A DNA stretch of 64,000 bases, from the NCBI GenBank assembly GCA_036873755.1, contig JAVTVY010037197.1:96774-160773 (forward strand), read 5' to 3'. Shown piece by piece: positions 1-64,000 of the stretch (the stretch's first letter is position 1; each line of letters begins with the position of its first letter). Under the pieces are notes generated by a model. The model had not been told where the DNA came from and did no database searches. It was given only the letters and a program-made list of their open reading frames with translations. The DNA comes from Hanleya hanleyi (taxonomy: Eukaryota > Mollusca > Polyplacophora > Lepidopleurida > Hanleyidae). A program made the position numbers and the translations under genes.

Positions 1-1
1 C

Positions 2-766
2 TCTGTTCCACGTACGGTGAAGACCATAAACACCCTCGATGAAGAGATGCAACAGATCTTACAAAAACCGGGGTTAAGCGACAGCGAGAAAGTACAACGG
101 TACAATGAGACGCTTCAATGGTACATGACGTTCATGGACCAATACAAACCCCTCTCTACCCCAGCACCACCACCACCACGCGACACACCGCCGACCTCAG
201 CACCGCTCCAACAGCCGCCATTACCAGGGGTACCACCCACAGCCTCACAGTGGGTCGAAGACGAAGTCCTGAAGAGTGTACCTGCATCGTTCAAGAAACA
301 AGCTGGCCTGGTATTACAATGGATGAAACAGAATCCTAACATGACTTGGAATAATAAAGGCGAACTACTGGTACAGAATCAGGTGGTCCCCGGTACCCAC
401 ATGACGGATTTAGTGAATGACCTGATACTTCAACGCAGGTCGCACACGGACCCTCGAGGATGGGAGGTCTTCGCTCAAGGCTTGAAAGACATGCATGTAC
501 AACAGGAATTGGTCTGGAACCTCCAGCGCTGGGCCTGGATGCAGCGGACCCACCAATCGCCGAGTGGCCCACTACCTTCTTGAGAAGCCGAGTCGGAATC
601 GGAGTCACCCCCCAAAACACCACAACGACGGACACCTTCTTTTCACTCCTTTAAAAAACCACCCCTGATCAAGACACCCCACATCTCCAGAGCCGTGACA
701 CGTAGCAAGTCACCGCGGCGAACACGACGCCGGACACAACCGCCCAAGGGCTGGAATACCTATTAA
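2..766 (+). pseudogene. Q/P-rich conserved Polinton protein, unit 1 (window-truncated, premature stop)
   Basis: This is the unit 1 copy of the protein seen whole at 6,837-7,652 and 18,788-19,633. The window edge removes about 22 codons. An in-frame TGA at 581-583 replaces the TGG found in unit 3; downstream codons stay open to the normal TAA at 764-766. The visible part has a charged helical N-terminus, a proline-rich stretch, and a conserved central region. The lost C-terminus is an Arg-rich tail. Polinton proteins with this N-terminal pattern are common neighbours of penton genes but their function is unknown to me. Confidence 0.75.
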
Positions 767-799
767 AACCAATAGCAGCAGCAGGACAGCTCAGTCGCC

Positions 800-1523
800 A
801 TGTTTTACCTCACCCTACCCAGTAACAGTTCGCTGGATGTGTTTCCTGACAACACCTTGGCCAAGTACGTAACCCAATTACCGCAACCGTTGCATTTACC
901 TGGACGATGAGAATGTAGCCTCGTGGCTATCCAATACCCTTACTCGTGGTACAACGTGCGAGCCAATGAAGTGTGGTACTGAGGTGACCTACGAAGGAAA
1001 AGACACCCGACTCACCCTCCCCGAAGGCCCATACGATACCCCCAAGGAGTTCATACAGGGGCTTACAAGACTGTTGCATTATAAGGCTCTACGGGAGGTC
1101 ACGAATACTTCAAAACCTGTGAAAACCTTTCCCTTCAAGAATCACGTGGACTTCGATTACAACGCACACAACGACAAGGCACAGATCCTCCTCACCGCCA
1201 ACGTGAGTGTCGCACTGAGTCCTATCCTACAGCAAATGCTGGATCTCGCTTACCCGACCTACACGGGGCCATCCGAAGACTATGGCCAGATCGTGGGCGA
1301 TATCAACACACCTCTGTTACGGGTGGTCCCCATTAAGACGTATGGGGATCAAGTCACCCACAGTTTCACCCACATGCTCTACCTACCCGTACGACAAACC
1401 GACAACAACACTATCACGGTGGATATAAGAGATGACACGGGACGACCGGTCGCATTCGAACGAGGGAAAGTGGAGCTGGCACTTCATTTCCGACAAGCAC
1501 GTTCTCCCCCACTTTGTACAATG
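800..1523 (+). pseudogene. Penton (minor capsid, single jelly-roll-like) pseudogene, unit 1
   Basis: The start MFYLTLPSNSS is the recognisable N-terminus of Polinton penton proteins. The reading frame is broken three ways: TGG to TGA near 908, a one-base insertion after GTGTGGTAC near 979 (shared by all three units), and a 22-residue deletion near 1,288 relative to unit 3. An extra C in the run near 1,506-1,510 brings the penton tail in frame with the next gene, so an open frame runs from 966 to 1,841 across both proteins. The gene would normally supply the vertex protein of a virion-like particle. Confidence 0.8.
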
Positions 1524-1841
1524 AAAGTACCCTACGAGTGCGATGCACGCAGCTATATGGACTATTATGCCCAACAGGCCAGTGGTAGCCTTCCGGTCTT
1601 TAGTGGTGCACGCATGCAACGAGGATATGGGCTGGGGAACATACTCGGGAGTATCGTCAAAACGTTCCTGCCCTTGGTGACGCATGGGGTGAAAGCATTC
1701 GATAAACAAGCGGTCCGAGGTGGACTGCAAGTCGCCGGTGATGTCTTGAGGGGTACGGCACCAAAAGAAGCCTTGAAACGGCGGGCCAAAGAAGCGGGAG
1801 GCGTCTTGGTGGCCAAAGCACAACGCACCGTAGGGAATTAA
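1521..1841 (+). pseudogene. pX-like basic core protein, unit 1 (C-terminally truncated)
   Basis: The protein begins at the ATG at 1,521 and contains the conserved block PVFSGARMQRGYGLGNILG followed by a Lys/Arg-rich helix. This resembles small basic core or pVI/pX-like proteins found next to penton in Polintons; that assignment is by position and composition. GAA became TAA at 1,839-1,841, removing about 28 Arg-rich residues still present at 8,472-8,876. Confidence 0.65.
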
Positions 1842-1928
1842 AGACCTGCACCACCGAGACCACGCACCAGTCGACGGCCGACCCAGCGACGACGCACATC
1901 GAAGACCCAGGATATCTTTTCTTAAAAC

Positions 1929-2123
1929 ATGTCCTTAATCCACGCAGAGCCCGACGTAGCCTATCTCAGCACTCTACTTAACCAACTTAGAACTCCAGCC
2001 GTGAGTGGCAGTCAAACCAGTCTAGAGGCCTTCTCTACACCAGTCAATCCCGTGATCGAAACGAGCTCAGTCATCACCACCACGCCACCTGTACAGCCAC
2101 ATCGAGTTCCACACCAAATATAG
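1929..2123 (+). pseudogene. Chimeric remnant: capsid N-terminus joined to membrane-protein tail, unit 1
   Basis: The first seven codons (MSLIHAE) are those of the major capsid protein. The sequence then jumps into the tail of the small membrane protein (YLSTLLNQLRTP). The capsid body, protease and integrase, and the transmembrane segment itself, are all missing here. Unit 2 retains the transmembrane segment, so unit 1 suffered an additional deletion of about 110 bp. Confidence 0.75.
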
Positions 2124-2299
2124 TCCACATCGAGCTCTACACCAAGTACACCCACTAGGTCTGAAAACCCACCGGATTTCATCACTCACAGTGAACGCCC
2201 ATCGACAACGGCGACCGACGTTGTACCCACCACCACCCGAGTTCACTCGTACCAAATTTACAAGAGCGTGTTACCACGACAGCGCATACAGCTCGAACC

Positions 2300-2820
2300 A
2301 TGGACCTTCGCGTCACTTGCGTGATCGCAGGACCGACGGGCTCCGCCAAAAAGCACTTCGTCAGGCAGCGTATGCAGCAATGCCCCACATCACGTTCGTG
2401 GAAGGCCTACCCAACCTGACCTATTTGGAACCAGATACCTTGATGGTTCTGGATGGTCTCATGGCGGAGACGGATGCGCGGGTCACACAACTCTTTATCA
2501 AAGGCAGCCATCATCGACGGCTCAGCATCATCTACATTGTGCACAATCTGTTCAGTAAAAACAAAGAACATCGGAACATCAGCTTAAATGCCCACTACCA
2601 GGTGGTCTTCAAAAACCCGAGAGATACCACTCAACTGCCGCACCTGGCGAGACAGATGTATCCCGGCCGCACACCGTTTGCGTTGGAAGCCTTTAAAGAT
2701 GCGACAACCCGTCAGCACGGGTATATGCTCTTCGACCTCAAGCAAGCCACCCCCGATCACCTTCGACTACGGACCGGAATCTTTCCCGGAGAAACCCACC
2801 ACGTGTACATGGAAAAATAA
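2300..2820 (+). pseudogene. Packaging ATPase (FtsK/HerA-type) pseudogene, unit 1
   Basis: The N-terminus at 2,300 reads MDLRVTCVIAGPTGSAKK: the Walker A motif GPTGSGKT of the intact copy has become GPTGSAKK. An internal deletion then shifts the frame, and the rest (from about 2,370 to 2,820) continues in another frame with Walker B altered from VLDDL to VLDGL. The C-terminal half is well preserved. The intact homologue is at 20,123-20,731. It cannot make a working ATPase. Confidence 0.85.
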
Positions 2821-2823
2821 TGT

Positions 2824-2880
2824 AAACACACCCACAGTGGCTCCCTCAGCTGGGGTGTGTGTTTGGTGATGGGATAATAA
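2824..2880 (+). terminator. Conserved 3'-end hairpin with C-rich loop, site 1
   Basis: AAACACACCC (2,824-2,833) pairs with GGGTGTGTGTTT (2,853-2,864). The loop contains CTCCCTC. Downstream is GATGGGATAATAA. It sits between the ATPase stop and the TATA-like box of the next gene, so it probably belongs to the 3' end of the ATPase transcript. Here the tail has GGG where other sites have GGGG, and the loop C-run is interrupted. It is one of four related sites. Confidence 0.6.
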
Positions 2881-2943
2881 CAGAATTAATACAACATCAT
2901 GGTTGACTTTGTCTCTGTTCAATATTCAGGAGGTAGGCAGATA

Positions 2944-2952
2944 AAAAGGAGA
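2944..2952 (+). promoter_or_regulatory. TATA-like box before the small basic protein, unit 1
   Basis: AGATAAAAAGG precedes the ATG at 2,981 by about 35 bases. The same motif lies before the unit 2 copy (6,437-6,446) and on the minus strand at 20,006-20,015 before the main-element copy. Position and conservation support a core promoter. Confidence 0.55.
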
Positions 2953-2980
2953 GAGTTGTGGGTTCTAGCATTTGTTGTAC

Positions 2981-3325
2981 ATGATGTCTGCACGAGTACG
3001 GAACCACGCCCCGACGCTCCGTGTATTGACGACGGCCCCACCCGAGTTGGGACGAACCATTGTACGCGTCGCGGACACTGACCTTGTACGCTGTCTGTGC
3101 GAGATCGGGTACAACCTGTTAAAAGGCAACGTACCACTGACTCCGGTTCAGAAGACCAAGTTGGCCAAGCATAAGACAGGTCTCCGAACCCTAGTCCAGA
3201 AGTCAGTCTCTCAAACACAAAAGAAAAAGGTGTTACAGAAAAGCGGCTTTCTCGGGACCATCTTAGCACCGTTGGCCGCTTCCGTGTTGGGTCCAGTATT
3301 GGGTGGACTCTTCGGCCGACAATGA
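2981..3325 (+). CDS. Small basic conserved Polinton protein, unit 1/2 junction
   Basis: About 114 residues, starting at the tandem Met (MMSARVR). The conserved core is CLCEIGYNLLKGNVPL, followed by Lys-rich sequence and a Gly/Leu-rich C-terminal segment (LGTILAPLAASVLGPVLGG) that could insert in or bind membranes. I know the family only as a recurrent uncharacterised Polinton protein. The frame is intact, although several residues differ from the 19,630 copy. Its TGA overlaps the next start in an ATGA arrangement (3,322-3,325), suggesting coupled expression. Confidence 0.75.
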   Translation: MMSARVRNHAPTLRVLTTAPPELGRTIVRVADTDLVRCLCEIGYNLLKGNVPLTPVQKTKLAKHKTGLRTLVQKSVSQTQKKKVLQKSGFLGTILAPLAASVLGPVLGGLFGRQ

Positions 3326-4152
3326 ACCACACGAAAAAAATGATCCTCGTCGAACCACGGGTCCTTCAAAACCTCCAATCGCCCTACTCTGTTCCACGTA
3401 CGGTGAAGACCATAAACACCCTCGATGAAGAGATGCAACAGATCTTACAAAAACCGGGGTTAAGCGACAGCGAGAAAGTACAACGGTACAATGAGACGCT
3501 TCAATGGTACATGACGTTCATGGACCAATACAAACCCCTCTCTACCCCAGCACCACCACCACCACGCGACACACCGCCGACCTCAGCACCGCTCCAACAG
3601 CCGCCATTACCAGGGGTACCACCCACAGCCTCACAGTGGGTCGAAGACGAAGTCCTGAAGAGTGTACCTGCATCGTTCAAGAAACAAGCTGGCCTGGTAT
3701 TACAATGGATGAAACAGAATCCTAACATGACTTGGAATAATAAAGGCGAACTACTGGTACAGAATCAGGTGGTCCCCGGTACCCACATGACGGATTTAGT
3801 GAATGACCTGATACTTCAACGCAGGTCGCACACGGACCCTCGAGGATGGGAGGTCTTCGCTCAAGGCTTGAAAGACATGCATGTACAACAGGAATTGGTC
3901 TGGAACCTCCAGCGCTGGGCCTGGATGCAGCGGACCCACCAATCGCCGAGTGGCCCACTACCTTCTTGAGAAGCCGAGTCGGAATCGGAGTCACCCCCCA
4001 AAACACCACAACGACGGACACCTTCTTTTCACTCCTTTAAAAAACCACCCCTGATCAAGACACCCCACATCTCCAGAGCCGTGACACGTAGCAAGTCACC
4101 GCGGCGAACACGACGCCGGACACAACCGCCCAAGGCCTGGAACACCTATTAA
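3322..4152 (+). pseudogene. Q/P-rich conserved Polinton protein, unit 2 (premature stop)
   Basis: Starts MNHTKKM at 3,322, overlapping the preceding stop. It carries the same TGG to TGA change as unit 1, at 3,967-3,969, leaving 215 of about 276 codons; the frame remains open to the normal TAA at 4,150-4,152. The proline-rich segment (codons about 70-90) and the conserved centre are intact. The lost tail is rich in Arg and Ser/Thr-Pro. Confidence 0.75.
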
Positions 4153-4185
4153 AACCAATAGCAGCAGCAGGACAGCTCAGTCGCC

Positions 4186-4908
4186 ATGTTTTACCTCACC
4201 CTACCCAGTAACAGTTCGCTGGATGTGTTTCCTGACAACACCTTGGCCAAGTACGTAACCCAATTACCGCAACCGTTGCATTTACCTGGACGATGGGAAT
4301 GTAGCCTCGTGGCTATCCAATACCCTTACTCGTGGTACAACGTGCGAGCCAATGAAGTGTGGTACTGAGGTGACCTACGAAGGAAAAGACACCCGACTCA
4401 CCCTCCCCGAAGGCCAATACGATACCCCAAGGAGTTCATACAGGGGCTTACAAGACTGTTGCATTATAAGGCTCTACGGGAGGTCACGAATACTTCAAAA
4501 CCTGTGAAAACCTTTCCCTTCAAGAATCACGTGGACTTCGATTACAACGCACACAACGACAAGGCACAGATCCTCCTCACCGCCAACGTGAGTGTCGCAC
4601 TGAGTCCTATCCTACAGCAAATGCTGGATCTCGCTTACCCGACCTACACGGGGCCATCCGAAGACCATGGCCAGATCGTGGGCGATATCAACACACCTCT
4701 GTTACGGGTGGTCCCCATTAAGACGTATGGGGATCAAGTCACCCACAGTTTCACCCACATGCTCTACCTACCCGTACGACAAACCGACAACAACACTATC
4801 ACGGTGGATATAAGAGATGACACGGGACGACCGGTCGCATTCGAACGAGGGAAAGTGGAGCTGGCACTTCATTTCCGACAAGCACGTTCTCCCCCACTTT
4901 GTACAATG
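4186..4908 (+). pseudogene. Penton pseudogene, unit 2
   Basis: Begins MFYLTLPSNSS at 4,186. It lacks the unit 1 early stop (TGG retained near 4,294) but has the shared inserted base near 4,365 and a one-base loss in a C run near 4,428. It also has the shared 22-residue deletion. The C-terminal part is fused in frame with the following pX-like protein, giving an open frame from 4,459 to 5,226. Confidence 0.8.
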
Positions 4909-5226
4909 AAAGTACCCTACGAGTGCGATGCACGCAGCTATATGGACTATTATGCCCAACAGGCCAGTGGTAGCCTTCCGGTCTTTAGTGGTGCACGCAT
5001 GCAACGAGGATATGGGCTGGGGAACATACTCGGGAGTATCGTCAAAACGTTCCTGCCCTTGGTGACGCATGGGGTGAAAGCATTCGATAAACAAGCGGTC
5101 CGAGGTGGACTGCAAGTCGCCGGTGATGTCTTGAGGGGTACGGCACCAAAAGAAGCCTTGAAACGGCGGGCCAAAGAAGCGGGAGGCGTCTTGGTGGCCA
5201 AAGCACAACGCACCGTAGGGAATTAA
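4906..5226 (+). pseudogene. pX-like basic core protein, unit 2 (truncated)
   Basis: Near-identical to the unit 1 copy, with the GARMQRGYG motif and the same premature TAA at 5,224-5,226. The start codon is retained but lies inside the open frame that comes from penton. Confidence 0.65.
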
Positions 5227-5313
5227 AGACCTGCACCACCGAGACCACGCACCAGTCGACGGCCGACCCAGCGACGACGCACATCGAAGACCCAGGATAT
5301 CTTTTCTTAAAAC

Positions 5314-5653
5314 ATGTCCTTAATCCACACAGAGTCCTGCCCCTCCAGTCCTGAACACAGCGTCCCCCAAAACGCGCAAAGCGCAAGTGGGCTCTGTGGT
5401 GATATTGCTAATCCTGTTGAGTGTGTTGTACGGAGGTGTGTTTTACGACGTAGGCTATCTCAGCACTCTACTTAACCAACTTAGAACTCCAGCCGTGAGT
5501 GGCAGTCAAACCAGTCTAGAGACCTTCTCTACACCAGTCAATCCCGTGATCGAAACGAGCTCAGTCATCACCACCACGCCACCTGTACAAGCCACATCGA
5601 GTTCCACACCAAATATAGTCCACATCGAGCTCTACACCAAGTACACCCACTAG
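5314..5653 (+). pseudogene. Capsid start joined to small single-pass membrane protein, unit 2
   Basis: About twelve capsid codons from the ATG at 5,314 are followed by sequence matching the N-terminus of the membrane protein at 21,212 (minus). The membrane-protein frame (5,387-5,653) reads a hydrophobic segment VVILLILLSVLYGGVFYD, a Leu-rich stretch and a Ser/Thr/Pro-rich tail. The native ATG is lost; the open frame begins with GTG. Its close match to the 21,212 gene shows where the capsid, protease and integrase block was deleted. Confidence 0.7.
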
Positions 5654-5794
5654 GTCTGAAAACCCACCGGATTTCATCACTCACAGTGAACGCCCATCGA
5701 CAACGGCGACCGACGTTGTACCCACCACCACCCGAGTTCACTCGTACCAAATTTACAAGAGCGTGTTACCACGACAGCGCATACAGCTCGAACC

Positions 5795-6315
5795 ATGGAC
5801 CTTCGCGTCACTTGCGTGATCGCAGGACCGACGGGCTCCGCCAAAAAGCACTTCGTCAGGCAGCGTATGCAGCAATGCCCCACATCACGTTCGTGGAAGG
5901 CCTACCCAACCTGACCGATTTGGAACCAGATACCTTGATGGTTCTGGATGGTCTCATGGCGGAGACGGATGCGCGGGTCACACAACTCTTTATCAAAGGC
6001 AGCCATCATCGACGGCTCAGCATCATCTACATTGTGCACAATCTGTTCAGTAAAAACAAAGAACATCGGAACATCAGCTTAAATGCCCACTACCAGGTGG
6101 TCTTCAAAAATCCGAGAGATACCACTCAACTGCCGCACCTGGCGAGACAGATGTATCCCGGCCGCACACCGTTTGCGTTGGAAGCCTTTAAAGATGCGAC
6201 AACCCCTCAGCACGGGTATATGCTCTTCGACCTCAAGCAAGCCACCCCCGATCACCTTCGACTACGGACCGGAATCTTTCCCGGAGAAACCCACCACGTG
6301 TACATGCAAAAATAA
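5795..6315 (+). pseudogene. Packaging ATPase pseudogene, unit 2
   Basis: Same lesions as unit 1: degenerate Walker A (GPTGSAKK), internal deletion with frame change, and VLDGL at Walker B. The C-terminal half up to 6,315 is conserved. Shared lesions show that units 1 and 2 derive from one already broken copy. Confidence 0.85.
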
Positions 6316-6318
6316 TGT

Positions 6319-6378
6319 AAACACACCCACAGTGGTTCCCCCAGCTGGGGTGTGTGTTTGATGTTGGGGATAATAAAA
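6319..6378 (+). terminator. Conserved 3'-end hairpin with C-rich loop, site 2
   Basis: AAACACACCC (6,319-6,328) pairs with GGGTGTGTGTTT. The loop contains GGTTCCCCCAGC. The tail reads TTGGGGATAATAAAA, which contains AATAAA near 6,373. The loop C-run can pair with the tail GGGG. Confidence 0.65.
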
Positions 6379-6477
6379 GAATTAATACAACATCATGGTT
6401 GACTTTTGTCTCTGTTCAATATTCACGAGGTAGGTAGATAAAAAGGGCAGGGTTGTGGGTTCTAGCATTAGTTGTAC

Positions 6478-6820
6478 ATGATGTCTGCTCGAGTACGGAA
6501 GCACGCTCCGACGCTCCGTGTATTGAAGACGGCCCCACCCGAGTTGGTCCGAACCATTGTACGCGGCGCGGACCCTGACCTTGTACGCTGTCTGTGCGAG
6601 ATCGGGTACAACCTGTTAAAAGGCAACGTACCACTGACTCCGGCTCAGAAGACCAAGTTGGCCAAGCATAAGACAGGTCTCCGAACCCTAGTCCAGAAGC
6701 GGGTCCCTCAAACACAAAAGAAAAAGGTGTTACAGAAAAGCGGCTTTCTCGGGCCATCTTAGCACCGTTGGCCGCTTCCGTGTTGGGTCCAGTATTGGGT
6801 GGACTCTTCGGCCGACAATG
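6478..6820 (+). pseudogene. Small basic conserved Polinton protein, unit 2/3 junction (frameshifted)
   Basis: Starts with the tandem Met at 6,478 and matches the 19,974 copy until a one-base loss near 6,753 causes a stop at 6,760-6,762. The hydrophobic C-terminal segment is therefore lost from the frame although its DNA is still present to about 6,820. Confidence 0.75.
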
Positions 6821-6836
6821 AACCACACGAAAAAAA

Positions 6837-7652
6837 ATGATCCTCGTCGAACCACGGGTCCTTCAAAACCTCCAATCGCCCTACTCTGTTCCACCTACGG
6901 TGAAGACCATAAACACCCTCGATGAAGAGATGCAACAGATCTTACAAAAACCGGGGTTAAGCGACAGCGAGAAAGTACAACGGTACAATGAGACGCTTCA
7001 ACGGTACATGACGTTCATGGACCAATACAAAACCCTCTCTACCCCAGCACCACCACCACCACCACGTGACACACCGCCGGCCTCAGCACCGCTCCAACAG
7101 CGGCCATTACCAGGGGTACCACCCACAGCCCCACAGTGGGTCGAAGACGAAGTGCTGAAGAGTGTACCTGCATCGTTCAAGAAACAAGCTGGCCTGGTAT
7201 TACAACGGATGAAACAGAATCCTAACATGACTTGGAATAATAAAGGCGAACTACTGGTACAGAATCAGGTGGTCCCCGGTACCCACATGACGGATTTAGT
7301 GAATGACCTGATACGTCAACGCAGGTCGCACACGGACCCTCGAGGATGGGAGGTCTTCGCTCAAGGCTTGAAAGACATGCATGTACAACAGGAATTGGTC
7401 TGGAACCTACAGCGCTGGGCCTGGATGCAGCGGGCCCACCAATCGCCGAGTGGCCCACTACCTTCTTGGGAAGCCGAGTCGGAACCGGAGTCACCCCCCA
7501 AAACACCACAACGACGGACGCCTTCTTTTCACTCCTTTAAAAAACCACCCCTGATCAAGACACCCCACATCTCCAGAGCCGTGACGCGTAGCAAGTCACC
7601 GCGGCGAACACGACGCCGGACACAACCACCCAAGGCCTGGAACACCTATTAA
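6837..7652 (+). CDS. Q/P-rich conserved Polinton protein, unit 3 (complete)
   Basis: 271 residues. Residues 1-60 are charged and helical, about 60-90 are Pro-rich, about 90-200 form a conserved region with KQAGLVLQRMKQNPNMTW, and the tail is basic (RSKSPRRTRRRTQ). An extra A in the run near 6,829-6,836 puts the usual upstream ATG (6,818) out of frame, so translation would have to begin at 6,837. Function unknown; the location between basic protein and penton suggests a virion or assembly role. Confidence 0.7.
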   Translation: MILVEPRVLQNLQSPYSVPPTVKTINTLDEEMQQILQKPGLSDSEKVQRYNETLQRYMTFMDQYKTLSTPAPPPPPRDTPPASAPLQQRPLPGVPPTAPQWVEDEVLKSVPASFKKQAGLVLQRMKQNPNMTWNNKGELLVQNQVVPGTHMTDLVNDLIRQRRSHTDPRGWEVFAQGLKDMHVQQELVWNLQRWAWMQRAHQSPSGPLPSWEAESEPESPPKTPQRRTPSFHSFKKPPLIKTPHISRAVTRSKSPRRTRRRTQPPKAWNTY

Positions 7653-7685
7653 AACCAATAGCAGCAGCAGGACAGCTCAGTCGCC

Positions 7686-8475
7686 ATGTTTTACCTCACC
7701 CTACCCAGTAACAGTTCGCTGGATGTGTTTCCTGACAACACCTTGGCCAAGTACGTGACCCAATTACCGCAACCGTTGCATTTACCTGGACGATGGGAAT
7801 GTAGCCTCGTGGATATCCAATACCCTTACTCGTGGTACAACGTGCGAGCCAATGAAGTGTGGTACTGAGGTGACCTACGAAGGAAAAGACACCCGACTCA
7901 CCCTCCCCGAAGGCCCATACGATACCCCCAAGGAGTTCATACAGGGGCTTACAAGACTGTTGCATTATAAGGCTCTACGGGAGGTCACGAATACTTCAAA
8001 ACCTGTGAAAACCTTTCCCTTCAAGAATCACGTGGACTTCGATTACAACGCACACAACGACAAGGCACAGATCCTCCTCACCGCCAACGTGAGTGTCGTA
8101 CTGAGTCCTATCCTACAACAAATGCTGGATCTCGCTCACCCGACCTACACGGGTCCATCCGAAGACCATGGCCAGATCCCGATGGATATGAAGTCGGGTA
8201 TGTACGGACTCTACATCTACTCGGACGTGGTCGACCACCACATCGTGGGCGATATCAACATACCTCTGTTACGGGTGGTCCCCATTAAGACGTATGGGGA
8301 TCAAGTCACCCACAGTTTCACCCACATGCTCTACCTACCCGTACGACAAACCGACAACAACACTATCACGGTGCATATAAGAGATGACACGGGACGACCG
8401 GTCGCATTCGAACGAGGGAAAGTGGTGCTGGCACTTCATTTCCGACATGCACGTTCTCCCCACTTTGTACAATGA
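7686..8475 (+). pseudogene. Penton pseudogene, unit 3
   Basis: Reads MFYLTLPSNSS from 7,686 to a stop near 7,868 caused by the inserted base shared by all three units. It continues in another frame (7,852-8,475) to the end, without the 22-residue deletion of units 1 and 2; the segment SGMYGLYIYSDVVDHHIVGD is present. Its TGA overlaps the following ATG (8,472-8,475). Confidence 0.8.
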
Positions 8476-8876
8476 AAGTACCCTACGAGTGCGATGCACG
8501 CAGCTATATGGACTATTATGCCCAACAGGCCAGGGGTAGCCTTCCGGTCTTTAGTGGTGCACGCATGCAACGAGGATATGGGCTGGGGAACATACTCGGG
8601 AGTATCGTCAAAACGTTTCTGCCCTTGGTGACGCGTGGGGTGAAAGCATTCGGTAAACAAGCGGTCCGAGGTGGACTGCAAGTCGCCGGTGATGTCTTGA
8701 GGGGTACGGCACCCAAAGAAGCCTTGAAACGGCGGGCCAAAGAAGCGGGAGGCGTCTTGGTGGCCAAAGCACACCGCACCGTAGGGAATGAAAGACCTGC
8801 ACTACCGAGACCACGCACCAGTCGACGGCCGACCCAGCGACGACGCACATCGAAGACCCAGGATATCTTTTCTTAA
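8472..8876 (+). CDS. pX-like basic core protein, unit 3 (complete)
   Basis: 134 residues from MKVPYECD. The motif PVFSGARMQRGYGLGNILG is followed by a hydrophobic helix (VKTFLPLVTRGVKAFGK), a Lys/Arg-rich region and an Arg-rich C-terminus (RRPTQRRRTSK). The composition suits a DNA- or capsid-binding core protein. It overlaps the penton stop by four bases and ends three bases before the capsid ATG. Confidence 0.7.
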   Translation: MKVPYECDARSYMDYYAQQARGSLPVFSGARMQRGYGLGNILGSIVKTFLPLVTRGVKAFGKQAVRGGLQVAGDVLRGTAPKEALKRRAKEAGGVLVAKAHRTVGNERPALPRPRTSRRPTQRRRTSKTQDIFS

Positions 8877-8879
8877 AAC

Positions 8880-9943
8880 ATGTCCTTAATCCACGCAGAG
8901 TCCTGCCCCTCCACCAACAGTGAATTTGATTTGTGGACCGTCCCGCCTACACAGATCAGTGCCGAACAAGGATTATGGGTGGAGCATCTCCCGCTCTCCA
9001 GCATCAACGAAACAGGGCCCATCGAGTTCACCATCAGTAATGCGGATACGGCCTATGTGGATTTAGCCCATACGTACTTGTATGTGAAAGCCAAGGTCGT
9101 CAATGGGGATGGCTCCAGAATCGTCCAAGCTGCAACGGTGGACCCGACGAATCTCTGGCTGCACTCTATGTTTCAACAGGTGGATATTTTTCTCGGCGAC
9201 AAACTCATCAGTGACTCGACCAGCACGTACCCCTATCGAGCCTACATCGAGACGCTGTTGTCGTATGGACGAGAGGCTAAAAAATCTCAGCTGACAGCCG
9301 CTTTATTCTACCAGGACACAGCCGAGCACATGGGCGCAGAGAACGACAATGCGGGAAGGCTATCACCGCGAACGGCGTCTCGGTGGATCTCATGGGTCGA
9401 CTGCACGCAGACATTTTCATGCAAGACCCGTATCTCTTGAACAAGATCCCCATCAAAATCCGACTGATACGGGCGCATCCGACCTTCGCCTTCATAGCCA
9501 CTGACGTAGAGGGGCATGCAGCTGACTATAAGATCGTCATCCAAGACACAGTCCTGTATGTCCGAAAAGTGAAACCGAATCCAGCCGTTCAATTGGGACA
9601 CCTAAGAGCCTTGGAAACAAAACCAGCCCAGGACACTATCCGACGTGTGCAAATCAAAGTGTTCTCTGTGCCTGCTGAAAATATGAGCGCCAACAAAGAA
9701 AACCTCTTCCTGGGGGAACTACCCAAGCGATTGATCCTGGCCTGTGTGGAAAATACCAGTTTCAGCGGAGCCTACCCAGAGAATCCGTTTGACTTTAAAC
9801 ATTTCGGCATCAATTTTATGGTCTTGCATTTGTACAGACAACAGGTCCCAGCAACGGCCTTAACACCGAACTTTGGGCGCAAGAATTTCATTCGAGCCTA
9901 TCAGAACCTGTTTACTGCCACCGGTCAAATCCACCAGGACTAA
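8880..9943 (+). pseudogene. Major capsid protein (double jelly-roll) pseudogene, unit 3
   Basis: Starts MSLIHAESCPSTNSEFDLW, with the typical Polinton capsid block PLSSINETGPIEFTISNADT. The frame changes near 9,350-9,383 and then continues from the GTG at 9,383. Sequence stops after about 350 codons at 9,943, missing about 85 C-terminal residues present at 16,260-17,057. The family forms hexameric capsomers of Polinton-like particles. Confidence 0.85.
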
Positions 9944-11270
9944 GGGAATATATTTATATATTTTTTCGCGCCAATACGGTTCTGCGGAAAACTCCATTAT
10001 GGCCATTTAACATGGGCATAGTGCTGGCGATATTGTGGGGAACCCTGTGCATTCCATGGGTGCTTCGGGAGGGCGGATAAAGGATATCTATTGCATGGCC
10101 CGGAGAGGGCCGGGCCTTGCCGGAAGGGGGGCCTTTGACCTTTTGACCTGGATGTGACCTTTGACCTTTTGACCCGAAATTCACCCGCGCACCTCCGGAT
10201 AAACCTCGCGTGCATGTGCGGCCGGATAACCCGCGCGCGCTGCGGCCGGGACGGGCTGGGGGAAGCCCGAATGGAAAATCCGGACCATACGTCTAAGGTT
10301 TATGAAAAAATTGGAACTCTTCTGTGTTCGGAGGTAGTTTCATTTTGGTCATTCTGAAAACCGGAAGTGACGTCACACACTTGCGCAGACCCACTACAAT
10401 GACCTGCGCATGGAAAAACCCCGGATGTAAGATGATTACCCTAATTTAACATGCACCCACCCCTGCACAGGCCCCGATAAGCCCGGAGATCGATATTAGG
10501 CCCCACTAGACAGGGTTGATAGGAGTTTTCCCCTATTGTAGGGGTAAAGTCCGCGTTCCGCTTTTTATATTTTTTCTGGAGAAACTTTTACATACACCCA
10601 TCCCGCCTCTCCCAGCAGGCCCCGATAATCCCGGGGGACCGATACTAGCCCTTTGGGATAGGGTTGATAGGGGTTTTCCCCTATTGTAGGGGTAAAGTCC
10701 GTGTTCCGCTTTTTATATTTTCGGAACAATCCTAAATTTACATACACCCACTCTCCCACCCTACCTCTCTCAGCAGGTAATAAGCCAGGGACCGATATTA
10801 GCCCTTTGGGATACGGTTGATAGGAGTTTTCTCCTACTGTAGGGGTGAAGTCCGTGTTCCGCTTTTTATAGTTTCGGGACAAATCCTAATTTTATATGCG
10901 CCTACCCATGACTGGATGGCGCTGGAGGAGCGCTTCACTTTGACACCTCACTCGACCCGATCAGTCCACTAGGGGCCCCTCTCGCCCCTGAAGATTGCCG
11001 AACATTCTCACGAAAACCCACGTATTTGGGACTAATTTCTGTCAGCGGAGGCAGACCGCATCACCGCCGGACCGCATCACCGCTGAGGAATACATCCCCA
11101 AGGTCACACCCGATTCACGCACACCGGAAGTGGCGTCATACACTTGCGCAGAACACTCCTCCGCACATCCCCTCCCCATGACCTCCACGAAACCTCCACT
11201 TTCACTTTTTTTCACTTTTCACATGCGCACTGAACCAAAAAAAGCGTGAATATGCTTGCTGTATACTACT
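9944..11270 (+). repeat. Polinton terminal region, fragment 1
   Basis: No gene. Contents in order: DR1-like TGACCT repeats (10,131-10,176), a CpG-rich block (10,180-10,265), an ETS/CRE composite (10,361-10,376), three tandem repeats of about 150 bp (about 10,505-10,890) containing GGGGTAAAGTCCGYGTTCCG, a block starting AGATTGCCGAAC (10,992) that recurs at 38,519, and the tip TATACTACT ending at 11,270. The minus-strand equivalents occur at 12.5-15.2 kb. Confidence 0.75.
10361..10376 (+). promoter_or_regulatory. ETS/CRE composite motif
   Basis: CCGGAAGTGACGTCAC joins an ETS core (CCGGAAGT) and a full CRE palindrome (TGACGTCA). Matching sites occur at 12,541-12,555, 14,981-14,996 and 26,065-26,080, always in Polinton termini; degenerate versions lie near 11,120 and 37,480. 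Binding is inferred from consensus only. Confidence 0.5.
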
Positions 11271-11329
11271 ATTATTCCCTACCTCCCCCCCCCCTGTAAT
11301 CAATCTAATTAACCAATTAACAACGGTAA

Positions 11330-12440
11330 CGAGCTCCTATGGAGAAACCGGATTATACTAGTTTCATTGATTTCAGTAAAGCTTTTGACTCTTGTCAATC
11401 GTGATCTCCTTTTCGACAAATTAAAGCAAAACGACGTAAATGGTAAAATATTCTCACTGCTAACATCTTTATATAATAACATCATAATATAAAAAGTCTG
11501 TGATGAAATACCAGACCGCTTAATCCTATGTAGGAGTTTGACAAGTGTGTACGTAGCATATCTTCAGCGCTCAATATATTTATTGATAATATATAGGATA
11601 ATATACCACAGGACTCTGATCTGGTTCAATTTAATGGATTCATTGACTTCTTGTTTATTCAACAGGCTTAGTGTGAACTTAGACAATACAGATTTTTCGT
11701 CAGATTAAATCATCTCTTGAAGTATTATTCCAGAACCAGTTTAGGGCTTCACTACAGGACAATCAGTCTCAACTAGGATCTAATAAAATGAGATCATTTC
11801 GGCTATTCAAAACAGAAGTGAGATTTGAACCGTATTTGGCTTTATGCAAAAATTCAGCATATCGCAAGTCCTTTACCAAGCTTAGACTCAGTAATCACAA
11901 GCTTAAAATTGAGACTGGAAGGCATACTAGACCTCCAACTCCAGCTCATCAACGTCTATGTAATAGTTGTAATACTGTGGAAGATGAGATACATTTTGTG
12001 TTGAAATGTAATAGACATAATGCAGAAAGGTATTACTAATACAGCATATGGAACACAAATACCCTCATTTCATGAATTTGACAGATACTGACAGGTTTAT
12101 ATTTATCATGTCTCTTGAAGATGACGAGTTAACTCCTATAATATGTAAAACAATACATTTTTGGTTTTCCGAGAGCCTGAGAGTTGACAGAAATTGAACC
12201 CACCACATTCATGTAGATCTAATGCTAATTCTGTTTGTTGTTTGTTTATTGTTCTCATGTTTGTACTCTACCCTGATGGGTGCTTCGTACAATAAAATCT
12301 TGAATCTTGTGTCACATCTCCTATTTGCAGATGATCTTATGTTAATCTCCGAATCTCCTGTAGGTCTACAAAAATGCCCGGTCTTGAAATGTCTTGTCAA
12401 ATTAACTTTGATAAAAAAAATTTATTCTAGTTGAGGTTAT
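11330..12440 (+). pseudogene. Decayed LINE reverse transcriptase fragments
   Basis: Around 11,365 a frame reads SFIDFSKAFD, matching RT motif A. The frame at 11,788-12,039 has a C-terminal LINE zinc-knuckle-like block (RLCNSCNTVEDEIHFVLKC). The frame at 12,222-12,434 reads LLFADDLMLISES, the RT catalytic box. The order is scrambled relative to a normal LINE, so at least two fragments are present. All frames are short and broken. Confidence 0.7.
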
Positions 12441-13619
12441 TATATCTCTGATTCGTGTTTATCACATATGCAAATGAGCTTTCATGATGTCAGTAGTAGT
12501 GTAAGGACCGATCGACGCAACTTTCACCCGGATGTAAAAATGACGTCACTTCCGGTTTGGGTGAATGGGGCGTGACCTTTGGACATGTCTAGACTTGTCT
12601 GTGTCTGTCATGTACTGGGGTTTTTCCCCACAATGGCGTAGATGTAATGGCGGTGTGCATCCCGAAGAGGCGTCCGTGAAGCTGTAATGGCGGATAATGG
12701 CGGAAAGACCTGACCGCCATTGTGGGGAAATGGAGGATAATGGCGGAAAATGGCGGATACGTTGACCGGAAAGACCCGAAGGTGAACGCCATTGTGGGAA
12801 AATGGAGAATACGTTGACCGGAATCCCTAGAGGACCGATTGGGTCGAGTGAGGTATCAAAGTGAAGCATTCGTGAAGGGGCATCTGATGGGCTGGGTGTG
12901 AGATTGAAATATCGGTATTCTGCGCATGCGCGTTGGCCAAAGGGTATGAAAATAGACGTTTTGGAGCTAGGGGAGCCACTAATGGTCCAATGGGGTCATA
13001 TGAGGTATCAATGTGAAGCATTCGTGAAGGGGCATCTGACTGGACTAGCGGCTCAGGCGTTGTCACCATTCTGCGCATGCGCAGACAGGGAATTGTGGGA
13101 AAAGGGTATGAAAATAGACGTTTTGGGATCTAGGGGAGCCCCTAATGGGCCGATGGAGTTGTATGAGGTATCCATGTGAAGCCTATGTGAGGGAGCATCT
13201 GACTGGACTAGTGGCTCGAGCGTTGTCACCATTCTACGCATGCGCAGACAGGGAATTGTGGGAAAAGGGTATGGAAATAGACGTTTTGGGATCTAGGGGA
13301 GCTCCTAATGGGCCGATGGAGTTGTATGAGGTATCAATGTGAAGCCTATGTGAAGGGGCATCCAGTCATGGGTGGGTGCATGTAAAAATTTTCCTGAAAA
13401 AAAGCGGAACACGGACTTTACTCCTAAAATCCGGGAAATGCCTATATGGGGTATGGAGGGTATATAGGTCGCCGGGCTTACCGGGGCTTGCCTATCAATA
13501 GAGTTATCTCCCCCTAGTTCCAGGGTGGGTGTATGTAAAATTTTTCCTGAAAAAATACGGAACACGGACTTTATCCTAAATTACGGAAAATGCCTATATG
13601 GGGTATGGGGGGGTATAGG

Positions 13620-14340
13620 ACCATCCTGGGAAACCTACTTCTATACATTTGCGGTATAGGTTGTGGGATCTCGTTTTCTTAGTCTCGTCAAGACAAACAT
13701 GATAGGAAGTGTCGCGGAGCGAATCGTTGAAATTTTTGGAAAAAGTTCAGGGAGACCCATATAGTCCCATACTAGGGGTATAGGACCAATGTTCGTCCCA
13801 CTGGGAAACCTACTTCTAGACATTTGCGGTATAGGTTGTGGGGTCTCGTTTTCTTAGTCTCGTCAAGACAAACATGATAGGAAGTGTCGTGGAGCGAATC
13901 GTTGAAATTTTTGGAAAAAGTTCAGGGAGACCCATATAGTCCCATATACGGGTTATGGGGGTATAGGTCCAATGTTTGTCCCACTGGGAAACCTACTTCT
14001 AGACATTTGCGGTATGGTTGTTTGGATTTGTTTTCTTAGTCTCGTCAAGACAAACATGATAGGAAGTGTCCCGGCAGGAAACGGTGAAATTTTTGAAAAA
14101 AGTTCGAGGTCTGTCTATAGCCCCATATAGACCCATATACGGGTTATGGGGGTATAGGTCCAATGTTTGTCCCACTGCGAAACCTACTTCTATACATTTG
14201 CGGTAGGGTTGTTTGGATTTGTTTTCTTAGTCTCGTCAAGACAAACATGATAGGAAGTGTCCCGGCACGAAACGGTGAAATTTTTGAAAAAAGTTCGAGG
14301 TCTGTCTATAGCCCCATATAGACCCATAAACTGGGGTATA
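13620..14340 (+). repeat. Tandem array of 175-190 bp units
   Basis: Four units marked by GGGAAACCTACTTCTA near 13,627, 13,806, 13,987 and 14,178. Each also contains TTCTTAGTCTCGTCAAGAC and a run of CCCATATAG-type repeats. I see it only in this terminus. No coding potential. Confidence 0.75.
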
Positions 14341-15158
14341 AGCCCAATGTATGTATAGGTCCATACGGGGTGGACGTGTTGGAGTCTCGGTGGGCCACTA
14401 ATGGTCCGATGGGGTCGAGTGAGGTCTTATTTTGAAGCTCTCATGCAGGAGCACTTGACTACACTAATGGTTCGTACGTTGTCAATAGTCTGCGCATGCG
14501 CAGCCTGGCCGTAGTATAGAAAGCAGGCATTTTTTGGGGGTGTGTGCGGGTGTGTTTGGGTTAGAAATGGGCTATTCACGGTTCGAATGGGTCGTGTGAG
14601 GTATCATTGTGAAGCCTATGTAATGGAGCATCCGATGGCGTGGATTTGGGGTAGAAATAGGGTCATTCTGCGCATGCGCAGCCTGGCCGTAGTATAGAAA
14701 GCAGGCATTTTTGGGGGTGTGTGTGTGGGTGTGTTTGGGTTAGAGATGGGCTATTCACGGTTCGAATGGCTCGTGTGAGGTATCAATGTGAAGCCTATGT
14801 GAGGGAGCATCTGATGGCGTGCATGCGCGGTAGCCAAAGGGTATGGAAATAGACGTTTTTGTGGTCTAGGCGAGCCCCTAATGGGCCTATTGTGTCGAGT
14901 GAGGTATCCATGTGAATCCTATTTGGGGGAGCATCCACCTGGACTAACATTCACGTGGTTTGGTGGGTCTGCGCAAGTGTGTGACGTCACTTCCGGTTTT
15001 TCAGAATGCTCAAACACTACCTCCAACTTTCCCGGCTCGCATCCTGGCCCGGCCCGGCCCGGCCCGGCCGCAGCGCGCACGCGCGCGCGGGGGTAATCTG
15101 ATGCCGCAGCGCGCGCGCGCGTCATCATCGGAAGTGCGTGGATGAATGTCGGGTCAAA

Positions 15159-15171
15159 AGGTCAAAGGTCA
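15159..15171 (+). promoter_or_regulatory. DR1 nuclear-receptor-like half-site repeat
   Basis: AGGTCAAAGGTCA is a perfect direct repeat with one-base spacing, embedded in further AGGTCA half sites (15,151-15,183). The inverted equivalent is at 10,155-10,167 and a close match is at 60,937-60,949. Receptor binding is inferred from consensus. Confidence 0.45.
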
Positions 15172-15601
15172 CATCCAGGTCAAACGGTCCAAGGTCTCCC
15201 TTTCGGCAAGGTTCAGAGGGGACAATGTTGCGGCATCGATAGTCAGAGCTTGAACCCCAAAAGGGGATTGTAAATTAACCTGGGAAGCATGGGCAGTTCC
15301 ATTTGGACCAATCAGCGGTCGAGAAAAAGTGCCAATGAGCGATCGATAAAAGAACCAATGGACGGGTACTAGGTACACGTCTGCGCCTAAATCCGGGTAC
15401 TGGGATGCTTTCGCCTACGTCCGCGCCTACATCCGGGTTCCTTGTACACCCGGGTAATGTTTTCTGGGCATGGATGGGTTACCTTTGGCTCCATTCTAGG
15501 CCACTGATTGGCTAATACGGTGTTCAAAGCCAGTTTCATGCATTTGCTCATATAGAAAACACACAAGACAGGGTTTTTTTGGTGAGATCTCATTTTGTTT
15601 T

Positions 15602-15607
15602 TTATTC
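15602..15607 (-). terminator. Poly(A) signal downstream of protease
   Basis: AATAAA on the minus strand, about 180 bases past the protease stop and after the 37-bp repeats. The same AATAAAAAACAAAATGAGATC context occurs near 36,767 after the fragment 3 protease and, inverted, near 57,290. It probably ends the capsid/protease transcripts. Confidence 0.55.
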
Positions 15608-15639
15608 AGTAACAACAACAACATGAGAACAACCACGTG

Positions 15640-15820
15640 AAAACTGAAGCCCAGAACGGGGGACTTGTACATTGAAAGAACTGAAGCCCAGAACAGGGGG
15701 CTTGTACATTGAAAGAACTGAAGCCCAGAACAGGGGGCTTGTAAACTTAAGCCCAGAACAGCTGGCTTCTGTACATTGAAAGAACTTAAGCCCAGAACGG
15801 GGCTTGTACATTGAAATGAT
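15640..15820 (-). repeat. 37-bp repeats derived from the protease 3' end
   Basis: About five imperfect units containing CAGAACAGGGGGCTTGTAC on the plus strand. Read on the minus strand, the unit reproduces the last protease codons (FNVQAPFWA) and stop. Fragment 3 has similar copies at 36,590-36,735. Single relics lie at 56,620 and 57,335. Confidence 0.7.
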
Positions 15821-16258
15821 GGGCAGCCCAGTCATATACGAGTACATCGCGGTCCTCGGCCTTGGGGTACTCGTCAAACATCTGTACGATGGTAGATAAG
15901 GGTCTTCCCCGGCATCGATGGTACAGGTAAAACAAGCAATATTGTCCGCACACGCTACTGCCCAGGCTTTGCAACGTTTGACTGTTCCAACACCACGTCT
16001 CTGTGCCTTGATCCATGAAGTCTGTTAAATCGGGATGGAGGGGTGGCAGGCCGTACGGGTCAAAGTATTCGCTCTGCTGTTCTGTCAAGTACACGGCCAC
16101 CCAATGTTCACCGGGCCGATCCATCGGGTCCGTGTTGAGAACGTAAGCAGCAGGATACATACGGTCTAATGGGAACACATCTCGGGCGAACACCCCTTGA
16201 AGACCATACGTGCCCCTGGGTCATTCTCCAGCACGGTGGTTATCTGGTCTGTATCCAT
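15786..16258 (-). pseudogene. Adenain-like cysteine protease (frameshifted)
   Basis: Homologous to adenovirus/Polinton maturation protease (C5 peptidase, Ulp1 fold). Start ATG at 16,258 lies just past the capsid stop (16,260-16,262). A one-base loss near 16,195-16,200, relative to fragment 3, breaks the frame after about 20 codons; the rest is open from 16,193 to 15,786. Candidate catalytic residues are His in GEHWVAVY, Asp in EYFDPYG, Gln in LQSLGSSVCG and Cys in VCGQYC. The C-terminus FNVQAPFWA lies within the first 37-bp repeat. Confidence 0.85.
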
Positions 16259-16259
16259 G

Positions 16260-17570
16260 TTAGGTGGAAAAGTCACACAGGACGTTGCGCGCATTGTCCA
16301 CTTGAATGATGTTGTCAAACTCGGCGTAGCAGATCACATTGACGGTGGTCGCGAGGGCTCGTGCAAAGTGGATTTCCAACCGTAAATTGCCTTGCTTGGC
16401 CAGGGCCAGCTGATGGTCGTTCTCTAAGGTGGGGGTCAGATCGAAACAGAACAACGTGTATCCGTTCCCGTAGTCCTCCCGACTGATCAAATTCCCTTCG
16501 TCCTGGTTGATTTGACCGGTGGCTGTAAACAGGCTCTGATAGGCTCGAATGAAATTCCTGCGCCCAAAGTTCAGTGTTAAGGCCGTGGCTGGCACCTGTT
16601 GTCCATCCACATGCAGGGCCACAAAATTGATGCCGAAATGTTGAAAGTCAAACGGATTATCTGGGTAGGCTCCGCTGAAACTGGTATTTTCCACACAGGC
16701 CAGGATCAATCGCTTGGGTAGTTCCCCCAGGAACAGGTTTTCTTTGTTGGCGCCCATATTTCCAGCAGGCACAGAGAACACTTTGGTTTGTACACGTCGG
16801 ATAGGGTACTGGGCTGGTTTTGTTTCCAAGGCTTTCATGTGTCCCAATTGAACGGCTGGATTCGGTTTCACTTTTCGGACATACAGGACTGCGTCTTGGA
16901 TGACAATCTTATAGTCCGCTGCATGCCCCTCTATGTTAGTGGCCATCAAGGCGAAGGTCGGAGGCGCCCGTATCAGTCGGATTTTGATGGGGATCTTGTT
17001 CAAGAGGTACCGGTCTTGCATGAACATGTCTGCGTGCAGTCGACCCATGAGATCCACTTAGGCACTGTTTGCAGTGAAAGCCTTCCGTTTGTTATATCCC
17101 CCATTGTCCACCGTGTCCATGTGCTCGGGTGTGTCCTGGTAGAATAAAGCGGCTGTCAGCTGAGATTTTTTAGCCTCTCGGCCATACGACAACAGTGTCT
17201 CGATGTAGGCTCGATAGGGGTACGTGTTGGTGGAGTCACTGATGAGTTTGTCGCTGAGAAAAATATCCACCTGTTGAAACATCGAGTGCAGCCAGAGATT
17301 CGTCGGGCCCACCGTTGCTTGGTCAGCGATTCTGGTGCCAGCTCCATTGACCACCTTGGCTTTCACATACAAGTAGGTATGGGCTAAATCCACATAGGCC
17401 GTATCCGCATTACTGATGGTGAACTCGATGGGCCCGGTTTCGTTGATGCTGGAGAGCGGGAGATGCTCCACCCATAATCCTTGTTCGACACTGGTCTGTG
17501 TGGGCGGCACGGTCCACAAATCAAATTCACTGTTGGTGGAGGGGCAGGACTCGGCGTGGATCAAGGACAT
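16260..17570 (-). pseudogene. Major capsid protein (double jelly-roll), one in-frame stop
   Basis: 436 codons from MSLIHAESCPST at 17,570 to TAA at 16,260. A single in-frame TAA at 17,058-17,060 interrupts the frame after about 170 codons; everything else is open. The N-terminal block (DLWTVPPTQTSVEQGLW) and later [13 protein letters not shown] region are typical of Polinton capsid proteins. It follows the pX gene by three bases and precedes protease by one base, so a late structural operon-like array is evident. Without the stop it would be full length; the stop may be a real mutation or a sequencing error. Confidence 0.88.
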
Positions 17571-17573
17571 GTT

Positions 17574-17945
17574 TTAAGAAAAGATATCCTTTGTCTTCTT
17601 CGATGTGCGTCGTCGCTGGGTCGGTCGTCGACTGGTGCGTGGTCTCGGTGGGGCAGCTCTTTTATTCCCTACGGTGCGTTGTGCTTTGGCCACCAAGACG
17701 CCTCCCGCTTCTTTGGCCCGCCGTTTCAAGGCTTCTTTGGGTGCCGTACCCCCCAAGACATCACCGGCCACTTGCAGTCCACTGCGTACCGCTTGTTTGC
17801 CGATTGCTTTCACCCCACGCGTCACCAAGGGCAGGAACGTTTTGATGATGCTGCCGAGTATGTTCCCCAGTCCATGTCCTCGTTGCATGCGTGCACCGCT
17901 AAAGACCGGAATGCCACCCCCGGCCTGTTGGGCATAATAGTCCAT
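17574..17945 (-). CDS. pX-like basic core protein
   Basis: 123 residues from MDYYAQQAGGG. The motif PVFSGARMQRGHGLGNILG precedes a hydrophobic/basic helix (IIKTFLPLVTRGVKAIGK) and an Arg-rich tail. The usual ATG about 18 codons upstream (seen at 8,472) is present near 17,968 but an 11-base loss puts it out of frame, so I use the internal Met. Likely a core or membrane-lytic minor virion protein by analogy with adenovirus pVI/pX; this is inference. Confidence 0.7.
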   Translation of the reverse strand: MDYYAQQAGGGIPVFSGARMQRGHGLGNILGSIIKTFLPLVTRGVKAIGKQAVRSGLQVAGDVLGGTAPKEALKRRAKEAGGVLVAKAQRTVGNKRAAPPRPRTSRRPTQRRRTSKKTKDIFS

Positions 17946-17966
17946 ATAGCTCGTAACGTACTTTCA

Positions 17967-18754
17967 TTATGCAAAGTGGGGAGCACGTGCTTGTCGAAAA
18001 TGAGGTGTCAACACCACTTTTCCTCGTTCGAATGCCACCGGTCGTCCCGTGTCATCTCTTATATCCACCGTGATCGTGTTGATGTCAGTTTGTCGTACGG
18101 GCAAGTAGAGCATGTGGGTGAAACTGTGGGTGACTTGACCTCCATACGTCTTTTTAATGGGGACCACCCGTAACAGAGGTGTGTTGATATCGCCCACGAT
18201 GTGGTTGTCCACCACGTCCGAGTAGACGTAGAGTCCGTACATACCCGACTTCATATCCATCGGCATCTCGCCTTGGTGGGCGGTGGGACCAGCAAACGTC
18301 TTTAGATCGAAACCCAGCATTTGCTGTAGGATAGGACTCAGTACGACACTCGCCTTGGCGGTGACGATAAGCTGTGCCTTGTCGTTGTGTGCGTTGTAAT
18401 CGAAGTCCACGTGATTCTTGAAGTGAAAGGATTTGATGGATTTTGAACTATTCGTGACCTCCCGTAGAGCCTTATAATGCAACAGTCTTGACAGCCCACC
18501 CATGAACTCTTTGGGGTATCGTATTGGCCTTCGGGCAGGGTGAGTCGGGTGTTTTTGCCTTCGTAGGTCACCTCGTACCACACTTCATTGGCTCGCACGT
18601 TGTACCACGAGTAAGGGTATTGGATATCCACGAGGCCACATTCCCATCGTCCAGGTAAATGCAACGGTTGCGGTAACTGGGTGACGTACTTGGCCAAGGT
18701 GTTGTCAGGAAACACATCCAGCGAACTGTTACTGGGTAGGGTGAGGTAAAACAT
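17967..18754 (-). pseudogene. Penton protein (frameshifted)
   Basis: Starts MFYLTLPSNSSLDVFPDN at 18,754. It reads normally to about codon 80, where a C run has four bases rather than five (near 18,515), shifting the frame; the remainder continues in the frame of 17,967-18,581. The same run is also short in unit 2 near 4,428. The middle contains SGMYGLYVYSDVVDNHIVGD. Family role: capsid vertex. Confidence 0.85.
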
Positions 18755-18787
18755 GGCGACTGAGCTGTCCTGCTGCTGCTGTTGGTT

Positions 18788-19633
18788 TTAATAGGTGTTC
18801 CAGGCCTTGGGCGGTTGTGTCCGGCGTCGTGTTCGTCGCGTTGACTTGCTACGTGTCACGGCTCTGGAGATGTGGGGTGTCCTGATCGAGGATGGTTTTT
18901 TAAAGGTCTGAAAAGAAGGTGCCCGTTGTGGTGGTGGAGTTTTGGGGGGTGACTCCGGTTCCCAGTCGGCTTCCCAAGGTTGTGGAGTCTGTCGTGGTGC
19001 ACGACTCGGCGAGTCACGCTGCATAAAGTCCCAGCGGTGGGGGTTCCCCACCAATTCCTGTGGTACATGCATGTTTTTCAAGCCTTGAGCGAAGGCCTCC
19101 CATCGTCGAGGATCCGTGTGCGACCTGCGTTGACGCATCAGGTCATTCACTAAATCCGTCATGTGGGTCCCGGGGACCACCTGATTCTGTACCAGGAGTT
19201 CGCCTTTATCATTCCAAGTCATGTTAGGATTCTGTTTCATCCGTTGTAATACCAGGCCAGCTTGTTTCTTGAACGAGGCAGGTACACTCTTCAGCACTTC
19301 GTCTTCCACCCACTGTGGGGCTGTGGGTGGTACCCCAGGTAATGGCGGCTGTTGGAGCGGTGCTGAGGTCGGCGGTCTGTCACTTGGTGGTGGTGGTGGT
19401 TGTGGTGGGGTAGAGAGGGTTTTGTATTGGTCCATGAACGTCATGTACCGTTGAAGCGTCTCATTGTACCGTTGTACTTTCTCACTGTCGCTTAACCCCG
19501 GTCTCTGTAAGATCTGTTGCATCTCTCCATCGAGGGTGTTTATGGTCTTCACCGTAGGTGGAACAGGGTAGGACGATTGGAGGTTTTGAAGGAACCGTGG
19601 TTCGACGAGCACCATTTTTTTCGTTTGGTTCAT
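18788..19633 (-). CDS. Q/P-rich conserved Polinton protein
   Basis: 281 residues, intact, starting MNQTKKMVLVEPRFLQ. It has a charged helical N-terminus with DGEMQQILQRPGLSDSEK, a polyproline segment (residues about 70-90), a conserved middle (KQAGLVLQRMKQNPNMTW) and a basic tail. Start and previous stop overlap (ATGA, 19,630-19,633). Function unknown; basic tail and proline linker would suit a virion scaffold or DNA-binding role. Confidence 0.78.
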   Translation of the reverse strand: MNQTKKMVLVEPRFLQNLQSSYPVPPTVKTINTLDGEMQQILQRPGLSDSEKVQRYNETLQRYMTFMDQYKTLSTPPQPPPPPSDRPPTSAPLQQPPLPGVPPTAPQWVEDEVLKSVPASFKKQAGLVLQRMKQNPNMTWNDKGELLVQNQVVPGTHMTDLVNDLMRQRRSHTDPRRWEAFAQGLKNMHVPQELVGNPHRWDFMQRDSPSRAPRQTPQPWEADWEPESPPKTPPPQRAPSFQTFKKPSSIRTPHISRAVTRSKSTRRTRRRTQPPKAWNTY

Positions 19634-19974
19634 TGTCGGCCGAAGAGTCTACCCAATACTGGACCCAACACGGAAGCGGCCAACGGTGCTAAGATGGCCC
19701 CGAGAAAGCCGCCTTTCTGTAACACCTTTTTCTTTTGTGTTTGAGGGACCCGCTTCTGGACTAGGGTTCGGAGACCTGTCTTATGCTTGGCCAACTTGGT
19801 CTTCTGAGCCGGAGTCAGTGGTACGTTGCCTTTTAAGAGATTGTACCCGATCTCGCACAGACAGCGTACAAGGTCAGGGTCCGCACCGCGTACTATGGTT
19901 CGGACTAACTCGGGTGGGGCCGTCTTCAATACACGGAGCGTGGGAGCGTGCTTCCTTACTCGCGCAGACATCAT
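19630..19974 (-). CDS. Small basic conserved Polinton protein
   Basis: 114 residues starting at the tandem Met (MMSARVRKHAP). Contains CLCEIGYNLLKGNVPLTP, a Lys-rich stretch and a C-terminal hydrophobic Gly/Ala/Leu segment. I chose the ATG at 19,974 over the upstream TTG. A TATA-like GATAAAAAG lies at 20,006-20,015. The family is recurrent in Polintons but uncharacterised as far as I know. Confidence 0.78.
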   Translation of the reverse strand: MMSARVRKHAPTLRVLKTAPPELVRTIVRGADPDLVRCLCEIGYNLLKGNVPLTPAQKTKLAKHKTGLRTLVQKRVPQTQKKKVLQKGGFLGAILAPLAASVLGPVLGRLFGRQ

Positions 19975-20049
19975 GTACAACTAATGCCAGAACCCACAAC
20001 TCTGCTCTTTTTATCCACCTCAGAGACAAAGTCAACCCTGCTGTGGTAT

Positions 20050-20113
20050 TCATTCTTTTCATTATCCCCATCATCAAACACACACACCCCAGCTGGGGGG
20101 AACCACTGTGGGT
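20050..20113 (-). terminator. Conserved 3'-end hairpin with C-rich loop, site 3
   Basis: On the minus strand AAACACACCC pairs with GGGTGTGTGTGTTT; the loop is GGTTCCCCCCAGC and the tail is GATGGGGATAATG. It starts about ten bases after the ATPase stop (20,123). The poly(A) hexamer is altered to ATAATG here. Confidence 0.62.
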
Positions 20114-20122
20114 GTGTTTACA

Positions 20123-20731
20123 TTATCTTTGCATGTACACGTGGTGTGCCTCTCCGGGAAAGATGCCTGTCCGTAGTCGAGGATGTTCGGGGGTGGCTTG
20201 CTTGAGGTCGAAGAGCATATACCCGTGCTTAGGGGTTGTGGCATCTTTAAAGGCTTCCAACGCAAACGGTGTGCGGCCGGGATACATCTGTCTCGCCAGG
20301 TGCAGCAGTTGAGTGGTATCTCTCGGGTTTTTGAAGACCACCAAGTAGTGGGCATTTAAGCTGATGTTCCGATGTTCTTTGTTTTTACTGAACAGATTCT
20401 GCACAATGTAGATGATGCTGAGCCGTCGATGGTAGCTGCCTTTGGTAAAGAGTTGGGTGACCCGCGCATCCGTCTCCGCCATGAGATCATCCAGAACCAC
20501 CAAGGTGTCGGGTTCCAAATCGGCCAGGTTGGGTAGGCCTTCCACGAACGTGATGTGGGGCATTGCTGCACACGCTGCCTGCCATTCTCCGTAACACCAC
20601 ACGACTCGGGCAATGGGTGGGGTGATCATGCTGTCGGCGTGTTGAAGGAGCTTCCTGACGAAGTGCGTTTTGCCGGAGCCCGTCGGTCCTGCGATGACGC
20701 AAGTGAAGGGATGCTGCCAACGGGGGTCCAT
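20123..20731 (-). CDS. Packaging ATPase, FtsK/HerA superfamily (A32-like)
   Basis: 202 residues from MDPRWQHPFTCVIAG. Walker A GPTGSGKT at residues 15-22, Walker B LVVLDD at 77-82, and a polar strand IIYIVQNLF near 106-114 that fits the sensor/glutamine region of genome-packaging ATPases. Length is normal for Polinton ATPases. No lesion is visible. It overlaps the upstream membrane-protein open frame in a different register. It would translocate DNA into the capsid. Copies at 2,300 and 5,795 are broken. Confidence 0.92.
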   Translation of the reverse strand: MDPRWQHPFTCVIAGPTGSGKTHFVRKLLQHADSMITPPIARVVWCYGEWQAACAAMPHITFVEGLPNLADLEPDTLVVLDDLMAETDARVTQLFTKGSYHRRLSIIYIVQNLFSKNKEHRNISLNAHYLVVFKNPRDTTQLLHLARQMYPGRTPFALEAFKDATTPKHGYMLFDLKQATPEHPRLRTGIFPGEAHHVYMQR

Positions 20732-21212
20732 GGTTGGAGGTGTATCCGTTGTCGTGGTAACCCGCTCTTGTAAATTTGGTACGAGTGAACTGGAGTGGTG
20801 GGTACAACGTCGGTCGTCGTTGTCTGTACACTGTGAGGGATGATGATGGTGGTGGGTACAACGTCGGTGGTCGTTGTCTGTTCACTGTGAGGGATGAAAT
20901 CTGGTGGGTCTTCAGACGTAGTGGGTGTTCTTGGTGTAGGTGTGAGCTTGGTGTGGAGCTCGACGTGGCTTGTACACGGGGTGTGGTGGTGGTGACTGGG
21001 CTCGATACGGGGTTGACTGGTGCTACCTGTAGACCGGTTTCACTGATGGCTGGTGTTCTCAATTGGTTAAGTAACGTGCTGACATAGGCTACGTCGTAAA
21101 ACACACCTCCGTACCACACACTCAGCAGGGTTAGCACTATCACCACAAAGCCCACTTGCGCTTTGCGCGTTTTGGGAGACGCTGTGTTCAGAGGCAGCTG
21201 CTGTTTGTCCAT
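20487..21212 (-). CDS. Small single-pass membrane protein with repetitive tail
   Basis: Starts MDKQQLPLNTASPKTRK at 21,212. A hydrophobic segment (VGFVVIVLTLLSVWYGG, residues about 19-35) gives an N-in single-pass topology with basic residues before it. The tail is Ser/Thr/Pro-rich and contains a duplicated block (TLYPPP / TLYPPL). The open frame continues to 20,487, overlapping the ATPase; the last 80 or so codons are probably read-through of ATPase DNA, since the unit 2 homologue ends much earlier. A TATA box lies 50 bases upstream. Confidence 0.6.
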   Translation of the reverse strand: MDKQQLPLNTASPKTRKAQVGFVVIVLTLLSVWYGGVFYDVAYVSTLLNQLRTPAISETGLQVAPVNPVSSPVTTTTPRVQATSSSTPSSHLHQEHPLRLKTHQISSLTVNRQRPPTLYPPPSSSLTVYRQRRPTLYPPLQFTRTKFTRAGYHDNGYTSNHGPPLAASLHLRHRRTDGLRQNALRQEAPSTRRQHDHPTHCPSRVVLRRMAGSVCSNAPHHVRGRPTQPGRFGTRHLGGSG

Positions 21213-21261
21213 AGCACTGTGGTCGAACGTGGAATGAAGGATGACGGCAGTGGTGTCTGGC

Positions 21262-21267
21262 TTTATA
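21262..21267 (-). promoter_or_regulatory. TATA box overlapping the integrase stop codon
   Basis: Minus-strand TATAAA about 50 bases before the membrane-protein ATG (21,212). The integrase chromodomain frame ends CTA TAA inside this box, so one hexamer serves as gene end and next promoter. Confidence 0.6.
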
Positions 21268-22334
21268 GTCGTTTCACCTGGTTGGCAGCGACCCAGGAAT
21301 TGAAGGAACTGGGCCAGCCTTGCCATTTGACGAAATGAAACAGTTTGCCACGTCGACGTTCCGTTTTCAAAATCTGCTCCACCGTGTAGTAGTCTTGCTG
21401 TGTTTTTACGACAGGCTGTAATTCCGTCTCGTAAAACGTCCCTAGCAACGGTTCCCTTGAAGATCTTCCAGTTCATAGACTCGCTGCTGTCGGGTAGGCG
21501 CCGTTTAATCAGGAAGTGCTCATCGCTCCAGTTGGGCAAGTAACTTTTCTCGAACTTGCCCTTGACTTTACTGATCCGTACAGGGTCCCCGACCTTGTAC
21601 ACCGCCTTCGTCGTTCGCTGCGATGGCCTGGGGTACAAGACACGCCGGACTTGGGCTTCATTGCGTTGGGTCACGGTAATGGGGGCTCTCTCTATACTCC
21701 GATGATAGGCTCGATTGTAACCCCTCACAAGTTTCGGGAGAACATCGATGTACCGCCTTGTATTCTTATAGGTGAAATATTTATACATGCGGCCTTTGAA
21801 TGTCCTGTTGAACCTTTCCACCACGGAAGCCTTGGTCTCGTTGTACGTATGGAAGAAAAACACCTTCTGTTTCTTGAGAAAGGCTTGGAACGGTCTGTTG
21901 AGGAATTCCGTGCCTTCGTCGGTTTGCAAATACAAAGGTTTGCGCCCGGTCTTGAAGATGTCTTTGAACGCCGCTATGAGATTCGCCCCCGTTTTCGTCC
22001 GGATGGGTACCACCCACGCATACTTGGATAGGATATCGATGCACGTCAAGATATACCGATTCCCATCGTTGTGTTTGGCAAAGGCGCTCATATCGACCAA
22101 ATTCGCTTGCCACTGGGCATCTATTCCTCCCACGATGACCCGGTTCCGTAGAAAATGGCGACGGACAGCTCGATGTAAGGTATAGGTGTCTTGTTTTCTT
22201 AACCAATCTCGGACTTGGGCACGTTGTATCCCCTGGGGTTTGGCCGCTCGATAGAGAGCGGACAATGCACGATAGGCCGCCGGACTGTCGGGACTGTAGT
22301 ATAAGTTATCCAACACCTTCTCGCAGCGCTTCAT
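21263..22334 (-). pseudogene. Retrovirus-like integrase with chromodomain (frameshifted)
   Basis: From the ATG at 22,334 (MKRCEKVLDN), the rve core has D81 (LVDM), D139 (QTDEG) and E173 (VVERFNRT), the DDE triad. An SH3-like block (YKVGDPVRISKVKG) follows at about 245-260. Near 21,479 the frame changes, apparently twice, before a chromodomain (DYYTVEQILK...FHFVKWQGWP) in the frame of 21,263-21,448. The original frame runs on to 20,487 as read-through. Catalytic residues are intact, but core and targeting domain are separated. Polinton integrases insert with 6-bp target duplications. Confidence 0.9.
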
Positions 22335-22799
22335 GGTGACAAAATGATGATGGACCCTGGCTCTATCGTTTATTATAACGGGTATATCTTGGGCCGGAGT
22401 TTCTTTCTGATTTTCTTCGTTGGCTTCCACAGTGTCCATGGTCAATGAGCAGTCCAACTCGTCTGATGACCCCTTGATAAACACTTCATCCACATCTACC
22501 ACGGCATCTTCCAATGGAGACCATAGATCAGGGTGAAGGGTAAAATGCACTGTACCCCCATCTAGCCGAGCCAATTGAGCAAAGAAAGGGCCGCGTCGGA
22601 TGTACACATCGTGACACAAGTGGATGAGATCGCCGTCCAGTTCACCAGACAACACCCGTTTGAATTTGGTCCAGCCCTCTCGGGACAGACGAATGTGAGC
22701 CGGGCACGGTTGTGTAGGGTCCGCATCACAGATGTCTCCCACCTCCTCCATGATATCGACCTTATCCGCATACACGCGCAGGAAAACCTCGGGGGTCAA
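22335..22799 (-). pseudogene. PC4-like protein 1, start codon lost and read into integrase
   Basis: About 155 residues upstream of and in frame with integrase. Two motifs of the form hydrophobic-x-L-x-x-x-W-x-x-(F/L) occur: IRLSREGWTKFKRVL and FTLHPDLWSPLEDAV, with VYIRRGPFF before the second. This resembles the strand-helix signature of PC4-like single-strand DNA-binding/coactivator domains; that is a hypothesis. The frame begins with TTG at 22,799; no ATG occurs between it and the TATA box at 22,872-22,879. The paralog starts ATG TCA CCC, so an ATG to TTG change is likely. The tail is acidic. Confidence 0.6.
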
Positions 22800-22871
22800 G
22801 CTGAGATACGCCAGTGTTATATGCTCCGCCAGGGTCAGTACGTGAATGGTACCAGAGTGGACTGTCTCTCG

Positions 22872-22879
22872 TATTTATA
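22872..22879 (-). promoter_or_regulatory. TATA box upstream of PC4-like protein 1
   Basis: Minus-strand TATAAATA, about 73 bases before the inferred start at 22,799. The identical octamer occurs at 23,459-23,466 before the paralog, so promoter and gene were duplicated together. Confidence 0.6.
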
Positions 22880-22904
22880 GGGAGAACCCCGTGAGATCAA
22901 AGGA

Positions 22905-23408
22905 TCAGGTGGTCATGTCACTGGGCTGACTGAGTCTAGCCGGGTAATCAATGGCATCGTCGTCGGGTTCATGGCTATACAGTTGTTCATTGGGTTCTGC
23001 CGCTGCTTCTCTCAGGGCACGAGCCCACTCCAACTCGTCTGATGACCGCTCGTCCGGTGTAAACAGCTGGTCCACGATAGGCACCACTTTCTCGAAGGCT
23101 ATCCACAGATCGGGGTCTAGGGTGAAGCCTCGCGTAGGCTCTTGGTAGCGGCCCAGGCGTGGGAAGAAGGGTCCACGGTATACGTAGATGGCATTGTCTA
23201 TGTGGATGACGTGTCCATCGAGCTCGCCGCTCAACACCCGTTTAAATTTGGTCCAGCCGTCACGGTGTAGCGGAACCGTATTCGATACGGTCTCAGCGGG
23301 CGACCAGCAAACATCTCCACGGTCTTCCACGAGGGTGACTTTATCCCCATAGACGTGTAACCCCACCCGGGGTTTAAGGGGAAGGATGGCTCGTAGGACG
23401 GGTGACAT
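22905..23408 (-). CDS. PC4-like protein 2 (paralog)
   Basis: 167 residues starting MSPVLRAILPLKPRVG. I prefer this Met over the one at 23,441, because that lies only about 18 bases from the TATA box and would precede transcription start. It shares GWTKFKRVLSGELDG with paralog 1, plus IYVYRGPFF and FTLDPDLWIAFEKVV. The C-terminus is acidic (EPDDDAIDY). Repeated W-containing motifs suggest two PC4-like halves. A role in transcription or ssDNA binding during element replication is inference; a database profile search would decide. Confidence 0.65.
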   Translation of the reverse strand: MSPVLRAILPLKPRVGLHVYGDKVTLVEDRGDVCWSPAETVSNTVPLHRDGWTKFKRVLSGELDGHVIHIDNAIYVYRGPFFPRLGRYQEPTRGFTLDPDLWIAFEKVVPIVDQLFTPDERSSDELEWARALREAAAEPNEQLYSHEPDDDAIDYPARLSQPSDMTT

Positions 23409-23458
23409 GCTTGCTCCAATGATGATCGTTGAATGACACACACTCTGTCTGACCCTCG

Positions 23459-23466
23459 TATTTATA
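23459..23466 (-). promoter_or_regulatory. TATA box upstream of PC4-like protein 2
   Basis: Minus-strand TATAAATA in the context CTGACTATAAATACGAGGG. It is 51 bases before the chosen ATG at 23,408, matching the 47-53-base spacing of neighbouring genes. Confidence 0.62.
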
Positions 23467-23480
23467 GTCAGGTCCCACTG

Positions 23481-23807
23481 TCAATACCACAGCGCCAGGG
23501 CTAATAGGGCACAGACTATTGTGAGGCCAACCAGCCGGCGCTGGTTCTGGCGTGAGCGCTCGTGGTCCATAGCCCGAGCATCAAGGATGGCTGTCATAGT
23601 CCAGTAGTGGTGAGTGATGGCACACCTCTCCATCGAGTGCACTCTGTCGAGGACCGCTTCTGTGAACTCGTTCAGGATCTGGCGTCGCCCCTCGTTGTCG
23701 TCGCCATCTGCAAACATGGACCGAACCACTGCTCGGTAACCCGTGAGTGAATTCACCGCGGTGGCATGCTGTACAATGCGAGTCGCATAGGGCTGGATCT
23801 CCGTCAT
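23481..23807 (-). CDS. Small tail-anchored membrane protein
   Basis: 108 residues from MTEIQPYATRIVQHATAV. Soluble helical body, then NQRRLVGLTIVCALLALALWY at the extreme C-terminus, a tail anchor with preceding Arg residues. A TATA box (23,854-23,860) lies 47 bases upstream. I do not recognise the family. Its place among Polinton accessory genes and the tail anchor suggest a membrane function in entry, exit or assembly, but nothing in the sequence proves it. Confidence 0.65.
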   Translation of the reverse strand: MTEIQPYATRIVQHATAVNSLTGYRAVVRSMFADGDDNEGRRQILNEFTEAVLDRVHSMERCAITHHYWTMTAILDARAMDHERSRQNQRRLVGLTIVCALLALALWY

Positions 23808-23853
23808 GGCTCTGCAACCGTAGAAATGAAGGTGTGGGATCCAGAGAGACGTG

Positions 23854-23860
23854 TTTTATA
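23854..23860 (-). promoter_or_regulatory. TATA box upstream of the tail-anchored protein
   Basis: Minus-strand TATAAAA, 47 bases before the ATG at 23,807, same spacing as the adjacent genes. Confidence 0.6.
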
Positions 23861-24311
23861 GACCAGGTCACACATGCGCGCCTAGATGTAGCTCTACGGG
23901 TGTAGTCCGTGATACGTACTATTCTGATGGGTTAGTCCAAAAAAGAGAGCAACAACAACAACACAGATTACAGGTCAATCCTTTTATTATGCGTGAATAA
24001 CCTGTGAACATCATAGGAATGCATGTACTGACCTGTCTGTGGGGGTTTTCCACAATGGCGTTCACCTTCATGTCTTTTCGGGTACGTCCGTGTCTTTTCG
24101 GTAAAGTCCGTGTCTTTTCGGTAAAGTCCGTGTCTTTTCGGATCGGTGACGTCCGTGTCTATCATCCGGGCACTTCGCGTCTGCGCCTGCATTGGGGTAT
24201 GTATGAGGGTCTTCATGCGCGTGCGCGCAATGCGGTTCAGTCGTACACCAGTACACCAGTCTTGATCCTCGACTTGGGGTAGAGTGTGCTAAAAATTACC
24301 AGCTAGCGTGC

Positions 24312-24319
24312 TATAAAAG
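24312..24319 (+). promoter_or_regulatory. TATA box upstream of the zinc-finger PolB N-terminus
   Basis: TATAAAAG, 53 bases before the ATG at 24,365; the divergent partner of the minus-strand promoter at 23,854. The roughly 500 bases between the two promoters hold TGTCTTTTCGG repeats (24,070-24,140) and CCAAT-free, CpG-containing sequence. Confidence 0.65.
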
Positions 24320-24364
24320 GGAAGCGGCCTTGCCGTTTCATCAGACACTCTGTCAACCACCAAG

Positions 24365-25513
24365 ATGTTCACTTGCACAACTTGGCAGAAACAGTTTACT
24401 CGTCTAGATAATTTACGACGCCACGAGGCCTCTACCCACAACGATGCACGGTATACTTGTATAACCTGCGCACGGTCATTTAATCGGGAGGATCAGTTAA
24501 TGCGCCACGAACGTTCAATTCATGGGCCACCCAAGCGTCCATGCGACGATTGTGGTCAACTCTTCAAACGACGCAATCAGTTGCTGCGACACCAACGGTT
24601 GATTCATGCCCCGGTACAGAGTCATACGCCTGACAACATCGAACATTTTCTGGGCGATTCCACCAAGATGTTCACTTGCACAACTTGTCAGAGGCAGTTT
24701 ACTCGTCTAGATAATTTACGACGCCACGAGGCCTCCTCCACCCACAACGATGCACGGTATACTTGTATAACCTGCGCAGGGTCATTTAATCGGGAGGATC
24801 AGTTACTGCGCCACGAACGTTCAATTCATGGGCGACGCAAGCGTCCATGCGAGGATTGTGGTCAACTCTTCAAACGACGCAGTCAGTTAAGACGGCATCA
24901 GCGTTTGATTCATGGTCCGTCTCTACGGTTTGAGCGACAACTTCCTACTGAAGAGGAGCCGCGGAAGGTCAGACCCAGTGAAGATAAGTCCGGGGAGACG
25001 AACGCCAATGGTGATGCGATGAAGGAGAGCCCGCCTATACCCACAGTTCAGAAGAGCCTGGATATCCAGCCGGACCCCAGCGTTACGGTTTCGAGTCATA
25101 CGCCTGACAACATCGAACATTTTCTGGGCGATCTCTTACAGGACAACCATCCAGTGAGGGACATCGATCGGCGCCATTGGTCCATGACACGGCACTGTTT
25201 CCACCCTCATGGCCCTATTCAAGATATTTACAATTTTCCACTGACCAACCGCACCCGTCTACGCAGCTACGTGGAAGCCATCTTCAAAGATCAAACTACG
25301 GCCTTCAAATTGAATGTCGCTTTCGGGTACATCTTACGTCACAAAAAGACGGGCCAGTTACGGTATTATTATCCCGGCAATAATATCTATGTGTCTGACC
25401 AGCCGTTCACCATCATTAACCGGAGGTCACTAGAGACGATGCTGGAGATACTGGACACCGTGGATGCCTTGAGATGGGCACATCGTCAACGCCCCAACAT
25501 ACAATGGTGGTAG
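24365..25513 (+). CDS. C2H2 zinc-finger array fused to PolB N-terminal domain (polymerase body deleted)
   Basis: 382 residues. Six C2H2 fingers form two triplets (residues 1-81 and 103-183); finger 1 has Trp7 in place of the second Cys. The triplet arose by an internal duplication of about 304 bp that includes the ATG context. The linker is acidic, and SHTPDNIEHFLGD occurs twice. Residues 268-382 (RHWSMTRHCFH...LRSYVEAIF...GYILRHKKTGQLRYYYPGNN) match the start of the PolB copy at 62,840. A TAG at 25,511 ends the frame; polymerase-like DNA continues to about 25,560 and is then lost. Fingers may bind element DNA. Confidence 0.75.
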   Translation: MFTCTTWQKQFTRLDNLRRHEASTHNDARYTCITCARSFNREDQLMRHERSIHGPPKRPCDDCGQLFKRRNQLLRHQRLIHAPVQSHTPDNIEHFLGDSTKMFTCTTCQRQFTRLDNLRRHEASSTHNDARYTCITCAGSFNREDQLLRHERSIHGRRKRPCEDCGQLFKRRSQLRRHQRLIHGPSLRFERQLPTEEEPRKVRPSEDKSGETNANGDAMKESPPIPTVQKSLDIQPDPSVTVSSHTPDNIEHFLGDLLQDNHPVRDIDRRHWSMTRHCFHPHGPIQDIYNFPLTNRTRLRSYVEAIFKDQTTAFKLNVAFGYILRHKKTGQLRYYYPGNNIYVSDQPFTIINRRSLETMLEILDTVDALRWAHRQRPNIQWW

Positions 25514-25744
25514 AGAGGGTAACCAATATCACGTTTTTCCTGACCAAGCTGACCGACCACCGCCATCGGTTGAATACGTCACCCGCGCACTGATGAATAC
25601 CATAAGATGCCGCACATACTCTCTATGTCTACATGCTGATCGTTGAATTGAGCTCAGTAAACCCTTGTACCTAACGTGACGGTGCGTTAAATAATAAAAC
25701 ATGGTGTTTGATATTTCAATTTGTTATGCTGTGAACATACTAAA

Positions 25745-25801
25745 CATACCCAGGGCGGTTCCCCCAGCCTGGGTATGATGTAACATTGGGGATAATAAAA
25801 T
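25745..25801 (+). terminator. Conserved 3'-end hairpin with C-rich loop, site 4
   Basis: CATACCCAGG (25,745-25,754) pairs perfectly with CCTGGGTATG (25,768-25,777). The loop is GCGGTTCCCCCAG and the tail is TTGGGGATAATAAAA with AATAAA. The stem sequence differs from the other three sites, while loop and tail are the same, as expected for a conserved RNA fold. Confidence 0.68.
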
Positions 25802-25875
25802 ATATAAACATTGCTGAACTTGTTGTTATTCACGACAACCGCTATCCGATTGTATAACACAGAATAAATAATGTA

Positions 25876-27166
25876 TATGCCCATCGCGCGCGCACTGCCG
25901 GTGATGACGCGCGCGCGCGCGCTGCGGCCGGAGAACCCGCGCGCGGGCGCACGCTGGGGGGTCGGGGCGGGCCGCGCCGGGAAAAGCCCCGGAGGTTGAA
26001 CATACGGACGGGTAAGGGGAAAAATTGGAACTCTTCTATGTTTGGAGGTAGTTTTAGCGAAAACCCGGAAGTGACGTCACAACCCCCACGTGAACTGCGC
26101 AGCAGAATGGATACGACACCCTAGTGTAACTCCCTCACCTAGGCTTCACATGGATACCTCACTCGATCCCATCGACCCACTAGTGGCCCACCTACACCCC
26201 AACACGTCTATTTCTATACTACGGCCAGACTGCGCATGCGCAGAATGCCGATATTTCAATCCCACACCCAGCCCACCAGATGCCCCTTCACGAATGCTTC
26301 ACTTTGATACCTCACTCGACCCCATTGGACCATTGGTGGCTCCCCTAGCTCCAAAACGTCTAGCGGGATCCATACAGGGTCCAGTTTTCGACACTAGGTG
26401 ACCACATCCCGACAAAATGGCCAGTTTTCGACACCGGATGTGCCGCCATCTTGAACATACGTGCCGCCATCTTGGATATGTCCCATAATGCACCGGGTCA
26501 AAATACTCGCTTCTGATTGGACGAGAGCTCTGTGACGGATTTGAAATACTCGCTTCTGATTGGAGGAGAGCTCCGCATTGCCTCTGCGCATGCGCAGAAT
26601 GATATTCCTACCGCACACCCAACCCATCAGATGCCCCTTCACGAATGCTTCACTTTGATACCTCACTCGACCCCATTGGACCATTAGGGGCTCCCCTACA
26701 TCCCAAAACGGCTATTTTCATACACTTTGGCCACCGCACATGCGCAGAATGCCGATATTTCAACCCAACACCCATCCCATTAGATGCCCCTTCACGAATG
26801 CTTCACTATGATACCTCACTCGACCCCATTGGTCCATTAGTGGCTCCCCTAGCTCCAAAACGTCTATTTCCATACCCTTGTGCCACCGCGCATGCGCTGA
26901 ATGCTGATATTTCAACCCCACACCCAGCCCATCAGATGCCCCTTCACGAATGCTTCACATTGATACCTCACTCGACCCCATTGGACCATTAGTAGCTCCC
27001 CTAGCTCCAAAACGTATATTTTCATAGACTTGGGCCACCGCGCATGCCCAGAATGCCGATATTTCAACCCCACACCCAGCCCATCAGACCTCTCCTCCTC
27101 AAATCCTCCCCAAATGACCTCTACATCCGGGTGAAATGAGGCTCAATTTACGCAATGTATACTACT
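25876..27166 (+). repeat. Right inverted terminal region of Polinton 2
   Basis: CpG-rich block (25,885-25,990), ETS/CRE (26,065-26,080), about six 155-bp satellite units with TGCGCATGCGCA or variants (26,090-27,080), two inverted YY1-like CCGCCATCTTG sites (26,430-26,480), then CATCCGGGTGAAATGAGG and the tip ending 27,166. It is the inverted counterpart of 12,492-15,200 but shorter. Confidence 0.75.
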
Positions 27167-27613
27167 ATGGTCACCTAATGACCACCTTGATAATAGGTAG
27201 GGTAGGCGGTTATCTAACCCTGGGATGTGTTTTGCGCGGTTTTCAAAATGACCGAGGGCTGCCAACCAGCATATTTCTCGGAGACAAGTTTGAAGGAAAA
27301 TATTTCGTGTGGCCCCAGAATTAAGGACGGTGACAGAAGCCATATTGTCACAACGTACCAGCACCCGTTTTCCCTCAAGCCTGTCCCCCCATAACTTAAG
27401 ACAAATGATGATGGATAACATTTCAAGTTCTGTAATGGATACTCCCTTTACTATGGATAATGGGAAGACACTATGGAAAAATGAGTTACCGCAAACCCCA
27501 CCACAGCCGACAATGCAGGCATCTAAGGCCACAAAAGCATCTTGTTCAGACCAATCTTCCAAACACATCATGGACACTCCATTGTACAATTGCACGTATT
27601 TAGCCCAGGACAT
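27167..27613 (-). pseudogene. DIRS/Ngaro-like RNase H fragment
   Basis: The frame contains FVALDACIVGCGGVCG, ITELEMLSI, VRCDNMASVTVL and GLDNRLPYLLSRW, the pattern of RNase H domains in tyrosine-recombinase retrotransposons. Reverse transcriptase upstream is absent. The last few codons of the open frame come from the Polinton tip, so the Polinton end abuts the RNase H gene exactly. Confidence 0.7.
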
Positions 27614-27863
27614 GACTAACGTAATAAAATACTTTATTTCAATATTACATCAAGGATTTGCCCTTGGAACCATCTTTCCAAAAAGAAATACTTGAAACAA
27701 CGAGTTGGAAAGGATTGAACAAAACCTAAAAATGTTCAAAAGGCAGTCATTCGTGCAAATCTACAAACTCACGACAACAGTATCCCAAGAACATACGTTT
27801 GCAGCAATGTTCCTCTGTAGGTAAGTCAAATATCAACTACAGTACGATCAAAGAGGAATATGA

Positions 27864-28625
27864 TTGAATGTCGAACTTCATATGTGCAATGAACAAAATG
27901 CTTGCAATAGTATTGAGCAGCCAGACACTTGGAAACCTTTGAGGAAATCAAAAGGAATAGTCACGCTCTCCTCCATTGCCCCATCTACCTTTCTCATCTC
28001 CGACAGTTACAGGGCACCTATTCTAAGATCATATTACTACCAAATGGCACAACCGCACTCGTTAGCGAAGGGGTCCTCTAATATTACTACCCAGTGACAC
28101 AGTTGCACGCGGCTCAGCCCATATTGCTTGTTTCTTACTACTACATAGTGGTGCGGACGGCTATTTATAGCATAGATGAGTTTGAAAGAGAAAGAATACA
28201 TAAACCGTTAGATGAGATTCGAACCCATGTCTCCTCATATACGCGGATATTAGGTACGGTAAATTAGGAATTTTATATGCTGCGACATCCATTTGAATTT
28301 TTGTTTGTTTCATAACTTGCACCAACTGGCTATTGATACAATTAAATTTTTCCATCGGAACTGTTTAGTCCCATTCGGAAAAGTGTTATTACCCAACGGG
28401 TCTAAGACTTCCAAAAACAAATTAACCTAATTCCCAATTTCGATAGGAAATGGAACTGTTTTCCCTAAAATGAAACTGGCATTATGTTCGTGATGTTCAA
28501 GTAATTCATATAAAAATATCTATAGTTTAGATTGACTGAAACCTTTCTCAAACTAGAGGGCCACAATGTTATTCTGAAATCCACTATGTTGTGCTGAGAG
28601 AGTTAACTGCTGCGTGTCTGATGAC
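27864..28625 (+). repeat. Unclassified repeat X, uninterrupted copy
   Basis: The same sequence appears in pieces at 49,122-49,231, 51,457-51,571 and 55,467-55,998, where three insertions split it. On the minus strand, GGGTTCGAATCTCAT near 28,208-28,222 forms a 5-bp T-arm-like hairpin and fits a Pol III B box. No protein is encoded. This copy acts as an empty-site reference. Confidence 0.8.
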
Positions 28626-28681
28626 GTCACCGTAGTTGTTGGTAATATGCAAAAATATCACTCCCCTGGCGAGGTTCACAG

Positions 28682-28860
28682 TACACTCTTAAAATGCTAA
28701 TGTTAGATTTAATATCTGAAGTGCTGGAGGAGGGAAAGTACTTTTAAGTGTTGGATACAACAGCTTAAAATGTTACATTTAACACTTATATGTGATAAAT
28801 ACAACACTTTTTAAATGCTTTCCCTCCTTCAACACTTTAGATTAGCGTTTTAATAGTGTA
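28682..28860. mobile_element. MITE with TA-flanked inverted repeats
   Basis: Ends are TACACTCTTAAAATGCTAAT and the inverse TACACTATTAAAACGCTAAT. Internal motifs GGAGGGAAAG and CTTTCCCTCC are also inverted. The TA at both ends fits a Tc1/mariner-type TA duplication. Length 179 bp, no coding capacity. Confidence 0.6.
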
Positions 28861-29363
28861 TCGACAAGACAACAATATGACGACTTAGAAAGGCGCAGAA
28901 ATTAGTTACAAAGCGTGAACAAAAAACTTTTTTTGGTGGATTTTTCGGTCAGATTTGTCATTTCTTTTATTTATGTAATTTCTCCACAAAAGCTGCATGA
29001 TAAATTAGCAAATATTCATCTGAAGTGAAATAAAATAGCTTTTCTTAACTTTTCCTGGCGGGAAGAGCAGAAATTTTGAAGGAAAAAAACCAAGACATCA
29101 CTTTTCTGGTACCCCACGTGGCCGCCTTCTTGAATTTACCCATGATCCTCTGCTCGGAGGTTATGCAAATTAGCTCAAAATGACCCCAATATGATGAACC
29201 ACGAAGTCATGGGGTGTCAGCTTTCAATGTTTTGTCGCTCTGAAGAAACGCTCGAGGGAGGGACGGTGCATAATGGGTCACAATGACCCCGTGGCCTGGT
29301 AGGGTTGAATGACCATCAGCTATCTTGCTGTACAGAGAGAGATCATCAGGGTAGATCATCCTT
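28861..29363. other. Non-coding, nothing recognised
   Basis: AT-rich sequence with a CACGTGG site near 29,115. No open frame, repeat or RNA gene that I can support. Confidence 0.5.
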
Positions 29364-29603
29364 TTATATTCCGTCTTGACAGAACCATATATAAGGCATT
29401 ATAAAGTCAGGTTTTAACCTCCACATACACCCGATAAAACTGTCAACACACCCGATCGAACTGGTTCCAAAGCTAGAGAATGATCTGCTTTCGGGATGTA
29501 ACTCAATTTGATTACACTTAGAGTTCATGTCCACAACCGTCAAGTACTTCAAATCCTTTGGTAGAAGAAATTTTTCTGATGACGTCATCAGTGGATATGT
29601 CAC
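29364..29603 (-). pseudogene. Ty3-like reverse transcriptase scrap
   Basis: The frame reads LTVVDMNSKCNQIELHPESR, resembling the RT segment with the first catalytic Asp in Ty3-type elements. It covers under 80 codons and has no neighbouring domains. Confidence 0.5.
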
Positions 29604-30126
29604 ATCCTCCAGTTGTTTGTATCAGAAACGAAAATCCAAACAGAATCTGATGCTATTACCAAGCTCGGTGATACGGTGAGTTCTATGACACCAGGCACAA
29701 ACATTGACTTAGCCTGAAACATTTACACACAAAAGATTCTGAGATCTGCGTGGTATTGACTGTACGTTCGTTAACCGGGTGTTAATATCAGTGTTAATAA
29801 TCATATCATCATATCAATAATATAATTCTGTGGGCGTCGAATAACATGATAGTTGTAGCATTTGGCAATATTTATACAATCTGGAGACTTTCCTGTCTTT
29901 GTGCCTTTTTTATTCTCTATGCCAGATTGCAGTAAAAACTACGAAAATAAAGTAACACGGCAAATTGATCATCATAAGGGAATCAGCCAGACGACGAGCA
30001 ACACCAGTCAAAGAGTTGATCAATCGCAATATTCAGCTGATTTTTGAGTATCGAGTTATCGGATTTTGTGTTATCAAGACATCAGTAAATTGTTGCGCGC
30101 ACAGTTCGTCTTTGTTCAGTTTAGCT
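29604..30126. other. Non-coding, nothing recognised
   Basis: AT-rich flank of element A. No gene, RNA or repeat that I can support. Confidence 0.5.
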
Positions 30127-30132
30127 AAGGTT

Positions 30133-33100
30133 TATGGTGGCTGGTAGCTGCCATCGCATTCGCGCCCTCGCGACCTGTAAATTTGCAAAAATTGTAGGAG
30201 CGCGAGTGGCTCAATACTGCCATGTTCGCGCATTCGCGGGGTCGCGATTGCGAGAATGCGCGAACACGCGAACGAGCACCGTTCGCGCGCGACTGGTGCT
30301 CGTTCGCGTGTTCGCGTGATCTCGCAATCGCGACCCCGCGAACGCGCGAACGGTACCGTTCGCGTGTTCGCGTGTCGCGCGATCGCGCCCTTCAAGAGGG
30401 CGCGATTGCGCGAACACGCGAACACGCGAACGGTACCGTTCGCGCATTCGCGGGGTCGCGATTGCGAGAACACGCGAAAACGCGAACGAGCACCAGTCGC
30501 GCGCGATTGGTACCGTTCGCGTGTTCGCGCAATCGCGCCTTCCGGTTCAAAAAGTGTTTGCGCATGTTCAGGGACCATCTCAAAACAGAACAATTGAATT
30601 TGTTGTTTTATTACATTGGGATTAGATTGATAGCCTATATTCTGATCAATAATCAAACATGTAGTTTTGCTTACTGTTTTGCCTATCATATATATGAAAT
30701 TGTAGTTTTATACACATTGTTTGACTTTATTTCTCTAAGAAAATCAAAATCCGCATTGCCGGCGACGTAGTCCGTATTTCGGTCATCGGAACCTTGCACA
30801 ATTCAATTTTCGTTTTTTTGCTTTTGGTTTTTCAAAATCAAAAATTGAAATTTGACCGTCAATTTTCAATTTTCGTTTTTCGTTTTCGGTTTCTCAAAAT
30901 CAAAAATTGAAATTTGACTTTCAATTTTCGAATTTCCTTTTTCGTTTTATCTCGCGCAAAAATGAAAATCAAATATTGAAAATTGCCTCGACTTGTCCGT
31001 TTTTCGTTCTTTTTATTTTAACTTTGACGCGTCAATGTTAACTGCACACGCGCAATGTTTATGATGTCACTTTCGGTCCGCGGAGTAGTATGGAAAGCGC
31101 AAATCGGATTGTTTAAGCAAGTGTGGAGCATAATATGGAAAACCAGTAGGGGGAAAGATTTGAGAGGTTCATTACACTATAGATCCCTGGAGCCAGGCAT
31201 TCGACCTAGATTATAATGGGCCAACTGCCCATGTGCAGAAGCGAGTAGGCATTCGTGCAGCAGGTGTGATGCATTATATGAAGAACAACCGGGGTGATAC
31301 ACACGGTAGTTTCATTAAAGTAGGGTGGTATAATAAATACGTGGGTACCCTAATCATAACCCCCAAAGGAACTTCCCGCGTCGATGCATTGAAGCGTTTG
31401 ACACCCGCACTTAAAGCGTTGAAGCGTTTTTGACGCTGAACGTTGACGGACATCTGAACGCTCCAACGATCCAGGTTCCAAAAATAGAGAATGGAGATTG
31501 GACCTGAAGCATTCAGACGTCTGGCATTAAACGTGGCGATTGTGTGCTTGTTTGAAATGGTGGTTTCTTGCCCTATGCGGATTTCGCGGCCCATCACCGC
31601 GATGCTTACTCTTATTGATATTACATCTTTGTTGGTATCTGTATAAATACTATATTTCAAATCAATAACAAATAGCGGTTGTGTGCATGAATGCTGTTCG
31701 CTTTTGTAGCTCTCTAAACATCTATTTTTAGAAATGAGAAAATCTAAGACTGCGTCCTGATTGGCTCAGTCCTCAATGTCAATAGCCAATGAGAACAGCG
31801 GGATGCTACCTATCCAGACCTGTCTGGTGCATCTTCACAAGTCCAGGTAAATCGAGAATCCTCGCACAGGGTTTACCTGGACATTTTTGGTGATTCGAGT
31901 GAGTTCTTGGGTCGTTGCCTCAATCTCGAACATTTCATCCCCAGAGGTTATTTTGAATTAGCATGTCGGTATCCCAAGTCGACGGTTTTTGCTTTGACTC
32001 ACTATGCCGATTTCAGCCTGACATCAAAGTGCAGTTAGTGGATTGTCGTAATGAGCTAGCTGAGACTGTTCAATAATTGGTTTGATTTAGAGAATACCCC
32101 TTGATTTTTTTTATACAGAACTACCGTGGGCAACTAACCATGGCAATGTATAGATACCCTAACAAATCGATCAATACACTGGCTTCCGAGGATGGCCTGG
32201 TGGGCCACATGCCTCTCACGATCCACATCTCTTATACGACACGATTTGCGTTTTCTATTCTACTCGGCGTACCGGAAGTGACATCATAACCCGTCCACGT
32301 GCGAACTTCACATTGATACGTCAAAGTTAAAATCAAAAAACGAAAAACGGACAAGTCGAGGTAATTTTCAATATTTGATTTTCATTTTTGCGTGAAGCAA
32401 AACGAAAAACAAAAATTGAAAATTGACTGCCAAATATCAATTTTCGTTTTTTGTTTTTGCAATCCCAGAATCAAAAATTGAAAATTGACGGTCAAATTTC
32501 AATTTTTGATTTTGAGAAACCAAAAACGAAAAACGAAAATTGAATTGTGCAAGGTTACACGGACCTAGCATCTGTCGCGCACATATTTGATTATTGTGAG
32601 CTGAAATAGGCTAATAACGTTAACGTAACACAATAATCTAATTTTGTAGTTCCAAGATTCAATACACATAGTCTGTTTGAGATGGTCCCTGGGCATAATT
32701 TCCGCACATGCGCAAACACTGAACCGGAAGGCGCGAACGCGCGAATGGTGCTCGTTCGCGTGTTCGCGGGATCTCGCAATCTCGACCCCGCGATCGCGCG
32801 ACACGCGAACACGCGAACGGTACCGTTCGCGCATTGGCGGGGTCGCGATTGCGAGATCGCGCGAACACGCGAACGAGCACCATTCGCGTCTTCTCGTGTT
32901 CGCGCAATCGCGCCTTCAAAGAGGGCGCGATCGCGCGACACGCGAACGCGCGAATGGTGCTCGTTCGCGCGCGAATGGCGCTCGTTCGCGCGCGAATGGC
33001 GCTCGTTCGCGTGTCGCGCGATCTCGCCCTTTTTAAGGGCGCGATCGCGCGACACGCTAACCTTACCATTCGCGCGTTAACGAGCACCAGTCGCGCGCGA

Positions 33101-33250
33101 ACGGTGCTCGTTCGCGTGTTCGCGCATTCTCGCAATCGCGACCCCGCGAATGCGCGAACATGGCAGTATTGAGCCATTCGCGCCCCTACAATTTTTGCAA
33201 ATTTACAGGTCGCGAGGGCGCGAATGCGATGGCAGCTATCAGCCACCATA
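30133..33250. mobile_element. Palindromic-arm element A (TATGG tips, 6-bp duplication)
   Basis: Tips TATGGTGGCTGGTAGCTG and inverse TATGGTGGCTGATAGCTG lie at 30,133 and 33,250. They are flanked by perfect AAGGTT at 30,127-30,132 and 33,251-33,256. Outer arms of about 400-550 bp are built from CGCGAAC/GTTCGCG modules. Inside lie AT-rich inverted arms (about 30,790-31,060 and 32,310-32,556) made of CAATTTTCGTTTTTCG-type modules, perhaps a nested relative, and a core of about 1.25 kb with no convincing gene. Long open frames across the arms are low-complexity artefacts. Confidence 0.85.
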
Positions 33251-33256
33251 AAGGTT

Positions 33257-34726
33257 AGATATGCTTGTTCTATTTAAAACGATAGACGGATCTCGTACAC
33301 ACCAACCATCTACTGTTGAAAAGTATTTTAGTGTTTTCTTAGATTTCCTGATGACCCAGGCATCGTGATAACGGGAAGAAGGAATCCAGGTACACTCTCA
33401 AACAATATACAAACTTGTTATTCTACAGCGAGTGATTTTGTTAGATTAACTTGACAGTTGGCATAATAAAGTTAACGTTTGTGTGATACAAACCGGGGGC
33501 CCTACTACTCACATAGGAGACGAAATCGACTATCAGACACATCTATACGCCAACCCCAAAGCAAGGCCCGCATAATTTACGTCACCCTCTCGACTGGAAC
33601 TATTGGCTGGAAGAATTGTGTGACAACCTGGCCATGGCCATGGTCATTCACACATAATAACATTGATATATGCGCGATTAATATGCTCTGCCGTGGACTT
33701 ACTATGGCTTGTTGTGTTAAACACTTTTATCCAACAGACCATGTGAAAGATCAATACATGGAACTTCTGAAGATGTGGACGGGAGGACGAGGTACTCCCC
33801 TGAATTATTTTTAGAATTTCAACCGACCCATTTTTGACCCATTCCAAGGCACTCAGTCACAATTGTTTCCCACTCTTTTCATTGGGGTGGTACGAGGCGG
33901 GCCGGACCGGGTTGGGTCGGGTCGGGTCGGGTCGGGTCGGGCCTGGGTTCAGACGCACCGGTTATAAGCTATGAACATATCAACTCACAAATTATCACAG
34001 TTTTGAACATTGAACGTTTCGCATGTTTAAGTTACATAGTCCAGTGCTATCATCGTTGGTTGGCACCGCAATGATACAATATGGAGTCCATGTCCTTCCA
34101 GGGATATCTGCCGCTGGATATCCCCATCATCCCTAGTCATGGTTAGTCTATCAAATCCGTGCCCTGACGGATATCGTATAAGCCATAACGAACAGGAACC
34201 GGCTGATTCGGAAACATTTCGGAGCGCATTCGTGACCCTTCCGAATATGCCCATATTTGAGCGGATCAGGCACCACGTAATGTGTTGTATATATGATCCT
34301 TTCTGCGTGTTGAATTCACATGTTTCGTATCCGACGTTGTTTTGACTTGAGAGGCGCCCCCATGTAGTTTCCCTCCGGGACATCACACAGTTTTCCCCCA
34401 GCGGCTTTTCTCTGTATTGAGCTCGACCTTCGTCGAAATATACCGAGATCCCACGAAGGTTGCGTTTACTGTTATTTTAAACTGACAGTTCCAGTGATAA
34501 TCGTACAGCCCTAATTTGCCTACAGGACCTGGTACGGAGGTACGGAGTATACAGATTTGCATTATGGGGAATGAAGAACCCGAGAAAGCTCGAATGGATA
34601 CGTAACGTGCTATGTGTTCTTTTGTCATCAATCGTCAACTAAATATTACACAAGCGATGTGATCCAAAGGGACAGGAAGTCATTACTTTATTTCAGATTT
34701 GTCTGTTTGTTAAATATGAGACTACA
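33257..34726. other. Non-coding stretch with a short GGGTC array
   Basis: Contains GGGTCGGGTCGGGTCGGG near 33,910-33,940. I see no gene; open frames here are short and without recognised domains. Confidence 0.5.
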
Positions 34727-35524
34727 TCAGAGGCCTGTCCCATAGAACTTGTAGAGTATACCGTCTCGCCAAGTTGCATCAAAGGCACCCTCTAGATCTA
34801 CATAGGCAGCCAGAACTGTTTCCTTCTTTTTCAGAGCTTTTGAGACCTCAGGGGCGAAGAAAAGCAGGGCTTGAACTAGATTCTGGTCTTTCTGGTAGGC
34901 ATACTGGAAACTGTCGAAAAGTCCGTGCTCCTGTAGCCATAATCTCAGTCTGCGGTCAGCGATACGTTTAAATAATTTACCTGTAATACTGGCTAAGCTA
35001 ATACCTCGGTAGGAGTTTGGATGACAATAGTCTGCCTTGTCGGGTTTCGGAATATGAATACGGTTCTCCTTTTTCTCCGTGCCCTGGAGCCAACAGGACA
35101 AGGAAACAATGGAGAAGGCAGGGACAGGATTTGATCCAGAATGTTTTGACATCACTGGAAGAACACGATCAGGTCTGGGTGAAGATGTGTTCAGCCTAGG
35201 AAGGGCTTGTCTGACTTCGTCATGTCTGATACCTTGGTTTTGGATCTCGGGTGCTGGTTTCTGTGGAAGAACAGAGTAGGGCAGCCATCCCAGTCTGTCT
35301 GAAATCCTTGACCCCAGATCTAACGTGTTCGAGCCAGTCATCATCGAATTCTGAGTTGTCAGCAGTCCGGTTAACATCAGGATGTCAGAAATTTTCTCAT
35401 CATCGAAGCGAAAGGAACCATCCGAGCCACGAAGGGGCTGAACAACTGCTTTCTGTTTACCGCCTTGCAGATTGCCAATTTTGCGCCATTTCTGCGGATC
35501 CCTTGGGTCCACCTGCCTTTTCAA
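34727..35524 (-). pseudogene. LINE reverse transcriptase fragment (I/Jockey-like)
   Basis: 265-codon frame without stops. SYRGISLASITGKLFKRI and YVDLEGAFD match RT motifs of LINEs; the catalytic Asp of motif A is present, while the downstream ADD box is missing. The N-terminal part (PRDPQKWRKI) fits the linker before RT. Endonuclease and 3' end are absent. Confidence 0.75.
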
Positions 35525-35766
35525 TTTGCCATTGATTGGCGTTTGACAATACTGAAATGCACAATTTGCGCGGGAAGGTCTTTGATATTATAATATGGAT
35601 CCATGAAGTTATATTTTTTTCGTTTAGAAAGTGATCGTATAACAGAATTTTCGTCATTTTGGGATTACACTCTCTTTATATAGCGCAGATTCTAGTACTG
35701 AAAATTGGTTGAATTCAATGCGGTATTCCAACCATCAGAGTAAATCATCCAACCGCCAGCCCTATA

Positions 35767-36183
35767 TGGAAAATACTAGTTTCAGCGGAGCCTACCCAGA
35801 GAACCCGTTTGAATTTCAACATTTCGGCATCATTTTGTGGCCCTGCATGTGGACGGACAACAGGTCCCAGCCACGGCCTTAACACCAAACTTTGGGGGCA
35901 GGAATTTTATTCGAGCCTATCAGAGCCTGTTTACAGCCACCGGTCAAATCAACCAGGACGAAGGGAATATGATCAGTCGTGAGGACTACGCGAACGGATA
36001 CACGTTGTTCTGTTTCGATCTGACCCCCACCTTAGAGAACGACCATCAGTTGGCCCTGGCCAAGGCAATTTATGGTTTGCACGAGCCCTCGGGACCACCG
36101 TCAATGTGATCTGCTACGCCGAGTTTGACAACATCATTCAAGTGGACAAGGCGCGCAACGTCCTGTGTGACTTTGCCACCTAA
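35767..36183 (+). pseudogene. Major capsid protein C-terminal fragment
   Basis: Matches the last 140 or so codons of the 16,260-17,570 capsid gene ([14 protein letters not shown] is present). A one-base loss near 35,832 and a small deletion near 36,066 break the frame. It ends one base before the protease start, as in the main element. Confidence 0.8.
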
Positions 36184-36184
36184 C

Positions 36185-36757
36185 ATGGATACAGACCAGA
36201 TAACCACAGTGCTGGAGAATGACACAGGGACACGTATGGTCTTTCAAGGGGTGTTCGCCCGATATGTGTTCCCATTAGACCGCGTGTATCCTGCTGCTTA
36301 CGTTTTCAACACGGACCCGATGAATCGGCCCGGTGAACATTGGGTGGACGTGTACTTGACAGAACAGCAGGGCGAATACTTTGACCCGTACGGCCTGCCA
36401 CCCCTCCATCTCGATTTAACAGACTTCATGGATCAAGGCACAGAGACGTGGTGTTGGAACAGTGAAACGTTGCAAAGCCTGACCAGTAGCGTGTGCGGAC
36501 ATTATTGCTTGTTTTACCTGTACCATCGATGCCGGGGGAGAACCTTATCTACCATCGTACAGATGTTTGACGAGTACTCCAAGGCCGAGGACCGTTCTGG
36601 GCTTAAGTTCTTTCACGAAAAACCCCCTGTTCTGGGCTTAAGTTCTTTCAATGTACAAGCCCTCTGTTCTGGGCTTAAGTTCTATCGATTTCAATGTACA
36701 ATCCCCCTGTTCTGGGCTTCAGTTTTCACGTGGTTGTTCTCACGTTGTTGTTGTTAG
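36185..36757 (+). CDS. Adenain-like cysteine protease, fragment 3 (altered C-terminus)
   Basis: From MDTDQITTVLEND at 36,185 the frame is open. Candidate catalytic residues: His in GEHWVDVY, Asp in EYFDPYG, Gln in LQSLTSSVCG, Cys in VCGHYC. This copy lacks the frameshift seen at 16,195. After KAEDR the native end is missing, and translation runs into 37-bp repeat sequence (GLKFFHEKPPVLG), adding about 45 unrelated residues. Whether that product folds is unknown. Confidence 0.8.
   Translation: MDTDQITTVLENDTGTRMVFQGVFARYVFPLDRVYPAAYVFNTDPMNRPGEHWVDVYLTEQQGEYFDPYGLPPLHLDLTDFMDQGTETWCWNSETLQSLTSSVCGHYCLFYLYHRCRGRTLSTIVQMFDEYSKAEDRSGLKFFHEKPPVLGLSSFNVQALCSGLKFYRFQCTIPLFWASVFTWLFSRCCC
36590..36735 (+). 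repeat. 37-bp protease-end repeats, fragment 3
   Basis: Three to four units with TTCTGGGCTTAAGTTCTTTC. Equivalent to the array at 15,640-15,820 but with different copy number, so the array is unstable. Confidence 0.7.
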
Positions 36758-36766
36758 TTATTATTG

Positions 36767-36772
36767 AATAAA
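36767..36772 (+). terminator. Poly(A) signal, fragment 3
   Basis: AATAAA in the same context as the minus-strand signal at 15,602, just after the 37-bp repeats. Confidence 0.5.
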
Positions 36773-38738
36773 AAACAAAATGAGATCTCACCAAAAAAAA
36801 ACCCTGTCTTGTGTGTTTTCTATATGAGCATAATGCATGAAGGCTATAACAGACATGTGGGGATTCGGTCACACTGGCTTTGAACACCGTGGAGAAAGTA
36901 GCCAATCAGTGGCCTAGGATGGGGCCAAATGCAACCAATCAATGTCCAGAAAACATTACCCGCATGTACAAGAACCCGGATGTAGGCGCCGACGTAGGCG
37001 AAAGCATCCTAGTACCTGGATGTAGGCGCAGACGTGAGCGAAATTCTAGTACCCGTCCATTGGTTCTTTTATCGATCGCTCATTGGCGCTTTTTCTCGAC
37101 CGCTGATTGGTCCAAATGGAACTGCCCATCCTTCCCAGGTTAATTTACAATCCCCTTTTTGTGTTCAAGCTCTGTATATCGATGCCGCAACATTGTAGCG
37201 ATCGTATCTGAACTTGTTGTTATTCACGACAACCGCTTTCCGCTATACTTGGATGAAATATATACCCAGATGTGATATAGTGTCCTTGCACACTTCCGAA
37301 ACTTCCCTTTAACCCGCGCGTGCGGCCGGATAACCCGCGCGCTCGCGCTCGCCCAGATAATCCGCGCGCGCTGCGGCCGGGCCGGTCCGGGGAAAACTTG
37401 GATGTTGAAAATCCGGACCATACGTCTAAGGAAAAATTGGAACTCTTCTGTGTTCGGAGGTAGTTTTAGTGAAACCCAAAGTGACGTCACACACACTTGC
37501 ACAGAATCCACACCACCAAACCACAACCATGGACCCATATGGGGTGTAGTACCCCAAACACACTCCCACGCATCCCCAAAATGCCTGCTTTCTATACTAC
37601 GACCAGACTGCGCATGCGCAGATTGTTGAACACAGATGATACATTAGTCCAGTCGCATGCTGCTTCACGAGAGCTTCAAAATAAGACCTCATACGACTCC
37701 ATCGGACCAATAGCGACCCATGTCGGCGCCAAAATGTCTATTTCCATATACTTGGTATACTGCGCATGCGCAGAATGACGTCAGTTTTACGTCAAATCCA
37801 TCCAGTCGGATGCTCCTTCACGAATGCTTCACACTGATACCTCACTCGACCCCATCAGACCATTAGGGGCCTACCTAGACCCCAATACGTCTATTTCCAT
37901 ACCCTTTTCCCAGAATTCCCTGTCTGCGCATGCTCAGAATGTTGAACACGAACGACACACTAGTCCAGGCGGATGCTCCCTCACGAGATCTTCAAAATAA
38001 GAACTCATTCGACACCATAGGATCATTAGGGGCTCACCTAGATCCCAAAACGTCTATTTCCATACCCTTTTCCCACAATTCCCTGTCTGCGCATGCGCAG
38101 AATGTTGAACACGAACGACACACTAGTCCATGTGGATGCTCCTTCACGAATGCTTCACATTGATACCTCACCCGATCCAATCGGCCCACTAGTGGCCCAC
38201 CTAGACCCCAAAACGTCTATTTCCATACCCTTCTCCTACAATTCCCTGTCTGCGCATGCGCAGAATGTGGACAACGAACGATACACTAGCCCAGGTGGAT
38301 GCTTCCTGCCGACTGCTTCCCATTGATACCTCACTCGACCCAATCGGCTCATTAGGGGCTCCCCTAGATCCCAAAACGTCTATTTCCATACCCTTTCTCT
38401 ACTGCGCATGCGCAGAATCACGTCAGTTCCACGTCACACCCAGCCCATTGGATACTCCCTCACGACTGCTTCACATTGATACCTCACTCGACCCCATCGG
38501 TCCACTAGCGCTCCCTACAGATTGCCGAACCGTCTCACGAAAACCCACGGTTTCGGGACTACTTTCGGACCGCGGAGGCAGACCGCATCACCGCATCACC
38601 GCGGAGGAATACATGCCTCCAAGGTCACGCCCCATTCACCCAACACTCCTGCGCACACCTTCACAAAACCTCCACTTTCGGTTTCTCGCGCATGCGCAGT
38701 GACGAGCCAAAGCCTCGAAATCACAGCTATATACTACT
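36773..38738 (+). repeat. Polinton terminal region, fragment 3
   Basis: Spacer shared with 15.2-15.6 kb (36,790-37,200, several CCAAT boxes), CpG-rich block (37,310-37,385), degraded ETS/CRE (37,475-37,490), six or seven satellite units of 150-165 bp each with TGCGCATGCGCA (37,600-38,480), then the block shared with 10.99-11.27 kb and the tip at 38,738. Confidence 0.75.
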
Positions 38739-39718
38739 CAGAACCAATCATATATTTTTAGAGATTCGACTCCAGTAATATCTAGGGGACAGCTAGAGAA
38801 CCGACTGAAGTATTCCAAGTCTTTGGTCGAACATCCTCTCCAGACTCAACGCCTTGCCACAGATGGCGGGAAGTCCAAACGGACGCAAATGTATTTAGTA
38901 GAGCTTCTTGGACAACCCAGTCTTGCCTTGGAAACGTGCTGGTCGAACTGTTTACCCAAACAGTATTACGCCGTCGAAGTTTACCAGACACTCATGCTAC
39001 CGTAATAATCAAATCGAAGTATCCAACAAAAGCACCGAGGGGCGTAAGTGTGGCACATTGACGAAGGACATTACCTTTAATTGGTAAAACCGGAGATTGC
39101 TGATAGGGCTGCCATCATCATATGCAGCGACGATGATATGAATGTTATAATATGTCTGTTAAGGATACACACACTAGCTCGGTCGAGAGACAACTATCAG
39201 TTTTATTATTTCATATTAGAATTAAAGTATATACATATATCCTGATGAAAAATTAAAACTCCAATTTCATGTAATCGAATTTTAAATCTGAACATCTCCA
39301 ATCAAGCGCTCTAAACAAAGATCAAAAACAACTGTCAGTTTTATTACTTCATAATAGAATTCAATTATATACATATATCTTAATGAGAAAAAAATCTGAA
39401 CATCTCCAATCAAGCGCTCTACAAAACGATGCAACAATTAAATTCTTGATTTCTCATTTCGGTGTTCGCACGGAGTTTATTTGAAAAACTGTTCATTTCT
39501 CCAGCCTAGAAAACTGGAGATGGGGCCAAAACGTCATGTAAGAATCACGAAGTCATAGCTTTCAACTTTGATAAATCTCCTTCATATTAATTATTTCAAA
39601 GCTAAATTCTACACAAATTTTTAAAATTGAAGAACGAAATTTCAGTTGAAATTATATTAAACGAGAAAGTATTTTTGAAGTGACTATGAGTTTAATAGTC
39701 CCCTTACTTTTTCAAAAA
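38739..39718. other. Non-coding 3' flank of the host gene
   Basis: AT-rich. A near-duplicate segment of about 100 bp (CATCTCCAATCAAGCGCTCT at about 39,294 and 39,402) is the only structure I see. No gene. Confidence 0.5.
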
Positions 39719-42124
39719 TTACTGGCCATAATGGCTTTGAGAAAATCCTTCAAATGCAGCATTATTCTCTTTTTTAGTCTGTTGTCGAAACAGCATTTCT
39801 TGTTTTATGAACTCGTCAATGGTGAGAGGAAGCAACCTTTCAAGATTGTCCCTATCCCTACTTATAACCAAACTTTTTCTGACGAACTGGGCCAATTTAG
39901 GAAGTAGTCCGGTAAACAAGGCAGCGACGGCTTCTGTCCCAACAGATAGATTGGACGTTTTACCAAATTCCCTAATAACTTTAGCACCAAGTTCGAGAAA
40001 ACACCCAATACAGATAACTTTCATCACTGAACAAAACACTTCTCGTCGTATGGGCAGATGGCGCTCAGAGATGAACAAAAACAGCCTCCTAGGTATCATT
40101 GGTATAAAGTGCCTATATCTAAGTATTCTAGAATAACGCCTTCCTTCAATGGGCAGGATGTCATCTACATGCGAAACTCTATCTTTCATCTTGACACCAT
40201 TGTTCTTTTTGTTGATTTTCTCCACGTACAAAATCGTTTGTCTAGAGAGGTCAGAGTAGGCCCGGGAGAAACCAAGCACCGATTCGGTCAAGTATAACAA
40301 TATTATCGAGCCGACTATAACGTATACCACCGCACGGCGTGGGTTGAGTACGATACCAATCAGCGTTAGTGCGATCGCCTCGAATATCATGTTAAATGAA
40401 TGGATAAATATATATGCAAAGAAAAAGCAAGCGATACAATAGGTACAAAGCAGAAATATCGCCACCGTGATGGCGAATATCCCAGACATACATTGTCCAC
40501 GTATATTTGTTGATGGTCTGGAATGCATGGGAACTCTCCAGACATACAGATGAAGGAGGCTGTGAAGCCCCGTCTTTGCTAAAAATACAACTGGTGAGCC
40601 GTAATATACAAAAACCAGAATTCCTTCCAACACCATCATAGAGACCAGCCCAAGTAAAGCTAACGGTAATAATAAACCGACAACTACGAAACATACAAGC
40701 GAATGTTTAGAACGAGGAAACAGTAGCTTCACCACAAAGCGACCACGTGCGAACCACGTGTAAAATAACAGAGCCCAGAATTTACAGTTGAGTAACATAT
40801 AGAACTGGGCCATCATGATGGCATGCAGTTTGCTGAATCCTCTTTTACCTACAATCCGACTTTTCCTGTCCTGTAGTCCGTATTTTTCGAGAAAGTCGAT
40901 GTTAAGCGCAAGAAATGTGCACCGGCGTCTTTTTGAAACAGCCTTGGCACAGTACGCCTTCCCAAGACTGTCGGGTATACAGACGAGGAAGCATGCTGAA
41001 CTGATGTAGAGAAGGAAGAGAATGTACGGTCCCCCCATAACGTATCCCCAGTTCCGGCGGCTTTGCTCGTACCCAAATGGTATGGCTAGGTAACTTATGG
41101 GGACACCTTTGTCCAGGAACGCTTGAAGAATGTCTCTGTGGTAATGGTACTCTAGGGCTGTGTGGATGTACAGGATGGATGGGGAAAGAAGAACAAAGAG
41201 GATACGTCGGAATCTTGATGCTACCTTGGAGGAAATGTTGAAACAGAGAATGGATTTAATGAGTGACAACAGATCTATGCCGTGATTACCGTTCAGTTCC
41301 ATCCACTCGCCAGTTTCGGTATCCTCCCACCCCAACACGATGTCCTCGCCATCCAGGAAATTATCACCGAATCTCTCATAGCCAGATTTTTTTAGTTTTG
41401 GTTGCTGCAGATTTAGGGGTGACTTACCCACAGTTATGTATTTGATATACAACGGGAAGAGACAGAAGACGATAATAGCGAGTACCATGGCAATAGACAA
41501 GAGCCAAGTCTGTTCAATCTCACGACAGCGTGGCTGTTCAGGTTTTGGTTCGGTATCGCAACAGTTGTATCCAGTAGAGCCTCTCATTATTCCAAAGAAT
41601 TGATCCGTTTGACTAATATCGAGTCCTATCGGAAAACACAATACTCCTTCTTCTGGGTGTTGAGTTCTCTGAGCCGCAAGATGGAAAGCCTGATAAATTT
41701 GGTCGAGACCCGAGTTTCCACCAAGTTCTACGGTACAGTCAGGTGTGCTGGCGTTCAGGTTCACTTCTATATAATCTACAACCGAACTGAGGATTCCCAG
41801 AGACAACAACTCAAAGTCATAGGGATACTGAAGCAGCGTATAAGTGGTATGATCTCCGGCCCACGTCACCACACTGGGATCCAATAGCGGACTTCCTTTG
41901 TCAGAAGTTGTCACATTGTAAGCTGTAATATTCATATGTATCCAGAGGAAGCGTTTGTCTGCCACTCTTAGAAATCTCTTTACAGATTCATACTCCATTT
42001 CCAAGCTACAGGACGAGTTGGCCTCCTGGGTCAGAAACCTTCCCAACTCTACACCTGAGACAGCACGAGCGATATACGACGTAGCAAACTGAAGAACTAG
42101 CAGGTACCACCAAAAAATCGTCAT
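39719..42124 (-). CDS. Single-exon multi-pass membrane protein, host gene of unknown function
   Basis: 801 residues, uninterrupted. Residues 1-21 look like a signal peptide. Residues 22-205 form an ectodomain with N-glycosylation sequons at N36, N65, N70 and N123, and cysteines C39, C130, C163, C188, C189, C200. Hydrophobic segments follow at about 206-230, 307-325, 360-383, 433-459, 474-515, 548-593, 598-618 and possibly 698-716. Between 231 and 300 lies an acidic cytoplasmic or luminal loop. The C-terminus is basic and hydrophilic. I do not recognise the family; topology recalls DC-STAMP-like proteins but no diagnostic motif is visible. No mobile-element features, so I treat it as host. Confidence 0.75.
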   Translation of the reverse strand: MTIFWWYLLVLQFATSYIARAVSGVELGRFLTQEANSSCSLEMEYESVKRFLRVADKRFLWIHMNITAYNVTTSDKGSPLLDPSVVTWAGDHTTYTLLQYPYDFELLSLGILSSVVDYIEVNLNASTPDCTVELGGNSGLDQIYQAFHLAAQRTQHPEEGVLCFPIGLDISQTDQFFGIMRGSTGYNCCDTEPKPEQPRCREIEQTWLLSIAMVLAIIVFCLFPLYIKYITVGKSPLNLQQPKLKKSGYERFGDNFLDGEDIVLGWEDTETGEWMELNGNHGIDLLSLIKSILCFNISSKVASRFRRILFVLLSPSILYIHTALEYHYHRDILQAFLDKGVPISYLAIPFGYEQSRRNWGYVMGGPYILFLLYISSACFLVCIPDSLGKAYCAKAVSKRRRCTFLALNIDFLEKYGLQDRKSRIVGKRGFSKLHAIMMAQFYMLLNCKFWALLFYTWFARGRFVVKLLFPRSKHSLVCFVVVGLLLPLALLGLVSMMVLEGILVFVYYGSPVVFLAKTGLHSLLHLYVWRVPMHSRPSTNIRGQCMSGIFAITVAIFLLCTYCIACFFFAYIFIHSFNMIFEAIALTLIGIVLNPRRAVVYVIVGSIILLYLTESVLGFSRAYSDLSRQTILYVEKINKKNNGVKMKDRVSHVDDILPIEGRRYSRILRYRHFIPMIPRRLFLFISERHLPIRREVFCSVMKVICIGCFLELGAKVIREFGKTSNLSVGTEAVAALFTGLLPKLAQFVRKSLVISRDRDNLERLLPLTIDEFIKQEMLFRQQTKKENNAAFEGFSQSHYGQ

Positions 42125-42189
42125 CTTGTTGCAATGCTGTCTTAGGGCGTCTTACCTCTCTTTGTTGGTTTGCCTGAAAGTAATGCAAG

Positions 42190-43620
42190 AAAAAGAAGCT
42201 TATTTTACGTGATGGCCCTCAAACTTTGGCTTATCATCACAAGCCCCAAGAGTACATGCATGTCCATTTGTCTTCTTGAGAAGAGACGACATGTAATATG
42301 GGGGACCATGCTCACCTAAGACAATGTTCGCATTATAAGGTCCACTATCATAGTCCGGTAAACTTCCCCCGAATACATCATGTACATACAAAATGTGATA
42401 GAAAAATGCCACCGGGCACAATTGAAGGAATATTACGGATACGGGTTATCAAAACCAGCTAGCGAGTATCGGTTTGACCGTGTGACATCATAATCCAGGA
42501 AGACCGCCTTCAAGATAGCGAATTCTCAGATATTGCTTGTTTTCGTTTTATTTGCATTATTGGATTGGGCTGAAAAGCAGTTAAACGTATCCCGTGAGTG
42601 ATCCCGTTTGACGTCATAGTCCAAGATGGCTGTAATGGCTGTAATCAGAGTTTAAAATACTTCGATAATGCCTGTAGTCGTTGTCAGAATTGAAATGGAC
42701 TAAAATATGTTTTATCTTATTTGTATTTAAATGCTCGTGGAGCAAATGTTTAATGTATGCCTTGTATGACAAAATAAAACAACACAAACCTGACGGATAA
42801 CCTTACTTATTGGGGCGGGGCAGAATATTTGAGTCGCTTCTAGCCTGAACGGAAAAGACAATAACTTCGTGTTTCTATAGCCTACCCTGTTATATTAGGT
42901 AATTTGTAATACTAGTCAATTTGCATAATCCGGCTACAAGGGATCCAAGGTAAATCCAGAATGGCGGCTTTAAGGAGCCCTGGGAAATTTGCAGATTTGT
43001 TCTTGCTCTTGTCCATTCAATCAAATTTGTCTAACGTGGGTCCTCTTTAAACTAATTTATTTTGTCCAAAATGATTCTGTATGATATCGTACTAATCAAC
43101 ATTTCTCTTCAGAGAATACGAATCACAATCATATTTATTGCTCAATTTTATCACAAGGACTAAACGCAAAACATCACAATACAAACTAATACACTTTTCA
43201 GAGAATACGTTAAAAAAGCAAATTATGAAGACCATACCACTACTCGATATCGTCAAATGAAGTGAGGGATTTGTCTAGATGAATATGAGATGGATTCAAA
43301 AGGCAGAACTATACCTGCTCTAAATGAAGAGGAGATTCCTGTGTATGAGGAGCTATGTATTCCCAAAGTCGCCTGTCTTCACCTCAACTTCATCTCCAAC
43401 TGTCTCTACAGAATATAATCATGTATGATCCGATTTGGTTTCCCTCTCAATTTATAATAATTGCGAAACACTTCCCCGTTCTCATTTGCGTGTGCAGGTC
43501 AAATATAACATGAGATTGATCTAATCAAAATCCCTTGGCTTTCCCCAAGTGATTAAGACTCATGTGTAGTGTGAATTGGGGAAGTGATAGTTCTATGTGG
43601 GATGAACAAGATATACTGGT
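42190..43620. other. Non-coding 5' flank of the host gene
   Basis: Two stretches containing TGACRTCATARTCCA (about 42,484 and 42,612) hint at a decayed duplicated element. No gene supported. Confidence 0.45.
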
Positions 43621-44430
43621 ACTTAGTTACATTCAGGCATATAGGACAGAAATAGAAAAATTATATATCTGTAAAGGGGCATAACTCTGTAAAATATGGG
43701 TCGAGGGGAGCCACTTTCGATAGGCGTCTGACTTAGCACTCTGTAAAATAAGAACCGAGACAAATAAGCTGTACCGAACACAGATCTACAGATATAGCAT
43801 GTACATTCAGCTACAGATAACAAAATCGAAGATTATTACATCCGAAAGGGGTATAACTCCAAAAGCCGAGGCGAGTATTCCTTTGTTGGCTTGTAGAATA
43901 TAGCAATATAAATAAGTTTCCAAAATATAGTAGCTATACCAAACACAATTCTGCAGATATAGTTGGTTACATTCAGGTATATAGGACAGAATGGAAAATT
44001 AATAGATCTGTAAAGGGGCATAACTCTGTAAAATATGGGCCGAGGGGAGCCACTTTCGCTAGGCGTCTGACTTAGCACTCTGTGAAATAAGAACCGAGAC
44101 GAATAAGCTGTACCTAACACGGATCTGCAGAAATAACTTGTACATTCAGCTACAAATAACAAAATCGGAGATTATTACATCAGAAAAGGGCATAACTCCA
44201 TAAGCCGAGTCGAGTAATCCTTTGTTGGCTTGTATAATACAACAATATAAATAAGTTTCCAAAATATAGTAGCTATACCAAACACAGTTCTGCAGATATA
44301 GCTGGTTACATTCAGGCATATAAGACAGAAATAGAAATTAATATATCTGTAAAGGGGCAGAACTCTGTAGAATATGGGCCGAGGGGAGCCACTTTCGATA
44401 GGTTGTGTTGTGTCTCAAGCGGTTTTGCCT
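43621..44430. repeat. Tandem repeat of about 340 bp, 2.4 copies
   Basis: Units start near 43,625, 43,965 and 44,304 (GTTACATTCAGG). Each contains AAAGGGGCATAACTCTGTA and GAGGGGAGCCACTTTCG. It is followed by a GGACGGACGTACGGAC simple repeat (44,450-44,490). I associate similar repeats with bivalves from memory only. Confidence 0.7.
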
Positions 44431-44929
44431 AAAATGCGGTAACGGACGGACGGACGTACGGACGTACGGACAGACGGACGGACGTACATGGCGACGACAA
44501 TGCCCCGAGGCCAAAATGGCCGAGGGGTAAAAACTATCTTCCGTATATACATATATATTAAATATCCAAATGCGAAAATTCAATCTGCCTGATGTTGTTT
44601 TGAACTGTTTATTTTCAGTATCATATAAGGAACCTTGGAATGGAATCGCATCTGTACTTTTTATCTTAGAGCTGTACATCTGAATAAAGAAGTGGTCAGA
44701 CAAATCTGACAGACACCGAATGAATGTAACGCAGAGATTAAGATACGGACTGAATGTCAGGCAGGGTTTTTTTTCGGATTCTGGTACTTGATTTTGTGTT
44801 TCCTGTGGTATAAATCGCGCTGATGAGAGCGTATAGCAATGTAACAAACATGACGTGATCCAATAGTTATGTTTCGTCCCTATTATCATAGCCAGTCCGA
44901 AATTAAGACTGAAACATACAGGAAGTGAA

Positions 44930-45030
44930 CGTTTCCGCGTTTCTAAAGGTGTACATCAGGGAAATGCTCTGGGTCATCTTCCATGTGATTATTAATGACC
45001 TGCGATCCGATTTAGAAACCGTGGGCACAC
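44930..45030 (+). pseudogene. LINE reverse transcriptase scrap
   Basis: About 30 codons read RVSKGVHQGNALG and, after a frame change, NDLRSDLE, matching the RT block that precedes the catalytic box. Too short for clade assignment. Confidence 0.45.
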
Positions 45031-45848
45031 ATGCACACGTTCACATGGGTATAACAAGATAAGTAAAACAAGACGCAGGCCATAATGGAACCTATCATTT
45101 CAAAGGCCAAAAGTCGAGGTCACCATGCATGCATCAAATGGAAATAAGCAATTTATGCACAATTATTCAAGTTACCTTCACCAAATTTCACAAGTGGCTT
45201 ACTCTTGTAAGTCTGTTGAAGACTATTGATATTACAGTCACAATACTGCCAATACAGGTACAATTTTGCCATGTCTCAAACAGAAGTACGATCAAAGTTT
45301 GTTTGCCGGTAATAATTTATCAGGATATGAGGCATAACTGTTCTGCTGAACTTTTTTTTCAAAAAGAGATTGAACAATATTATCTCTCTTTTACTCCAAA
45401 TACATGGTATGCATATTTGCTATGCGTTCACATGACCAGATTTGCATACAGTACCAAATACATATGTGTAAATATACGTTTGCACAACCTTCAGACCAGA
45501 TGCAAATTTGCGAACAATCTATGCGAATATATACACGTGTGCACTTGCGGTCACATGCTGAGTTTGGATATGTGTATTTTATTCTACACAGTGTGCAGAC
45601 ATGGGTATGTATACATCTGTATGGGGTTTTTTTGACAAAGATGATTTGGATGTTTGTTACCGATTGGTGCTTGTCGATTAATATACATAAAACAAAAGTG
45701 CATGTACACGAAGTGTCAGTTGGACAGAAAAAAAATTACAGTTGACGTGGAGTGTGTAAATAAGTACTAGTACCAAAATTGTGAGATAATTCTTCTTGGC
45801 AATGGAAGGTTTACCAGAGCATCATCAATCTTGCCTCTAGGGCATAGA
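45031..45848. other. Non-coding; one open frame not supported
   Basis: A 168-codon open frame (45,129-45,635) has biased, Cys/Tyr/His-rich composition with no recognised domain, so I do not call it a gene. Confidence 0.4.
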
Positions 45849-48800
45849 ATTGATTGATTGATTGATTGTTAATTCACCATTTCATCAATGTATATACTAA
45901 CATAATATCGAATACGACTGTAACAATGGCGAGAATAAAATCCCAGGGGGCTTGTTCTATCACAAACAGATAATATTTTAAGTAAGTAAACGACTGGTTA
46001 CAACAGGGTAAGAACAGATACAAGCATGTGTTCAGTTTCTGCTGTTATTATTTACGATATGTATATATAAAATATATATATATGGTGAATAGAGGATCGA
46101 GCTCTCGGTACTGTACATATAATGAAATTCTGTCGATTTAGCAAATCTGAGAGCTCGATGAAGCAGATGATGAACAATACAGTTATGTACAAATAGGGTT
46201 TGTTTCTTCACTAAATCAAAATAGGTTCTTTAGATTGTGTACATACAATACAAGCTAATAGATAAACTTGTAAAATAATTTTTTAAAGGCTTAAGTAGAG
46301 CTGTCAGCAGCTTTTGTTGTGTATTGTAGTGGTTACACCCTCCAATACTTGGATAGATAAATATGGCTATCATCAACAGATAGTTTAGTTTGGAGTTAGC
46401 GTTTAACAAGGTAGGTCTTTGGGCGAGATTTGAAAAGTGAATAGGATGCGGAGGCTTTTATGTCAGCGGGCAATGAGTTCCACATACGCGGTGCTTTATA
46501 TGATAAATTTGAAATCACTCGTATTCTGTAGGGATTAATGCCGGATTGTCGGGTGGGGTAGCAGTGAACTTTTGTAAAATAGTTTATAAATATGGTCGGT
46601 AGAGAGAATGGTGTGTGGAAAAAATTGTGGGTGAATAGCAAAACCAGGTAGTCATTGATTTAATGAAACGTTAGGATGTTTAATTGCTCAAGTAATGGAC
46701 TGGTATGAGCGTATTTGATACTGGAAGTTATTAAGCGAATAAGTCTTTTTTGGAGCACGACTAGAGGCCTAAGGTGTGTTGGGAACATGTTACCCCATAC
46801 AATGTTCCAATAAGATATATACGAATCAAACAGGGAATAATATACTATGATCAAGGTTTTCCTGTTAAGGCAGTGCCGTACAATATTGATTACACCAATT
46901 CATTTATATGAGTTTGCCAGTTTAGTTTATCGTTAAAATGGATACCAAGAAATTTGAAGATGGTAACTGATTCAATTTCGGAGCCGAATATAGATATTTT
47001 GGGGGTAGTAGTATTGGCATGTCGGTTTGGTTTGCAGAACATGTATTTAGTTTTCTTCACATTTAAAGAAAGTTTGTTACAGGAGAACCAATTATGAAGC
47101 TTTTCAAGTTCGTGGGACATTGTCTCAGCTAGTCTATCGGGATCAGTATTAGAGAGTGGCGCTAGTATTGTCAGCAAAGAGAGTGATGTCTAGGACAGAT
47201 GTGGCTTTATTTATATGATGTATGTATATTAAGAAGAGATTGGTGCCTAGTATTGAACCTTGCGTCACACCAGTGTTTATCGCTTGGAGAGGAGACAGTA
47301 TACCGTTGACCGATACGCACTGTGACCTGGTCGTTAGATAGCTGCGAAACCAGTTGTTTTCAACTCCACGGAAACTATAGTAGTCGAGTTTGTACAAGAG
47401 AATCTCATGATTAACTGTATCGAACGCTTTCGAAAGATCTAGGAAGGTGGAGATGCTGAACTGCTTCGATCCTTTGGCAGATGCAAGTTTGCCATAAATG
47501 GGGAGAGCTACATGGAACGTAGAATGGTTAGCACGGAATCCATATTGGTTTGACAGATAATGTTGTTGTTAGTTTCTAGAAAAATAGTTATCCTGAATGC
47601 TACAAGATTTTGCTCAGGCAAGGGAGAACAGAAATTGGTCGATAATTTTCTACTGTAGATATGCTTCCAGACTTGAAAACAGGAGTGATTTGTGCAGTCT
47701 TAAGAGCATTGGAAACAATTCTATTTTCAAAAGATAAGTTAACAATATGCGAAATGGGGGAGAATATTAGGCGCGATATTGGTTTTATGAGAGACATGCC
47801 AATATCGTCAAAACCAGCCATTGTTTAGTACAGATATGACTTCAACAATATCAGTCGGAGTACACGGATTAAATATAAATTCATTATTATAGTGTTGTTC
47901 AAGATCAGTTGAAAAGTCGTCTTGGGTGTTTGGGATTTCGAGGCAAGATCGGAGGCAACTGAAGAAAAGTAGTCAGGATCAGTAATAGCATTACCATTGG
48001 AGGTGAATACACGTTGGAGAGAGCTACATTTCTTACGGTCCTATAATTACGATCTATAATTTTCCATGTTTCCTCAATATTGTTGAAGGAGTCATTGAAT
48101 TTTTGTTCATAGTAATTGTTCTTGGCTTATCTGATAGTATGATTAAGTTTGTTTCTGTATAGCTTGTATTCACGAGTTGTATCATAATCTTTGTTGGAGA
48201 CATGTAGCCTGTATAATCTGTTTTTTCCTGGATTGAGCGAAGGATACATGGGGTTATCCAGGGTTTAGGTATTGAAACTTTATAAGTACTCGTATGTTTT
48301 GTTATTATAGGAAAGCATTCGTTGCAGATAACGTGGAAATGATCTAGAAAGATGTCCATAGCGTTATAGCGTCGTAGAGATTAGTATTGTCTTGCCAGTC
48401 CATGCCTCTCAGTTTTTCGGTGAAAAGAGTTTTTTGAAAGGGACTTATTTTACGCAATTAAAGCTTATTGATTGTTTGGCTGTGGGTAGAGAACGACTAG
48501 TTGTGTGAAAGATAGGGAAATGATCAGTTATGTCTGAGAGTATAGGATTCCGGAGCCCAGGTCATCTTCATGGAAATTAGTGAAAATATTGTCTATTAAT
48601 GTGGCAGAATGGGATTTAACTCGGGTGGGTTTGTTGATTTTAGGGAAAAAAGGATGTTATAATCCCCCCAAAACTCCCTTGTAGGACCATGGTTCTCGGT
48701 TTTGAAAAGATCAATGTTAAAATCCCCCATTATGACAATTTTTTTTTTTTTTCTGGTTTCAGAGTGTTCAAAATGGAGAGTAGGCTAGAGTTGAAATTAG

Positions 48801-49060
48801 TAACGTTTTTCCCGGGTGGTCGATGAACAATTCCAATTTATATATGTTTCGTGATTAATAGTTACTTCAACAATCAAAGATTCGTGTTCCTCATCAACTT
48901 TGTGAATTCTTCTTTCATATAGAAGCCGTGTTTGTGTTTCTTGATAAGAGGAAAATAAAGGCTCTTCAGTGGAAGGATCAAGCCGTAAGTTGAAGTTCAT
49001 ATTCTGTATAAGCGCTAGGACTTCAATAATGTTTGTTTAGGCTTCTTCCGTTGATATGGA
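45849..49060 (-). mobile_element. Decayed LINE (CR1/L2-like), nearly full ORF2 in pieces
   Basis: On the minus strand, in order: endonuclease remnant (INWNCSSTTREKR, about 48,800-49,000), linker (48,054-48,359), RT start (NYRPISVLPCLSKIL, about 47,600), RT middle (GVTQGSILGTNLFLIYI and FADN in place of the usual ADD, about 47,150-47,300), thumb (WFSCNKLSLNVKKTKYMF, about 47,050), and C-terminus (YKAPRMWNSLPADIK, about 46,400). Multiple frameshifts. A CAAT tetranucleotide tail at 45,849-45,868 matches LINE 3' ends that terminate in short repeats. Confidence 0.75.
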
Positions 49061-49121
49061 GGATAGACAAATATTGTTTATCAGAGATAGAGTTCGTGTT
49101 TATATATGAATTAACTATATA

Positions 49122-49231
49122 TGTCTAACTTCATATGTGCGATGAACAACATACTTGTAATAGTATCGAGCAGCCAGACACTTGGAAACCTTGAGAAATC
49201 AAATGAAATAGTTACGCTCTCCTCTCTTGAC
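49122..49231 (+). repeat. Repeat X, split copy, part 1
   Basis: Matches 27,864-27,970. Interrupted at 49,232 by element B. Confidence 0.75.
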
Positions 49232-51450
49232 TATGGTGTTCTATTTGGGCCAATTTGATCTCGCGCGTCGACTTGCAAAAGGGCGACGCGCGACGGAGAG
49301 GGCGACGTCGCCTTTCAAAACGCGACGTCGCCCTTTTCCGTCGCGCGTCGCCTTTTGCAATGTTAAAGAGATAGGCCAAAACATATGGTGTCTTATTTGG
49401 GCCAATTGCCCTATCTCCTAACATTGTAAAAGGCGACGCGCGACGCGCGACGGAGAGGGCGACGTCGCCTTTCAAAACGCGACGTCGCCCTTTCGCGTCG
49501 CGCGTCGTCCTTTCAAAAGGGCGACGCGCGACGCGCGACGGACATTCGCGTCGCGCGTCGCCCTTTTAAAAGGGCGACGGACGACGGACGACGGACATTC
49601 GCGTCGCGCGTCGCCCTTTTGGTTTACAAAAGTGCGCATGTCTTGGGGGAGCATCAATCAAATTATCAATTGAAGTTTGCCACTATAGGTTGTACAAACG
49701 TATTATATAAAATTCACAATCTTTGTTAACTTTCTCCTTTTATGTAAAGGTGTATCTGTGTTTGTACTTTGATGTGTTGAATTATAGTATATTTCACCGT
49801 ACTGTATGGTATGCTATTGTTTAGAATTGTATTGTTTTGTAATGTATTGAGTTGTAATATGTTGAATTGTAATATATTGTATTGTAATGTATGGTATTAT
49901 TTTGCATTTTATTGTATTGTATCGTATCATATAGTCTTGTTCTGTCTCGTATTGTTTCGTTGTATTGTGATTTGGGGTGTTAATTTCGAACGAAAAAAAA
50001 TGTTCACATCTGCGATTTCCGAACCTTGTAGCTTCTGACCGGTGTTGGTAATTTGCTGAGAATTTACTGCAACAAAGCAAGAATGGCAAGATATTTAACA
50101 TACATTGAGACTATGTACCACATACTTTAATTGTTTCGCTGTCAGATATGTTATATTGCTGATTAATTTTCGAACACTGGTACCTGTGTTCCACAAAATC
50201 CACACCCCTCCATCGCGAGGACAATACGCATCTATTAGCGTGTCAATGTGTTCATATTTCGTCGGGCTAATACGTAAAATAAATTCAAGTTTCCAATAAT
50301 CAACCAAAAGCTTATGTAAATAACGGTTTTGCAGGAGTAACAGTAACGACTGGAAAACAGAGAAAAACTAATTAACAGCTTGTGTAGCTCAAAGGAAATG
50401 TGGGATCTTAATGTTTTCCGGCCGAAAACGAAAGTTACTGTTTTTCGGCAGAAAACGAAAGTTACTGTTTTTCGGCCGAAAACGAAAGTTAAATGACCCC
50501 ACACCTCACCTTTACTTTGACAGCATATCATGCATATAGTCACTTGTCTGAAATGGCAGAAAACAAAGCCTTACTATTAAAAAGGGTTGTATGATTCGAG
50601 ATAAAATGCAACGTGGCGCGTTTTAACAGGTCTCCAGAATGTAAGATCTCACAGTTCCATTGAACTACACAAGCGATTAATTATTTCCCCTCTGTTTTCC
50701 AGTCGTTACTGTTAATCCTGCATAATAGTTACTTACATACGCTTTTGTTCATTAGTGGAAACTTGAATTTAATTGACGTATTAGTCCGGCGAAATAGTAA
50801 CACATTGACAAACGAATTGTCCTCTCGATTGAGGGGTGTGGATTTTGTGGAATACAGGTACCAGTGTTCGAAAATTGATCAGCAAAAAAAGCATTTCAGA
50901 CAGCGAAAAAATATATTATGTTGTACATAGTCTCATTGCATGCAAAATATCTTGTCATTTTTGCTATCACCAACATAATTACCAACACCGGTCAGTCAGG
51001 AGCTACAAGAATCGAAAATCACAGCTGTGAACATTATAGTAATACATGCTCCCCCCAGACATGCGCACTTTTGTAAACCAAAAGGGCGACGCGCGACGCG
51101 AATGTCCGTCGCGCGTCGCGCGTCGCCCTTTTTAGAAGGGCGACGCGCGACGCGAATGTCCGTCGTCCGTCGTCCGTCGCCCTTTTAAAAGGGCGACGCG
51201 CGACGCGAATGTCCGTCGCGCGACGCGAATCCGCGCGCGTCGCGCGTCGCCTTTACAATGTTAGGAGATAGGGCAATTGGCCCAAATAAGACACCATATG
51301 TTTTGGCCTATCTCTTTAACATTGCAAAGGGCGACGCGCGACGGAAAAGGGCGACGTCGCGTTTTGAAAGGCGACGTCGCCCTCTCCGTCGCGCGTCGCC
51401 CTTTTGCAAGTCGACGCGCGAGATCAAATTGGCCCAAATAGAACACCATA
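49232..51450. mobile_element. Palindromic-arm element B (TATGG tips, 6-bp duplication)
   Basis: Tips TATGGTGTTCTATTTGGGCC are exact inverses at 49,232 and 51,450, flanked by CTTGAC (49,226-49,231) and CTTGTC (51,451-51,456), one mismatch. Arms consist of GGGCGACGCGCGACG modules with CpG retained. The tip is duplicated internally (TATGGTGTCTTATTTGGGCC at about 49,387 and inverse at about 51,294). The core (49,630-51,060) is itself largely inverted, e.g. ACCGGTGTTGGTAAT at about 50,039 and its inverse at about 50,980. No gene. Confidence 0.82.
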
Positions 51451-51456
51451 CTTGTC

Positions 51457-51571
51457 CCACCTACCGTTCTCATCTCCGACAGTCACAAGGCACCCGTTCT
51501 AAGATCGTATTACTACCAAATGGCACAGCCGCACTCATTGGCGCAGGGGTCCTCTAATATTACTACCCGGT
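51457..51571 (+). repeat. Repeat X, split copy, part 2
   Basis: Matches about 27,980-28,095. Lies between elements B and C. Confidence 0.75.
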
Positions 51572-52842
51572 TATGGTTGGCGCTGGTGGACAAAATTTCA
51601 CAAATAGCACTCGGACTAATTCGATTTAATCCTCGGGTTAAATCGGTTTAATCCTAGGGCTAAATCGACCAATTGTAATACATTTCCTAAACCCCGGATT
51701 ACATTCATTTAGTTCTCGGACTAAACAATTTAACCCTCGGGTTGATTACATCCAATCCCCGGACTCATGATTTAACCCTCGGAACGGAATGACTTAACCC
51801 GCAGACTAGATGATTTAACCCGCGGACTAGATGATTTAGCCCTCGGACTAAATGCATTTAACCCTAGGTCTAATTCGATTTACTTAGGGCTAAATTGACC
51901 AATTGTGATACATTTCCTAAACCCCGGGTTATATATATCTAGCTCTCGGACTGAACGATTTAGCCCTTAGGCTTAAATATTTAACCCTCGGAGTGATTGA
52001 TTCAATCCTCGGACTGAATGATTTAACCCGCGGACTAAATGATTTAGTCCGAGGGCTAGATTATCTAGCCCGAGGGCTAGATTGTCCAATCAATTGTGCG
52101 TTTCTAGACCGCATATTGCACGGACCAACCAAGTGCATGTTTAGGAGGTCGGTCACAACAAATAATTCAGTACATCTGCATGTATACAGGCTTTTTTCGG
52201 TGAACAAGACTACGGCCGTATATGTAGGCCTGGACAAACATGTATTTGTGGGAATGCGTCATGGTGTGTCTCAACCAAATATCTATTGAGAACGTGTTGT
52301 CCGAAAATTTGAGAAGTAAAAATTGTTGTCTTCTAAGACTTTTGTAACTGGTGCAAAGCATATCTATACTAGCACTTTTTGTTTGAAACATTCACTGTTG
52401 GGGTGGTAATTTTCTTATTCCTTAATGAGGATTTATACTCGACAATCCTATGTATTAATCAAATTTTCGCTACCCCTTGTCAGTCTTTTAGCGATTTCTA
52501 CCCAATGGCTTAGAGAAAGGTCATGAAAATTCACCCACTTGTCAATCTCTACACGAGAAAGTTTTTGAAAGAAGAAGAGAAAGAAATCATATTTATATTT
52601 ATATTGTCCGTAATTTTAGTCTGGGAATGTCAATCGGGATTGCCCCAGTTAATTCCAAGATTCAAATCGATCTACATGTGTCAAACAATTATGCTAGACG
52701 ACTATTTTCCCCATACTGCGGTGAAAATATTAACCAAGTCCTTCCAAATATTAATTTTTCATTTCATATTTCTTGTTTTGTCTTGTTTTTTTTTCGCAAC
52801 ACAGAGAAGATTGGTGACGAATTTCACTTCATGTTAGAATGT

Positions 52843-53883
52843 TATGGAAAGCCACCAGTGTCATAACCTCCGGTTTTCCACGCGTGGTAATTCGAGTTTC
52901 CACGCGTGGAAAATCCAGCCAATGGTTTGACTTGTAATTACCACGTGTGGATATATCGACCAATTACTTAACTTAGAAATACCACACGTGGAAATTATTT
53001 ACCACGTGTGGAAAATATCCACCAATGATAGAACTGGAAATACCACGTGTGGAAATTATTTACCACACGTCGTATTTATCACCCAATCATTGAATTCGGA
53101 AATACGACGCGTGGTAAATAATTTCCACGCGTGGTATTTCACTGGGTGTTTCACACGTGGTAATTCTCTTTTCCACACGTGGTAATTCTATTTTCGACTC
53201 TACCAATCAAAACAATCGTTACAGAAAGCAGATACGCTCACTTTGACCCTGTCTTATCTGTCGCACGGTCGTCGACTTATACGACTCAGCCTCAGGTGGA
53301 ACTCCTGCACTGCTCAATAAAAAACTTATTAGAGTTTGCTACACGTACCTGTATTTTATGAAATTGACAATGAAAGTGTCCCGTTGCAGATTGTCTGTTC
53401 CAGCTAGACGAACACATTCGGAGAACTGATACTTGAACCGCCGCAAACTGTCGATTTCCGCCATTCTGAAGGGACCAGCTTTCCTTGTTAAGCTCTCATT
53501 CATTGGCTAGGTAAAATAAAATTTCGACGCGTGGATAAATGGGAATACCACGTGTGGAAATTATTTACCACGCGTCGTATTTCCGAATTCAATGATTGGG
53601 TGATAAATACGACGTGTGGTAAATAATTTCCACACGTGGTATTCCCAGTTCTATCATTGGTGGATATTTTCCACACGTGGTAAATAATTTCCACGTGTGG
53701 TATTTCCAAGTTGAGTAATTGGTCGAAATATCCACACGTGGTAATTACAAGTCAAGCCATTGGCTGTATTTTCCACGCGTGGATAATACAATTTCCACGC
53801 GTGGATAATAGAATTTCCACGCGTGGAAAATCGAATTACCACGCGTGGAAAACCAGAGGTTATGACACTGATGGCTTTCCATA
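52843..53883. mobile_element. Palindromic-arm element D, nested in C
   Basis: Tips TATGGAAAGCCACCAGTGTC and inverse TATGGAAAGCCATCAGTGTC, with perfect GAATGT duplications (52,837-52,842 and 53,884-53,889). Arms are arrays of the 10-bp palindromes CCACGCGTGG and CCACACGTGG (or CCACGTGTGG) separated by 15-30 bp, over about 360 bp each. The core of about 300 bp is non-coding. These palindromes contain E-box-like or CpG cores. Confidence 0.88.
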
Positions 53884-54386
53884 GAATGTCGTGGTCTATG
53901 TAATTTTCGTATTAAGTAGATACCCAAGTATTATTTTACATATATATCACCAAGTTGAAAGTTTCCATTATTCTTAATGTTTGGAGATTTTGTTACAGTA
54001 TGTAGAACTCCCAGGCTCGGAAAACTGAAGACAATGCCGATAAGCCTGTTTCACAAGCCTGGAGTTCGGCAAATTAACAAACATATACACCAGTGTTCCC
54101 GTTAACCTTGACTTGTAGTACCATGGGAATTCTGCCCAATTCTGCCCGGACAGCAGCATTACATGCCTTTTTGTTCACCCCAATAGTAAACTTGCAAAAC
54201 TTGGTATATGAACGCTTTCAATTGGGGAACATTCATGAATATCTCAACAGCCCAAATTTCGAAATTATATGAAAGAATTGGGTTGACCATGCTATCAAAA
54301 ATCTTTGTGTACATGTAGTGATGTATAACTATATATCAGGCCTGGTACATCAAAGCCTATAAGAGAGCAAATTACCGCCGTAAAAC

Positions 54387-54772
54387 CATCTTCATTTTAT
54401 CCAGCCAATTTCTACGTTCCCACTTCGAACCTGCCTTGATTTATCGGACCTCTTCAGCGTTCATAATCCGAGTTGTAAATTTCACCAGCTAACGACAGAA
54501 GAACCAATCAGAACGTACACATCGATTGCGAGTGAAGTCACATTGGGTGACATCATCCTCTATTTGCGGCGTCCTTCCTCCTAATATGGTGCCCACTAAT
54601 TAGGTCAGCCAATCAATAACGCTCTTGTGCGACCCATTTCGAATTTCAAATGTTTTCGAGGTCAGTGACGTCTCGTGTCTATTTATAAGTTATTTGAACA
54701 TTGAAGGGGTCCAGATATATCAAGGGAAGTTCGAAGTGAGAACGTAGAAATTGGCTGGATAAAATGAAGATG
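54387..54772. mobile_element. MITE E with 8-bp target duplication, nested in C
   Basis: Inverted ends CATCTTCATTTTATCCAGCC extend about 40 bp (through TTTCTACGTTC). Flanks are CGTAAAAC at 54,379-54,386 and 54,773-54,780, a perfect 8-bp duplication. That length fits hAT or P-type transposases; the tip does not let me choose. 386 bp, non-coding. Confidence 0.75.
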
Positions 54773-55466
54773 CGTAAAACCGATGATAGCTTATCCAGCT
54801 GCTCTCAATACAAGGCAAACACGAGCAGGATTTAACACTTGTGTTTACACTTTACTGTTATCACGCGCCAACTTTATACCACGTGGCCATCTTCTAATCT
54901 AGCTTGCTCTTGATTAATATGCGGTCTAGAAACGCACATTTGATTGGACAATCTAGCCCTCGGGCTAAATAATCCAGCCCGCGGACTAAATCATCTAGTC
55001 CGCGGGTTAAATCATTCAGTCCGAGGACTGATTCAATCACTCCGAGGGTAAAATATTCAAGCCCGAGGGCTAAATCGTTCAGTCCGAGAGCTAAATATAT
55101 ATAACCCGAGGTTTAGGAAATGTATCACAATTGGTCAATTTAGCCCTAACTAAATCGAATTAGACCTAGGATTAAATGCATTTAGTCCGCGGGTTAAATC
55201 ATCTAGTCCGCGGGTTAAATCATCTAGTCCGCGGGTTAAATCATCTAGTCCGCGGGTTAAATCATTCAGTCCAGGACGGGATCAAATCAACCCGAGGGCT
55301 AAATCATTTAGTCCGAGAACTAAATGAATATAATCCGGGGTTTAGAAAATGTATTACGATTGGTCGATTTAGTCCCAGGATTAAATCGAATTAGCCCTAG
55401 GATTAAATCGAATTAGCCCGAGGGCTATTTGTGAAATTTTGTCCACTAGCGCCAACCATACCCGGT

Positions 55467-55998
55467 GACACAGTTGCTCGCGGCTCAGCTCATATTGCTT
55501 GATTCTTACTACTACACAGTGGTGCGGACGGCTATTTATAGCATAAATGAGTTTGAGAGAGAAAGAATAAATAAACCGTTAGATGAGATTCGAACCCATG
55601 TCTCTTCATATGCGCGGATATTAGGTATGGTAAATTAGGAATTTTATATGCCCCGACATCCAATTGAACTTTTGTTTGTTTCATAACTTGCACAAACTGG
55701 CTATTGATACAATTAAATTTTTCCATCGGAACTGTTTAGTCCCGTTCGGGAAAGCGTGCTATTACCCAACGGGTCTAAGACTTTCCAAAACAAATTAACC
55801 TAATTCCCAATTTCGATAGGAAATTGAACTGTTTTCCCAAAAATGAAACTGGCATTATGTTCGTGATGTTAAAATCATTCATATAAAAATATCTATAGTT
55901 TAGATTGACTAAAACCTTTCTCAAACTAGAGGGCCACAATGTTATTCTGAAATCCACTATGTTGCGCTGAGAGGGTTAACTGCTGAGTGTCTGATGAC
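55467..55998 (+). repeat. Repeat X, split copy, part 3
   Basis: Matches 28,102-28,625. It ends exactly where the Polinton 4 tip begins (55,999). Confidence 0.78.
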
Positions 55999-58900
55999 AG
56001 TAGTAGTAAAAGCGCAAATTGGGTATTATTTATGCAAATGAGATGACGTCATCGATGACGTCACAGAGCTCTCGTCCAATCAGAAGCGAGTATTTTGCCC
56101 CGGTGCATTATGGGCCATATCCAAGATGGCGGCGTCTGCCTTCTGGTTCAAAATAGCCTTTGAGTCAAAAATAGTTCCATGTATTCCTCCGCGGTGATGT
56201 GGTCTGCCTCCGCGGGCAGAAAGTAGTCCCACGCACTGTACACCCTGGCTGGGGGGGTTTCCCCCGGGCCGCAGCGCGCTACATAGAACTTATAGTCATC
56301 AACTATACGTGTTGGCCGAGTCTTCACTCGCCGTATACACGCAGCTCAATGAAATGCCCGCTCCAAACCTAGACCAAATACACGTACTTGGTCTGTGGGT
56401 TGATTTCATTGGCTCTCTCTATTTTACTATAGTGCGCTTGCATTCTAACATTGATGGGTTACATTTTGGCCCCATCCTACACCACTGATTTCAGTTTGAC
56501 TGAATCTCCACATTGGGCATTTATTCATTATGAATAAAACACACAAGACAGGTTTTTTTTTTTGGTGAGATCTTTTTTTTATTCAGTAACAACAACAACG
56601 TGAGAACAACCATGTGAAAACTGAAGCCCAGAACAGGGGGTGCCTTATCAAAGGCGGTTGGTACCCATAAAATTATTGAACCTATATGCAACAGTTAATT
56701 CGGTGCAATATCATCAGTACTCTGGGTATTATTTATGCAAATGAGATGACGTCATCGATGACGTCACAGAGCTCTCGTCCAATCAGAAGCGAGTATTTTG
56801 CCCCGGTGCATTATGGGCCATATCCAAGATGGCGGCGTCTGCCTTCTGGTTCAAAATAGCCTTTGCAGGTCAAAAATAGTTCCATGTATTCCTCCGCGGT
56901 GATGCGGTCTGCCTCCGCGGGCAGAAAAGTAGTCCCACGGAATGTACACCCTGCCTGGGGGGTTTCCCCCGACCGCAGCGCGCTACATAGAACTTATAAT
57001 CATAAACTTAATCTATGCGTGTTGGACGAGTCTTCACTCACCGTATACACGCAGCTCAATGAAATGGCCGCTCCAAACCTAGACCAAAACACGTACTTGG
57101 TCTGTGGGCTGATTTCATTGGCTCTCTATTTTAGTATAGTGCTCTTGCATTCTAACCTTGATGGGTTACATTTTGGCCCCATCCTACACCACTGATTTCA
57201 GTTTCACTGAATCTCCACATTGGGCATTGATGCATTATGAATAAAACACACAAGACAGGGTTTTTTTTGGTGAGATCTCATTTTGTTTTTTATTCAGTAA
57301 CAACAACAACGTGAGAACAACCATGTGAAAACTGAAGCCCAGAACAGGGGGTGCCTTATCAAAGGCGGTTGGTACCCATAAAATTATTGAACCTATATGC
57401 AACAGTTAATTCGGTGCAATATCATCAGTACTCATAGAACATATATATCAAAGGCGTTTGGTACCCATACAAATTGAATTATAGAACAGTTCATTAGTCC
57501 AGTGGAATATTCGCAGTGTTCGTATTTATCACTCTAAATGTCAAGATAGGTTGTAGTCACACCATCGGGCAGGACTTTGCGCTTGGGGTAAAAGTATGTG
57601 AAGGCGTCCCGTTCCTGGGTATACGATCGCATCTGGTGGTCGATGATACGGAAACCTCGGTTAGTGCCACTCGCACTGGCCTGGCTCTGGAGGACATTCA
57701 GGTACAGGGCCTTGCTGATGTTGGAGTCGCGTCGACTCACCCCCTTACAACTAAATTTGTTGTCATCACCGTCACAAAAGTAAGTTTTCGAACACAGGGC
57801 GATCATGGCATCACCGCTCCACTCTAGTTTAAACAGGCCGGGCGTCCGCTTGTCGTGGGTGTAGTGGTCGCGTCGGGGTAGCCACTGGTCCCGTTCCGCC
57901 TCATATTGTGCACGTAATTCTGGTTTGACGAGTGACTCCCAGTCCGGGTTGGAAACGGCCATGTATGCTGAGTCGGTATCCATTTCTATCAATTGCCAGT
58001 CTGATTGGTGGAAATACATGCCCATGAAATCGTATATGAATTCCAGCATTCGCAGTTTGGCCAGCTGGTAGACCATACATCCTATTTGGAGCGGCAGGTT
58101 ATAGGTGATGGTCTTTTTGGCTGACGTCACTTCGTAGGTGGTGTCGTCAATCATCTCCATGTGTCGATATAGCGGCGAATTCACTTTTTTGCGGGCTTGT
58201 TTCGTGGTACAAATGTTCACGGTCACGTGACGGCCCTGGTTCGTTACCGTTTTTCCATATCCGCTGTTCCCAAGTAATTTCATCGTTTCCCCGATGATGG
58301 CTTTGCTGGGGTCGGCGTCTCCTTGGCGACGGGCGGTAGTCACGTCGTTCGCGAACTTCGCAAAACAAGCCTGGGGGTGAATTCTATGACTTGGTATATT
58401 TTCGTAATTTCCAGTCCGTGCCGCATATACCACTGAAGCAGAGGGGTACCGAGCAAGATTTTTTCGCCAAACATGCTGCCGATCAACATACGCTGTGGTC
58501 GCGTTAGGTAGTCGTGTTCTTCAGCGTATGCGCGCATATGGGCTCCGATATCATCTCGACTCACCTCGGTGTTTTTGAAGATGGGTGGACATTCACCAAA
58601 CGTGTCTTTCAAGTGGTCAGGGACGTGCAGATCACATTCCACGAATCCATAGAGGTCTCCCGTCTCAACAGTGTGTAGGATGTCGGTCATGGTGATAACA
58701 GTCCGATAATCCAGTAGTCGGTCGTGAGCGTGTAAGAACGAGTATAACTCCGGTTGACGACGTTGCATGTGGTTGAATTCACATTCCCATAGCTGTTCAT
58801 AGGCATAGCCCAGTCCACAAATGTAATCTCGATTCTGCTGTACTTCTTCACGTAAGGCGGCCGGGGTCAGTCCACGGCGCTCGTTATAGCGCCCTCCCGC

Positions 58901-60906
58901 GAACGAACACTCATGACCATGCCAATAACAGCCGTGAAATTGAAACACGGTCGGTACTGTATTGATGATAGCAAATCCGTCCACGGCAAGGCGCCGATCT
59001 CCAACTCGCTTTTCCGTGTGGTTGGCTTGGTGACGGATAGTGACGCCTCGTCGCTGACTTTCCCAATCCAGCCATTGTTCTGCTTTATGTTTCGTAGATC
59101 GTTGAGCTCTGAATGCTGCACCCTCAGGGAGCCACCGCGTATAATGACCGGCCGGCATGGGTTTACTCAAACACGACAGGTAGAGGGCATTGGCGTCGAA
59201 TCCTATTATTTTCTCACACAATTTTTCTCCTCGGATATGGGTCAGCTGTTTCTCATGGTACCGATGGAATATAATACTGGGGCCGCCTACGATATTTCCC
59301 TTCAAACAGTCAAACATGTCGGCGTCTTTCTTATCGACGAGAGCGAAGAACGTGGGTAAATCCTGGAACAGATACCGCAGGGTCAGACCGGGAATGCTAA
59401 CACAGTCTTTGAATACGTCGACACCCATATCTCGGTAGAAGGCGGACATTTTGTCAGTAGCTTCCAGAAAAGGGATGACATCCAAATTGTTGTAATAGAT
59501 GAGAAAATCCCGGAGAGTTCGCATTCCTTCACGGACCCACACCTGTTGCAGTTCGGTATACAGGGTGGTAGATAATGCTTCTCCTTTGAGATCGTTGTAA
59601 AAGGCCTCCTGGGGTGGTAACTGGGTTTCGTCCAGACGCTCGAGACTCGTCATGTAGTTGTAGGGAAAGCAACTTTTCCTCTCCGCGCAGTCGTACGCTT
59701 TCACCCACTGTTCATAGCTGTAATTTGGCGCCAGGTAATTCCGTACATCTAAGAATCGGAGTGAAGTTTTGGATAGAGCGACGTGATTGTTGGTCTTCTT
59801 AATAATGAATTTCACATTCCCAGCTTTAGCGAGGTACGGGTACAAGAATTCTTTGATTAAGTTCAAATCATAGCGGCCCGAGTTAAATCCAAGGACGGGT
59901 AATTGGTTCATGCATTCCAATAAACGCAGTTTCAGTTTCTGCGCATAGGGTTTCGGTGGTTTGCGTTTCTCACTTTCGTCTTCGTCATCGGTATCGTCCT
60001 CCTCCTCCCCATCCAATGTTGGAATACGCGCATCAAGTGCCGCTAATACATCACGGTAGATAGTCGACGCGAGATGTGCCGCACTCACTTGACTGAGAGT
60101 TTCGAGGTAGTCCATCATTCGTGTAATCAGTTCATGGGGGTCCCCGTCAGAGACGAAACACACCGGGGCCGTGTCGTAACCGGGTACGTTGGTGTGAATA
60201 CTCACACTCAAAGGAATGTGATGCTGGGTCCATTGAGTTTTAGCCGATACCTTTTCCATGGGTTCTAATAGGGCTTCAAAATCATAGCACGCTCTGTATG
60301 GGAAATAACGCTGGTCCATGGGCACATCGATACCCTCATCTGCCAGGTCTTCAAAGATGGTGGGCTTGTTGTGGAATACGCCGCCGGGGAATTTCCGTTT
60401 GGTGGTCTGGTCACAAATTTTCTCGTGTCGATGTAAAAGCCCAGAGTGGTCAAACACGCGTTGGCATTTACTACAGATGTAGGACTGGGCATACCTGTTG
60501 ATGTTCGTGATGTACGAGAAATGTCCGCCAATGTCCGTTTCGTACAAATTCAATGTCATGGTTGTGTCGTATTTTCCCGGGGAACGCTGTACGAGTCGGG
60601 CGGTGAGTTGTGGGTCGTCGGCGTTGTCATCATCCACGTGTTGCTCTAATTTGTATACGACAATGTTGACGTGGAATAAATTTTCCACCACATCTAGCTG
60701 CGATAACGGGACCCCGCGGAAGTGCTGTTTTTCCATGTTCTTTTCACGTAAGTAGTCTTCCCAATAGCAGTTGGCCAATTTATCGCAATATTTGGGTGGC
60801 AGTTTGTTGAGATGGATAGCCAGGCAGCGAAATAAACATTTCCGATCGGTGTAGGGCCCATTACTTCCACCGACTAAAGCGTACATGCCTTCTCTGTGTT
60901 TCAACC
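55999..60906 (-). mobile_element. Polinton fragment 4 (left tip plus PolB)
   Basis: The tip AGTAGTAGTAAAAGCGCAAA begins at 55,999 directly after repeat X sequence. It is followed by a duplicated terminal segment and PolB on the minus strand up to 60,906, where homology with the inverted copy at 63,351 ends. The other Polinton genes are absent. Confidence 0.82.
56021..57433 (+). repeat. Direct duplication of a Polinton terminal segment
   Basis: Units 56,021-56,722 and 56,723-57,433 are near-identical. Each has ATGCAAAT (octamer), two CRE palindromes (ATGACGTCATCGATGACGTCA), a CCAAT box, AAGATGGCGGC (YY1-like), the AACACACAAGACAGG poly(A) region of the protease 3' end, and one relic 37-bp repeat. 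No gene. Sequence up to 57,533 is unremarkable. Confidence 0.8.
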
Positions 60907-60916
60907 GCGGTGGCAA
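57534..60916 (-). pseudogene. Protein-primed DNA polymerase B (one frameshift, N-terminus truncated)
   Basis: Two frames: 58,340-60,916 (858 codons) and 57,534-58,433 (299). Frame 1: C2H2-like finger near residues 148-168; exonuclease motifs at D212/E214 (YDFEA), N345-D350 (FNSGRYD) and Y475-D479 (YNNLD); polymerase motif A at D574 (FDANALYLS); VFQFHGCYWHGHEC near 657-670. Frame 2: motif B KLLGNSGYG (residues 52-60) and motif C MDTDSAY (151-157). The frame change coincides with a G5 run at 58,373-58,377, so a one-base indel or consensus error is likely. The start shown is artificial: homology to the longer copy begins at codon 5. Confidence 0.9.
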
Positions 60917-60936
60917 CCTTTACACCGCGCGCGCCG

Positions 60937-60949
60937 GGGTCAAAGGTCA
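60937..60949 (+). promoter_or_regulatory. DR1-like nuclear-receptor motif next to PolB
   Basis: GGGTCAAAGGTCA, one base from the perfect DR1 at 15,159. It lies just beyond the PolB breakpoint in a CpG-rich patch. Functional status unknown. Confidence 0.35.
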
Positions 60950-60983
60950 GTTCCGATAATAAAATAAAAAATAATAAGCGGAG

Positions 60984-61066
60984 AAAAAAGTCTGCGCAGG
61001 TGGGACTCGAACCCAGGTGTTCTCGATCAACAGCTCAATGCGTTTCCATTGAGCCACGACCATGTT
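60984..61066 (-). ncRNA. tRNA-like Pol III unit (pseudo-tRNA or SINE head)
   Basis: On the minus strand: A-box-like TGGCTCAATGG (61,046-61,056), B box GGTTCGAGTCC (61,003-61,013), and a T6 terminator (60,984-60,989). The T-arm has four good pairs, but there is no acceptor stem or normal anticodon arm; instead GCTCAATG pairs with CATTGAGC as an 8-bp hairpin. It is not a functional tRNA gene as I read it. Confidence 0.45.
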
Positions 61067-62411
61067 GTTGCTTTATAAAGATGTTAACTTCAACCAGAGT
61101 TGTATGGTTGGAATAATTCATTTGTTCATTTGAATTAACGTGGTACTACCACGATAAAAAACATGCTAAAAAATAACCAGGCCAACCCAAAGATAATATA
61201 TGCCACCCTACGCTACGTAACTGTTGCTAAAACCATATAAGGGGGTTCCCGGTAAATTTGAACAAATGATGACGTCATGACCGAAATATCAACAACGCAG
61301 TTTCTACCGAGGCCGTGTCTTGGCCAAAACCGATAATGTCGGTGTGAATTTCAATGGATGTAGGCGAAATAAACGTAAGCTATCCTTCTATCACACACAA
61401 ACTCATGTTGGCCGCTCTCAAATTTTCGTACAGGCCTTATTGCGAGAACTTGTGCGAGACGTGTGCACGAAAACTACGTGCGAAATCAGGCCTATTTTTC
61501 TCATCGCATGGGCGGAAACAACTGCCGATCTAAGGAAAAATATTACCTCAAAGGCAGCAACCGAATTAGCAATGTAAGCCTGAACAATTATATTTTCAAT
61601 GAATACAAGGTTGTGTTGAGAAATATATCTCAAAATATGATTAATTAATGATTTTCCATCATGACAAACGAAAAACCGGCTTCCAACAAATATGGCGGCG
61701 GGTATTCGAAGCTCGAAGTCAGAAAATTGCCAAACTTCAAAAATTCAGATCTCATCAACCAGAACGTCTTATGTGCTCACAGTTACTGACAATATCGTAA
61801 AATATGTATACTTGCTAACCTTAGTTGGATTCGTCATGAAATCATTTAGAAATAAGTAATTCGAGCACTTTTTGTGACATAGCAAAACGAAGATGACAGC
61901 CGTTTCCCTTTTCGCTGCGATGGTTTACACGAAAAACCGGCTCAGTTATAAAAATCCATATCTCCGTAAATATGAAATGTCCAAACTTTTTACGTCAAGA
62001 CAATATTCTCTTATATGTGTATTTCCTATTTCCCGCAGGAATTTATGCAATATAAATTCTTTCCGCAATAAACTTACAATTTACTGGTAATGGTAACGAA
62101 ATTCTCCGTCTCAATTTGAGCTTGTACGTCGGCGGAACGCCAAGATCAAAGAGCGCGTGCTGCAACGTAGCAGATCACGTGAGGGTCTAAATATAGATCG
62201 TTTGTTTACATATATCAGCTGATCGTGTCTGATATATAACAAACAATACCTTATAACAACAGTACTTTCCGTAATATCTGAATAGTTGATACTCGACCAA
62301 GAATTAATTATGACAGAAAAATTATCTCAGATAAATTTTCGCCCTATTCATAGAAGTATTATTTCCGTCACATCAATTTCTGTCACAGTACTTTTTCAAA
62401 AATTTCACCAA
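61067..62411. other. Spacer between inverted PolB copies, nothing recognised
   Basis: Non-coding, AT-rich, with one TGACGTCA near 61,270 and an AATATGGCGGCG YY1-like site near 61,690. No gene or element end that I can support. Confidence 0.5.
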
Positions 62412-62690
62412 GGCGGCTTGTGGTGGTGGGTGGTGGGTTTAAGATGGCGACTTGTGGTGGTGGGTGGTGGGTTTAAGATGGCGGCTTGTGGTGGTGGGTG
62501 GTGGGTTTAAGATGGCGGCTTGTGGTGGTGGGTGGTGGGTTTAAGATGGCGGCTTGTGGTGGTGGGTGGTGGGTTTAAGATGGCGGCTTGTGGTGGTGGG
62601 TGGTGGGTTTAAGATGGCGGCTTGTGGTGGTGGATGGTGGGTTTAAGATGGCGGCTTGTGGTGGTGGGTGGTGGGTTTAAGATGGCGGAT
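62412..62690 (+). repeat. 34-bp minisatellite, eight units
   Basis: Unit AAGATGGCGGCTTGTGGTGG plus TGGGTGGTGGGTTT, 34 bp, repeated eight times with few changes. Each unit has a YY1-type AAGATGGCGGC and a G-rich block (GGTGGTGGGTGGTGGG) that could form a two-tier quadruplex. It ends 13 bases before the PolB TATA box. Confidence 0.85.
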
Positions 62691-62702
62691 TGTAGAAAAA
62701 CG

Positions 62703-62710
62703 TATAAAAG
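62703..62710 (+). promoter_or_regulatory. TATA box of the plus-strand PolB copy
   Basis: TATAAAAG, 137 bases before the first ATG (62,840). The leader contains CCTGCCTG repeats and no earlier ATG. Confidence 0.6.
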
Positions 62711-62839
62711 GAGGCGATTTTTAGGGGTGGGGTGTATTCATTGCACTACCCTGCGGAGCACTCTGACTTAATACCTGACCTGCCTGCCTGCCTCACCAGC
62801 CTGCCTGTCTGACCAGCTTGTTCTCACCAGCCTGCCTGT

Positions 62840-64000
62840 ATGAGACGTGGAGAAGATTTTCCCTGGGACCCAGCAGCACCTCCGGTTGAAGTCTTACCTG
62901 AAGACGAGCGTGTCAGTGAGATTTATCAACGACACTGGGTTACCATACACCATTGTTTTCATCGAAATCGCCCGATATTGGACTTATATAATTTCCGGTT
63001 GGAAGAAAACATCCGTCTACGTAGCTACGTGGAAGCTATCTTCAACGACCAAGATACAGCCTTCAAGTTAAATCTCACTTTTGGATACATTCTTCGCCAT
63101 AAAGAGACAGACCAGCTCCGTTATTATTATCCCAGTAATAATACCCGGGTGTTTGACCAGCCTTTCACCATTATCCATCGCCCGTCTCTGGACACGGTAC
63201 TGGAAAAATTAGAAAACTTGGATAGTTTGGAGTGGATACGACAACAACGCCCCAACACAAAATGGCAAGTGGAGATGATAACCAATGTTACGTTTTACGT
63301 CACTAAAATGATCGATCACCCTATCGGCGCTCCCATTCATCTCCCGGACTGGTTGAAACACAGAGAAGGCATGTACGCTTTAGTCGGTGGAAGTAATGGG
63401 CCCTACACCGATCGGAAATGTTTATTTCGCTGCCTGGCTATCCATCTCAACAAACTGCCACCCAAATATTGCGATAAATTGGCCAACTGCTATTGGGAAG
63501 ACTACTTACGTGAAAAGAACATGGAAAAACAGCACTTCCGCGGGGTCCCGTTATCGCAGCTAGATGTGGTGGAAAATTTATTCCACGTCAACATTGTCGT
63601 ATACAAATTAGAGCAACACGTGGATGATGACAACGCCGACGACCCACAACTCACCGCCCGACTCGTACAGCGTTCCCCGGGAAAATACGACACAACCATG
63701 ACATTGAATTTGTACGAAACGGACATTGGCGGACATTTCTCGTACATCACGAACATCAACAGGTATGCCCAGTCCTACATCTGTAGTAAATGCCAACGCG
63801 TGTTTGACCACTCTGGGCTTTTACATCGACACGAGAAAATTTGTGACCAGACCACCAAACGGAAATTCCCCGGCGGCGTATTCCACAACAAGCCCACCAT
63901 CTTTGAAGACCTGGCAGATGAGGGTATCGATGTGCCCATGGACCAGCGTTATTTCCCGTACAGAGCGTGCTATGATTTTGAAGCCCTATTAGAACCCATG
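62840..64000 (+). CDS. Protein-primed DNA polymerase B, N-terminal part (runs off window)
   Basis: Open for 387 codons from the first ATG after the TATA box to the window end. Residues 1-170 are an N-terminal domain (RHWVTIHHCFH, LRSYVEAIFNDQDTAFKLN, GYILRHKETDQLRYYYPSNN) shared with 24,365-25,513. From codon about 172 (LKHREGMYALVGGSNG) it is almost identical to the minus-strand copy at 60,257-60,906. The exonuclease I motif (CYDFEALLE) is the last feature visible. Unlike the 24,365 gene it has no zinc-finger array at the N-terminus. No lesion is seen in the visible part. Confidence 0.88.
   Translation, partial: MRRGEDFPWDPAAPPVEVLPEDERVSEIYQRHWVTIHHCFHRNRPILDLYNFRLEENIRLRSYVEAIFNDQDTAFKLNLTFGYILRHKETDQLRYYYPSNNTRVFDQPFTIIHRPSLDTVLEKLENLDSLEWIRQQRPNTKWQVEMITNVTFYVTKMIDHPIGAPIHLPDWLKHREGMYALVGGSNGPYTDRKCLFRCLAIHLNKLPPKYCDKLANCYWEDYLREKNMEKQHFRGVPLSQLDVVENLFHVNIVVYKLEQHVDDDNADDPQLTARLVQRSPGKYDTTMTLNLYETDIGGHFSYITNINRYAQSYICSKCQRVFDHSGLLHRHEKICDQTTKRKFPGGVFHNKPTIFEDLADEGIDVPMDQRYFPYRACYDFEALLEPM
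63351..64000 (+). repeat. Inverted duplicate of the PolB N-terminal half
   Basis: Pairs base by base with 60,257-60,906 on the minus strand (coordinate sum 124,257); I noticed a single difference in the part compared through the translated frames. Arms extend beyond the window end. The spacer is about 2.4 kb. Confidence 0.85.

Follow-up and report, generated by a model that had tools for sequence, protein, structure and literature searches.

Four elements, designated A to D, were found in the window, which is the whole 64,000-nucleotide stretch of Hanleya hanleyi DNA analysed here. Judged from sequence features, they probably represent (at a probability of about 0.8) four different, apparently non-autonomous families of foldback DNA transposons, which would be mobilised in trans by a DDE transposase of the IS3EU/GingerRoot type. 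Their ends together with the 6-bp scar of insertion match the signature reported for IS3EU/GingerRoot, so that they most likely travel as passengers of this superfamily and do not constitute a new one. The positions of the elements and their parts are summarized in Table 1.

Table 1. Coordinates of elements A to D, their target site duplications (TSD) and their repeats in the window.
Feature	Position	Strand	Remarks
Element A, foldback	30133..33250	.	3118 bp; tips TATGGTGGCTG
A left TSD	30127..30132	.	AAGGTT
A right TSD	33251..33256	.	AAGGTT
A left outer arm, CGCGAAC modules	30133..30545	.	pairs with 32725-33250; 95.8% identity over 379 aligned bases, gaps up to 46
A right outer arm	32725..33250	.	
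A inner inverted repeat, left	30790..31127	.	pairs with 32222-32556 at 86.5%
A inner inverted repeat, right	32222..32556	.	
Element B, foldback	49232..51450	.	2219 bp; tips TATGGTGTTCTA
B left TSD	49226..49231	.	CTTGAC
B right TSD	51451..51456	.	CTTGTC (5/6)
B second, internal left tip	49384..49407	+	22/24 bases as outer tip
B second, internal right tip	51275..51298	-	22/24 bases as outer tip
B inner inverted repeat, left	49999..50410	.	pairs with 50642-51035 at 88.2%
B inner inverted repeat, right	50642..51035	.	
Element C, foldback	51572..55460	.	3889 bp, counting the nested D and a 386-bp element also nested there
C left TSD	51566..51571	.	CCCGGT
C right TSD	55461..55466	.	CCCGGT
C left arm, 21-22-bp units (TRF)	51572..52117	.	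pairs with 54916-55460 at 91.9%
C right arm	54916..55460	.	
Element D, foldback	52843..53883	.	1041 bp; CCACRYGTGG modules
D left TSD	52837..52842	.	GAATGT
D right TSD	53884..53889	.	GAATGT

The tips TATGG...CCATA were present in all four elements, along with terminal inverted repeats (TIRs) longer than 30 bp. The TSD was an exact 6 bp in three of the four (A, C and D) and matched at 5/6 in B; when lengths of 4-10 were compared, 6 alone gave the full match in A, C and D or the best match in B. The coordinates and duplications proposed in the initial annotation were thereby confirmed. As perfect inner palindromes mimic TSDs, only the outermost, non-extending ends were counted. The expectation by chance was obtained from 300 first-order Markov resamplings of the window sequence, counting TATGG..CCATA pairs that were separated by 300-8000 bp and matched in at least 13/16 tip bases. 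Nine such pairs were observed against a mean of 0.64 and a maximum of 4, and four of the observed pairs had a 6-bp flank match (at most one mismatch) against none in 300/300 resamplings. Besides A to D, no TATGG pair in the window passed both the tip and the duplication filters. Under a stricter filter applied to all 1024 five-base tips, TATGG marked three separate elements (B, C and D; A was lost by the outward-extension filter), while every other tip occurred at two places at most. No TAYGG-tipped element was found with a like filter in the neighbouring 96.8 kb of the same contig, and none of the four tips had a match in viral contigs.

The first look at the 2.48-Gb genome gave 182, 405, 484 and 924 candidates by the tips of A, B, C and D respectively, and 40 per tip were scored. 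This revealed 21 independent copies elsewhere that had both tips, 14 of which were flanked by an exact 6-bp duplication; of the rest, one matched at 5/6, one had an apparently 7-bp duplication and five had none. The reproduction of tips and duplications at other genomic copies was clear for B (exact in 5/5) and D (7/9), the weakest family being A with 2/6, and the single C copy with both tips had its duplication at 5/6 (exact 0/1).

The arms of each element are built of short modules. Both-strand counts gave 34 of CGCGAAC in A and 5 elsewhere, 18 of GGGCGACG in B and 2 elsewhere, and 34 of CCACRYGTGG in D and none elsewhere, the last corresponding to 17 sites because the motif is its own reverse complement. 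The modules were thus element-specific in A, B and D, as the initial annotation had described, and its view of one architecture in different sequences was likewise supported. The outer arms were CpG-rich, weakly so in C. A CGCG core common to all arms was considered and rejected, being strong in A, B and D with only 2 and 6 sites in the arms of C, where the left arm showed no excess over dinucleotide resampling. Very long arms of short tandem repeats are also known from the foldback elements FB and Galileo of Drosophila and TU of sea urchin, which have tips and TSD lengths other than those of A to D.

A second, inner inverted repeat was present in both A and B, and the arm match in these two elements was strongest at the tips and fell off inwards. 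The tips of B are doubled, the internal left tip being followed by the same module block as the outer one. Internal tip copies were seen in B and in 7/8 fetched relatives, and no duplication flanked the paired inner tips of B or of the tip-carrying relatives among these eight. Element D sits inside the loop of C, and the larger number of arm differences in C (44/544) than in D (13/319; p 0.023) is consistent with this nesting. Arm divergence was not used as a measure of age, since the inner-arm divergence of B was largely common to copies differing little over their length. Conversion within single copies was also not visible, as the left and right arms of one copy differed to a degree similar to that between arms from different copies (0.025 and 0.026 in D, 0.022 and 0.017 in B).

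The inner parts of A to D appear to be non-coding, in agreement with the earlier suggestion of non-autonomous elements. Fifty stop-free frames of at least 60 aa were listed for these parts, and the 20 of them compared with Pfam gave no meaningful match, the three hits (E 0.09-0.18) being chance matches. Six loci carrying one tip were inspected and three extended (the extension left out L045, an A copy with one tip), and no transposase or autonomous element with the tips of A to D was found there. The large frames at these loci corresponded to a Pao retrotransposon, a weak reverse-transcriptase match and a leucine-rich-repeat protein, with no IS3EU-type transposase among them. The longest tip-bounded span was a C copy of 5.32 kb, covered at its ends and over 1.6 kb of its middle; in this middle part one frame resembled a non-LTR retrotransposon by eye. 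As no transposase-bearing relative emerged, the superfamily assignment rests on ends and duplications.

The initial annotation knew of no superfamily defined by such features, but termini and a TSD length of this kind are on record for IS3EU/GingerRoot. In the account of PMC10045372, IS3EU always has TA..TA termini and usually a 6-bp TSD, and GingerRoot has a 6-bp TSD and mostly TA..TA termini. The TIRs of IS3EU are given as longer than 30 bp, and GingerRoot is described from Selaginella, with related animal elements supposed. Among the accounts compared, the closest signature for the tips of A to D is that of fungal IS3EU members with TET/JBP genes, for which a 6-bp TSD and the ends TAYGG..CCRTA are reported (PMC12730594). 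Against the assignment stand this fungal source of the closest signature, a tip agreement that spans five bases, and the outside copies in which the duplication is absent or 7 bp long. Repbase of May 2022 is stated to hold 45 IS3EU families, of which 17 are autonomous (PMC10045372), so that non-autonomous members are normal. Elements A to D share with IS3EU as described the TA..TA termini, the 6-bp TSD and the many non-autonomous families, and differ in having long foldback arms composed of short modules and in that no transposase was seen; with GingerRoot, compared by description, they share the TSD length and the TA..TA termini that prevail there. Ginger1 and Ginger2, whose integrase-like transposases belong to the same broad group, have TGTNR tips and a 4-5-bp TSD, which A to D lack.

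The first proposal, an unnamed superfamily characterised by TATGG tips together with 6-bp duplications, is now improbable, as IS3EU/GingerRoot already covers both tip and TSD. In its favour, no transposase was seen, blastn within the window gave A, B, C and D no similarity to anything outside their own spans, and the elements have little in common beyond the tip. Mobilisation by a Polinton/Maverick integrase is quite improbable. The window does contain Polinton-like genes (an rve integrase frame occupying 20487-22874 and PolB frames falling within 57534-60919), but to our knowledge Polinton tips are not TATGG, and the finding that A to D are the sole TATGG pairs passing the filters weighs weakly against it. 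The Polinton TSD is given as 6 bp, as in A to D (PMC10045372). Membership of another group with this TSD length, Dada or hAT6, is very improbable. A 6-bp TSD is indeed reported for Dada-U6 (PMC3706591), and hAT6 is described as the name for hAT families with such a TSD; however, the Dada families with described ends have no TIRs and sit in small RNA genes (PMC3706591), features not shared by A to D, and the window yielded neither a tRNA nor an Rfam family reaching the gathering score. Chance inverted repeats or tandem-repeat debris can practically be dismissed: false TSDs are frequent within long palindromes, but the resamplings gave no flanked tip pair and the same ends reappear at independent sites, flanked there by new 6-bp duplications.

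Under the IS3EU/GingerRoot assignment, the enzyme would recognise the TATGG tip, perhaps together with the module array behind it, and move the element, and insertion by 6-bp staggered joining would leave the duplication. The arms may lengthen as modules are duplicated in tandem and, in B, also as the whole tip-plus-module end is duplicated. A wider and doubtful reading is that the passengers of one transposase group repeatedly evolve a single body plan of a fixed five-base tip plus self-made module arrays, with arms renewed from outside by duplication of whole ends, tip and modules together, as the double tips of B suggest; the modules, short, CpG-rich and mostly palindrome-rich, would then have arisen convergently as binding arrays instead of being inherited as sequence. 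The claim of a new superfamily is hereby corrected, and concrete multicopy foldback families are provided for assignment to IS3EU/GingerRoot, a little-studied superfamily that was found described only briefly. The duplicated ends inside the arms bear on the origin of foldback elements and on how their arms stay alike.

The termini of the four foldback elements (A, B, C and D) were checked base by base. Each of them starts with TATGG, ends with CCATA and carries long inverted arms, and when duplication lengths of 4-10 bp were compared, a target-site duplication (TSD) of 6 bp gave the best fit in all four. The four-element observation of the initial annotation was real and well seen. D was found nested inside the loop of C. 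The window also contains Polinton-like gene sets. Pfam detected an rve integrase and a type B DNA polymerase in them, whereas frames resembling capsid and ATPase genes were recognised only by eye; several similar frames stand in tandem, and one copy is inverted.

Positions of the elements and other features in the window
Feature	Position	Strand	Duplication	Remarks
Element A	30133-33250		AAGGTT, 6 bp	
Element B	49232-51450		CTTGAC/CTTGTC, 6 bp	
Element C	51572-55460		CCCGGT, 6 bp	
Element D	52843-53883		GAATGT, 6 bp	
386-bp element	54387-54772		CGTAAAAC, exact 8 bp	also in loop of C; tips CATCTTCATTTTATCC, 16/16 alike
Microsatellite segment	49655-49998			~345 bp with GTATT-type microsatellite, on left side of B only
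Polinton-like set	873-9943	+		
Polinton-like set	16260-22874	-		
Polinton-like set	57534-60919	-		
Direct repeat	56021-57000			segment ~275 bp or more, two direct copies, start GGGTATTATTTATGCAAATGAGATGACGTCATCGATGACGTCA, by eye
Tandem repeat	62412-62693			unit 34 bp, 8.3 copies, 97% matches

The chance occurrence of such structures was analysed using TATGG..CCATA pairs separated by 300-8000 bp whose tips agreed at 13 or more of 16 bases. The window held 9 pairs against a mean of 0.64 and a maximum of 4 in 300 Markov resamplings, and 4 pairs with a 6-bp flank match (at most one mismatch) against none in the 300 resamplings. Under a stricter filter, TATGG was the only one of the 1024 five-base tips that marked three separate elements. 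No TAYGG-tipped element was found in the neighbouring 96.8 kb of the same contig. A tip-free scan additionally produced many false boundaries within palindromes, and these boundaries were disregarded.

Copies were searched in the 2.48-Gb assembly (52,793 contigs) using 100 bp of each tip. The first-look candidates, which are unscored word matches, numbered 182 for A, 405 for B, 484 for C and 924 for D, and the best 40 rows scored for each tip, the window's own element included, showed 93-100% identity over 99-100 query bases. Fetched copies were 12 for D, 8 for B, 7 for A and 1, in parts, for C. Both D tips lay within the fetched sequence in 9 of 12 copies, with an exact 6-bp duplication in 8 of these 9; locus L016 had both tips and no duplication, and loci L019 and L024 represent one and the same insertion with an exact 6-bp duplication. 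Among the three one-tip D loci, L022 when extended gave a second tip closing a 2,550-bp span without duplication, L018 gave no second tip up to the end of its contig, and the copy at L020 runs out at the contig end. The D-tipped 2,550-bp span at L022 and L037 (G000:C45225:18192-20741) differs in the sequence inside and is perhaps a chimeric copy. All five B copies with both outer tips, out of eight, carried an exact 6-bp duplication; for the three with one outer tip, the other was not found in the one extended. Six of the seven A copies had both tips and one a single tip; an exact 6-bp duplication was present in two of the six (L041, and L042 at its outermost tip pair), flanks at L040 read as an apparent 7-bp duplication GTTTTAC, and L039, L043 and L044 had none. 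The two flanks of the A-type copy L039 (G000:C45908:14583-15235) are mutually reverse complementary, a pattern that a larger palindrome or a misassembly would give. The single C copy had flanks GTCGGC/GTCGGT (5/6). In total, 21 independent both-tip insertions were obtained outside the window (9 of D, 5 of B, 6 of A and 1 of C), of which 14 had an exact 6-bp duplication, 1 matched at 5/6, 1 at 7 bp and 5 showed none. Recurrence of the tips and duplications proposed for the family was borne out for B and D and less strongly for A, while C was represented by a single copy. A Pao retrotransposon was present on another contig of the assembly, which, given where Pao elements occur, suggests an animal genome.

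The arms of A and B are layered, with identities over aligned bases of 95.8% (outer) and 86.5% (inner inverted repeat) for A and 96.3% and 88.2% for B; the values for C and D were 91.9% and 95.9%. Mismatches per 100 columns from tip to centre increased in A (3, 3, 4, 6, 7, 8, 14, 17; last 29 columns, 5) and B (0, 1, 8, 6, 12, 11, 12; last 83 columns, 10), with no such rise in C (9, 12, 9, 5, 8; last 44 columns, 1) and D (4, 4, 1; last 7 columns, 1). Gaps in the module arrays could conceal mismatches; however, the gradient was also visible in the ungapped outermost stretches, with 3/172 mismatches in A and 1/195 in B against 44/327 and 45/382 inside. In five B copies the own inner arms differed by 11-17% (over only 23-268 aligned columns), while the whole copies differed from one another in 0.7-1.5% of aligned columns. 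By this rough test, the gradient seems largely inherited from a progenitor. Fixed inner slices of B differed between copies by a mean of 6.2%, which probably reflects their misalignment across indels. Nine D copies differed mutually by 0.1-6.4%. All compared copies were drawn from the best-scoring 40, which biases their closeness; recent spread is likely.

A second tip lies 152 bp inside each arm of B, matching the outer tip at 22 of 24 bases and followed by the same module block (114/120 ungapped columns). The sequence left of the inner left tip mirrors that right of it (45/49 ungapped columns). At least one inner tip occurred in 7 of 8 fetched copies, the right one in 7/8 and the left one in 4 of the 5 copies having both ends; these copies probably descend from one in which an end had been duplicated. 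None of the four complete inner tip pairs was flanked by a duplication, the flanks differing at 4 or 5 of the 6 positions, which indicates that the outer tips were used in those insertions.

Observed/expected CpG in the outer arms was 2.0 for A, 1.9 for B, 1.5-1.6 for D and 1.2-1.3 for C, compared to 0.98 for the window; the inner repeat was rich in A (2.1-2.3) and not in B (0.9-1.0). Centres of perfect palindromes of at least 8 bases numbered 1.2-2.7 per 100 bp in the outer arms of A, B and D, 0.6-0.7 in C and 0.5 in the window. The module copy number is unequal between the two arms of A and of D, which points to multiplication by tandem duplication. D folded as DNA gave a single long hairpin of -402 kcal/mol, a value without shuffled comparison.

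The elements were most likely moved in trans by a putative DDE transposase. Insertion would proceed by 6-bp staggered joining, a step evident from the 6-bp duplications; an excision step is presumed, and the modules may play a part. The Pfam scan covered 20 of the 50 inner stop-free frames of at least 60 aa and gave no meaningful match in these 20, the only three hits being at chance level (E 0.09-0.18).

In the portions of the source consulted, TA..TA termini are invariable in complete IS3EU families, whose TSD is usually 6 bp, and GingerRoot has a 6-bp TSD with mostly TA..TA termini (PMC10045372); fungal IS3EU is described in part of another report with a 6-bp TSD, terminal inverted repeats (TIRs) >30 bp and ends TAYGG..CCRTA (PMC12730594). 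A-D resemble IS3EU/GingerRoot in all features given in these portions, namely termini, TSD length and TIRs. In the excerpts concerned, Ginger1/2 differ by TGTNR tips and a 4-5-bp TSD (PMC2836005), and the Dada families described differ by having no TIRs (PMC3706591). The suggestion that no known superfamily fits is contradicted by the ends and TSD reported for IS3EU/GingerRoot, and by present evidence A-D are not a new superfamily. Judged from their ends and duplications, they probably belong to IS3EU/GingerRoot as foldback members, and their mode of arm building is of interest.
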